Assembly (NCBI GenBank): GCA_963920705.1
Contig: OY987232.1
Coordinates: 15,005,726-15,069,725 of the forward strand
DNA: 64,000 nucleotides
Direction of reading: 5' to 3'
DNA from: Odiellus spinosus
Taxonomy: Eukaryota; Arthropoda; Arachnida; Opiliones; Phalangiidae
Position 1 is the stretch's first letter. Every line of letters begins with the position of its first letter. Positions 1 through 64,000 of this stretch are shown one piece after another. The notes under the pieces are model-generated. The model was not told the DNA's origin and did no database searches. It was given only the letters and a program-made list of their open reading frames with translations. A program made the translations under genes and the position numbers.

Positions 1-3000
1 AGTTTCAGTGGCAATAGAAGAACTGCCTTTCGGAACATAGGTAGATGGTATTGTAGCTGAAGCGGAAGTAGATGATACTGTAATTGCAGCGGAAGTAGAT
101 GAACTAGATAACTTCATTGTTTCCGCACTACTTTCCGATGATAAGCGAGGAGTAACTTTATGGAAAGTAATTCTTTCGGATGTTACTTCAGGAATAATTA
201 TCGAGCTAGTACTTGTTTCGGATGTTATTTTTGGAGAAATTGTAGACCTAGTAGTAGCTTTCGGAACAAAAGTAGATGGTTCGGTCGTAGTACTACTTTG
301 CGAAAGTATGGTCGATAAAGGTGTCGAAGAACTTATTTTTAATCCAGTCCAATTTTTTGGAGTAGCTGTCGACATAGCAGTTGTTTCGGATGTTTTTGTA
401 GGGGTGATTGTCGAACTAGAGTGGCTTTTCGTTGTGATGTTAGATGTGACTGTCGACAAAGAAAGGGTTTCTTTCCGAGTAGTTTTATTTATAATAAAGG
501 TTAATGGTTCGGTAGAGGTAGTGGAAGGCATGCTAGATAATTCCATTGTTTCCACGCTACTTTGTGCAGAGATAGTTGATAAAGGCATCTTGGAACTTGG
601 AGCAATAGTATTAGATGATATGCTAGGAGTGACTGGAGACATAGAACTAGTTTCGGATGTTACGTTAGAATGGGTCATGTAATGTTGAGGTATTTTGGTG
701 GTGAAAAACGAAATTGTAAAAGAAGATTCTTTCTTTAAACTTACAGTAGAAAAATACGCTGTTTTAGGTTTATGCGTTGAAAATAAAGTGTTTAGGTGGT
801 ACGCGCATAGTTCTGTCTTCGTAGTTGTAGTAGGAGTACTAGATAACTCAGTTCCTTCGCTAATATTTTGAGTTTTGATGGTTGCGCTTGGTGTCGTGGT
901 ACTTATAGTTACTTCAGCAGTAGCTTCATATTTTATGTTAGGAGTTACTGTCGACAGAATACGGCTTTCGGATGTAATGCTAGGATAAAATGTCGACATA
1001 GTAATAGTTTGGGAGTGTTTAATAGAAGAAATTGTCGGCATATAAGTTGTTTCGATAGTAGCTTTTTCAGGAGTACTATTCGATGTAGGAATCGTGGAAC
1101 CTTTGGTTAATTCAGTACTAGTTTCGATTGTCAAGCTAGGAGTGACGGTCGACATAGTAATAATATCGGATTTAAAGATAGGAGTTACTGTAGACCTAGT
1201 GCTTGTTTCGAATTTTATGCTAGGAGTAACAGTCGAACCAACACTAACTTCGGATGTTACTCTAGGAGTTGCTGTTGACATAGTACTAGATTCTAATGTA
1301 ATGTTAGGAGTGACTGTCGATTTAGTACTAATTTCGAATGATATGCTAGGAGTGAATATCGACATAGTACTAGTTTCAGTGGTCATGGTTGGAGTGAGTG
1401 ACGATCTAACAGGGTTTCTGGTTGTTTTGTTTGTCATGACTGTCGATAAAGAAAAGGATTCGGAATATTTTGAGTATGAAGGCAATTTTTTAGTAAAATG
1501 TACGGTAGGGATTGAAGTTTCTTTCTTAGTACTTTCAGTTGCTATGAAATAACTGCATTTCGGAACAAACGTTGATGGTTCCGTAGAGGCAATGGAAGTA
1601 GACGTGTTAGATAACTCCATTGTTTGCGTACTACTTCGTGAAGTGATGCTAGATTTCGATGTTTCGATGGAAATTATTTTGATAGTAGGGATTGAAGTTT
1701 CTTTCTTAGTAGTTGTACTTGCAATAAAAGAACTGCTTTTCGGACCAAAAGTATACGGTTCTGTAGAGGTAGCGGGAGTAGATGTACTAGATAAGTGCAT
1801 TATTTTCGCACTACTTTGACCAGTGATGGTCAATAAAGGTGTGTTGGAACTTATGGGAACTTCTGTACTAATTTCGGATGCTAAACTAGGAGTAACTGTC
1901 GACATAGGGATTGTTTTGGATGGTATTGTAGGAGTGATAGTGATTGTTTTGGATGGTATTGTAGGAGTGATAGTCGAACTAGTACGTATTTTAGTTGTTG
2001 TTGTCGTCGTGACTGCCATCAAAGAAACGGTTTTGGAATAAGGCTTTGTTTTGTTAGTAGAAAATAATGCTGGAGATGAAATTTCTTTCCAAGTAGTTTC
2101 AGTTGTAGATGTACTAGGTAACTTCATTGTTTCTGCACTACTTTTAACGGTGATGGTCGATAAAGGTGTAGTGGAACTTATGGTTTCTCCAGTTCTAGTT
2201 TCGGATGATACGCTAGGAGTGACTTTATGCAAAGTATTTGTTTCGGATTTTATTTTAGGAGTCATTGTCCAACTAGTACTTGATTCCGATGCTATTTTTG
2301 AAGTAATTGTAGACTTGGTAGTAGTTTTTGGAACAAAAGTATCCGATTCTGTACTTATTTTCACTCCAGTTATATTTTTTGATGCTATACTAGGAGTAAC
2401 TGTCGACAAAGTACTTGTTTCGAATGTTTTTGTAGGAGTGATTGTCGAACTAGTGTGGGTAGTCGACAAAGGAAGGGTATCTTTAACAGTAGCTTCAGTT
2501 ACAACAAAAGTTAATGGTTCTGTAGTGGAAGCGGAAGGTGTGCTAGATAACTCCCTTGATTCCACTTTAATTTGTGTAGGGATAGTCGATAAACGTATCG
2601 TGGAGCTTATCGTACAAGTTTCGGATGCTGATGACATAGTGATTGCTTTGGATGTTATAGTAGGAATGATTGTCGACATAATACTAGTTTTGGATTTAAT
2701 TCTGGGTTCGACTGGAGAAATAAAACTAGTTTCAGATGATAAGCTAGGAGTGCCTTGTAGCATAGTACTAGTTTTTGACACTATGCTAGGAGTGCCTGTT
2801 GACGTAGTTCTAGGTTCGGATGTGATGCTAGGACTGACTGTCGATATAGTACTACTTTCAGATTTTATGCTAGGAATAACCGTCAATAAAGTACTAGTTT
2901 CGGGTGTGATGCTAGGAGCGACTGTCGATATAGTACTAGTTTCGATTTGTGAGCTAGAAGGTCCTTTTGATCTAGTTTTAGATTCGGATGTTATGATAAG

Positions 3001-6000
3001 AGTACCTGTTGACATAGTACTACTTTCGGTTGTGTTGCTAGGAGTGACTGTCCACATAATATTAGCTTCCGACGTTATAATAGGAGTGACTGTTAACACA
3101 GTACTCGTTGCGGAGGTTTCAATAGGTGTGATGGTCGACATAGTACTAGTTTCGAATATCATGCTAGAAGTTTCGAATATTATGCTAGGAGAGACAGTCG
3201 ATAGTGTATTAGTTTCAGATGTTTTGCTAGAAGTAAATGTCGACATAGTACTAGTTTTGGATGTTATGCTAGAAGTGCCTGTTGATTTAGTTATAGATTC
3301 GGATGTTATGATAGGAGTGCCTTTTAACATAGTACTTCTTTCGGATGTTATGATAGGAGTACCTGTTGACATAGTACTACTTTCGGTTGTGTTGCTAGGA
3401 GTGACTGTCCACATAATATTAGCTTCCGATGTTATAATAGGAGTGACTGTTAGCACAGTACTCGTGGCGGAGGTTTCAATAGGTGTGATGGTCGACATAG
3501 TACTAGTTTCGGATATCATGCTAGAAGTTTCGAATATTATGCTAGGAGAGACAGTCGATAGTGTATTAGTTTCAGATGTTTTGCTAGAAGTAAATGTCGA
3601 CATAGTACTAGTTTTGGATGTTATGTTAGAAGAAACAGTCGACATTGTACTAGTTTTGGACGTTAGGCTAGGAGTGACTGTGGACAAAATAATTTCGGGT
3701 GTAATGCTAGGAGTTACTGTCGACATAGTACTAGATTCGAATGTAATTTTAGGAGTTACTGTTTCAAATGATGTTCTAGGAGTGATTGTTAACATAGTAC
3801 TTATTTCGGACGTTACGTTAGGAGAGACGGTCAACAAAGTACTAGTTTCGTATGTAATGGTAGGAGAAACTGTCGACATAAAAATAGTTTTGTATGTTGG
3901 TTTAGGAGTGATTGTCGGCATAGTGTGGCTTTTCGTCATGTTAGATGTGATTGTCGACAAAGAAAGAATTTCGGAATATGAGGCTGGGATTGAAGTTTCT
4001 TTCCTACTAGTTTCATTTACAAAAAAGGATAACGTAGCGGAAAAAGGTGTACTTGATAACTCCACTGTTTTCGTATTTTTTTCTGCAGTGAAGGTCGATA
4101 AAGGTATCGTGGAACTTATAGTATAAATTTCGGAAGATATGCTAGGACTTCTTGTATACATAGAACTAGTTTCGGATGTAACGTTAGTGGTCAATTTCGA
4201 GATTGAAGGAGTTTTGTCATGTTTAGTTTTTTCCGTGGTAAAAAGTGAAATTTGTTTCTTTGAGCTTACAGAGGATAAAGAAACCGTATTAGGCTTATAA
4301 GTTGAAAATAACGTGCGAAGATGGTACGCGCATAACTCTGTCGTCGGATTTATTGTAAAAATGGGAGTACTAGTTAGCTCCACATTTTCCGTTATATTTT
4401 GATTCGTGATGGTTACTGTAGGCGTCGTGGATTTTACAGTGACTTCTGGAGTCTCAGATGTTGGTGTAGGCGTAACTTTTGATAAAGATCGGTTTTCAGA
4501 GGCAATTGTCGTAAAAGAGCTAGTTTCGGATATCAAGCTAGGAGTCAATCTCGATGTAGTAGTTTCGAAATTTATACTAGTTTCTGAGGTGATTCTAGGA
4601 ATGACTGTTGTCATAGGACTATATTCGGATGTTATTCTAGAAGTAACAATTGACTTGGTACTTGTTTCGGACGTTATGCTAGGAGCGCGTGTAGACATAG
4701 TACTAGTTTCAGATCTGATGCTTGGAGTGGATGTGGACATAGGAATAGTTCGGGATATAATTCTGGGAAGGGATGTCGACATAGTACTAGTTTCGGGAGT
4801 TACTATCGATATAATACTAGCTTCTGAAATGATGGTTGGATAACCTGTGGGCAATGTACTTGTTTTGGATGTTATGCTAGGGGTGACTGTCGATATAGTA
4901 CTAATTTCGGATGATATGCTAGGAGTTCCTTTAGACATAATACTAGTTTCGTTTGTGATGCTAGGAGTGACTGTTGATGTAGTACTATTTTCCGAAGAGA
5001 TGGTTGGAGTGCCTGTGGACATAGTTCTGGATTCATATGTGATGCTAGGAGTATATGTCGACGTAAAAGTAGTTTCGTATATTATGCTAGGAATGGATGT
5101 CGACATGGTACTAATTTTCGAAGTAATGGTTGGGATACCGGTTGACTTAGTTCCAGATTCGGATGTGATATTACGAGTTATTGTCGACATTGAACTAGAT
5201 TCGGATGCGATGCCAGGAGTTACTGTCGATATAGTACTTCTCTCAGATGTAATGTTAGGGACGACTGTTGATATGGTACTACTTTCGGATATTATGCTAG
5301 GCGCTACTATTGATATAGTACTAGTTTCCGAAGTGATGGTTGGATAGCCTGCGGGTATCGTACTCGGCTTGGATGTTATGCTAAGAGTACCTGTCGACAT
5401 AGTACTAGATTCGAATGTAATTTTAGGAGATACTGTAGATATAGCACTTGTTTCAAATGATTTTCTAGGAGTGATTGTTAACATAGTACTTATTTTGGAT
5501 GTTACGTTAGAGGTTAACAAGGTACTAGTTTCGTTTTTAATACTAGGAGAAACTGTCGACATAGAAATAGTTTTGTATGTTTGTTTAGGAGTGATTGTCG
5601 GCATAGTGTGGCTTTTCGTCATGTTAGATGTGATTGTCGACAAAGAAAGAATTTCGGAATATGAGGCTGGGATTGAAGTTTCTTTCCTACTAGTTTCATT
5701 TACAATAAAGGATAATGTAGCGGAAAAAGGTGTACTTGATAACTCCACTGTTTTCGTATTTTTTTCCGCAGTGAAGGTTGATAAAGGTATCGTGGAACTT
5801 ATAGTATAAGTTTCGGAAGATATGCTAGGACTTACTGTATACATAGAACTAGTTTCGGATGTAACGTTAGTGGTCAATTTCGAGATTGAAGGAGTTTTGT
5901 CATGTTTAGTTTTTTCCGTGGTAAAAAGTGAAATTTCTTTCTTTGAACTTACAGAGGATAAAGAAACTGTATTAGGCTTATAAGTTGAAAATAACGTACG

Positions 6001-6240
6001 AAGATGGTACGCGCATAGCTCTGTCGTCGGATTTATTGTAAGAATGGGAGTACTAGTTAGCTCTACTTTTTCCGTTATATTTTGATTCGTGATGGTTACA
6101 GCAGGCGTCGTGGATTTTACAGTGACTTCAGGAGTCTCCGATGTTGATGTTGATAAAGATCGGTTTTCAGAGGCAATGGTAGAATTATTTGTCGTAATAA
6201 AGCTAGTTCCAATTGGCAAGCTAGGAGTCCCTGTGGACAT
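1..6240 (-). repeat. C-proximal diverged zone: degenerate 14-residue repeats mixed with ELCAYH modules
   Basis: Minus-strand 42-bp units are still recognisable (SITSETST-like octets recur) but differ from each other at many positions. They are interrupted by longer non-14-residue modules that contain ELCAYH motifs at about 796-813, 4,321-4,338 and 6,004-6,021. This is part of the giant reading frame, which remains open throughout and runs off the left edge. The divergence contrasts with the near-identity of the core array. Confidence 0.8.
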
Positions 6241-9200
6241 AGTACTAATTTCGGATGATACGCTGTGATTAACTGTCGACATAACACTAGTTTTGAATGT
6301 TTTGCTAGGAGTGACTGTCAATAAAGTACTAGTTTTGAATTGTGAACTAGGAATGCCTGTTTTCATAGTACTGGCTTCGGATGTTATGCCAGGAGTGGTT
6401 CTTGATATATTACTTGTTTCGTATGTGACGCTAAGAGTGGGTATTGTCGTAGCACTACTTTCGGACTTTATACTAGGAGTGACAGTCAATAAAGCCGTAG
6501 ATTCGCGCATGATTCTAGGAGTTACTGTCGTAGTAGTACTAGTTTCCGTAATAATGGTTTGCGTAGACATGGTACAAGTTTCTGATGTTGTGCTAAGAAT
6601 GCTTGTCCTCATACTACTAGTTTCGTATGATATGGTAGGAATGCCGGTTACCATAATACTAGTTTCAGATGTGATTCTAGGAGTAGATGTCAACATAGCA
6701 CTAGTTTTCGATGTTATGCTAGGAGTAAATTTCTTCGTAGAACTAGTTTCCGAAATTAGGGTTGGTGTTCCTATGGACAAAGTACTCCTTTCGGATGTTA
6801 TACTAGGAGTGCCGGTCGTCATATTACTAATTTCGGATGTGATACGAGGAGTGACTGTCGATAAAGAACCAGTAACGAATGTTATGCTAGGAGTGCCTGT
6901 CAACATAACAGTATTTTCTGATGTTATTCTAGGAGTGGATGTCGACATAGCACTAGTTTCGGATGTTATGCTAGGAGTAACAGTTGACTTGGTACTTGTT
7001 TCAGATGTTGTGATAGGAGTAACAATCGTCTTAGGACTGATTTCGGATGTTAGGCTAGTAGTAACTGTCGAAAGAGTACTAGTTTCGGAAGTGGTGCTAG
7101 GAGTAACTGTGGACATATTACTAGTTTCGGATGTCATGCTAGGAGTCACTCTCGATGTAGTAGTAGTTTCGAAATTTATGCTAGGATTTACTGTCGGCAT
7201 AGTACTTGTTTCTGAAGTGATTCTAGGAATGACTGTCGACATAGGACTATTTTCGGATGTTATTCTATCAGTAACAGTTGACTTGGTACTTGTTTCGCAC
7301 GTTATGCTAGGAGTGGATGTCGATATAGTTCTAGTTTCGGATTTAATGCTAGGAGTGCGTGTAGACAAAGTTTCAAATCTGATGCTTGGAGTGGATGTTG
7401 ACATAGTTCTAGTTCGCGATTTGATGCTGGGAAAGGATGCCGACATAGTACTAGTTTCGGATGCTATGCCTGTCGATATAGAAATAGATTCGGATGTGAT
7501 GCTAGGTGTGGATGTCCACCACCTAGTTTCCGAATTGATGGCTGGAGAGCCTGTGGACAAAGTACTAGTTTCAGATGCTATGCTAGGAGTCAATATAGTA
7601 CTAGTTTCGGATATTATGCTTCGAGTAGATGTCGACAAAGTGCTAATTTCGGATGATATGCTAGGAATGCTTGTTGACATAATACTACTTTTCAATGTAA
7701 TGGCTGGAATAACTGTTGATATAGTACTCTCGGATGTTATGTTTGGGCTGACTGTCAATACAGTATTACTTTCGGAAGTTATGCTGGGAGTTATTATCGA
7801 TATAATACTAGTTTCCGAAGTGATGGTTGAATAGCCTGTGGGCAATGAACTCCTTTTAGATGTTATGCTAGGCGTGACTAGCGATATAGTACTAATTTCG
7901 GATGATATGCTAGGAGTTCCTTTAGACATAGTACTAGTTTCGTTTGTGATGCTAGGAGTGACTGTTGATATAGTACTATTTTCCGAAGTGATGGTTGGAG
8001 TGCGTGTGGACATAGTTCTCGATTTGGATGTGATGCTAGGAGTATGTGTCGACGAAGTAGTAGTTTCGTATGTTATGCTGGGAATGGATGTCGACATAGT
8101 ACTAATTTTCGAAGTAATAGTTTGGATGCCGGTTGACTTAGTTCCAGTTTCGGATGTTATACTAGGAGTTATTTTCGACATATAACTAGATTCGGATGCG
8201 ATGCCAGGAGTTACTGTCGATATAGTACTTCCCTCGGATGTTATGATGGGGACGACTGTCGATATAGTACTTCCCTCAGATGTTATGATAGGGACGACTG
8301 TCGATATAGTACTAGTTTCCAAAGTGATGGTTGGATAGCCTATGGGTATGGTACTCGGCTTGGATGTTATGCTAGGAGTACCTGTCGATATCGTACTAAT
8401 TACGGATGATATGCTAGGAGTGGCATAAGACATAGTACTAGTTTCGTTTATGATTGTAGGAGTGGCTGTTGATATAGTACTATTTATCGAAGTGATGGTT
8501 ATAGTGCCTGTGGACATAGTTCTCGTTTCGGATGCAATGCTTGGAGTGGATGTCGAAATAGTACTATTTTCGGATGTAATGCTTGGAGTGGATATCGAAG
8601 GAGTTCTAGTTTCGGATGTAATGCTTGGATTGTATGTGGACAAAGTACTGGTAGGAATGACAGTTGACATAGTACTAGTTTCAAATGTTATGCTTGGAGT
8701 AGATGTCAACATAGAAGTTTCGGATGTACTTTGTATAGTAGATGTCGACAGATTACTAGTTTCGGATATAATGCTTTGAGTGGATTTTAACATAGTACAA
8801 GTTTCGGATGTAATGCTTGGAGTGCCTATCGATAAAGTACTAGTTTCGTATGTTATGTTTGGAGTTGATGTCAACATAGTATTACTTTTGGGTGCAATGG
8901 TTGGAGTTGATGTCGAAAGAGTACTAGTTCCGTATGCAAGGCTTGGAGTGGATTTCGTTAGAGTACTTATTTCGGATGATATACTATAAGTGCCTGTGGA
9001 CATAGTACTAGCTTCGGATGTTATGCTTGGAGTACTAGCTTCCGATATAATGCTTGGAGTGGATGTCGACATAGTAGTATTTTCGAATGTAATTTTTATA
9101 GTAGATGTCGAGAGATTACTAATTTCGGATGTAATGCTTGGAGTGAATTTCGACAGAGTACTTATTTCGGATGATTTACTAGGAGTGAATGTGGGCAAAG

Positions 9201-12200
9201 TACTAGTTTCGTATGCTTTCCTTGGAGTGACTGTCAAAATAGTACTAATTTCCGAAATGATGGTTGGAGTGCCTGAGGACATAGCTCTTGATTCGGATGT
9301 GATCCTTGGAGTGGATGTCGATATAGTACTTTTTTCGGATGATATGCTAGGGGTACCATTGGACAAAGTACTCTTTTCGGATGTGATGCCTATCGATATA
9401 GTACTAGTTTCGGATGTTACTCTTGGAGTGGTAGTCGATATAGTAATTGTTTCGGATGTAATGCTAGGAGTGGATGTCGACGGAGAACTAGTTTCAGATT
9501 TAATGCTTAGAGTTGATGATGACAGAGTACTTATTACGGATGATATAACAGAAGTGCCTGTAGAAATAGTACTAGTTTCGGATGATATGCTAGGAGTGCC
9601 TGTGGACATAGTACTAGTTTCGGATGATATGCTAGGAGTGCCTGTTGACAAAGTACTAATTTCAGATGTTATACAAGGAGTGCCTGTCGACTTAGTACTA
9701 ATTTCGGTTGTAATGCTTGGAGTGGATGTCAACATAGTACTTGTTTCGGATGTAATGCTAGGAGTGGATGTCGACGGAGAACTAGTTTCTGATTTAATGC
9801 TTAGAGTTGATGACGACAGAGTACTTATTACGGATGATATAACAGGAGTGCCTGTGGAAATAGTACTAGTTTCGGATGTGATGCTTTGAGATCCTGTGGA
9901 GAATGTACTAGTTTCGGGTGATACTCTAGGAGTGCCTGTTGACAAAGTATTAGTTTCGGATGTAATGCTTGGAGTGGATATCGACAGAGTATTTATTTCG
10001 GAAGATATTCTATTAGTGCCTGTGGAAAGAGAACTAATTTCGGATGATATGGTAGGAAAGCCGGCTGATATAGTACTAGTTTCAAATGTTATGCTTGGAG
10101 TACATTTCGACAGAGCACTAGTCTCGGATGTTTTGCTTGGAGTGAATGTCGAATGAGTTCTAGATTCGGATGATATGTTTTTAGTGGAAGTCGACAGAGT
10201 ACTAGATTCGGCTGTAATGCTTAAAGTGGATGTCGACAGAGTACTTTTTTCAGGTATAATACTAGGGGTGCCAGTGGACAAAGCACTAGTTTCAAATGTT
10301 ATACTAGGAGTGCTTTTCGACAATTTGCAAGTTTCGGATGTTTTATTTGGAGTGGATGCCAATATAGTACTTATTTCCAAAGTGATGGTTGGAGTGCCTT
10401 TGGACATAGTTCTAGATTCGGATATGATGCTCGGAATGTATGTCGATATAGTCCTAGTTTTGGATGTAATTCTAGGAGTGGATGTTGACAGAGTACTTAT
10501 TTCGGATGATATGCTAGGAGTGCCCTTCGACATAGTACTAATTTCGGATGTTATGCTTGGAGTGACTGTCAAGATAGTACTAATTTCCGAAGTGAGGCTA
10601 GGAGTGCCTATCGATATACTACTAGTTTCGGGTGTTATTCTTGGAGTGGATGTCGACATAATACTAGTTTTGGTTGCAATGCCTGAAATGGAGGTCAAAA
10701 GAGTACTAGTTTCGGAAAAAATGCTTGCAGAGGATGTCGACATAGTAGTTCCGGATGTAATTCTTGGAGTGCATGTCGACAGACGAGTAGTTTCGGATGG
10801 TAAGTTAGGAAAGATCGTTGACAAAGTACTAGTTTCGAAGGTTATGCTAGAAGTGATTGTCGACAAAGTTCTAGTTTCGGATGAAATGCCAGGAGTGGTT
10901 GTGGTCATGGTAAAAGTTTCGGCTGTCATGCTCGGAATGAATGTCGCTAAAGTACTAATTTCGGTTGTTAAGTTAGGAGTAACAGTTGCTATAGTACTAG
11001 TTTCGGTTGTTAAGTTAGGGGTCACAGTTGCCATAGTACTAGTTTCGGTTATTATGCTAGGAATGACAGATGATATTGTCTGTCTTTCGGAATATGGAGT
11101 TATTTCGATAGTATAATAAATGGTAGCAGTCGGTCTTGCTTTCGTTGTTTGAGAGGTTATTTTTGTAGGGCTTGATGGTGTACAAGTTGATGGCAATTTA
11201 CTTATATGATATGGACATAAGTTTGTTGTCTCAGCTGCAGAAGAACTTGCTGTCGATATAGTACTAGTTTCAGATGTAATGCTTAAAGCGGATGTCGAAA
11301 GAGTACTGGTTTCGAATTTAATGCTTGGAGTAGATGTCGAAAGAGTACTAGTTGCGCTTGTAATGCTTGGAGTAGATGTAGAAAGAGTACTAGTTGCGCT
11401 TGTAATGCTTGGAGTAGATGTCGAAAGAGTACTAGCTTCAGATTTAATGCTTAGAGTTGATGACGACAGAGTACTTATTACGGATGATATAACAGGAGTG
11501 CCTGTGGAAATAGTACTAGTTTCGGATGATATGCTAGGAGTGCCTGTGGACATAGTACTAATTTCGGATGACATGCTAGTAGTCCCTGTTGACAAAGTAC
11601 TAATTTCAGATGTTATACTAGGAGTGCCTGTCGACATAGTTTCGGACGTAATGTTTGGAGAGGATGTCGATAGAGTACTACTTTCGGATGTTGTGTTTGG
11701 AATGGATGTCAAAAGAGTACTACTTTCGGATGTTGTGTTTGGAATGGATGTCGAAAGAGTACTAGTTACGGTTTTGAGGCTTGGAGTGAATGTCGAAAGA
11801 ATACTAGTTTCGGATTTAATGCTTGGTGTAGATGAAGGTATAGTACTAATTTCGGATGTTACACTTGAAGTGGCTGTCGATATAGTACTAGTTTCGAATT
11901 TAATGCTTGGTGTAGATGAAGGTATAGTACTAGTTTCGGATTTTACGCTTGGAGAGGTTGTCGATATAGTACTAGTTTCGAATTTAATGCTTGGTGTAGA
12001 TGAAGGTATAGAACTAGTTTCGGAAGTAATGCTGGGAGTGGATGTCGATAGAGTACTAGTTGCGGATGTTGTGCTTGGATTGGATGTCGAAAGAGTACTA
12101 GTTTCGGTTTTGAGGCTTGGAGTGGATGTCGAAAGAATACTCGTTTTGGATTTAATGCTTGGTGTAGATGAAAGTATAGTACTAGTTTCAGATTTAATGC

Positions 12201-15200
12201 TTAGAGTTGATGACGACAGAGTACTTATTACGGATGATATAACAGGAGTGCCTGTGGACATAGTACTAATTTCGGATGATATGCTAGGAGTGCCTGTGGA
12301 CATAGTACTAATTTCGGATGATATGCTAGGAATGCCTGTGGACATAGTACTAGTTTCGGACGTAATGTTTGGAGAGGATGTCGATAGAGTACTACTTTCG
12401 GATGTTGTGTTTGGAATGGATGTCGAAAGAGAACTAGCTTCGGTTTGGAGGCTTGGAGTGGATGTCGAAAGAATTCTTGGCGTATATGAAGATATAGTAC
12501 TAGTTTCGCTTGTAATGCTTGGAGTGGATGTCGAAAGAGTACTAGTTTCGGATTTAATGCTTGGTGTAGATGAAGGTATAGTACTAGTTTCGGATTTAAT
12601 GCTTGGTGTAGATGAAGGTATAGTACTAGTTTCGGATTTAATGCTTCGTGTAGATGAAGATATAGTACTAGTTTCGGATTTTACGCTTGGAGTGGTTGTC
12701 GATATAGTACTAGTTTCGAATTTAATGCTTGGTGTAGATGAAGATATAGTACTAGTTCCGGAAGTAATGCTAGGAGTGGATGTCGACGGAGTACTAGTTT
12801 CAAATTTAATGCTTAGAGTTGATGACGACAGAGTACTTATTACGGATGATATAACAGAAGTGCCTGTGGACATAGTACTAGTTTCGGATGATATAACAGG
12901 AGTGCCTGTGAAAATAGTACTAGTTTCGGATGATTTGCTAGGAGTGCCTGTGGACATAGTACTAATTTCGGATGATATGCTAGGAGTGCCTGTTGACAAA
13001 GTACTAATTTCAGATGTTATACTAGGAGTGTCTGTAGACATAGTACTAGTTTCGGACGTAATGTTTGGAGAGGATGTCGATAGAGTACTACTTTCGGATG
13101 TTGTGTTTGGAATGGATGTCGAAAGAGAACTAGTTTCGGTTTGGAGGCTTGGAGTGGATGTCGAAAGAATTCTTGGCGTAGATGAAGATATAGTACTAGT
13201 TTCGCTTGTAATGCTTGGAGTGGATGTCGAAAGAGTACTAGTTACGGTTTTGAGGCTTGGAGTGGATGTCGAAAGAATACTAGTTTCGGATTTAATGCTT
13301 GGTGTAGATGAAGGTATAGTACTAGTTTCGGATGTTACGCTTGAAGTGGCTGTCGATATAGTACTAGTTTCGAATTTAATGATTGGTGTATATGAAGATA
13401 TAGTACTAGTTTCGAATTTAATGCTTGGTGTAGATGAAGATATAGTACTAGTTTCGGATTTAATGCTTGGAGTTGACGACAGAGTACTTATTACGGATGA
13501 TATAACAGAAGTGCCTGTGGCCATAGTACTAATTTTGGATGCAATGCTTGGTGTAGATGAAGGTATAGTACTAGTTTCGGATGTTACTCTTGGAGTGGAT
13601 GTCGACATAGTGTTAGTTTCGGATTGAATGCTTGGTGTAGATGAAGGTATAGTACTAGTTTCGGACGTAATGCTTGGAGAGGATGTCGATAGAGTAGTAG
13701 TTTCGGTTATGAGGCTTGGAGTGGATGTCGAAAGAATACTTGTCGTAGATGAAGATATAGTACTAGTTTCGCCTGTAATGCTTGGAGTAGATGTCAAAAG
13801 AGTACTAGTTTCGGATTTAATGCTTGGTGTTGACGAAGGTATAGTACTAGTTTCGCTTGTAATGCTTGGAGTATATGTCGAAAGAGTATTACTTTCCGAT
13901 TTAATGCTTGGTGTTGATGAAGGTATAGAACTAGTTTCGCTTGTAATGCTTGGAGTACATGTCGAAAGAGTACTAGTTTCGGATTTAATGCTTGGGGTAG
14001 ATGAAGGTATAGTACTAGTTTCGGATTTAATGCTTGGGGTAGATGAAGGTATAGTACTAGTTTCGGATTTAATGCTTGGGGTAGATGAAGATATAGTACT
14101 AGTTTCGGATGTTACTCTTGGAGTGGTAGTCGATATAGTACTTCTTTCGGATGTAATGCTAGGAGTGGATGTCGACGGAGTACTAGTTTCAGATTTAATG
14201 CTTAGAGTTGACGACAGAGTACTTATTACGGATGATATAACAGAAGTGCCTGTCGACATAGTACTAGATTCGGACGTAATGCTTGGAGAGAATGTCGAAA
14301 GAGTACTAGTTTCGGTTTTGAGGCTTGGAGTGGATGTCGAAAGAATACTTGGCGTAGATGAAGATATAGTATTAGTTTCGCTTGTAATGAATGGAGTAGA
14401 TGTCGAAAGAGTACTAGTTTCGATTGTAATGCTTGGAGTAGATGTCGAAAGAGTACTAGTTGCGCTTGTAATGCTTGGAGTAGATGTCGAAAGAATACTA
14501 GTTTCGGATTTAATGCTTGGTGTTGATGAAGGTATAGAACTAGTTACGCTTGTAATGCTTGGAGTATATGTCGAAAGAGTACTAGTTTCGGATTTAATGC
14601 TTGGTGTTGATGAAGGTAAAGTACTAGTTTCGGATGTTACTCTTGGAGTGGTAGTCGATATAGTACTTGTTTCGAAAGTAATGCTAGGAGTGGATGTCGA
14701 AAGAGTACTAGATTCGGTTTTGAGGCTTGGAGTGGATGTCGAAAGAATACTTGGCCTAGATGAAGATATAGTACTAGTTTCGCTTGTTATGCTTGGAGTA
14801 GATGTCGAAAGAGTACTAGTTTCGGATTTAATGCTTGGTGTAGATGAAGGTATATTACTAGTTTCGGATGTTACTCTTGGAGTGGTAGTCGATATAGTAC
14901 TTGTTTCGAAAGTAATGCTAGGAGTGGATGTCGACGGAGTACTAGTTTCAGATTTAATGCTTAGAGTTGATGACGACAGAGTACTTATTACGGATGATAT
15001 AACAGAAGTGCCTGTCGACATAGTACTAGATTCGGACGTAATACTTGGAGAGAATGTCGATAGAGTACTAGTTTCGGATTTAATGCTTGGTGTTGACGAA
15101 GGTATAGTACTAGTTTCGCTTGTAATGCTTGGAGTATATGTCGAAAGAGTATTACTTTCCGATTTAATGCTTGGTGTTGATGAAGGTATAGAACTAGTTT

Positions 15201-18200
15201 CGCTTGTAATGCTTGGAGTACATGTCGAAAGAGTACTAGTTTCGGATTTAATGCTTGGGGTAGATGAAGGTATAGTACTAGTTTCGGATTTAATGCTTGG
15301 GGTAGATGAAGGAATAGTACTAGTTTCGGATTTAATGCTTGGGGTAGATGAAGATATAGTACTAGTTTCGGATGTTACTCTTGGAGTGGTAGTCGATATA
15401 GTACTTCTTTCGGATGTAATGCTAGGAGTGGATGTCGACGGAGTACTAGTTTCAGATTTAATGCTTAGAGTTGACGACAGAGTACTTATTACGGATGATA
15501 TAACAGAAGTGCCTGTCGACATAGTACTAGATTCGGACGTAATGCTTGGAGAGAATGTCGAAAGAGTACTAGTTTCGGTTTTGAGGCTTGGAGTGGATGT
15601 CGAAAGAATACTTGGCGTAGATGAAGATATAGTATTAGTTTCGCTTGTAATGAATGGAGTAGATGTCGAAAGAGTACTAGTTTCGATTGTAATGCTTGGA
15701 GTAGATGTCGAATGAGTACTAGTTGCGCTTGTAATGCTTGGAGTAGATGTCGAAAGAATACTAGTTTCGGATTTAATGCTTGGTGTTGATGAAGGTATAG
15801 AACTAGTTACGCTTGTAATGCTTGGAGTATATGTCGAAAGAGTACTAGTTTCGGATTTAATGCTTGGTGTTGATGAAGGTAAAGTACTAGTTTCGGATGT
15901 TACTCTTGGAGTGGTAGTCGATATGGTACTCGTTTCGGATGTAATGCTAGGAGTGGATGTCGATGGAGTACTAGTTTCAGATTTAATGCTTAGAGTTGAT
16001 GACGACAGAGTACTTATTACGGATGATATAACAGAAGTGCCTGTGGACATAGTACTAGTTTCGGATGATATAACAGGAGTGCCTGTGAAAATAGTACTAG
16101 TTTCGGATGATTTGCTAGGAGTGCCTGTGGACATAGTACTAATTTCGGATGATATGCTAGGAGTGCCTGTTGACAAAGTACTAATTTCAGATGTTATACT
16201 AGGAGTGTCTGTCGACATAGTACTAGTTTCGGACGTAATGTTTGGAGAGGATGTCGATAGAGTACTACTTTCGGATGTTGTGTTTGGAATGGATGTCGAA
16301 AGAGAACTAGTTTCGGTTTGGAGGCTTGGAGTGGATGTCGAAAGAATTCTTGGCGTAGATGAAGATATAGTACTAGTTTCGCTTGTAATGCTTGGAGTGG
16401 ATGTCGAAAGAGTACTAGTTACGGTTTTGAGGCTTGGAGTGGATGTCGAAAGAATACTAGTTTCGGATTTAATGCTTGGTGTAGATGAAGGTATAGTACT
16501 AGTTTCGGATGTTACGCTTGAAGTGGCTGTCGATATAGTACTAGTTTCGAATTTAATGATTGGTGTATATGAAGATATAGTACTAGTTTCGAATTTAATG
16601 CTTGGTGTAGATGAAGATATAGTACTAGTTTCGGATTTAATGCTTGGAGTTGACGACAGAGTACTTATTACGGATGATATAACAGAAGTGCCTGTGGCCA
16701 TAGTACTAATTTTGGATGCAATGCTTGGTGTAGATGAAGGTATAGTACTAGTTTCGGATGTTACTCTTGGAGTGGATGTCGACATAGTGTTAGTTTCGGA
16801 TTGAATGCTTGGTGTAGATGAAGGTATAGTACTAGTTTCGGACGTAATGCTTGGAGAGGATGTCGATAGAGTAGTAGTTTCGGTTATGAGGCTTGGAGTG
16901 GATGTCGAAAGAATACTTGTCGTAGATGAAGATATAGTACTAGTTTCGCCTGTAATGCTTGGAGTAGATGTCAAAAGAGTACTAGTTTCGGATTTAATGC
17001 TTGGTGTTGACGAAGGTATAGTACTAGTTTCGCTTGTAATGCTTGGAGTATATGTCGAAAGAGTATTACTTTCCGATTTAATGCTTGGTGTTGATGAAGG
17101 TATAGAACTAGTTTCGCTTGTAATGCTTGGAGTACATGTCGAAAGAGTACTAGTTTCGGATTTAATGCTTGGGGTAGATGAAGGTATAGTACTAGTTTCG
17201 GATTTAATGCTTGGGGTAGATGAAGGTATAGTACTAGTTTCGGATTTAATGCTTGGGGTAGATGAAGATATAGTACTAGTTTCGGATGTTACTCTTGGAG
17301 TGGTAGTCGATATAGTACTTCTTTCGGATGTAATGCTAGGAGTGGATGTCGACGGAGTACTAGTTTCAGATTTAATGCTTAGAGTTGACGACAGAGTACT
17401 TATTACGGATGATATAACAGAAGTGCCTGTCGACATAGTACTAGATTCGGACGTAATGCTTGGAGAGAATGTCGAAAGAGTACTAGTTTCGGTTTTGAGG
17501 CTTGGAGTGGATGTCGAAAGAATACTTGGCGTAGATGAAGATATAGTATTAGTTTCGCTTGTAATGAATGGAGTAGATGTCGAAAGAGTACTAGTTTCGA
17601 TTGTAATGCTTGGAGTAGATGTCGAAAGAGTACTAGTTGCGCTTGTAATGCTTGGAGTAGATGTCGAAAGAATACTAGTTTCGGATTTAATGCTTGGTGT
17701 TGATGAAGGTATAGAACTAGTTACGCTTGTAATGCTTGGAGTATATGTCGAAAGAGTACTAGTTTCGGATTTAATGCTTGGTGTTGATGAAGGTAAAGTA
17801 CTAGTTTCGGATGTTACTCTTGGAGTGGTAGTCGATATAGTACTTGTTTCGAAAGTAATGCTAGGAGTGGATGTCGAAAGAGTACTAGATTCGGTTTTGA
17901 GGCTTGGAGTGGATGTCGAAAGAATACTTGGCCTAGATGAAGATATAGTACTAGTTTCGCTTGTTATGCTTGGAGTAGATGTCGAAAGAGTACTAGTTTC
18001 GGATTTAATGCTTGGTGTAGATGAAGGTATATTACTAGTTTCGGATGTTACTCTTGGAGTGGTAGTCGATATAGTACTTGTTTCGAAAGTAATGCTAGGA
18101 GTGGATGTCGACGGAGTACTAGTTTCAGATTTAATGCTTAGAGTTGATGACGACAGAGTACTTATTACGGATGATATAACAGAAGTGCCTGTCGACATAG

Positions 18201-21200
18201 TACTAGATTCGGACGTAATACTTGGAGAGAATGTCGATAGAGTACTAGTTTCGGATTTAATGCTTGGTGTTGACGAAGGTATAGTACTAGTTTCGCTTGT
18301 AATGCTTGGAGTATATGTCGAAAGAGTATTACTTTCCGATTTAATGCTTGGTGTTGATGAAGGTATAGAACTAGTTTCGCTTGTAATGCTTGGAGTACAT
18401 GTCGAAAGAGTACTAGTTTCGGATTTAATGCTTGGGGTAGATGAAGGTATAGTACTAGTTTCGGATTTAATGCTTGGGGTAGATGAAGGAATAGTACTAG
18501 TTTCGGATTTAATGCTTGGGGTAGATGAAGATATAGTACTAGTTTCGGATGTTACTCTTGGAGTGGTAGTCGATATAGTACTTCTTTCGGATGTAATGCT
18601 AGGAGTGGATGTCGACGGAGTACTAGTTTCAGATTTAATGCTTAGAGTTGACGACAGAGTACTTATTACGGATGATATAACAGAAGTGCCTGTCGACATA
18701 GTACTAGATTCGGACGTAATGCTTGGAGAGAATGTCGAAAGAGTACTAGTTTCGGTTTTGAGGCTTGGAGTGGATGTCGAAAGAATACTTGGCGTAGATG
18801 AAGATATAGTATTAGTTTCGCTTGTAATGAATGGAGTAGATGTCGAAAGAGTACTAGTTTCGATTGTAATGCTTGGAGTAGATGTCGAATGAGTACTAGT
18901 TGCGCTTGTAATGCTTGGAGTAGATGTCGAAAGAATACTAGTTTCGGATTTAATGCTTGGTGTTGATGAAGGTATAGAACTAGTTACGCTTGTAATGCTT
19001 GGAGTATATGTCGAAAGAGTACTAGTTTCGGATTTAATGCTTGGTGTTGATGAAGGTAAAGTACTAGTTTCGGATGTTACTCTTGGAGTGGTAGTCGATA
19101 TGGTACTCGTTTCGGATGTAATGCTAGGAGTGGATGTCGATGGAGTACTAGTTTCAGATTTAATGCTTAGAGTTGATGACGACAGAGTACTTATTACGGA
19201 TGATATAACAGAAGTGCCTGTCGACATAGTACTAGATTCGGACGTAATGCTTGGAGAGAATGTCGATAGAGTACTAGTTTCGGATGTTGTGCTTTGATTG
19301 GATGTCGAAAGAGTACTAGTATCGGTTTTGAGGCTTGGAGTGGATGTCGAAAGAATACTTGGCGTAGATGAAGATATAGTATTAGTTACGCTTGTAATGC
19401 TTGGAGTTGATGTCGAAAGAGTACTAGTTTCGATTGTAATGCTTGGAGTAGATGTCGAAAGAGTACTAGTTTCGGATTTAATGCTTGGTGTTGATGAAGG
19501 TATAGTACTAGTTTCGCTTGTAATGCTTGGAGTATATGTCGAAAGAGTACTAGTTTCGGATTTAATGCTTGGTGTTGAAGAAGGTATAGAACTAGTTACG
19601 CTTGTAATGCTTGGAGTATATGTTGAAAGAGTACTAGTTTCGGATTTAATGCTTGGTGTTGATGAAGGTAAAGTACTAGTTTCGGATGTTACTCCTGGAG
19701 TGGTAGTCGATATAGTACTTGTTTCGGATGTAATGCTAGGAGTGGATGTCGACGGAGTACTTATTACGGATGATATAACAGAAGTGCCTGTCGACATAGT
19801 ACTAGATTCGGACGTAATGCTTGGAGAGAATGTCGATAGAGTACTAGTTTCGGATGTTGTGCTTTGATTGGATGTCGAAAGAGTACTAGTTTCGGTTTTG
19901 AGGCTTGGAGTGGATGTCGAAAGAATACTTGGCGTAGATGAAGATATAGTATTAGTTTCGCTTGTAATGATTGGAGTAGATGTCGAAAGAGTACTAGTTT
20001 CGATTGTAATGCTTGGAGTAGATGTCGAAATAGTACTAGTTGCGCTTGTAATGCTTGGAGTAGATGTCGAAAGAATACTAGTTTCGGATTTAATGCTTGG
20101 TTTTGATGAAGGTATAGTACTAGTTTCGCTTGTAATGCTTGGAGTATATGTCGAAAGAGTACTAGTTTCGGATTTAATGCTTGGTGTTGATGAAGGTATA
20201 GAACTAGTTACGCTTGTAATGCTTGGAGTATATGTCGAAAGAGTACTAGTTTCGGATTTAATGCTTGGTGTTGATGAAGGTATAGTACTAGTTTCGGATG
20301 TTACTCTTGGAGTGGTAGTCGATATAGTACTCGTTTCGGATGTAATGCTAGGAGTGGATATCGACGGAGTACTAGTTTCAGATTTAATACTTAGAGTTGA
20401 TGACGACAGAGTACTTATTACGGATGATATAACAGAAGTGCCTGTCGACATAGTACTAGATTCGGACGTAATGCTTGGAGAGAATGTCGATAGAGTACTA
20501 GTTTCGGATGTTGTGCTTGGATTGGATGTCGAAAGAGAACTAGTTTCGGTTTTGAGGCTTGGAGTGGATGTCGAAAGAATACTTGGCGTAGATGAAGATA
20601 TAGTACTAGTTTCGCTTGTAATGCTTGGAGTAGATGTCGAAAGAGTACTAGTTTCGATTGTAATGCTTGGAGTAGATGTCGAAAGAGTACTAGTTGCGCT
20701 TGTAATGCTTGGAGTAGATGTCGAAAGAGTACTAGTTTCGGATTTAATGCTTGGTGTTGATGAAGGTATAGTACTAGTTTCGCTTGTAATGCTTGGAGTA
20801 TATGTCGAAAGAGTATTAGTTTCGGATTTAATGCTTGGTGTTGATGAAGGTATAGAACTAGTTTCACTTGTAATGCTTGGAGTAGATGTCGAAAGAGTAC
20901 TAGTTTCGATTGTAATGCTTGGAGTAGATGTCGAAAGAGTACTAGTTGCGCTTGTAATGCTTGGAGTAGATGTCGAAAGAATACTAGTTTCGGATTTAAT
21001 GCTTGGTGTTGATGAAGGTATAGTACTAGTTTCGCTTGTAATGCTTGGAGTATATGTCGAAAGAGTACTAGTTTCGGATTTAATGCTTGGTGTTGATGAA
21101 GGTATAGAACTAGTTACGCTTGTAATGCTTGGAGTATATGTCGAAAGAGTACTAGTTTCGGATTTAATGCTTGGTGTTGATGAAGGTATAATACTAGTTT

Positions 21201-24200
21201 CGGATGTTACTCTTGGAGTGGTAGTCGTTATAGTACTTGTTTCGGATGTAATGCTAGGAGTGGATGTCGACGGAGTACTAGTTTCAGATTTAATGCTTAG
21301 AGTTGATGACGACAGAGTACTTATTACGGATGATATAACAGAAGTGCCTGTCGACATAGTACTAGATTCGGACGTAATGCTTGGAGAGAATGTCGATAGA
21401 GTACTAGTTTCGGATGTTGTGCTTTGATTGAATGTCGAAAGAGTACTAGTTTCGGTTTTGAGGCTTGGAGTGGATGTCGAAAGAATACTTGGCGTAGACA
21501 AAGATATAGTATTAGTTTCGCTTGTAATGCTTGGAGTAGATGTCGAAAGAGTACTAGTTTCGATTGTAATGCTTGGAGTAGATGTCGAAAGAGTACTAGT
21601 TTCGGATTTAATGCTTGGTGTTGATGAAGGTATAGTACTAGTTTCGCTTGTAATGCTTGGAATAGTCGAAAGAGTACTAGTTTCGGATTTAATGCTTGGT
21701 GTTGATGAAGGTATAGAACTAGTTACGCTTGTAATGCTTGGAGTATATGTCGAAAGAGTACTAGTTTCGGATTTAATGCTTGGTGTTGATGAAGGTATAC
21801 TAGTACTAGTTTCGGATGTTACTCTTGGAGTCGTAGTCGATATAGTACTCGTTTCGGATGTAATGCTAGGAGTGGATATCGACGGAGTACTAGTTTCAGA
21901 TTTAATACTTAGAGTTGATGACGACAGAGTACTTATTACGGATGATATAACAGAAGTGCCTGTCGACATAGTACTAGATTCGGACGTAATGCTTGGAGAG
22001 AATGTCGATAGAGTACTAGTTTCGGATGTTGTGCTTGGATTGAATGTCGAAAGAGTATTAGTTTCGGTTTTGAGGCTTGGAGTGGATGTCGAAAGAATAC
22101 TTGGCGTAGATGAAGATATAGTATTAGTTTCGCTTGTAATGCTTGGAGTAGATGTCGAAAGAGAACTAGTTTCGATTGTAATGCTTGGAGTAGATGTCGA
22201 AAGAGTACTAGTTGCGCTTGTAATGCTTGGAGTAGATGTCGAAAGAATACTTGGCGTAGATGAAGATATAGTATTAGTTTCACTTTTAATGCTTGGAGTA
22301 GATGTCGAAAGAGTACTAGTTTCGATTGTAATGCTTGGAGTAGATGTCGAAAGAGTACTAGTTGCGCTTGTAATGCTTGGAGTAGATGTCGAAAGAGTAC
22401 TAGTTTCGGATTTAATGCTTGGTGTTGATGAAGGTATAGTACTAGTTTCGCTTGTAATGCTTGGAGTATATGTCGAAAGAGTACTAGTTTCGGATTTAAT
22501 GCTTGGTGTTGATGAAGGTATAGAACTAGTTACGCTTGTAATGCTTGGAGTATATGTCGAAAGAGTACTAGTTTCGGATTTAATGCTTGGTGTTGATGAA
22601 GGTATAGAACTAGTTACGCTTGTAATGCTTGGAGTATATGTCGAAAGAGTACTAGTTTCGGATTTAATGCTTGGTGTTGATGAAGGTAAAGTACTAGTTT
22701 CGGATGTTACTCTTGGAGTGGTAGTCGATATGGTACTCGTTTCGGATGTAATGCTAGGAGTGGATGTCGATGGAGTACTAGTTTCAGATTTAATGCTTAG
22801 AGTTGATGACGACAGAGTACTTATTACGGATGATATAACAGAAGTGCCTGTCGACATAGTACTAGATTCGGACGTAATGCTTGGAGAGAATGTCGATAGA
22901 GTACTAGTTTCGGATGTTGTGCTTTGATTGGATGTCGAAAGAGTACTAGTATCGGTTTTGAGGCTTGGAGTGGATGTCGAAAGAATACTTGGCGTAGATG
23001 AAGATATAGTATTAGTTACGCTTGTAATGCTTGGAGTTGATGTCGAAAGAGTACTAGTTTCGATTGTAATGCTTGGAGTAGATGTCGAAAGAGTACTAGT
23101 TTCGGATTTAATGCTTGGTGTTGATGAAGGTATAGTACTAGTTTCGCTTGTAATGCTTGGAGTATATGTCGAAAGAGTACTAGTTTCGGATTTAATGCTT
23201 GGTGTTGAAGAAGGTATAGAACTAGTTACGCTTGTAATGCTTGGAGTATATGTTGAAAGAGTACTAGTTTCGGATTTAATGCTTGGTGTTGATGAAGGTA
23301 AAGTACTAGTTTCGGATGTTACTCCTGGAGTGGTAGTCGATATAGTACTTGTTTCGGATGTAATGCTAGGAGTGGATGTCGACGGAGTACTTATTACGGA
23401 TGATATAACAGAAGTGCCTGTCAACATAGTACTAGATTCGGACGTAATGCTTGGAGAGAATGTCGATAGAGTACTAGTTTCGCTTGTAATGCTTGGAGTA
23501 CATGTCGAAAGAGTACTAGTTTCGGATTTAATGCTTGGGGTAGATGAAGGTATAGTACTAGTTTCGGATTTAATGCTTGGGGTAGATGAAGGTATAGTAC
23601 TAGTTTCGGATTTAATGCTTGGGGTAGATGAAGATATAGTACTAGTTTCGGATGTTACTCTTGGAGTGGTAGTCGATATAGTACTTCTTTCGGATGTAAT
23701 GCTAGGAGTGGATGTCGACGGAGTACTAGTTTCAGATTTAATGCTTAGAGTTGACGACAGAGTACTTATTACGGATGATATAACAGAAGTGCCTGTCGAC
23801 ATAGTACTAGATTCGGACGTAATGCTTGGAGAGAATGTCGAAAGAGTACTAGTTTCGGTTTTGAGGCTTGGAGTGGATGTCGAAAGAATACTTGGCGTAG
23901 ATGAAGATATAGTATTAGTTTCGCTTGTAATGAATGGAGTAGATGTCGAAAGAGTACTAGTTTCGATTGTAATGCTTGGAGTAGATGTCGAAAGAGTACT
24001 AGTTGCGCTTGTAATGCTTGGAGTAGATGTCGAAAGAATACTAGTTTCGGATTTAATGCTTGGTGTTGATGAAGGTATAGAACTAGTTACGCTTGTAATG
24101 CTTGGAGTATATGTCGAAAGAGTACTAGTTTCGGATTTAATGCTTGGTGTTGATGAAGGTAAAGTACTAGTTTCGGATGTTACTCTTGGAGTGGTAGTCG

Positions 24201-27200
24201 ATATAGTACTTGTTTCGAAAGTAATGCTAGGAGTGGATGTCGAAAGAGTACTAGATTCGGTTTTGAGGCTTGGAGTGGATGTCGAAAGAATACTTGGCCT
24301 AGATGAAGATATAGTACTAGTTTCGCTTGTTATGCTTGGAGTAGATGTCGAAAGAGTACTAGTTTCGGATTTAATGCTTGGTGTAGATGAAGGTATATTA
24401 CTAGTTTCGGATGTTACTCTTGGAGTGGTAGTCGATATAGTACTTGTTTCGAAAGTAATGCTAGGAGTGGATGTCGACGGAGTACTAGTTTCAGATTTAA
24501 TGCTTAGAGTTGATGACGACAGAGTACTTATTACGGATGATATAACAGAAGTGCCTGTCGACATAGTACTAGATTCGGACGTAATACTTGGAGAGAATGT
24601 CGATAGAGTACTAGTTTCGGATTTAATGCTTGGTGTTGACGAAGGTATAGTACTAGTTTCGCTTGTAATGCTTGGAGTATATGTCGAAAGAGTATTACTT
24701 TCCGATTTAATGCTTGGTGTTGATGAAGGTATAGAACTAGTTTCGCTTGTAATGCTTGGAGTACATGTCGAAAGAGTACTAGTTTCGGATTTAATGCTTG
24801 GGGTAGATGAAGGTATAGTACTAGTTTCGGATTTAATGCTTGGGGTAGATGAAGGAATAGTACTAGTTTCGGATTTAATGCTTGGGGTAGATGAAGATAT
24901 AGTACTAGTTTCGGATGTTACTCTTGGAGTGGTAGTCGATATAGTACTTCTTTCGGATGTAATGCTAGGAGTGGATGTCGACGGAGTACTAGTTTCAGAT
25001 TTAATGCTTAGAGTTGACGACAGAGTACTTATTACGGATGATATAACAGAAGTGCCTGTCGACATAGTACTAGATTCGGACGTAATGCTTGGAGAGAATG
25101 TCGAAAGAGTACTAGTTTCGGTTTTGAGGCTTGGAGTGGATGTCGAAAGAATACTTGGCGTAGATGAAGATATAGTATTAGTTTCGCTTGTAATGAATGG
25201 AGTAGATGTCGAAAGAGTACTAGTTTCGATTGTAATGCTTGGAGTAGATGTCGAATGAGTACTAGTTGCGCTTGTAATGCTTGGAGTAGATGTCGAAAGA
25301 ATACTAGTTTCGGATTTAATGCTTGGTGTTGATGAAGGTATAGAACTAGTTACGCTTGTAATGCTTGGAGTATATGTCGAAAGAGTACTAGTTTCGGATT
25401 TAATGCTTGGTGTTGATGAAGGTAAAGTACTAGTTTCGGATGTTACTCTTGGAGTGGTAGTCGATATGGTACTCGTTTCGGATGTAATGCTAGGAGTGGA
25501 TGTCGATGGAGTACTAGTTTCAGATTTAATGCTTAGAGTTGATGACGACAGAGTACTTATTACGGATGATATAACAGAAGTGCCTGTCGACATAGTACTA
25601 GATTCGGACGTAATGCTTGGAGAGAATGTCGATAGAGTACTAGTTTCGGATGTTGTGCTTTGATTGGATGTCGAAAGAGTACTAGTATCGGTTTTGAGGC
25701 TTGGAGTGGATGTCGAAAGAATACTTGGCGTAGATGAAGATATAGTATTAGTTACGCTTGTAATGCTTGGAGTTGATGTCGAAAGAGTACTAGTTTCGAT
25801 TGTAATGCTTGGAGTAGATGTCGAAAGAGTACTAGTTTCGGATTTAATGCTTGGTGTTGATGAAGGTATAGTACTAGTTTCGCTTGTAATGCTTGGAGTA
25901 TATGTCGAAAGAGTACTAGTTTCGGATTTAATGCTTGGTGTTGAAGAAGGTATAGAACTAGTTACGCTTGTAATGCTTGGAGTATATGTTGAAAGAGTAC
26001 TAGTTTCGGATTTAATGCTTGGTGTTGATGAAGGTAAAGTACTAGTTTCGGATGTTACTCCTGGAGTGGTAGTCGATATAGTACTTGTTTCGGATGTAAT
26101 GCTAGGAGTGGATGTCGACGGAGTACTTATTACGGATGATATAACAGAAGTGCCTGTCGACATAGTACTAGATTCGGACGTAATGCTTGGAGAGAATGTC
26201 GATAGAGTACTAGTTTCGGATGTTGTGCTTTGATTGGATGTCGAAAGAGTACTAGTTTCGGTTTTGAGGCTTGGAGTGGATGTCGAAAGAATACTTGGCG
26301 TAGATGAAGATATAGTATTAGTTTCGCTTGTAATGATTGGAGTAGATGTCGAAAGAGTACTAGTTTCGATTGTAATGCTTGGAGTAGATGTCGAAAGAGT
26401 ACTAGTTGCGCTTGTAATGCTTGGAGTAGATGTCGAAAGAATACTAGTTTCGGATTTAATGCTTGGTTTTGATGAAGGTATAGTACTAGTTTCGCTTGTA
26501 ATGCTTGGAGTATATGTCGAAAGAGTACTAGTTTCGGATTTAATGCTTGGTGTTGATGAAGGTATAGAACTAGTTACGCTTGTAATGCTTGGAGTATATG
26601 TCGAAAGAGTACTAGTTTCGGATTTAATGCTTGGTGTTGATGAAGGTATAGTACTAGTTTCGGATGTTACTCTTGGAGTGGTAGTCGATATAGTACTCGT
26701 TTCGGATGTAATGCTAGGAGTGGATATCGACGGAGTACTAGTTTCAGATTTAATACTTAGAGTTGATGACGACAGAGTACTTATTACGGATGATATAACA
26801 GAAGTGCCTGTCGACATAGTACTAGATTCGGACGTAATGCTTGGAGAGAATGTCGATAGAGTACTAGTTTCGGATGTTGTGCTTGGATTGGATGTCGAAA
26901 GAGAACTAGTTTCGGTTTTGAGGCTTGGAGTGGATGTCGAAAGAATACTTGGCGTAGATGAAGATATAGTACTAGTTTCGCTTGTAATGCTTGGAGTAGA
27001 TGTCGAAAGAGTACTAGTTTCGATTGTAATGCTTGGAGTAGATGTCGAAAGAGTACTAGTTGCGCTTGTAATGCTTGGAGTAGATGTCGAAAGAGTACTA
27101 GTTTCGGATTTAATGCTTGGTGTTGATGAAGGTATAGTACTAGTTTCGCTTGTAATGCTTGGAGTATATGTCGAAAGAGTATTAGTTTCGGATTTAATGC

Positions 27201-30200
27201 TTGGTGTTGATGAAGGTATAGAACTAGTTTCACTTGTAATGCTTGGAGTAGATGTCGAAAGAGTACTAGTTTCGATTGTAATGCTTGGAGTAGATGTCGA
27301 AAGAGTACTAGTTGCGCTTGTAATGCTTGGAGTAGATGTCGAAAGAATACTAGTTTCGGATTTAATGCTTGGTGTTGATGAAGGTATAGTACTAGTTTCG
27401 CTTGTAATGCTTGGAGTATATGTCGAAAGAGTACTAGTTTCGGATTTAATGCTTGGTGTTGATGAAGGTATAGAACTAGTTACGCTTGTAATGCTTGGAG
27501 TATATGTCGAAAGAGTACTAGTTTCGGATTTAATGCTTGGTGTTGATGAAGGTATAATACTAGTTTCGGATGTTACTCTTGGAGTGGTAGTCGTTATAGT
27601 ACTTGTTTCGGATGTAATGCTAGGAGTGGATGTCGACGGAGTACTAGTTTCAGATTTAATGCTTAGAGTTGATGACGACAGAGTACTTATTACGGATGAT
27701 ATAACAGAAGTGCCTGTCGACATAGTACTAGATTCGGACGTAATGCTTGGAGAGAATGTCGATAGAGTACTAGTTTCGGATGTTGTGCTTTGATTGAATG
27801 TCGAAAGAGTACTAGTTTCGGTTTTGAGGCTTGGAGTGGATGTCGAAAGAATACTTGGCGTAGACAAAGATATAGTATTAGTTTCGCTTGTAATGCTTGG
27901 AGTAGATGTCGAAAGAGTACTAGTTTCGATTGTAATGCTTGGAGTAGATGTCGAAAGAGTACTAGTTTCGGATTTAATGCTTGGTGTTGATGAAGGTATA
28001 GTACTAGTTTCGCTTGTAATGCTTGGAATAGTCGAAAGAGTACTAGTTTCGGATTTAATGCTTGGTGTTGATGAAGGTATAGAACTAGTTACGCTTGTAA
28101 TGCTTGGAGTATATGTCGAAAGAGTACTAGTTTCGGATTTAATGCTTGGTGTTGATGAAGGTATACTAGTACTAGTTTCGGATGTTACTCTTGGAGTCGT
28201 AGTCGATATAGTACTCGTTTCGGATGTAATGCTAGGAGTGGATATCGACGGAGTACTAGTTTCAGATTTAATACTTAGAGTTGATGACGACAGAGTACTT
28301 ATTACGGATGATATAACAGAAGTGCCTGTCGACATAGTACTAGATTCGGACGTAATGCTTGGAGAGAATGTCGATAGAGTACTAGTTTCGGATGTTGTGC
28401 TTGGATTGAATGTCGAAAGAGTATTAGTTTCGGTTTTGAGGCTTGGAGTGGATGTCGAAAGAATACTTGGCGTAGATGAAGATATAGTATTAGTTTCGCT
28501 TGTAATGCTTGGAGTAGATGTCGAAAGAGAACTAGTTTCGATTGTAATGCTTGGAGTAGATGTCGAAAGAGTACTAGTTGCGCTTGTAATGCTTGGAGTA
28601 GATGTCGAAAGAGTACTAGTTTCGGATTTAATGCTTGGTGTTGATGAAGGTATAGTACTAGTTTCGCTTGTAATGCTTGGAGTATATGTCGAAAGAGTAC
28701 TAGTTTCGGATTTAATGCTTGGTGTTGATGAAGGTATAGAACTAGTTACGCTTGTAATGCTTGGAGTATATGTTGAAAGAGTACTAGTTTCGGATTTAAT
28801 GCTTGGTGTTGATGAAGGTAAAGTACTAGTTTCGAATGTTACTCTTGGAGTGGTAGTCGATATAGTACTTGTTTCGGATGTAATGCTAAGAGTGGATGTC
28901 GACGGAGTACTTGTTACGGATGATATAACAGAAGTGCTTGTCGACATAGTACTAGATTCGGACGTAATGCTTGGAGAGAATGTCGATAGAGTACTAGTTT
29001 CGGATGTTGTGCTTGGATTGGATGTCGAAAGAGTACTAGTTTCGGTTTTGAGGCTTGGAGTGGATGTCGAAAGAATACTTGGCGTAGATGAAGATATAGT
29101 ATTAGTTTCGCTTGTAATGCTTGGAGTAGATATCGAAAGAGTACTAGTTTCGATTGTAATGCTTGGAGTAGATGTCGATAGAGTACTAGTTTCGGATGTT
29201 GTGCTTGGATTGGATGTCGAAAGAGTACTAGTTTCGGTTTTGAGGCTTGAAGTGAATGTCGAAAGAATACTTGGCGTAGATGAAGATATAGTACTAGTTT
29301 CGCTTATAATGCTTGGAGTAGATGTCGAAAGAGTACTAGTTGCGCTTGTAATGCTTGAAGTATATGTCGAAAGAGTACTAGTTTCGGATTTAATGCTTGG
29401 TGTTGATGAAGGTATAGTACTAGTTTCGCTTGTAATGCTTGGAGTATATGTCGAAAGAGTACTAGTTTCGGATTTAATGCTTGGTGTTGATGAAGGTATA
29501 GAACTAGTTACGCTTTTAATGCTTGGAGTATATGTCGAAAGAGTACTAGTTTCGGATTTAATGCTTGGTGTTGATGAAGGTATAGAACTAGTTACGCTTG
29601 TAATGCTTGTAGTATATGTTGAAAGAGTACTAGTTTCGGATTTAATGCTTGGTGTTGATGAAGGTAAAGTACTAGTTTCGAATGTTACTCTTGGAGTGGT
29701 AGTCGATATAGTACTTGTTTCGGATGTAATGCTAAGAGTGGATGTCGACGGAGTACTTGTTACGGATGATATAACAGAAGTGCTTGTCGACATAGTACTA
29801 GATTCGGACGTAATGCTTGGAGAGAATGTCGATAGAGTACTAGTTTCGGATGTTGTGCTTGGATTGGATGTCGAAAGAGTACTAGTTTCGGTTTTGAGGC
29901 TTGGAGTGGATGTCGAAAGAATACTTGGCGTAGATGAAGATATAGTATTAGTTTCGCATGTAATGCTTGGAGTAGATATCGAAAGAGTACTAGTTTCGAT
30001 TGTAATGCTTGGAGTAGATGTCGATAGAGTACTAGTTTCGGATGTTGTGCTTGGATTGGATGTCGAAAGAGTACTAGTTTTGGTTTTGAGGCTTGAAGTG
30101 AATGTCGAAAGAATACTTGGCGTAGATGAAGATATAGTACTAGTTTCGCTTATAATGCTTGGAGTAGATGTCGAAAGAGTACTAGTTGCGCTTGTAATGC

Positions 30201-33200
30201 TTGGAGTATATGTCGAAAGAGTACTAGTTTCGGATTTAATGCTTGGTGTTGATGAAGGTATAGTACTAGTTTCGCTTGTAATGCTTGGAGTATATGTCGA
30301 AAGAGTACTAGTTTCGGATTTAATGCTTGGTGTTGATGAAGGTATAGAACTAGTTACGCTTTTAATGCTTGGAGTATATGTCGAAAGAGTAGAAGTTTCG
30401 GATTTAATGCTTGGTGTTGATGAAGGTAAAGTACTAGTTTCGGATGTTGCTCTTGGAGTGGTATTCGATATAGTACTTGTTTCGGATGTAATGCTAGGAG
30501 TGGATGTCGACGGAATATATATAACAGAAGTGCTTGTCGACATAGTACTAGATTCGGACGTAATGCTTGGAGAGAATGTCGATAGAGTACTAGTTTCGGA
30601 TGTTGTGCTTGGATTGGATGTCGAAAGAGTACTAGTTTCGGTTTTGAGGCTTGGAGTGGATGTCGAAAGAATACTTGGCGTAGATGAAGATATAGTACTA
30701 GTTTCGCTTGTAATGCTTGGAGTATATGTCGAAAGAGTACTAGTTTCGATTGTAATGCTTCGAGTAGATGTCGAAAGAGTACTAGTTTCGGATTTAATGC
30801 TTGGTGTTGATGAAGGTGTAGTACTAGTTTCGCTTGTAATGCTTGGAGTATATGTTGAAAGAGTACTAGTTTCGGATTTAATGCTTGGTGTTGATGAAGG
30901 TAAAGTACTAGTTTCGGATGTTACTCTTGGAGTGGTAGTCGATATAGTACTTGTTTCGGATGTAATGCTAGGAGTGGATGTCGACGGAGTACTTATTACG
31001 GATGATATAACAGAAGTGCCTGTCGACATAGTACTAGATTCGGACGTAATGCTTGGAGAGAATGTCGATAGAGTACTAGTTTCGGATGTCGAAAGAGTAC
31101 TAGTTTCGGTTTTGAGGCTTGAAGTGAATGTCGAAAGAATACTTGGCGTAGATGAAGATATAGTATTAGTTTCGCTTGTAATGCTTGGAGTAGATGTCGA
31201 AAGAGTACTAGTTTCGATTGTAATGCTTGGAGTAGTGGTCGAAAGAGTACTAGTTGCGCTTGTAATGCTTGGAGTAGATGTCGAAAGAATACTAGTTTCG
31301 GATTTAATGCTTGGTGTTGATGAAGGTATAGTACTAGTTTCGCTTGTAATGCTTGGAGTATATGTCGAAAGAGTACTAGTTTCGGATTTAATGCTTGGTG
31401 TTGATGAAGGTATAGAACTAGTTACGCTTGTAATGCTTGGAGTATATGTCGAAAGAGTACTAGTTTCGGATTTAATGCTTGGTGTTGATGAAGGTATAAT
31501 ACTAGTTTCGGATGTTACTCTTGGAGTGGTAGTCGTTATAGTACTTGTTTCGGATGTAATGCTAGGAGTGGATGTCGACGGAGTACTAGTTTCAGATTTA
31601 ATGCTTAGAGTTGATGACGACAGAGTACTTATTACGGATGATATAACAGAAGTGCCTGTCGACATAGTACTAGATTCGGACGTAATGCTTGGAGAGAATG
31701 TCGATAGAGTACTAGTTTCGGATGTTGTGCTTGGATTGGATGTCGAAAGAGAACTAGTTTCGGTTTTGAGGCTTGGAGTGGATGTCGAAAGAATACTTGG
31801 CGTAGATGAAGATATAGTACTAGTTTCGCTTGTAATGCTTGGAGTAGATGTCGAAAGAGTACTAGTTTCGATTGTAATGCTTGGAGTAGATGTCGAAAGA
31901 GTACTAGTTGCGCTTGTAATGCTTGGAGTAGATGTCGAAAGAGTACTAGTTGCGCTTGTAATGCTTGGAGTAGATGTCGAAAGAGTACTAGTTTCGGATT
32001 TAATGCTTGGTGTTGATGAAGGTATAGTACTAGTTTCGCTTGTAATGCTTGGAGTATATGTCGAAAGAGTATTAGTTTCGGATTTAATGCTTGGTGTTGA
32101 TGAAGGTATAGAACTAGTTACGCTTGTAATGCTTGGAGTATATGTCGAAAGAGTACTAGTTTCGGATTTAATGCTTGGTGTTGATGAAGGTATAGTACTA
32201 GTTTCGGATGTTACTCTTTGAGTGGTAGTCGATATAGTACTCGTTTCGGATGTAATGCTAGGAGTGGATGTCGACGGAGTACTAGTTTCAGATTTAATGC
32301 TTAGAGTTGATGACGACAGAGTACTTATTACGGATGATATAAAAGAAGTGCCTGTCGACATAGTACTAGATTCGGACGTAATGCTTGGAGAGAATGTCGA
32401 TAGAGTACTAGATTCGGACGTAATGCTTGGAGAGAATGTCGATAGAGTACTAGATTCGGACGTAATGCTTGGAGAGAATGTCGATAGAGTACTAGTTTCG
32501 GATGTTGTGCTTTGATTGGATGTCGAAAGAGTACTAGTTTCGGTTTTGAGGCTTGGAGTGGATGTCGAAAGAATACTTGGCGTAGATAAAGATATAGTAT
32601 TAGTTTCGCTTGTAATGCTTGGAGTAGATGTCGAAAGAGTACTAGTTTCGATTGTAATGCTTGGAGTAGATGTCGAAAGAGTACTAGTTTCGGATTTAAT
32701 GCTTGGTGTTGATGAAGGTAAAGTACTAGTTTCGGATGTTACTCTTGGAGTGGTAGTCGATATAGTACTTGTTTCGGATGTAATGCTAGGAGTGGATGTC
32801 GACGGAGTACTTATTACGGATGATATAACAGAAGTGCCTGTCGACATAGTACTAGATTCGGACGTAATGCTTGGTGAGAATGTCGATAGAGTACTAGTTT
32901 CGGATGTCGAAAGAGTACTAGTTTCGGTTTTGAGGCTTGGAGTGGATGTCGAAAGAATACTTGGCGTAGATGAAGATATAGTATTAGTTTCGCTTGTAAT
33001 GCTTGGAGTAGATGTCGAAAGAGTACTAGTTTCGATTGTAATGCTTGGAGTAGATGTCGAAAGAGTACTAGTTGCGCTTGTAATGCTTGGAGTAGATGTC
33101 GAAAGAATACTAGTTTCGGATTTAATGCTTGGTGTTGATGAAGGTATAGTACTAGTTTCGCTTGTAATGCTTGGAGTATATGTCGAAAGAGTACTAGTTT

Positions 33201-36200
33201 CGGATTTAATGCTTGGTGTTGATGAAGGTATAGAACTAGTTACGCTTGTAATGCTTGGAGTATATGTCGAAAGAGTACTAGTTTCAGATTTAATGCTTGG
33301 TGTTGATGAAGGTATAATACTAGTTTCGGATGTTACTCTTGGAGTGGTAGTCGTTATAGTACTTGTTTCGGATGTAATGCTAGGAGTGGATGTCGACGGA
33401 GTACTAGTTTCAGATTTAATGCTTAGAGTTGATGACGACAGAGTACTTATTACGGATGATATAACAGAAGTGCCTGTCGACATAGTACTAGATTCGGACG
33501 TAATGCTTGGAGAGAATGTCGATAGAGTACTAGATTCGGACGTAATGCTTGGAGAGAATGTCGATAGAGTACTAGTTTCGGATGTTGTGCTTTGATTGGA
33601 TGTCGAAAGAGTACTAGTTTCGGTTTTGAGGCTTGGAGTGGATGTCGAAAGAATACTTGGCGTAGATAAAGATATAGTATTAGTTTCGCTTGTAATGCTT
33701 GGAGTAGATGTCGAAAGAGTACTAGTTTCGATTGTAATGCTTGGAGTAGATGTCGAAAGAGTACTAGTTTCGGATTTAATGCTTGGTGTTGATGAAGGTA
33801 TAGTACTAGTTTCGCTTGTAATGCTTGGAATAGTCGAAAGAGTACTAGTTTCAGATTTAATGCTTGGTGTTGATGAAGGTATAGAACTAGTTACGCTTGT
33901 AATGCTTGGAGTATATGTCGAAAGAGTACTAGTTTCGGATTTAATGCTTGGTGTTGATGAAGGTATACTAGTACTAGTTTCGGATGTTACTCTTGGAGTC
34001 GTAGTCGATATAGTACTCGTTTCGGATGTAATGCTAGGAGTGGATATCGACGGAGTACTAGTTTCAGATTTAATACTTAGAGTTGATGACGACAGAGTAC
34101 TTATTACGGATGATATAACAGAAGTGCCTGTCGACATAGTACTAGATTCGGACGTAATGCTTGGAGAGAATGTCGATAGAGTACTAGTTTCGGATGTTGT
34201 GCTTGGATTGGATGTCGAAAGAGTACTAGTTTCGGTTTTGAGGCTTGGAGTGGATGTCGAAAGAATACTTGGCGTAGATGAAGATATAGTACTAGTTTCG
34301 CTTGTAATGCTTGGAGTAGATGTCGAAAGAGTACTAGTTTCGATTGTAATGCTTGGAGTAGATGTCGAAAGGGTACTAGTTGCGCTTGTAATGCTTGGAG
34401 TAGATGTCGAAAGAGTACTAGTTTCGGATTTAATGCTTGGTGTTGATGAAGGTATAGTACTAGTTTCGGATGTTACTCTTGGAGTGGTAGTCGATATAGT
34501 ACTCGTTTCGGATGTAATGCTAGGAGTGGATATCGACGGAGTACTAGTTTCAGATTTAATACTTAGAGTTGATGACGACAGAGTACTTATTACGGATGAT
34601 ATAACAGAAGTGCCTGTCGACATAGTACTAGATTCGGACGTAATGCTTGGAGAGAATGTCGATAGAGTACTAGTTTCGGATGTTGTGCTTGGATTGGATG
34701 TCGAAAGAGTACTAGTTTCGGTTTTGAGGCTTGGAGTGGATGTCGAAAGAATACTTGGCGTAGATAAAGATATAGTATTAGTTTCGCTTGTAATGCTTGG
34801 AGTAGATGTCGAAAGAGTACTAGTTTCGATTGTAATGCTTGGAGTAGATGTCGAAAGAGTACTAGTTTCGGATTTAATGCTTGGTGTTGATGAAGGTATA
34901 GTACTAGTTTCGCTTGTAATGCTTGGAATAGTCGAAAGAGTACTAGTTTCGGATTTAATGCTTGGTGTTGATGAAGGTATAGAACTAGTTACGCTTGTAA
35001 TGCTTGGAGTATATGTCGAAAGAGTACTAGTTTCGGATTTAATGCTTGGTGTTGATGAAGGTATACTAGTACTAGTTTCGGATGTTACTCTTGGAGTCGT
35101 AGTCGATATAGTACTCGTTTCGGATGTAATGCTAGGAGTGGATATCGACGGAGTACTAGTTTCAGATTTAATACTTAGAGTTGATGACGACAGAGTACTT
35201 ATTACGGATGATATAACAGAAGTGCCTGTCGACATAGTACTAGATTCGGACGTAATGCTTGGAGAGAATGTCGATAGAGTACTAGTTTCGGATGTTGTGC
35301 TTGGATTGGATGTCGAAAGAGTACTAGTTTCGGTTTTGAGGCTTGGAGTGGATGTCGAAAGAATACTTGGCGTAGATGAAGATATAGTACTAGTTTCGCT
35401 TGTAATGCTTGGAGTAGATGTCGAAAGAGTACTAGTTTCGATTGTAATGCTTGGAGTAGATGTCGAAAGGGTACTAGTTGCGCTTGTAATGCTTGGAGTA
35501 GATGTCGAAAGAGTACTAGTTTCGGATTTAATGCTTGGTGTTGATGAAGGTATAGTACTAGTTTCGGATGTTACTCTTGGAGTGGTAGTCGATATAGTAC
35601 TCGTTTCGGATGTAATGCTAGGAGTGGATATCGACGGAGTACTAGTTTCAGATTTAATACTTAGAGTTGATGACGACAGAGTACTTATTACGGATGATAT
35701 AACAGAAGTGCCTGTCGACATAGTACTAGATTCGGACGTAATGCTTGGAGAGAATGTCGATGGAGTACTAGTTTCGGATGTTGTGCTTGGATTGGATGTC
35801 GAAAGAGTACTAGTTTCGGTTTTGAGGCTTGGAGTGGATGTCGAAAGAATACTTGGCGTAGATGAAGATATAGTATTAGTTTCGCTTGTAATGCTTGGAG
35901 TAGATGTCGAAAGAGAACTAGTTTCGATTGTAATGCTTGGAGTAGATGTCGAAAGAGTACTAGTTTCGGATTTAATGCTTGGTGTTGATGAAGGTATAGT
36001 ACTAGTTTCGTTTGTAATGCTTGGAGTATATGTCGAAAGAGTACTAGTTTCGGATTTAATGCTTGGTGTTGATGAAGGTATAGAACTAGTTACGCTTGTA
36101 ATGCTTGGAGTATATGTCGAAAGAGTACTAGTTTCGGATTTAATGCTTGGTGTTGATGAAGGTATAGTACTAGTTTCGGATGTTACTCTTGGAGTGGTAG

Positions 36201-39200
36201 TCGATATAGTACTCGTTTCGGATGTAATGCTAGGAGTGGATGTCGACGGAGTACTAGTTTCAGATTTAATGCTTAGAGTTGATGACGACAGAGTACTTAT
36301 TACGGATGATATAACAGAAGTACCTGTCGACATAGTACTAGATTCGGACGTAATGCTTGGAGAGAATGTCGATAGAGTACTAGTTTCGGATGTTGTGCTT
36401 GGATTGGATGTCGAAAGAGTACTAGTTTCGGTTTTGAGGCTTGGAGTGGATGTCGAAAGAATACTTGGCGTAGATGAAGATATAGTACTAGTTTCGCTTA
36501 TAATGCTTGGAGTAGATGTCGAAAGAGTACTAGTTTCGATTGTAATGCTTGGAGTAGATGTCGAAAGAGTACTAGTTTCGATTGTAATGCTTGGAGTAGA
36601 TGTCGAAAGAGTACTAGTTGCGCTTGTAATGCTTGGAGTATATGTCGAAAGAGTACTAGTTTCGGATTTAATGCTTGGTGTTGATGAAGGTAAAGTACTA
36701 GTTTCGGATGTTACTCTTGGAGTGGTAGTCGATATAGTACTTGTTTCGGATGTAATGCTAGGAGTGGATGTCGACGGAGTACTTGTTACGGATGATATAA
36801 CAGAAGTGCTTGTCGACATAGTACTAGATTCGGAAGTAATGCTTGGAGAGAATGTCGATAGAGTACTAGTTTCGGATGTTGTGCTTGGATTGGATGTCGA
36901 AAGAGTACTAGTTTTGGTTTTGAGGCTTGGAGTGGATGTCGAAAGAATACTTGGCGTAGATGAAGATATAGTATTAGTTTCGCTTGTAATGCTTGGAGTA
37001 GATGTCGAAAGAGTACTAGTTTCGATTGTAATGCTTGGAGTAGATGTCGATAGAGTACTAGTTTCGGATGTTGTGCTTGGATTGGATGTCGAAAGAGTAC
37101 TAGTTTCGGTTTTGAGGCTTGGAGTGGATGTCGAAAGAATACTTGGCGTAGATGAAGATATAGTACTAGTTTCGCTTATAATGCTTGGAGTAGATGTCGA
37201 AAGAGTACTAGTTGCGCTTGTAATGCTTGGAGTATATGTCGAAAGAGTACTAGTTTCGGATTTAATGCTTGGTGTTGATGAAGGTAAAGTACTAGTTTCG
37301 GATGTTACTCTTGGAGTGGTAGTCGATATAGTACTTGTTTCGGATGTAATGCTAGGAGTGGATGTCGACGGAGTACTTGTTACGGATGATATAACAGAAG
37401 TGCTTGTCGACATAGTACTAGATTCGGAAGTAATGCTTGGAGAGAATGTCGATAGAGTACTAGTTTCGGATGTTGTGCTTGGATTGGATGTCGAAAGAGT
37501 ACTAGTTTTGGTTTTGAGGCTTGGAGTGGATGTCGAAAGAATACTTGGCGTAGATGAAGATATAGTTTTAGTTTCGCTTGTAATGCTTGGAGTAGATGTC
37601 GAAAGAGTACTAGTTTCGATTGTAATGCTTGGAGTAGATGTCGATAGAGTACTAGTTTCGGATGTTGTGCTTGGATTGGATGTCGAAAGAGTACTAGTTT
37701 CGGTTTTGAGGCTTGGAGTGGATGTCGAAAGAATACTTGGCGTAGATGAAGATATAGTACTAGTTTCGCTTATAATGCTTGGAGTAGATGTCCAAAGAGT
37801 ACTAGTTGCGTTTGTAATGCTTGGAGTATATGTCGAAAGAGTACTAGTTTCGGATTTAATGCTTGGTGTTGATGAAGGTATAGTACTAGTTTCGCTTGTA
37901 ATGCTTGGAGTATATGTCGAAAGAGTACTAGTTTCGGATTTAATGCTTGGTGTTGATGAAGGTATAGAACTAGTTACGCTTGTAATGCTTAGAGTATATG
38001 TCGAAAGAGTACTAGTTTCGGATTTAATGCTTGGTGTTGATGAAGGTAAAGTACTAGTTTCGGAAGTTACTCTTGGAGTGGTAGTCGATATAGTACTTGT
38101 TTCGGATGTAATACTAGGAGTGGATGTCGCCGGAGTACTTGTTACGGATGATATAACAGAAGTGCTTGTCGACATAGTACTAGATTCGGACGTAATGCTT
38201 GGAGAGAATGTCGATAGAGTACTAGTTTCGGATGTTGTGCTTGGATTGGATGTCGAAAGAGTACTAGTTTCGGTTTTGAGGCTTGGAGTGGATGTCGAAA
38301 GAATACTTGGCGTAGATGAAGATATAGTACTAGTTTCGCTTGTAATGCTTGGAGTATATGTCGAAAGAGTACTAGTTTCGATTGTAATGCTTGGAGTATA
38401 TGTCGAAAGAGTACTAGTTTCGGATTTAATGCTTGGTGTTGATGAAGGTATAGAACTAGTTACGCTTGTAATGCTTGGAGTATATGTTGAAAGAGTACTA
38501 GTTTCGGATTTAATGCTTGGTGTTGATGAAGGTAAAGTACTAGTTTCGGATGTTACTCTTGGAGTGGTAGTCGATATAGTACTTGTTTCGGATGTAATGC
38601 TAGGAGTGGATGTCGACGGAGTACTTATTACGGATGATATAACAGAAGTGCCTGTCGACATAGTACTAGATTCGGACGTAATGCTTGGAGAGAATGTCGA
38701 TAGAGTACTAGTTTCGGATGTCGAAAGAGTACTAGTTTCGGTTTTGAGGCTTGGAGTGGATGTCGAAAGAATACTTGGCGTAGATGAAGATATAGTATTA
38801 GTTTCGCTTGTAATGCTTGGAGTAGATGTCGAAAGAGTACTAGTTTCGATTGTAATGCTTGGAGTAGATGTCGAAAGAGTACTAGTTTCGGATTTAATGC
38901 TTGGTGTTGATGAAGGTATAGTACTAGTTTCGCTTGTAATGCTTGGAGTATATGTCGAAAGAGTACTAGTTTCGGATTTAATGCTTGGTGTTGATGAAGG
39001 TATAGTACTAGTTTCGGATGTTACTCTTGGAGTGGTAGTCGATATAGTACTCGTTCCGGATGTAATGCTAGGAGTGGATGTCGACGGAGTACTAGTTTCA
39101 GATTTAATGCTTAGAGTTGATGACGACAGAGTACTTATTACGGATGATATAACAGAAGTGCCTGTCGACATAGTACTAGATTCGGACGTAATGCTTGGAG

Positions 39201-42200
39201 AGAATGTCGATAGAGTACTAGTTTCGGATGTCGAAAGAGTACTAGTTTCGGTTTTGAGGCTTGGAGTGGATGTCGAAAGAATACTTGGCGTAGATGAAGA
39301 TATAGTATTAGTTTCGCTTGTAATGCTTGGAGTAGATGTCGAAAGAGTACTAGTTTCGATTGTAATGCTTGGAGTAGATGTCGAAAGAGTACTAGTTGCG
39401 CTTGTAATGCTTGGAGCAGATGTCGAAAGAGTACTAGTTGCGCTTGTAATGCTTGGAGTAGATGTCGAAAGAGTACTAGTTTCGGATTTAATGCTTGGTG
39501 TTGATGAAGGTATAGTACTAGTTTCGCTTGTAATGCTTGGAGTATATGTCGAAAAAGTACTAGTTTCGGATTTAATGCTTGGTGTTGATGAAGGTATAGA
39601 ACTAGTTACGCTTGTAATGCTTGGAGTATATGTCGAAAGAGTACTAGTTTCGGATTTAATGCTTGGTGTTGATGAAGGTAAAGTACTAGTTTCGGATGTT
39701 ACTCTTGGAGTGGTAGTCGATATAGTACTTGTTTCGGATGTAATGCTAGGAGTGGATGTCGACGGAGTACTTATTACGGATGATATAACAGAAGTGCCTG
39801 TCGACATAGTACTAGATTCGGACGTAATGCTTGGAGAGAATGTTGATAGAGTACTAGTTTCGGATGTCGAAAGAGTACTAGTTTCGGTTTTGAGGCTTGG
39901 AGTGGATGTCGAAAGAATACTTGGCGTAGATGAAGATATAGTATTAGTTTCGCTTGTAATGCTTGGAGTAGATGTCGAAAGAGTACTAGTTTCGCTTGTA
40001 ATGCTTGGAGTAGATGTCGAAAGAGTACTAGTTGCGCTTGTAATGCTTGGAGTAGATGTCGAAAGAGTACTAGTTGCGCTTGTAATGCTTGGAGTAGATG
40101 TCGAAAGAGTACTAGTTTCGGATTTAATGCTTGGTGTTGATGAAGGTATAGTACTAGTTTCGCTTGTAATGCTTGGAGTATATGTCGAAAAAGTACTAGT
40201 TTCGGATTTTATGCTTGGTGTTGATGAAGGTATAGAACTAGTTACGCTTGTAATGCTTGGAGTATATGTCGAAAGAGTACTAGTTTCGGATTTAATGCTT
40301 GGTGTTGATGAAAGTATAGAACTAGTTACGCTTGTAATGCTTGGAGTATATGTCGAAAGAGTACTAGTTTCGGATTTAATGCTTGGTGTTGATGAAGGTA
40401 AAGTACTAGTTTCGGATGTTACTCTTGGAGTGGTAGTCGATATAGTACTTGTTTCGGATGTAATGCTAGGAGTGGATGTCGACGGAGTACTTGTTACGGA
40501 TGATATAACAGAAGTGCTTGTCGACAAAGTACTAGATTCGGACGTAATGCTTGGAGAGAATGTCGATAGAGTACTAGTTTCGGATGTTGTGCTTGGATTG
40601 GATGTCGAAAGAGTACTAGTTTCGGTTTTGAGGCTTGGAGTGGATGTCGAAAGAATACTTGGCGTAGATGAAGATATAGTACTAGTTTCGCTTGTAATGC
40701 TTGGAGTATATGTCGAAAGAGTACTAGTTTCGATTGTAATGCTTGGAGTAGATGTCGAAAGAGTACTAGTTTCGGATTTAATGCTTGGTGTTGATGAAGG
40801 TATAGTACTAGTTTCGCTTGTAATGCTTGGAGTATATGTCGAAATAGTACTAGTTTCGGATTTAATGCTTGGTGTTGATGAAGGTATAGAACTAGTTACG
40901 CTTGTAATGCTTGGAGTATATGTTGAAAGAGTACTAGTTTCGGATTTAATGCTTGGTGTTGATGAAGGTAAAGTACTAGTTTCGGATGTTACTCTTGGAG
41001 TGGTAGTCGATATAGTACTTGTTTCGGATGTAATGCTAGGAGTGGATGTCGACGGAGTACTTATTACGGATGATATAACAGAAGTGCCTGTCGACATAGT
41101 ACTAGATTCGGACGTAATGCTTGGAGAGAATGTCGATAGAGTACTAGTTTCGGATGTCGAAAGAGTACTAGTTTCGGTTTTGAGGCTTGGAGTGGATGTC
41201 GAAAGAATACTTGGCGTAGATGAAGATATAGTATTAGTTTCGCTTGTAATGCTTGGAGTAGATGTCGAAAGAGTACTAGTTGCGCTTGTAATGCTTGGAG
41301 TAGATGTCGAAAGAGTACTAGTTGCGCTTGTAATGCTTGGAGTAGATGTCGAAAGAGTACTAGTTTCGGATTTAATGCTTGGTGTTGATGAAGGTATAGT
41401 ACTAGTTTCGCTTGTAATGCTTGGAGTATATGTCGAAAAAGTACTAGTTTCGGATTTAATGCTTGGTGTTGATGAAGGTATAGAACTAGTTACGCTTGTA
41501 ATGCTTGGAGTATATGTCGAAAGAGTACTAGTTTCGGATTTAATGCTTGGTGTTGATGAAGGTATAGAACTAGTTACGCTTGTAATGCTTGGAGTATATG
41601 TCGAAAGAGTACTAGTTTCGGATTTAATGCTTGGTGTTGATGAAGGTAAAGTACTAGTTTCGGATGTTACTCTTGGAGTGGTAGTCGATATAGTACTTGT
41701 TTCGGATGTAATGCTAGGAGTGGATGTTGACGGAGTACTTGTTACGGATGATATAACAGAAGTGCTTGTCGACATAGTACTAGATTCGGACGTAATGCTT
41801 GGAGAGAATGTCGATAGAGTACTAGTTTCGGATGTTGTGCTTGGATTGGATGTCGAAAGAGTACTAGTTTCGGTTTTGAGGCTTGGAGTGGATGTCGAAA
41901 GAATACTTGGCGTAGATGAAGATATAGTACTAGTTTCGCTTGTAATGCTTGGAGTATATGTCGAAAGAGTACTAGTTTCGATTGTAATGCTTGGAGTAGA
42001 TGTCGAAAGAGTACTAGTTTCGGATTTAATGCTTGGTGTTGATGAAGGTATAGTACTAGTTTCGCTTGTAATGCTTGGAGTATATGTCGAAATAGTACTA
42101 GTTTCGGATTTAATGCTTGGTGTTGATGAAGGTATAGAACTAGTTACGCTTGTAATGCTTGGAGTATATGTTGAAAGAGTACTAGTTTCGGATTTAATGC

Positions 42201-45200
42201 TTGGTGTTGATGAAGGTAAAGTACTAGTTTCGGATGTTACTCTTGGAGTGGTAGTCGATATAGTACTTGTTTCGGATGTAATGCTAGGAGTGGATGTCGA
42301 CGGAGTACTAGTTTCAGATTTAATGCTTAGAGTTGATGACGACAGAGTACTTATTACGGATGATATAACAGAAGTGCCTGTCGACATAGTACTAGATTCG
42401 GACGTAATGCTTGGAGAGAATGTCGATAGAGTACTAGTTTCGGATGTTGTGCTTGGATTGGATGTCGAAAGAGTACTAGTTTCGGTTTTGAGGCTTGGAG
42501 TGGATATCGAAAGAATACTTGGCGTAGATGAAGATATAATACTAGTTTCGCTTATAATGCTTGGAGTAGATGTCGAATGAGTACTAGTTGCGCTTGTAAT
42601 GCTTGGAGTATATGTCGAAAGAGTACTAGTTTCGGATTTAATGCTTGGTGTTGATGAAGGTATAGTACTAGTTTCGCTTGTAATGCTTGGAGTATATGTC
42701 GAAAGAGTACTAGTTTCGGATTTAATGCTTGGTGTTGATGAAGGTATAGAACTAGTTACGCTTGTAATGCTTAGAGTATATGTCGAAAGAGTACTAGTTT
42801 CGGATTTAATGCTTGGTGTTGATGAAGGTAAAGTACTAGTTTCGGAAGTTACTCTTGGAGTGGTAGTCGATATAGTACTTGTTTCGGATGATATAACAGA
42901 AGTGCTTGTCGACATAGTACTAGATTCGGACGTAATGCTTGGAGAGAATGTCGATAGAGTACTAGTTTCGGATGTTGTGCTTGGATTGGATGTCGAAAGA
43001 GTACTAGTTTCGGTTTTGAGGCTTGGAGTGGATGTCGAAAGAATACTTGGCGTAGATGAAGATATAGTACTAGTTTCGCTTGTAATGCTTGGAGTATATG
43101 TCGAAAGAGTACTAGTTTCGATTGTAATGCTTGGAGTAGATGTCGAAAGAGTACTAGTTTCGGATTTAATGCTTGGTGTTGATGAAGGTATAGTACTAGT
43201 TTCGCTTGTAATGCTTGGAGTATATGTCGAAATAGTACTAGTTTCGGATTTAATGCTTGGTGTTGATGAAGGTATAGAACTAGTTACGCTTGTAATGCTT
43301 GGAGTGGTAGTCGATATAGTACTTGTTTCGGATGTAATGCTTAGAGTTGATGACGACAGAGTACTTATTACGGTTGATATAACATGAGTGCCTGAGGAAA
43401 TAGTACTAGTTTCGGATGATATGCTAGGAGTGCCTGTGGACATAGTACTAGTTTCGGAAAATATGCTAGGAGTGCCTGTTGACAAAGTACTAATTTCAGA
43501 TGTTATACAAGGAGTGCCTGTCGACATAGTACTAATTTCGGTTGTAAAGCTTGGAGTGGATGTCAACATAGTACTTCTTACGGATAATATGCTAGGAGTA
43601 CATATCGATATAGTACTAGTTTCGGATGTTATTCTTGGAGTGGATATCGACAAAGTGTTAGTTTCGGATTTAATGCTTGTTGTAGATGAAGGTATAGTAC
43701 TAGTTTCGGACGTAATGCTTGGAGAGGATGTCGATAGAGTACTAGTTTCGGATGTTGTGCTTATATTGGATGTCGAAAGAGTAATAGTTTCGATTTTGAG
43801 GCTTGGAGTGGATGTCGAAAGAATACTTGGCGTAGATGAAGATATAGTACTAGTTTCACTTGTAATGCTTGGAGTATATGTCGAAAGAGTACTAGTTTTG
43901 TATTTAATGCTTGGGGTAGATGCAGGTATAGTACTATTTTCGGATGTTACTCTTGGAGTGGTAGTCGATATAGTACTAGTTTCGCTTGTAATGCTTGGAG
44001 TAGATGTCGAAAGAGTACTAGTTTCGGATTTAATGCTTGGTGTAGATGAAGGCATAGTACTAGTTTCGGATGTTACTCTTGGAGTGGTAGTCCATATAGT
44101 ACTTGATTCGGATGTAATGCAAGGAGTGGATGTCGATGGAGTACTAGTTTCAGATTTAATGCTTAGAGTTGATGACGACAGAGTACTTATTACGGATGAT
44201 ATAACAGAAGCGCCTGTCGAAATAGTACTAGATTCGGACGTAATGCTTGGAGAGAATGTCGATAGAGTACTAGTTTCGGATGTTGTGCTTGGATTGGATG
44301 TCGAAAGGGTACTAGTTTCGATTTTGAGGCTTGGAGTGGATGTCGAAAGAATACCTGGCGTAGATGAAGATACAGTACTAGTTTCGCTTGTAATGCTTGG
44401 AGTAGATGTCGAAAGAGTACTAGTTTCGATTGTAATGCTTGGAGTAGATGTTGAAAGAGTACTAGTTTCGATTGTAATGCTTGGAGTAGATGTCGAAAGA
44501 GTACTAGTTTCGGATTTAATGCTTGGTGTTGATGAAGGTATAGTACTAGTTTCGCTTGTAATGCTTGGAGTAGATGTCGAAAGAGTACTAGTTTCGGATT
44601 TAATGCTTGGTGTTGATGAAGGTATAGTACTAGTTTCGCTTGTAATGCTTGGAGTATATGTCGAAATAGTACTAGTTTCGGATTTAATGCTTGGTGTTGA
44701 TGAAGGTATAGAACTAGTTACGCTTGTAATGCTTGGAGTGGTAGTCGATATAGTACTTGTTTCGGATGTAATGCTTAGAGTTGATGACGACAGAGTACTT
44801 ATTACGGTTGATATAACATGAGTGCCTGAGGAAATAGTACTAGTTTCGGATGATATGCTAGGAGTGCCTGTGGACATAGTACTAGTTTCGGAAAATATGC
44901 TAGGAGTGCCTGTTGACAAAGTACTAATTTCAGATGTTATACAAGGAGTGCCTGTCAACATAGTACTAATTTCGGTTGTAAAGCTTGGAGTGGATGTCAA
45001 CATAGTACTTCTTACGGATAATATGCTAGGAGTACATATCGATATAGTACTAGTTTCGGATGTTATTCTTGGAGTGGATATCGACAAAGTGTTAGTTTCG
45101 GATTTAATGCTTGTTGTAGATGAAGGTATAGTACAAGTTTCGGACGTAATGCTTGGAGAGGATGTCGATAGAGTACAAGTTTCGGATGTTGTGCTTATAT

Positions 45201-48200
45201 TGGATGTCGAAAGAGTAATAGTTTCGATTTTGAGGCTTGGAGTGGATGTCGAAAGAATACTTGGCGTAGATGAAGATATAGTACTAGTTTCACTTGTAAT
45301 GCTTGGAGTATATGTCGAAAGAGTACTAGTTTTGTATTTAATGCTTGGGGTAGATGCAGGTATAGTACTATTTTCGGATGTTACTCTTGGAGTGGTAGTC
45401 GATATAGTACTAGTTTCGCTTGTAATGCTTGGAGTAGATGTCGAAAGAGTACTAGTTTCGGATTTAATGCTTGGTGTAGATGAAGGCATAGTACTAGTTT
45501 CGGATGTTACTCTTGGAGTGGTAGTCCATATAGTACTTGATTCGGATGTAATGCAAGGAGTGGATGTCGATGGAGTACTAGTTTCAGATTTAATGCTTAG
45601 AGTTGATGACGACAGAGTACTTATTACGGATGATATAACAGAAGCGCCTGTCGAAATAGTACTAGATTCGGACGTGATGCTTGGAGAGAATGTCGATAGA
45701 GTACTAGTTTCGGATGTTGTGCTTGGATTGGATGTCGAAAGGGTACTAGTTTCGATTTTGAGGCTTGGAGTGGATGTCGAAAGAATACCTGGCGTAGATG
45801 AAGATACAGTACTAGTTTCGCTTGTAATGCTTGGAGTAGATGTCGAAAGAGTACTAGTTTCGATTGTAATGCTTGGAGTAGATGTTGAAAGAGTACTAGT
45901 TTCGATTGTAATGCTTGGAGTAGATGTCGAAAGAGTACTAGTTTCGGATTTAATGCTTGGTGTTGATGAAGGTATAGTACTAGTTTCGCTTGTAATGCTT
46001 GGAGTAGATGTCGAAAGAGTACTAGTTGCGCTTGTAATGCTTGGAGTATATGTCGAAAGAGTACTAGTTTCGGATTTAATGCTTGGTGTTGATGAAGGTA
46101 TAGTACTAGTTTCGCTTGTAATGCTTGGAGTATATGTCGAAAGAGTACTAGTTTCGGATTTAATGCTTGGTGTTGATGAAGGTATAGTACTAGTTTCGCT
46201 TGTAATGCTTGGAGTAGATGTCGAAAGAGTACTAGTTGCGCTTGTAATGCTTGGAGTATATGTCGAAAGAGTACTAGTTTCGGATTTAATGCTTGGTGTT
46301 GATGAAGGTATAGTACTAGTTTCGGACGTAATGCTTGGAGAGGATGTCGATAGAGTACTAGTTTCGGATGTTGTGCTTGGATTGGATGTCGAAAGAGCAC
46401 TAGTTTCGGTTTTGAGGCTTGGAGTGGATGTCGAAAGAATACTTGGAGTAGATGTCGAAAGAGTACTAGTTTCGCTTGTAATGCTTGGAGTAGATGTCGA
46501 AAGAGTACTAGTTTCGGATTTAATTCTTGGTGTAGATGAAGGTATAGTACTAGTTTCGGATGTAATGCTAGGAGTGGATGTCGACGGAGTACTAGTTTCA
46601 GATTTAATGCTTAGAGTTGATGACGACAGAGTACTTATTACGGATGATATAACAGGAGTGCCTGTGGACATAGTACTAGTTTCGGATGATTTGCTAGGAG
46701 TGCCTGTGGACATAGTACTAGTTTCGGATGATATGCAAGGAGAGCCTATCGAGATAGTACTTGTTTTGGGTGTAATGATTGGAGTGGATGTCGAAAGAGC
46801 ACTAGTTTCGAATGTAATGCTCGGAGTTGATGTCGGCAGAGTACTAGTTTCTGATATAATGCTTGGAGTGGATGTCGACCAAGTACTTGTTTCCGATGTA
46901 TTGCTTGGAGTGGATGTCAACGTAGTACTATATTCAGATGCAATGCTTGGAGTGGATGTCGTTATAGTATTAGTTTCGGATGTAATGCTTGGAGTGGATG
47001 TCGACAGAGTACTATTTCCGGATGTAATGCTTGGAGTACTTATTTCGGATGATATACTAAGAGTGCCTGTGGATAAAGTACTATTTTCGGATGAAATAAT
47101 AAGAAAGGCGGTTGACATAGTACTAGTTTTAAATGTTTTGCTTGGAGTAGATGTCAACAGAGTACTAGTTTCGGATTCGATGCTAGGAGTGGTTGTGAAC
47201 ATAGCAATCGTTTCGGTTGTCATGCTAAGAGTGAGTGTCGATAAAGAACTAGTTTCGGTTGTTTTACTAGGAGTTACAGTTGCCATAATACTAGTTTCGG
47301 TTCTTACGCTAGGAATGACTGACGATTTTGTCTTTCTTTCAGAATATGGAGTTATTTCGATAGAAGAATAAATGGTAGCAGTCGGTTTTTCTTTCGTTGA
47401 TTGAGATGTAATTTTTGTAGGTCTTAAGGGTGTACAAGTTGATGGAACTTTGCTAGTACTAGTTTCGGATGTAATGCTTGGAGTGGATATCGACGAAGTA
47501 ATAATTTCGGATGTACTGCTTGGAGTGAATGTCGACAGAGTACTAGTTTCGGATGTTATGCTTGGAGTGGATGTCGACAGAGTACTAGCTTCGGATGTAA
47601 TTCTTGGAGTGGATATTGACAGAGTACTTAATTCGGATGACATACTAGGAGTGTCTGTGGACAAAGTACTAGTTTCGGACGATATGCTAGGAAAGCCGGT
47701 TGACATATCACTAGCTTCAAATGTTATGCTACGAGTTTTTGTCAACATAGTACTATTTTCGGATGTAATGCTTGGAGTGGATGTCGACGTAGTACTAATT
47801 TCGGATGAACTGCTTGGAGTGGATGTCGACATAGTACTAGTTTCAGGGGTGATGCTAGGAGTTCGTGTAGTATTTGAGTCGGTTTTTATGCTCGGAGTGA
47901 CTGTAGATAAAGTCTGCCTTTCGAGAAATGAGGTAGATTTAATTGAAGAATAAGAGCTATGGCTTAGATTTTCCTTCGTTGTTTGTGACGTTATTGGGGC
48001 AGTTATTTTAGGCGTAAAGGAGCCGAGTATGGTACTTACATTGCAAGAGCATACTTCTGTTGTCACAGAGGATATAGGAGTACTAGTTGAAGTACTCTTT
48101 TGGGTAGTGATAGTCGAAGACTTCTTTGATTTTATAGTTATTTCAGTAGGGCTTTTAGGTGTATAAGTTGATAGCAATTTGCTTATATGATATGGGCATA

Positions 48201-51200
48201 ATTTTGTTGCCACAACGGCATTAGAATTTTTGGTAAATTCAAAAGTATCCGCATTTATTTGAGAAGCGATGGTCGTTGCAGGTTTTGTAGATGTTATATT
48301 TATTTCACTACTAGCCCATGATAATTTTGTTGGAGAAGTCGATAAATTTCTGCTATCGGAATATGAAGTAGATTCGACAGAAGAAAATGAGGTTGGGCTT
48401 GAGGTTTCATTCTTCGTTGTTTGAGAACTAATTGATGGAGTTCTTGTAGGTGCAAAAAAAGGTAGTAGAGGGCTTGTAGTTGTAGAAGTTGATAGCAATT
48501 TGCTTATATGATATGGGCATAATTTTGTTGCCATAACGGCATTAGAATTTTTGGTAAATTCAAAAGTATCCGCATTTATTTGAGAAGCGATGGTCGTTGC
48601 CGGTTTTGTAGATATTAAATTTATTTCACTACTAGCCCATGATAATTTTGTTGGAGAAGTCGATAAATTTCTGCTATCGGAGTATGAAGTAGTTTCGACA
48701 GAAGAAAATGAGGTTGGGCTTGAGTTTTCCTTCTTCGTTGTTTGTGATGTTATTGGCGAAGTTATTTTAGGTGTAAAGGAACTGAGTATGGTACTTATAT
48801 TGCTAGAGCATACTTCTGTTGTCTCAGAGGATATAGGAGTACTAGTTAACGTTTTTGAAGTACTCTTTTGGGTAGTGATAGTTGAAACAGATCTCGTTGC
48901 ATCTATCGTTATTTCAGTACTAGACTCGGATGATTTCTTTGGTTTGCTGGAAATTATTGTCGATAGTGTGAGTTTGTCGAAAAATGGGGTAGATTTAATA
49001 TATGAATAAGTGGTTGGCCTTGAACTTTCTATCTTCGTGGGTTGAGATGTTATTGCAGGGGTAAAAGAAGATAGTATTCTACTCATATTAAAAGTACTTG
49101 TTTTCGCAGAGGTTATTGGAGTTCTATTTAACTCCATTGTCGTCTTAGTATTTCGGGCAGTGACGGTCGAGTTAGGCGTCTTGGAAATTATCGTTATTTT
49201 AGAGCTTGCCCTGGGTGTTATGTTAGGACTGACTGTCGAAATTGTCTGTTGTTTAGAAGACGGAGTTATTTTGATTGAAGAATATATAGAAGCAGTCAAT
49301 CTTCCTTTCGTTGATTGAGACGTGATTTGAGAAGAGCTTGTAAGTGTAGAAATGGTTGATAGCAATTTGCTTAAATGATATGGGCATAATTTAGTGGCCA
49401 CAGCAATATTAGACCTTTTCGTAAATTTAAAAGTTTCCGCATTTATTTGGGAAGCGATGGTCGATGCAGGTTTTGTAGATATTTTATTTAGTTCACTACT
49501 TAATGATGATTTTGTTGGAGAAGTCGATAAATTTCCGTTATAGGAATATGAAGTATTTTCGACAGAAGAAAATGAGGTTGGGCTTGAGGTTTCATTCTTC
49601 GTTGTTTGAGATCTAATTGATGAAGTCCTTGTAGGTGCAAAAGAAGGTAGTAGAGGGCTTGTAGTTGTAGAAGTTGATAGCAATTTGCTTATATGATACG
49701 GGCATAATTTTGTTGGCACAGTGGAATTGGAACTTTTGGTAAACTCAAAAGTTATTTGGGAAGTGACTGTCGGTGCCAGTTTCTTTGATATTATACTTAG
49801 TTCACTACTAGCCATCGATGTTTCTGTTGGAGAAGAAGTCGATAAATTACTGCTTTCCGTATACGAAGTAGATTCGACAGAAGAATGCGATGTTTGAGAT
49901 AAAGTCCTTGTAGATGCAAAAGAAGGTAGTAGAGGGCTTGTAGTTGTAGAAGTTGATAGCAATTTGCTTATATGATACGGGCATAATTTTGTTGCCACAG
50001 TGGAATTGGAACTTTTGGTAAATTCAAAAGTTATTTGGGAAGTGACTGTCGGTGCCAGTTTCTTTGATATTATACTTAGTTCACTACTAGCCATCGATGT
50101 TTCTGTTGGAGAAGAAGTCGATAAATTACTGCTTTCCGTATACGAAGTAGATTCGACAGAAGAAAGCGATGTTTGAGATAAAGTCCTTGTAGATGCAAAA
50201 GAAGGTAGTAGAGGGCTTGTAGTTGTAGAAGTTGATAGCAATTTGCTTATATGATACGGGCATAATTTTGTTGCCACAGAGGAATTGGAACTTTTGGTAA
50301 ATTCAAAAGTTATTTGGGAAGTGACTGTCGGTGCCAGTTTCTTTGATATTATACTTAGTTCACTACTAGCCATCGATGTTTCTGTTGGAGAAGAAGTCGA
50401 TAAATTACTGCTTTCCGTATACGAAGTAGATTCGACAGAAGAATGCGATGTTTGAGATAAAGTCCTTGTAGATGCAAAAGAAGGTAGTAGAGGGCTTGTA
50501 GTTGTAGAAGTTGATAGCAATTTGCTTATATGATACGGGCATAATTTTGTTGCCACAGTGGAATTGGAACTTTTGGTAAATTCAAAAGTTATTTGGGAAG
50601 TGACTGTCGGTGCCAGTTTCTTTGATATTATACTTAGTTCACTACTAGCCATCGATGTTTCTGTTGGAGAAGAAGTCGATAAATTACTGCTTTCCGTATA
50701 CGAAGTAGATTCGACAGAAGAATGCGATGTTTGAGATAAAGTCCTTGTAGATGCAAAAGAAGGTAGTAGAGGGCTTGTAGTTGTAGAAGTTGATAGCAAT
50801 TTGCTTATATGATACGGGCATAATTTTGTTGCCACAGTGGAATTGGAACTTTTGGTAAATTCAAAAGTTATTTGGGAAGTGACTGTCGGTGCCAGTTTCT
50901 TTGATATTATACTTAGTTCACTACTAGCCATCGATGTTTCTGTTGGAGAAGAAGTCAATAAATTACTGCTTTCCGTATACGAAGTAGATTCGACAGAAGA
51001 AAGCGATGTTTGAGATAAAGTCCTTGTAGATGCAAAAGAAGGTAGTAGAGGGCTTGTAGTTGTAGAAGTTGATAGCAATTTGCTTATATGATACGGGCAT
51101 AATTTTGTTGCCACAGTGGAATTGGAACTTTTGGTAAATTCAAAAGTTATTTGGGAAGTGACTGTCGGTGCCAGTTTCTTTGATATTATACTTAGTTCAC

Positions 51201-54200
51201 TACTAGCCATCGATGTTTCTGTTGGAGAAGAAGTCGATAAATTACTGCTTTCCGTATACGAAGTAGATTCGACAGAAGAATGCGATGTTTGAGATAAAGT
51301 CCTTGTAGATGCAAAAGAAGGTAGTAGAGGGCTTGTAGTTGTAGAAGTTGATAGCAATTTGCTTATATGATACGGGCATAATTTTGTTGCCACAGTGGAA
51401 TTGGAACTTTTCGTAAATTCAAAAGTTATTTGGGAAGTGACTGTCGGTGCCAGTTTCTTTGATATTATACTTAGTTCACTACTAGCCATCGATGTTTCTG
51501 TTGGAGAACAAGTCGATAAATTACTGCTTTCCGTATACGAAGTAGATTCGACAGAAGAATGCGATGTTTGAGATAAAGTCCTTGTAGATGCAAAAGAAGG
51601 TAGTAAATTATAAGAGCTCGTATCAGTTTTCGCAGAGGTTATGGGAGATCTAGTTAACTGAGCAGCTTCTTGAGTAGTTTTAGTTATCACATTGGTAGAG
51701 GTGGTGGTAGATAACTTGTTTATTTCGATACTTTGGGTAGCAACCTTTGATGAATGTGTTGAGGAATTTTGATTGACTTCTGTACTAGGCACGGATGTTA
51801 AGTTTAAAGGGAGTGTCGATACATTACGGCTTAAAGAATACTTAAATTTCTCTTCAGTAGAATTAGAAGTTGGAGTTACATCGTTAGCTTTATTAGTACA
51901 GGTCGATATAGGTGTTGCGGAACTTTTATTAACTATAGTAGTATCCTGGAATAAAATATCTGTAGGCAGTGCCGACATATTACGGTTTAAGGAATACACA
52001 GTTATAACAAGAGATTTGTTTGAAGATGTATATACAGATTGCAATGTGTTTATATGATATGGACATAGTTTGGGCATCGCATCTGTAGGGGGATTACCAG
52101 ATACCTTCTTTATCTCAGTACTTAGGTTGAAGACGGTCGATATTTGTATTGGGAAACTTGTATTTACATTAGTTATACCCTCAGATGTTAAGGTTGGAGT
52201 CAGTTCCGATTTTTTAGGGCTTGCAAAATACCGAGTCGTCTCTTGAGTAGAATAAGATGTTGCAATTGTACTATTTCTTTTCTCTGACTCGGATGTAATT
52301 AGAGAACTAATTGTAGGTAAATGAGTAGGTTGTGAAATGGATAAATGGTATGGGAATAACTCAATTACAGTTGGGGTGGTGTTAGATACAATACGACTTA
52401 AGGAATATTGAGCAGTTTCTCGAGTAGAATGAGTTGTAATTGAATGTTCTTTCTCTGTTTCAGATGTTGTTAAAGAGCTGCTTTTAAGGTTACACGTAGA
52501 GGGTAACGTGCTTATATGATATGGGCATAGTTTTGCCGTCGCAACGAAGATCGGAGCAGTAGATAACTGGTTTTTATCAGTACTTTGGGTAGCTAGGGTC
52601 GACATAGATGTTGTGGAACTTCTATTTGCCTCGGATGTTATTGTTGGAGTGATGGTCGATAAATTACGCTGGCTTATGGCATAATGAGATGCTTCTGAAG
52701 TAGAATGAGTAGTTTTACTTATAGTGGTATTCGTCGCTATGTCAGATGTAATTATAGAACTGCTTGAAGGTGCAGAAGTTGATTTTAACTGGCTTATATG
52801 GTAGGGACATAGCACTTGCATGCCATTGATAGTACTTTGCATACCGATGGTTGAAGTAGGTGTTGAGGAACCTTTATAAGTAGATTGTAACGTGCTTATA
52901 TGGTACGCGCATAGTTCTGTAATCGCATCGATGGTGGAATCAGATGTTGTGGAACTTCTATTTGCCTCGGATGTTATTGTTGGAGTGATGGTCGAAAAAT
53001 TACGCTGGCTTATGGCATAATGAGATGCTTCTGAAGTAGAATGAGTAGTTTTACTAATAGTGGTATTCGTCGCTATGTCAGATGTAATTATAGAACTGCT
53101 TGAAGGTGCAGAAGTTGATTTTAACTGGCTTATATGGTAGGGACATAGCACTTGCATGCCATTGATAGTACTTTGCATACCGATGGTTGAAGTAGGTGTT
53201 GAAGAACCTTTATAAGTAGATTGTAACGTGCTTATATGGTACGCGCATAGTTCTGTAATCGCATCGATGGTGGAATCAGAAGGTATCTCATCCATCATGG
53301 TACTTTGACTAGCCATAGTCGATGTGGCACTTTGATTTACTTCAATACTAGCCTCGCTGGTAATGTTTGAAGTTAGTGTCGATATATTACGTCGGCTTAA
53401 CGAATATTTTATCTCTTGAGTAGTAAAAGTTGTTAATCCGTCTTTTTTCTCAGATTCAGATGGAACTGGAGATCGACTTGTAGGTATACAAGTAGATTTT
53501 ATCGTGCGCATATGGTACGCGCATAGTTCTGTCATTGCAACGATGGTGGAATCAGAATAAATCTCGTTCATCATGGTACTTTTAGTAGCCTTGGTCGATA
53601 TGCGTGTTGGGAAACTTCTATTTACTTTTGTAATACTCTTAGATGTTATGGTTGGAGTTAATTTAGATTTGTTAGGGCTTTTAAAATACTGAGTCGTTGA
53701 AATTGAATTGTTCTGTGTTTCAGTTGAAATTAGAGAACTAACTGTAGGTATGTAACTAGATTTAAAAGTGCGTATATGGTATGGGAATAAATCTGCCGTT
53801 ACATCGATAGTGGGACTAGCAGATACCTTCCTTGTTAATCTTAATTTTTTCAAAGTTCCAAATGCAATTAGAGAACTAATTGTAGTCTTTTTTGGTATTG
53901 CAAAGGTAGAATTAAAATTTCTTTCAGTACTAGATTGAAATTTCGTTGAAGGTGTTTTATTAACACTTTTAGAACTTATTTTTGAAAGGAACATGTTTAT
54001 ATGATACGGGCACATTTCTAACATCGGGTTTAAATTTGTTTTTTGAGTGTTACTTGCAATAGTGATCGATCTTAAACGTTTTAAATGAAAAGGCCACTTT
54101 CTAGTCAGTGTTTTGAATGGTATAGTAGTGAGTTCTTGGTTATTTTTATTTGTTTTTTTATTTGCTACGTACCTTTTAACTTTAACCGCATAGCTAATAT

Positions 54201-54995
54201 TTTTTAGGATTTTATCCACTTTTTGTGGGTCTAATTGTTTTGAAATCTTATCAGTTATATTATCGGAAAAAGTGGCTTTTTTCTTATTAATTAATGCAGT
54301 AGTACGATTAATAATTCGTGTATTAGTCAAGGTACATGGAGTTTCATAAATATATTTACTAACTTGGTAAGGGGATGTCTTTTTCATATGAATTTTAGAA
54401 TTGTTAATGAAACTTCGATGACGCGGAGAGAGGGAAATTACATTCGCAACGGTATTAAGATTGATCATTGAATATTTTAAGATTTTCTTGTTGGTGGTAT
54501 TTTTAGTTGACTTATGTATGATGTTACTACTAGGGGGATTAACTACAGATAGATTTTCTGTAGGAATTATCTGTCTTTTAGCTCTTTTCTTAAGTGGAAG
54601 TCTCAAACCGGACTGGTTAAACAATGGCATTGTTGTATTTGAGTTGGATATTTTATAATCCATCATTTTTAAATTAGAACTAGAGCGAATGCTTTTCAAT
54701 AAACCTTTCGTAATGGGAAATCTTCCCGCGCTTCGGTTTACAGTAGGCCTAATATTAGAATATCTTTTTTTCGTCGATAGGATAAAATCGTACAGCGAAT
54801 CGCCCTTACTTTTAGCGATTTCGACTTCATTGTAGTTTCTACTTACCTGAATACTATAACTTTTATCCTCCGATAAGGTGATCCTTGTCTTGTTAAGAGT
54901 TCCATTACGATTAGTCCGAAGAACATTTGCAAATCCATCGTTAAAATACCAGGTTCCATTCCCATCATGGTCTGAACCATTAATTGATACATTTC
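1..54995 (-). CDS. Giant mucin-like Ser/Thr/Pro-rich repeat protein, main exon (partial, C-terminus off the left edge)
   Basis: Minus-strand codons occupying positions 3k+1 to 3k+3 contain no stop that I found from 55,059 down to 1. I read the non-repetitive flanks codon by codon and sampled the repeat core. The frame gives 18,331 complete codons and has no end in the window. Order from the N-terminus: about 325 non-repetitive basic residues with several N-glycosylation sequons and an RAKR site; S/T-rich modules with an LC[PA]YH motif; seven near-identical 93-residue modules; then about a thousand 14-residue repeats (STSTPSITSETST plus M, L or I), in which 10 of 14 residues are Ser or Thr with one Pro. 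Such composition is typical of heavily O-glycosylated mucin PTS domains, so a secreted or surface mucin, glue or sericin-like coat protein is inferred. Cysteine is nearly confined to the LC[PA]YH motif. The start at 54,995 assumes a TTCTTGCAG acceptor; without splicing the first ATG is at 54,666. No family was recognised. Confidence 0.88.
3888..6123 (-). repeat. Segmental duplication inside the giant ORF, offset 1,683 bp
   Basis: The block at about 3,890-4,440 recurs at about 5,573-6,123 with only scattered substitutions. The shared part includes an ELCAYH module. The offset of 1,683 bp equals 561 codons, so the frame is preserved. Confidence 0.85.
6240..11095 (-). repeat. Diverged 42-bp (14-residue) tandem array
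   Basis: Continuous 42-bp units encode SITSETST-type repeats on the minus strand, with many substitutions between units and few non-repeat interruptions. The array is bounded on the right by a module at about 11,095-11,250 that carries NLCPYHISKL and TIEITPYSERQ-like sequence. It belongs to the giant reading frame. Confidence 0.85.
12820..19221 (-). repeat. Tandem higher-order duplication, 3,177-bp period
   Basis: The sequence from about 12,820 to 16,044 recurs from about 15,997 to 19,221 with very few differences; one is TGTAGACAT at 13,033 against TGTCGACAT at 16,210. The period equals 1,059 codons. Inside each copy a further duplication of about 1.26 kb is visible (compare about 13,831 with 15,094). 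Confidence 0.85.
17097..28612 (-). repeat. Higher-order duplication of a block of about 5.15 kb, offset 6,366 bp
   Basis: The block at about 17,097-22,246 recurs at about 23,463-28,612 almost unchanged. The intervening sequence carries related blocks. Landmarks at 18,911, 19,298, 19,868 and 21,428 reappear at 25,277, 25,664, 26,234 and 27,794. The offset equals 2,122 codons. Near-identity over 5 kb indicates recent unequal exchange or conversion, or an assembly duplication. Confidence 0.85.
33598..35800 (-). repeat. Two-copy higher-order repeat, 1,098-bp period
   Basis: A block beginning near 33,598 recurs near 34,696. Both copies contain the rare GTAGATAAAGATATAG variant (33,662 and 34,760) and a 9-bp shorter unit. 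The period equals 366 codons. Confidence 0.8.
36600..37850 (-). repeat. Two-copy higher-order repeat, 594-bp period
   Basis: The rare variant GATTCGGAAGTAATG at 36,827 recurs at 37,421, and the flanking units match at the same 594-bp offset (198 codons). Confidence 0.75.
40300..42330 (-). repeat. Two-copy higher-order repeat, about 1.25-kb period
   Basis: The rare unit containing GTCGAAATAGTACTAG at about 40,841 recurs at about 42,089, an offset of 1,248 bp (416 codons). Upstream the offset is 1,290 bp because one extra 42-bp unit is present in the first copy. Confidence 0.7.
43130..46025 (-). repeat. Two-copy higher-order repeat, 1,434-bp period
   Basis: The distinctive AACATGAGTGCCTGAGGAAA segment at 43,381 recurs at 44,815. 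The match extends over most of 43,130-44,590 against 44,565-46,025 with few substitutions. The offset equals 478 codons. Confidence 0.85.
48180..48830 (-). repeat. Two LCPYH modules, about 321-bp offset
   Basis: The segment with KLCPYHISKLLST at about 48,184 recurs at about 48,505 together with its flanks (compare 48,214-48,370 with 48,535-48,690). The offset equals 107 codons. Both lie inside the giant reading frame, between the 93-residue array and the 14-residue array. Confidence 0.8.
49640..51604 (-). repeat. Seven near-identical 279-bp (93-residue) modules
   Basis: The KLCPYHISKL codons recur with TAT-CAT anchors at 49,699, 49,978, 50,257, 50,536, 50,815, 51,094 and 51,373, each exactly 279 bp apart. 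The minus-strand module contains one Cys in LCPYH, a PSFASTRTLSQTSH-like stretch, and SSVESTSYTES followed by S/T-rich sequence. Copies differ at only a handful of bases (for example TGCGATG or AGCGATG, GTCGATAAA or GTCAATAAA). Confidence 0.93.
52610..53281 (-). repeat. Two-copy 336-bp duplication with paired LCPYH and LCAYH motifs
   Basis: VLCPYHISQL and ELCAYHISTL codons at 52,795 and 52,897 recur at 53,131 and 53,233, a 336-bp (112-codon) offset. The flanking ASHYAISQRNFST segment, with an N-glycosylation sequon, is also duplicated. Confidence 0.85.
54574..54585 (-). other. Putative furin-type RAKR cleavage site in the N-terminal region
   Basis: Minus-strand codons encode KKRAKRQ about 137 residues into the main exon. 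R-x-K-R is the classical proprotein convertase consensus. If the protein is secreted, cleavage here would release the repeat region from a short basic propeptide. This is inference from the motif alone. Confidence 0.35.
54841..54849 (-). promoter_or_regulatory. Perfect consensus splice donor CAG|GTAAGT inside the open frame
   Basis: On the minus strand the codons ATT CAG GTA AGT form a full match to the donor consensus, 149 nt downstream of the proposed acceptor. The frame continues open beyond it for 54.8 kb, so constitutive use would require a downstream acceptor within that frame. It could serve an alternative isoform that skips the mucin repeats. Confidence 0.4.
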
Positions 54996-55306
54996 CTGCA
55001 AGAATTGTATCTTTAAGTAACGTTTTTACTGATTGGAGATAAGGGACTACAATCGTAGTTTATCTAATAGGACAGTAAAGCCTATTATCCGAGTCACCAT
55101 ATGGCCTACAGAGTGCCCACCCGCTTCCGCGAGAGGCGGGGTACTGGGGAAAGAGGTAAGATTCAGTTCAGAAGACTGGGAAATAAAATCATTCCTAAAC
55201 AATGATTATCACCAGAAAAACTGAGACCTCTCGATTCCCCCTCCTCCTACTTCGACAAATACTTTTGCCTAAGCAAATTTGCAATTTTTGCCAAAAATCT
55301 ACGAAC
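54996..55306 (-). other. Putative intron 1 of the mucin-like gene
   Basis: The acceptor side reads TTACTTAAAG...TTCTTGCAG on the minus strand and is convincing. The donor proposed here, CTTG|GTTCGT, is weak. The splice joins phase 1 to phase 1 and restores a glycine codon. Alternative donors within exon 1 (CAAC|GTATCC or AAAA|GTGGAT) would also keep the frame, so the exact 5' boundary is uncertain. In-frame stops on both sides of the junction (55,299-55,301 and 55,060-55,062) make some splice necessary if the two exons belong together. Confidence 0.4.
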
Positions 55307-55469
55307 CAAGTATATTTAGGATACGTTGAATTCTTCTTCTGAGTGGATTTTCGTTTGTTTCGCGACATCCACTTTTAGATCTAACACTTGACTGAATCGC
55401 GATGATTATGCAAATGCATAAACAAATTATAAGAGCAAAAATCCGACGAGACTTAGGCCTAGAAGCCAT
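55307..55469 (-). CDS. Putative first coding exon of the mucin-like gene: signal peptide or signal anchor
   Basis: Minus-strand ATG at 55,469-55,467 in good context (AAAAAAATGGCT) opens a 54-codon segment. It has a basic N-region (MASRPKSRR), a hydrophobic core of about 16 residues (IFALIICLCICIIIAI) and then a polar QSS, as expected for a signal peptide or type II anchor. A Cys/Arg-rich stretch (GCRETNENPLRRRIQ) follows. It lies 311 nt upstream of the main exon on the same strand and joins in phase with it. That placement is what a secreted mucin needs, but the donor is weak and no transcript evidence is available, so this could be a chance ORF. Confidence 0.5.
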
Positions 55470-55547
55470 TTTTTTGGGGAAAAAAAACTTAAGCCTAAAA
55501 CAGAGTTTGAAACTAAATTGAACAAAAAACGCGAGATTTGAATATGT

Positions 55548-55600
55548 CACGTGATTTCATCGCGCGTGATTAGACTTTGATTAAAATATAAATCCACGTG
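55548..55600 (-). promoter_or_regulatory. Possible core promoter of the mucin-like gene (TATA-like box and two E-boxes)
   Basis: The minus strand has TTTATATTTTAA at 55,592-55,581, about 115 bp upstream of the putative ATG. CACGTG palindromes at 55,595-55,600 and 55,548-55,553 flank it. The spacing suits a TATA promoter with a short leader. All three are short motifs in AT-rich DNA and could be chance. Confidence 0.3.
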
Positions 55601-55785
55601 ATCTAAACTCGTAGCTTTATCCTCGGAAAACAAAGAGGATTAATGATGGTTGTATTTTAAGTGACACTGAAATGTTCAAATATCAATCCAACTAAGGCAA
55701 CTTTGGGAATACCGTATTTGGTGAACGACAATGCTTTGCGTGAATGCGCGGATTAGGCTTTTATATCCCCACTAAAATAATTAAT
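55601..55785. other. Intergenic DNA between promoter region and hAT-like element
   Basis: AT-rich sequence without a credible ORF or RNA gene. It includes an extra ATCCCCAC near 55,765, a third copy of the octamer that also forms the target duplication of the adjacent element. Confidence 0.5.
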
Positions 55786-56713
55786 ATCCCCACCAGTCTG
55801 GGAAATAAGGGTGGTTTGCAGGTCAAAAACCAGTTTTTTAATTGCATGGACCAGTTTATTAATTCAAAATATGGGGGGTCAGTGGTCCCTGGGACCAGTT
55901 AATTCAATATTGTCATAAAAATTGATGGTGTGACCACATTATTAATTCAAGCTTTCCCAATTCCATAACAAAAATACCAAAAAACTATTTTCGACTCCAG
56001 AGCTTAACACTCCTAGTCCTAGCTTAGAGGGGGACTCGGTCAACGTTACCTTACACCTTGAGCAGAGAATTAAATGAGAATCCTAGCCTTTGGTAGTGGT
56101 GTTAGGTTAGATGGTAATAGATGATAATATAAAGTCTGACTACGTCCCAACCTTGAAAAAACGCAACATCTTCCGTAGAAACGGGTTCTATTTAACGGCT
56201 TTTTTTTGTAACTAGTTTTAAGGTTGGAAAAAGTATAGAAAATCCTATACTTTGTACCAGCCTTGAAAAAACGCTACATCTTCGATACAAACGGGTGCTC
56301 TTTAATGGCTATTTTATTCGTTTCCAAGATTATTTTATAGAAAGGCCTATTCATCATTGTGGTAGGAATACTGAGCTGATTTATTATTGATATTTAAATG
56401 TCTTAATTATATACTCGTTTTCAAGGGGAATTGACAATGACTACGAGAATAAACATTCATTGTTTATCAAATTGCCACAACAATGGTTGAATTGTAAACT
56501 CCTCATGATTCATGAACCGATTCAACGATCTATTACAGGGCAGGGTAAGAAACAAGTATACAACTAAATTTAGAATGTGACCAGTGAAATAATAATTAGG
56601 CCAAGGGTCACTGGTCCTAATGACCAGTTTCATAATAGGATATGGCAGGGTTCAGTGGTCCCAAGGACCAGTTCAAAAAAAAAAAAAAACTTATTTCCCA
56701 GATTGATCCCCAC
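55786..56713. mobile_element. Non-autonomous hAT-like DNA transposon with 8-bp target duplication
   Basis: The ends are CAGTCTGGGAAATAAG (55,794-55,809) and, in inverse orientation, CAATCTGGGAAATAAG (from 56,690-56,705), 15 of 16 bases identical. The octamer ATCCCCAC directly abuts both ends (55,786-55,793 and 56,706-56,713). An 8-bp duplication with ends beginning CA[AG] is characteristic of the hAT superfamily. The 912-bp interior lacks a transposase ORF. It holds subterminal GGTCC/GGACC-type short palindromes near both ends, a poly-A run near the right end, and a direct repeat starting CCTTGAAAAAACGC at 56,151 and 56,261. Confidence 0.65.
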
Positions 56714-57007
56714 TGAATATATTTAAGATAGGGGTTCATGAGGCATGCTGAGTTTGAATACTAAAAGAAGGAGATTATTAGTAAAACCAGGTTTGAAACG
56801 CTGCATGCACTGAATAATAAAAATGGGAATATTTCCGTCTCTGAGAAATGAACTAATTGGCTAACATCGTCTGCTCTATTTTGGAATTTTTGAGAAACTC
56901 ATTCAAGATTCATCTAATAATTGTAAAACGACATTTAAAATATCTCATTAATTTAGATCAAAATTAATTTTGTTATTACTCCGGTTGTTAAATTTCCAAC
57001 CAATATT

Positions 57008-58447
57008 ATGAATAAGCGAGAATCTGACCTTTATTTTTACAAATGTAAATATTGTGATTTTATTACTAAATATAAAAGGTCACTAGTAAACCACAGGTTT
57101 CAACATAGCGAGGAAAAGCCACTGAAATGTGACTTATGTGACTATTCATGTATTGCTCGGGAATCAATGAAAACCCACAAACTACGTCATTCTGGCATGA
57201 AACCTTATCACTGCCGCGAGTGTAAAAAGAGCTTTTACACACAAACGCACTTGTCTGAGCACAACAAATGTGTTCACGATAAAAAGTTCAAGTGTACAAA
57301 ATGCGATTTTAAGTCTGGCACTAAGAGTTATTTGGAAGTGCACTCTTTAAGTCACACGGGAGAAAAGCCATTCGTCTGTAAATTGTGCGGGGCTCGATTC
57401 CGGCAAAATTCAAGCTTAAACAATCACGTCAAATCACACGGGGGAAAGCGCGATTACAAATGCGACCTTTGCCATAAGGGATTTATTACTCCGAATTCAT
57501 TATGGTATCACAAGAAGACCCACCTTTCCATCAAACCACTGAAATGTGACTTATGTGATTATTCATGTATTGCTCAGGAAGAAATGAAAACCCACAAACT
57601 ACGTCATTCTGGCACGAAACCCTACCATTGTCGCAAGTGTAATAAGAGATTTTACTCGCGTAGAATCTTGGTCAGACACAACACGATGGTTCACGGTAAA
57701 AAGTGTGTGAAATGCGATAAGGTTGGCACTAAGAAATGTTTAATTCACATGGGGGAGAAGCCCTTCGTCTGTAAAGAGTGCGGGGCTCAATTCCGGCTAA
57801 AATCTGCTCTAAACTCTCACGCAAAATGGCACGGGGGAAAGGAAGATTTCAAATGCGACCAATGCGCATATTGTACCAGAAACTCATCGCATTTGAAGTA
57901 TCACATCGCGAAACATCTTGAGGCGAGCTATCGTTTCAAATGTGATAAATGCAATTATCCAGCCAAGTCTCAAAAGGCTATTGTTTTGCACAAGACTAAT
58001 TATCACTTGAATAGTCCTAGTTTAAAATCTAGTCAAGTACGTAAACAACTAAAAAAGGCTACCATTTCAAAGAAAACGAGGCAAAATAGTTCAGAGTCTG
58101 ATGTCAATGACCCGATAGATCATTTGCCCCAAGAATCTGATAACTGCGAATCTCAACCAATACAAATAAAACTTGAAACTAATTCAATTTGCGAGAAACT
58201 TGATATTGACAAGGAATATGCAAACAACAATGTAACTGGAGGGTTACCAATAAAACCGGAAACTAATTCAATAAATTCAAGTAATGAAGATCAAAGTACA
58301 AATATAATTGATTCTTGTAAAGAAAATTTACCGCGTTGTTTGATTATTTTAACCAAACTGGAACATATGAATAATTTCAGCGGATTTTATTATTTTAGAC
58401 TAAAAGAAGCTCCCAATCTTTACGATGTTGTGCGAGTCAATTTATAA
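57008..58447 (+). CDS. C2H2 zinc-finger protein, about 12 fingers, apparently intronless
   Basis: 479 residues. Fingers start at residues 13, 41, 69, 96, 124, 152, 180, 208, 233 (degenerate), 255, 283 and 312, most joined by H[TS]GxKP-like or HGGK linkers. Tandem C2H2 fingers bind DNA, so a nuclear sequence-specific regulator is likely. Fingers 2-6 and 7-11 are a duplicated block (shared KCDLCDYSCIA, MKTHKLRHSG and GEKPFVCK). Finger 9 lacks about eight residues and the normal CCHH spacing. The C-terminal 145 residues are polar without a recognisable domain but contain two psi-K-x-E sites (IKLE, IKPE), possible SUMO acceptors. The ATG is the first after an in-frame TAG at 56,954. No effector domain such as BTB, KRAB or ZAD is seen. 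Confidence 0.88.
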   Translation: MNKRESDLYFYKCKYCDFITKYKRSLVNHRFQHSEEKPLKCDLCDYSCIARESMKTHKLRHSGMKPYHCRECKKSFYTQTHLSEHNKCVHDKKFKCTKCDFKSGTKSYLEVHSLSHTGEKPFVCKLCGARFRQNSSLNNHVKSHGGKRDYKCDLCHKGFITPNSLWYHKKTHLSIKPLKCDLCDYSCIAQEEMKTHKLRHSGTKPYHCRKCNKRFYSRRILVRHNTMVHGKKCVKCDKVGTKKCLIHMGEKPFVCKECGAQFRLKSALNSHAKWHGGKEDFKCDQCAYCTRNSSHLKYHIAKHLEASYRFKCDKCNYPAKSQKAIVLHKTNYHLNSPSLKSSQVRKQLKKATISKKTRQNSSESDVNDPIDHLPQESDNCESQPIQIKLETNSICEKLDIDKEYANNNVTGGLPIKPETNSINSSNEDQSTNIIDSCKENLPRCLIILTKLEHMNNFSGFYYFRLKEAPNLYDVVRVNL

Positions 58448-58794
58448 TTATTTGATTGTATTTTTTGAAAAAAAAAATATATATTTGTAAAAATTTTCAT
58501 CCCTTATTGTCATTAATATTGTGGGGTTTTCCGTATGGTGGGTAAAAAACCAATCTCATACATTTACGGAACCATACTGGGTTCTATTAACACTAGGAAC
58601 GCTCTTCTTTCCAATAGATGCAACCAGCCCATTTCTTCTTTAAATTTACCTTGCTGATCTAGGCTTAATTATACACGCATAATTCCTAATTAACTCTTTA
58701 GTTCTCTTATATAATACTAACAGCAAATTTGGATTCCGGGTTAAAGGATTTCATATAGCATTTGTGATTTATAACATATCCCATTGAGGACAAA
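58448..58794. other. 3' flank of the zinc-finger gene
   Basis: AT-rich, no ORF. A poly-A/AATATATA stretch at about 58,467-58,485 may hold a variant polyadenylation signal; no AATAAA was seen close to the stop codon. Confidence 0.4.
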
Positions 58795-59347
58795 TTGAAG
58801 AATAGGTCCCGGTAGCCAAAATTAAAAATAAAATACTTTTTCTAAAAGAGAAAAATGCGAGAAAAATTATGGTGTAAAAATTATTTGGGGCCGACAATTA
58901 TTAACAAAGATATGGACGTTTCAATTTCCCCGTGTTGCGCCATCGTGGTGCAAGGGAGGAAACGGCGGTAGACAGAGGGATACGGCTAGGAGAAAGGGGA
59001 GGGGGGTTTGACGGTGAAGGTTGGTGGTCGAAGCTTACTTTAAAGGGTAGGTGACTTGATATTTGAAATTAGAAAATGTTTTTTTGTTTTTTTCCAAAAA
59101 AAATATTTTTAGGTTAGGTTCGGTTCGGTTCGGTTAGGTTATTCCAAAATTTGTCTCCTTTCCTTTAAAATAATCCTTCGTTATTTTTACGAACCTTGGC
59201 GGTATCCCTCTAATCTACCGCCGTTTCCTCCCTTGAAACGCGATGGCGCAAAACGGGAAAATGGCAAATTTGAAACGTACATATCTTTGTTGATAATTGT
59301 CGGCCCCAAATAATTTTGACACCATAATTTTTCTCGCATTTTTCTCT

Positions 59348-59387
<40 letters not shown>

Positions 59388-59407
59388 TACCGGGACCTAT
59401 TCTTCAA
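58795..59407. mobile_element. Foldback/MITE-like element with inverted arms of about 200 bp
   Basis: The left arm starts TTGAAGAATAGGTCCC and runs to about 58,990. Its inverse copy ends GGGACCTATTCTTCAA and spans about 59,195-59,407. The arms share GGCCGACAATTAT, ACCGCCGTTTCCTCCC and TTTCTCGCATTTTTCTC segments with scattered mismatches. The right arm carries an A-run of about 30 bases. The middle (about 200 bp) has no ORF and contains a TTAGG/TTCGG tract. Target duplications could not be fixed. Confidence 0.7.
59109..59140 (+). repeat. TTAGG/TTCGG pentanucleotide tract
   Basis: Six consecutive pentamers alternate between GGTTA and GGTTC type. TTAGG is the arthropod telomeric unit, but this is a short interstitial tract inside a foldback element. 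Confidence 0.75.
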
Positions 59408-60110
59408 AACTCCCTTTGATTGATAGCCTCCAATTACATTGTTATGACGGAGTAATTTGGTCGGGATTTAACTGGCCCTCAAATGAGGGGTCCGACACTC
59501 TTGAATTCGCTGTACACCGGAGTTCAGCTTTGAGAAAGGATTGAGTTCAAACTCTTATGAACTCTGAGTTCAGCTTTGATAGTGCAAAGAGTTCAATAAT
59601 TTTGTACACCTGAGTTCGCGAGTGCCTCCCCCCTTGCCCTCAACTCAATGAAGATACAAAGTTTGAACTTTGACGAAGCCACGTTTAACAATATTACAAT
59701 AAAAATTTACTGAATTACCTTTGAAGATGTTACTTTAGTCAACGTCTACCTCAGATGATAAAAGTTCGACTTTCAAATATTTTTGTTGTTGTAGAAAACC
59801 TTTTTTTTTTCTGTTGATGAGCTAGGGCTAATTGCCTCAGCCTCACACTTCCATTATTAAACTCGCTTAGTAGTTTCGCCATAAATTGGCGCGCTTCGCG
59901 GATAACGCGTCTTGGGTAAAAGGTGTGAACAAAAATAGAACTCTGTGAGCTATTCGGTATTCGCAAATTGTTCTTCGCATAATAAATTATCTGGCATCTA
60001 ACTTAACAATAGTTCACGACTAATTAACTCATACCCATAATTTTCTAGCCTTCCTTTTGATTAGGCTTAACGTAAGGGAAACCCACGACCGGGATGCGAA
60101 AATGGCGCAT
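59408..60110. other. Intergenic DNA, no credible gene
   Basis: Contains two diverged copies of a GAGTTCAGCTTTGA-type segment (59,521 and 59,567) flanked by TACACC[GT]GAGTTC words, suggesting a degraded short repeat. A 71-codon minus-strand frame at 59,751-59,966 has no similarity I recognise. Confidence 0.4.
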
Positions 60111-60119
60111 TGCTACGTT

Positions 60120-60432
60120 GTCAAAGCCAAGGAGGATCAGACAAGGAGAGGAAAAGTGGGGCTGCGTTGAGTTAGAGAGAGAAGAGCCAATCTCCCACTC
60201 GGGTGGAAAGGGGGATAGGAAATTCTCGAGGTAAACTGTTGTCACGTGGTCACTAGCGTCGTCGACTACTCAAAGCTGATAAAGGAAAAAGGATCAGTTT
60301 TACCCACGTGACAAAAATTTACAACGAAACGTCTCTACCCCCGTTCTCCCAGAGTGGGAGTTTAGGCCGACGCAGTAGGAACCGCGCCGTCCCCACTTTT
60401 CCTCTCCTTGTCTTATCCTTCTTGTCAAAGCG
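60120..60432. repeat. Imperfect inverted repeat (foldback), arms of about 120 bp
   Basis: AGACAAGGAGAGGAAAAGTG at about 60,139 is inverted at about 60,391-60,410. The arms also share a CTCCCACT segment and a TTGTCACGTGG segment nearer the centre, with a loop of about 60 bp around 60,250-60,300. No ORF of note inside. Consistent with a MITE or an old inverted duplication. Confidence 0.6.
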
Positions 60433-61022
60433 AATATTCGAACTGATTTAAAAGAAAGCAAGGTGAGGAGCCGGAAACACAAAAATTTCGAACTTATCCC
60501 GCGTTTTTCTTTACCGGGTCTATGTTCTTGGGTATTCGGGGTATATTTTGCAGGTTACACTCTGCGGGCGATTTTGAAGGTAGTTGCCTCCCGCCCGCAG
60601 GGTTTTATTTTTTATTACATAATCGTTTGTGTAAATGCGTGTACGTCACGAAAACTGTTTGTTTAATGAATTGTTCCTAACTTATTACAGGAAAGTAATT
60701 GACGCCTTATACTCTATGTAAATGTAAGCTATCTTAATGGTACCCCATTGATTCGAGAGTGCTACACCCTATTAGGTAACCATTCGAATACATAGTTTTC
60801 TATCGAAAACTGCTAAATTCCTAATTCCCTCTTTCTTATAAACCTTTTTCCGCGCCAAAACGCGGGAGGGTAAAGAGATTTTTGGGCAGGAACGGAACTA
60901 TGAACAAGTCACTATACAATGTCCTTTAATTTTTCTAAATGTCCCATTTATTTTTATTTTGAGAGGGAATCACTGGACTACTGTCAAGCGCAGAGATGGC
61001 GATGTATCAACCCCCTTTACAT
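60433..61022. other. Intergenic DNA, no credible gene
   Basis: A 67-codon plus frame at 60,463-60,666 starts inside the preceding foldback and shows no recognisable domain. Nothing else could be supported. Confidence 0.4.
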
Positions 61023-61438
61023 GTGTGATACCAGAGGTATATAATAACCCCCTTCGGGCAAAATCGACGAACAACAAGTGCCCGGCGTAAATCGCGGCGG
61101 ATCGACACACCGCTTTACTCCCAAAAAATAGTTACACCATTTTGAACCTCACTAAATTTTCCCTACGCACACTTCCGGAACTCGCGAGCTGAAGTCAACC
61201 TTCGACTCCATTTTAACAGACAGCCTGACTCCTGAGACAGGAAGTTCTAAACACAAATCGAGCCGTCTTGTTTATACAAAGACCATTTACTAGAGTAGCG
61301 ACATTGAGAAGTCCAGCGCGAGCTAGTGGCCTAGATAGTCAGCAGCGGGCTCTTGTTGTTCGTGATTTTTAGCATTGGTAGTATAAGGGCTTTCATACTT
61401 CCCCCCGAAGGGGATTATTATATACCTCTGATGATACA
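61023..61438. mobile_element. Short inverted-repeat element (MITE candidate), about 415 bp
   Basis: AGAGGTATATAATAA followed by CCCCTTCGGG-type sequence at 61,033-61,058 is matched in inverse orientation at about 61,405-61,429 (GAAGGGGATTATTATATACC). A second inner pair, ACGAACAACAAG at 61,067 and CTTGTTGTTCGT at 61,352, extends the symmetry. No coding capacity. Target duplication not identified. Confidence 0.55.
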
Positions 61439-61824
61439 GATGGTTGACTACCCCTTTCCTACGATCGAAATGGTCAATTCAATTCTTACTAGTTCAACTA
61501 TTTTATAATTCGAATAAAGCCCATTCCGAGTAATTTACAAGGACGTGTTCGAAATCACGATCCCAATTTAGATAGGGGCAACAATAATCAATAAAATGAG
61601 TTTTTTTTACTCCAAATCTTTAGGCATTTTTTATTTGTTTAGCCAATAAAAATGGGAATAAAAATATAATCAATTCAACGTCATATTTTTTTAGTAATTT
61701 TCACAAAACGCAAAACCATTTCCAGCGATTAGCATAAATTTGTACATTAACGTAGAGAATATTGAGACGTGTTAGTCAGGTTTCATTTATATTAAAGATT
61801 TAAGTTGTAGAAGAATTTCTAACT
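61439..61824. other. Upstream region of the ankyrin-repeat gene
   Basis: AT-rich, no ORF. Presumably contains the promoter and 5' leader of the ankyrin gene, but no distinct element was recognised. Confidence 0.4.
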
Positions 61825-61983
61825 ATGTCGCGTGGCAAGTTGGTAGAACTATGGAATGGGGCCGAAGTGAATCGAGAGGACAATTACGGCAATACCCCTC
61901 TTCATTGGGCAGCCAAGTATGGTCACTGTGACCCTCTCGTTACTCTCATCGAAAGGGGAGCTAATGTTAATGCTATCAATAAA
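61825..61983 (+). CDS. Ankyrin-repeat protein, exon 1
   Basis: ATG at 61,825 opens MSRGKLVELWNG followed by one complete ankyrin repeat (NYGNTPLHWAAKYGH ... LIERGANVNAINK). The exon ends AATAAA|GTGAGT, a good donor, after a complete codon (phase 0). The repeat motif TPLHxAA and the terminal ANVNA are diagnostic of ankyrin repeats, which mediate protein-protein contacts. It continues at 63,165. Confidence 0.85.
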
Positions 61984-63164
61984 GTGAGTTTTCCAATAAT
62001 TTGGTTTAATTTTTAGTTAAAAACTTAAAGTCAGGCCGTCACCATTTTTTTCCAAGACCAATGGATAACATATTATTTTTTTGACGCTAAATTTGACGTT
62101 AGTGCGTTTTGAACTAATTAGGTCCTGGTGAGTTAGGAAATCTATAGCTTACGACTGTTGATGAAAACCTTATTTAAAAATTACAATTTTTTACGAAAAA
62201 TCCCATGGACTATCGAAGATTTCAATGTTAGCCACACCCCCAAAAGCGGTGTAGGCTATTATAATGTGCTTGGCTGTTGTAATAGTAGTAGCAGAAGCCG
62301 ATGAAACCCTCCTTTGAAGTCTACTACTCCAATGTTCCATATAGCGCTCCTCTCTGTATGGGTAAAATTCACAATTTTACGAGTTAGAAGGGGTCCTACT
62401 TCATCCCCCCCCCCTGTCTACGGAAAATTGGAAATTCTCTCTCTCCACAAACGACGACGTTTTTTGGACGAACTCCAAGGCTGCTAGAGATATTCGCTCA
62501 ACGAACTCCCGCTCCGAAAACATCTACCGTTAGGAGGCGTACGAATCGCGCCTTTTGAGAATAACCCATACAGAGAGGGGTAGACAAGACTCGGGAGTAA
62601 TAGACTTCAAAGGAGGGTTTCATCGGCTTCTGGTAGTAGTAGTATGTGGTAAAGACGAAACGAAAATGACGATAGATTTTCGTTGCCGCTGGAGGTCACT
62701 ACATACTGAAGAAGTCGCCTTTAAGGGGGAGTAGGCTATTATAATATACTTGGGCTGTAGTAGTAGTAGTAGTAGTGTTTGTTTAAACAAAGAAGGAAAC
62801 ACATTTTTGCTAAAGGAAGGTATATTATACGTGGAATTTTCAAACAAGACAGACGTTCACTGGGAATGCTTACGTCTATGGAGACGCTATTCTAGGAAAA
62901 CTTTTCGGAATGGAGGGTGTCCATCGTAATTGGGTAATAATTGAAATGTAATTTGGTGTATGACAGGATTGGACTTTGAGAATGATTTAGAGTATGGGTT
63001 TTGGCGCGAGTGACTTAGGAACGAATGGTGATAACACTAAAGCGTCAAAGGGCTCTCGGGGTGTGTCTCCTTATGGACTTAACCATCTTGTTTTTATAGC
63101 GTCTGAAACATTACAGCCTCATGCGCTATTCCGAAAGTGTTTAATATGTTCAGTTTATCTATAG
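61984..63164 (+). other. Intron 1 of the ankyrin gene, with repeat insertions
   Basis: GTGAGT donor and TTCAGTTTATCTATAG acceptor, both phase 0, 1,181 bp. The interior holds a foldback (62,293-62,631), a direct repeat of GTAGGCTATTATAAT (62,251 and 62,731), and GTA trinucleotide runs near 62,756-62,776. Confidence 0.8.
62293..62631. repeat. Foldback inverted repeat within the ankyrin intron
   Basis: AGAAGCCGATGAAACCCTCC at 62,293 is matched by its inverse complement ending at 62,631, a near-perfect 38-bp outer arm. CTCTCTGTATGGGTA at 62,350 is matched inversely at 62,562-62,577. Likely a MITE. Confidence 0.65.
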
Positions 63165-63603
63165 GTTGGCCAAACGCCGTTACATATGGCGTGCCAGAAT
63201 GGGCATAAACTTATAATTAGCGTCCTACTTAAATCTCAAGCTCATTTGGAAGCTGTTACGATCGAAGGCATGACGGCATTGCACTTGGCTTGTTACTATG
63301 ACAACGAAGACGCCGCGATAACGTTGGTTGAAAATGGTGCCAATATTCGTGCCTTGGACAAAGAAAAATGGACCCCCTTACACTTCAGTTCATTAAACTG
63401 CAACAAACAAGTGGTAAGGTGGCTACTGCGTCACGGTGCTCGTGTCAACTTCGCTAGCGATGACGGAGGGACCCCGTTACATCGGGTTGCTGGTATGAAT
63501 TCCGCGACACGACATAAGTTGGAAGGCGTCCAATCACCGGCCCTACAACTCCGTCCAAACGAATCAAATAAGGATAGGAATGACGTCACGCGTATTCTTA
63601 TTG
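63165..63603 (+). CDS. Ankyrin-repeat protein, exon 2 (gene continues beyond the window)
   Basis: After the CTATAG acceptor the frame reads VGQTPLHMACQNGH and joins exon 1 in phase, completing the second repeat. Third and fourth repeats begin EGMTALHLACYY and EKWTPLHFSS. A fifth begins DGGTPLHRVAG and is interrupted by an insertion of about 28 polar residues (NSATRHKLEGVQSP... to NKDRND) before VTRILIG. The proposed end is ATTG|GTAAAT (phase 1); unspliced, the frame stops at 63,633-63,635 after nine more residues. The repeat is incomplete at this point, which favours splicing to another exon beyond or near the right edge. Confidence 0.82.
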
Positions 63604-63950
63604 GTAAATATAATTGCGTTTTTTTGCCACGTTGAGAATGGAGGTCACGTGTGTTACGCGTTGAAACCACTAGCTACTAGTTTTCCCACGGTTTCCCCTC
63701 GTTATGGTGGTACATTACGCGTAACTAGTTTGGCGCAGGTCGTCAACTCGTCGTCTATTGGTAAGAGTTGAGAATCCGTGACCACGTGATATGCGTAGCC
63801 AAGGCAACTCTATGGGCGTGAGTGTTATCTCCCTGCACCAAACTTGAGATCTAAGAACAGGCAGTCCAACTCTCCATGGAGATTTCAAACAAGTTTTTCC
63901 CACACTTTTACTGTTTGTAGATTAACCATTTAGTCTAAACGGTCTACCCC
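63604..63950 (+). other. Likely intron 2 of the ankyrin gene (incomplete)
   Basis: Begins GTAAATATAA. No further ankyrin-like exon is recognisable before the window ends; short frames here lack any repeat signature. Confidence 0.5.
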
Positions 63951-63995
63951 CATTTCGCCCAATTTATTTTCGCCCAATTTCATTTCGCCCAGTTT
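63951..63995 (+). repeat. Three tandem 15-bp units of CATTTCGCCCAATTT type
   Basis: Units at 63,951, 63,966 and 63,981 differ by one or two bases. The array may continue past the right edge and could be the terminus of a dispersed element. Confidence 0.7.
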
Positions 63996-64000
63996 CTTTT

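Follow-up and report, generated by a model that had tools for sequence, protein, structure and literature searches.

The stretch of DNA analysed here, a window of 64 kb (chromosome 8:15005726-15069725), is part of chromosome 8 of the harvestman Odiellus spinosus. Window positions are genome positions minus 15005725, so that negative values lie left of the window, where the reading took in a further 80 kb. According to the genome report, the assembly measures 443.70 Mb with a QV of 60.6 and about 54-fold HiFi coverage, chromosome 8, chromosome 15 and the mitogenome measure 20.45 Mb, 13.74 Mb and 16.07 kb, and Odiellus is placed in the Phalangiidae (PMC11503004). On the plus strand, the window holds a gene for a C2H2 zinc-finger protein (57008..58447, identified with Pfam) and exons of an ankyrin-repeat gene (61825..63632, with a Pfam match on 63165-63629 only). 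The remainder is dominated by one minus-strand frame (codons at 3k+1 to 3k+3), which has no stop from 55,059 to position 1; all 173 stops of this frame within the window sit above 55,059, and the five other frames carry between 285 and 3,217 stops each. The part visible in the window (1..55059, minus strand) comprises 18,353 stop-free codons, and the recount thereby confirms the original prediction of an unbroken frame of more than 18,300 residues. Reading leftward in the same frame until the stop codon, as had been proposed, the frame continues 42.8 kb past the window edge and ends with a TAA at -42,800..-42,798 (minus strand; chromosome 8:14962925). The whole open frame occupies chromosome 8:14962925-15060784 on the minus strand, with 97,860 nt including the TAA and 32,619 residues, and is 1.8 times the part seen in the window. 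Three separate genome searches each return it with 32,619 aa and no internal stop, and it is gap-free, the one N run in the 184 kb read lying outside it.

The product is a block polymer: an N-terminus with Cys is followed by Ser/Thr/Pro (STP) repeats over about 18,600 residues, then by a cationic NVT array of about 10,400 residues, and finally by a tail with Cys and Trp. The N-terminal Cys-motif region (48184..54015, minus strand; aa 349-2292) includes a 93-residue tandem repeat and 20 of the 25 matches to [LFMVI][CF][PA]YH[ILM], which lie at aa 349-2287, the other five being at aa 14614-19140. Likewise, counting C[PA]YH gives 18 occurrences at aa 350-2288 and six at aa 14615-20641 (the last as CAYHE at aa 20,641), always in the same frame, and these motifs flank an STP stretch of about 12,300 residues that is devoid of them. 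The sole RX[KR]R of the protein is an R-A-K-R furin-type site at residues 159-162 (54574..54585, minus strand). The mucin-like STP repeats fill 1..48159 of the window (minus strand) and reach leftward to -7640, covering aa 2301-20900 overall. Their unit has 14 residues, STSTPSITSETSTL, with 894 units recognised in aa 2301-16500; a dense core is followed by rising divergence and by further Cys motifs at aa 14614-20641. Ser and Thr make up 62% and Pro 8% of aa 2301-14000, so that the protein has the long tandem Ser/Thr/Pro-rich domain of mucin-like (PTS-domain) proteins, and with a maximum of 69 Ser/Thr per 100 residues the earlier figure of about 70 percent for the repeats was too high. The ends of the frame had also been described as non-repetitive or strongly diverged; at the right end only about 1 kb is clearly non-repetitive, after which repeated motifs begin, and the left window edge is diverged repeat and not the end of the gene.

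Between the two arrays lies RMKWAELTAPEDYDIFSLRTKG (-7598..-7533, minus strand; aa 20865-20886), in which the tail motif GWLxxTGEDYY recurs in diverged form. The NVT array (-39296..-8211, minus strand) is built of the unit PTLVRNVTTPK, with 962 units recognised and 768 exact copies of PTLVRNVT, and carries an N-glycosylation sequon in nearly every 11-residue unit. Although the NVT array has neither the unit length (11 vs 14) nor the sequence of the STP array, both are in one frame. The tail (-42797..-39621, minus strand; aa 31561-32619) holds four copies of GWL/GFL..T[GD][ED]DY, three of ECKF[RK]..C, and four of WWExxC along with one WDKEC. Net charge per 100 residues is +4.0 in aa 1-2300, -2.6 in aa 2301-14000, +0.7 in aa 14001-20900, +13.3 in aa 20901-31560 and +7.1 in aa 31561-32619. 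There are 1,176 sequons, 940 of them within the NVT block. Of the 73 Cys, 61 are at or before aa 20,641 and 12 in the tail, and the NVT array has none. The protein as a whole has 44% Ser+Thr, 1.5% Ala and less than 1% Gly, with a calculated core mass of 3,449 kDa and a pI of 10.2. A higher-order repeat of 3,177 nt was observed at window 13037-19221, the adjacent copies of which are identical over 3,008 nt, pointing to either a very recent duplication within the exon or an effect of assembly.

Absence of stops is not equally informative along the frame. Only 2 of 126 one-step changes in the STP consensus unit and 1 of 99 in the NVT unit give a stop, and none of these three is seen; the array cores alone are therefore weak evidence of coding. 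The stop-free ends and the diverged middle, on the other hand, are strong evidence. An order-1 model predicts 66 stops for aa 1-1000; for aa 14001-20950 it predicts 402 and for the final 1,319 codons 71. All three stretches have none. Dinucleotide shuffling never opened a stretch longer than 651 nt when applied to the whole frame (20 shuffles). The corresponding maximum was 462 nt in 200 shuffles of aa 1-1200, 579 nt in 60 shuffles of aa 14001-20900 and 561 nt in 200 shuffles of the final 1,059 codons.

The reading frame is also kept between repeat copies. For self-alignment, as many as 60 queries of 300 nt were drawn at random from each region, and hits of 65-92% identity over at least 120 columns were retained. 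Their starts were offset by a multiple of three in 176 of 177 cases (aa 1-3000), 2,288 of 2,288 (aa 3001-14000), 2,073 of 2,110 (aa 14001-20950), 59 of 59 (aa 21000-31300) and 70 of 70 (aa 31301-32619). Among gapped alignments, the net indel was a multiple of three in 119 of 120 (aa 1-3000), 1,327 of 1,338 (aa 3001-14000) and 1,242 of 1,324 (aa 14001-20950). Many individual gaps measure one or two bases, for example 1,029 one-base gaps in aa 14001-20950, and it is the net per gapped alignment that is a multiple of three in 94-99%. Exact repeats of at least 300 nt are displaced by a multiple of three in all 412 cases.

Mismatches by codon position (first/second/third) show a strong third-position bias in the NVT array (633/182/1,417). 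For aa 31301-32619, a stretch that still contains the final NVT units, the counts are 451/371/678, and for the diverged STP part 13,764/16,889/19,389. The STP core (11,517/11,294/13,346) and aa 1-3000 (1,027/1,017/1,197) show only a small excess at third positions. For random unit pairs, dN/dS is 0.35 in the NVT array (962 units) and 0.59 in the STP array (894 units), as ratios uncalibrated against a neutral simulation with the real mutation spectrum. Similarly, the short C-terminal motifs keep their residues while silent sites are near-saturated; the four copies of the GWL motif have a pS of 0.79 vs a pN of 0.26. Because the non-repetitive ends are free of stops, net indels are multiples of three, the bias is synonymous and C[PA]YH recurs in frame, this is more than a repeat that happens to lack stops, and coding is indicated. 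The open frame is almost certainly protein-coding, and the sequence agrees with the predicted giant frame for a mucin-like protein, at a greater length than the window had shown. A plus-strand open frame of 8,982 nt also occurs inside the STP array (window 33596-42577), accompanied in that frame by others of 2.4-4.4 kb; these are read as antisense shadows of the repeat, with no evidence of a gene.

The main exon is very probably uninterrupted over more than 90 kb, as judged from the sequence. About 0.4 kb upstream of the giant frame, a candidate first coding exon (55373..55469, minus strand) begins with an ATG at 55469 and would encode MASRPKSRRIFALIICLCICIIIAIQSSVRSK, which is signal-peptide-like with an 11-residue hydropathy peak of 3.83. 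Its candidate donors at 55388, 55373 and 55307 are weak (1.1-2.9 bits, by home-made and approximate splice weights) and all leave phase 1, matching the two candidate acceptors of the giant exon, with first exon base at 55028 or 54995 (minus strand, both phase 1). Where exactly the exon begins and ends is uncertain because the frame holds a donor-like site near each end. The first is a perfect CAG/GTAAGT (54841..54849, minus strand) inside the frame after residue 71, and an alternative splice or a small upstream exon is possible there; the second is AAG/GTAATT (-42791..-42783, minus strand) after residue 32615, with four codons left before the stop. An AATAAA follows about 130 nt past the TAA. 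An intron between 54,846 and the nearest following phase-0 acceptor (54,612, 3.2 bits) was considered and is unlikely, as none of the 78 codons it would contain is a stop. In the sense strand, the 98 kb of the frame contain 6 donor-like sites, compared with 11-39 per 100 kb in the flanks; base composition explains part of this scarcity, because the antisense strand has even fewer (3).

Searches with parts of the product yielded no relatives. In the genome, the C-terminal 650 aa matched only itself, an N-terminal piece of 933 aa was found in five places, all in this frame, and among the 209 matches listed for an NVT probe (150 of 486 candidates scored) all were inside this frame. In a protein collection of uncertain arthropod coverage, nothing was found at E<=0.01 for the C-terminal 650 aa (7,201 candidates) or for aa 21-1000 (best 7,988 candidates by shared words), which is weak evidence that homologues are absent. 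No relative of the C-terminal 650 aa was found in the PDB at E<=1. A Pfam scan of aa 1-2600, 14001-21686 and 31834-32619 gave no domain above cut-off; VWD and C-terminal cystine-knot domains, EGF repeats, a ZP domain and spidroin N- or C-terminal domains were all without a match in these parts, and for spidroins the empty PDB search with the C-terminal 650 aa points the same way. The candidate first exon (56 aa) also had no Pfam match. One weak match in aa 1-2600, to DUF7785, was rejected as sub-threshold (21.3 bits vs a cut-off of 27) and as lying in low-complexity sequence, and a structure predicted without alignment for the last 246 residues was unusable (pLDDT 31).

The reading preferred here, and a reasonably probable one, is that a gene for which the genome searches found no second copy, with a main exon of about 97-98 kb, encodes a secreted gel- or glue-forming polymer with a core of about 3.4 MDa, which would be heavily O-glycosylated over its first two thirds and N-glycosylated over its last third. 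Assignment of the product to secreted gel or adhesive glycoproteins as such is given about the same, if slightly lower, credence. Secretion is suggested by the signal-peptide-like upstream exon and by hydropathy, which finds no transmembrane-like stretch in the frame, the last 120 residues included (the highest 19-residue value being 1.46). Ser/Thr/Pro blocks of such density are usually O-glycosylated and stiff. Glycosylation of both kinds is predicted from composition, namely the Ser/Thr/Pro density and the sequons, and each common 11-residue NVT unit would offer one glycan site and about two positive charges. The sparse Cys motifs of the N-terminus, the diverged repeats and the tail may serve disulphide cross-linking. 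Since blocks of opposite charge sign are present in one chain, the slightly acidic Ser/Thr block may attract the strongly cationic NVT block, and the polymer could condense into an adhesive gel. That it is adhesive rather than lubricating is a tentative and rather doubtful suggestion. The family of Odiellus belongs to the Eupnoi. Palpal setae with a sticky secretion are described in another harvestman group, the Troguloidea, and plumose setae, secretory or not, in juvenile and some adult Eupnoi (PMC3088029). The evidence does not tie the gene to such setae, and a mucus of gut, eggs or semen would be equally possible.

Several other explanations were weighed against a secreted gel or glue made from one giant exon. 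It is unlikely, and yet the foremost of these, that the product is a structural protein of extracellular matrix, cuticle or fibre, such as a Dumpy-like elastic tether or a silk-like fibre. Giant size, repeats and an extended composition would suit such a protein, and the terminal Cys and Trp motifs could anchor it into a matrix; however, no ZP, EGF or other matrix domain rises above cut-off in aa 1-2600, 14001-21686 and 31834-32619, the low Gly and Ala contents are unlike silk, and the overall Ser+Thr content is a better fit to a mucin. Somewhat less likely again is a coding sequence divided among several exons, whether by short in-frame introns, by alternative splicing from the CAG/GTAAGT at residue 71 across part or all of the frame or by several genes sharing the frame, with smaller products. 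The frame does hold donors of at least 9 bits (the maximal one at residue 71 and five others) and 32 acceptor-like sites of at least 8 bits, and composition was assessed in bins 1,000 residues wide, which are compatible with short introns. Against this, six such donors in 98 kb are few, motifs are common to both sides of the array junction and of the STP core, and exact repeats keep the frame without exception (412 of 412).

The remaining two explanations concern the DNA itself. An assembly error that expanded or joined the arrays, the true gene being coding but much shorter or split, is very unlikely. The copy number does rest on a HiFi assembly with exact repeats of up to 3,008 nt, four of them exceeding 2 kb, and a mean read of about 11 kb follows by our arithmetic from the reported 23.96 Gb in 2.11 million reads (PMC11503004). 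Nevertheless, the longest exact repeat is shorter than the average read, the frame is gap-free, and a QV of 60.6 and about 54-fold HiFi depth are reported (PMC11503004). Least probable of all is a satellite or a degenerate mucin pseudogene with repeat units that merely have no stops: long tandem arrays and the rarity of one-step stops in the consensus units would fit it, but not the total lack of stops where 66, 402 and 71 are expected in the ends and the diverged middle of 7 kilocodons, nor two unrelated arrays in one frame with synonymous bias and indels in multiples of three.

Among known systems, the vertebrate gel-forming mucins MUC2 and MUC5B have PTS repeats in one giant exon (10.7 kb in MUC5B) and Cys-bearing end regions. 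The harvestman protein resembles them in its PTS repeats within a giant exon, its Cys-bearing ends and its predicted secretion; it differs in having no VWD or cystine-knot domain in the scanned parts and in its second, cationic array of sequons, and its frame is about nine times the MUC5B exon. Insect Dumpy and other ZP-tether proteins are giant extracellular arthropod proteins with repeats, but the scanned parts of the harvestman protein have neither EGF nor ZP domains. In the open literature on giant and longest exons, neither this gene nor an exon so long was found described, and PKZILLA did not surface. PKZILLA and bacterial giant proteins are further giants. Titin is intracellular and built of Ig/FN3 domains. 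It shares with the harvestman protein a length of over 30,000 residues; human titin is given as 363 exons with 38,138 codable residues, and its largest exon in that account (17,106 bp) is about 5.7 times shorter than the harvestman frame (PMC12198301). The nearest likeness in arachnids noted here is that of the spider glue genes of Argiope trifasciata, AgSp1 (42,270 bp of coding sequence in two exons) and AgSp2 (20,526 bp), which also are giant repetitive coding sequences in very few, very long exons with Ser/Thr/Pro-containing, likely O-glycosylated repeats that their authors compare with mucins (PMC6553539). These repeats differ in having about 22% Gly and about 18% Ser+Thr, and a conserved spidroin N-terminal domain is reported for them (PMC6553539), whereas the harvestman has 97,860 nt in one frame and no spidroin-domain match by Pfam in the scanned parts. 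Against the yardsticks of titin and AgSp1, as far as those accounts go, the predicted rank among the longest single exons stands. The likeness to mucins and spider aggregate glue is best read as one of composition, and kinship with any named family is not claimed.

If the frame is transcribed as read, the practical limit of exon length in animals would shift. Questions are thereby raised of how an exon of about 98 kb is spliced, exported and translated, and of how well over 1,000 repeat units stay free of stops and frameshifts. Stop-free giant frames that fill an entire sequence window are easily overlooked. In its fullest form the proposal is possible, though the odds lean somewhat against it: at 97+ kb the exon would exceed every single coding exon so far noticed in animals, and its product would be a lineage-specific two-block secreted polymer, O-glycosylated and mildly acidic in one block, N-glycosylated and cationic in the other, that co-condenses into a harvestman adhesive or slime; both the design of this glycoprotein and its family (C[PA]YH, GWLxxTGEDYY, WWExxC and ECKF motifs) would be without described relatives. 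The two-block design of glycan and charge offers a testable bio-adhesive idea.

Beyond the right edge of the window there is a pair of similar exons of the animal haem peroxidase type (PF03098; local coordinates L009:5270-5701 and L010:2541-2951), about 7 kb apart and probably from tandem genes, the products of which could in principle cross-link secreted polymers. Further right are sulfatase-like exons, the first identified by PF00884 (local L011:113-454) and the second by eye about 9.4 kb on, with two DDE-transposase frames (PF13359; local L011:1671-5336) between them. On chromosome 15, at about 1.1-4.4 Mb, mitochondrial COX1 has several nuclear copies that contain stops; the longest copy covers 340 of 436 model positions. 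No trnL gene separates COX1 from COX2 in the mitogenome (16,074 bp); both trnL genes are located between nad1 and rrnL, and this gene order is the non-pancrustacean one. Two minus-strand genes, trnI and trnQ, sit between trnL(tag) and rrnL. The two trnL genes are about 870 bp apart, an interval in which only one additional, weak tRNA call was made.
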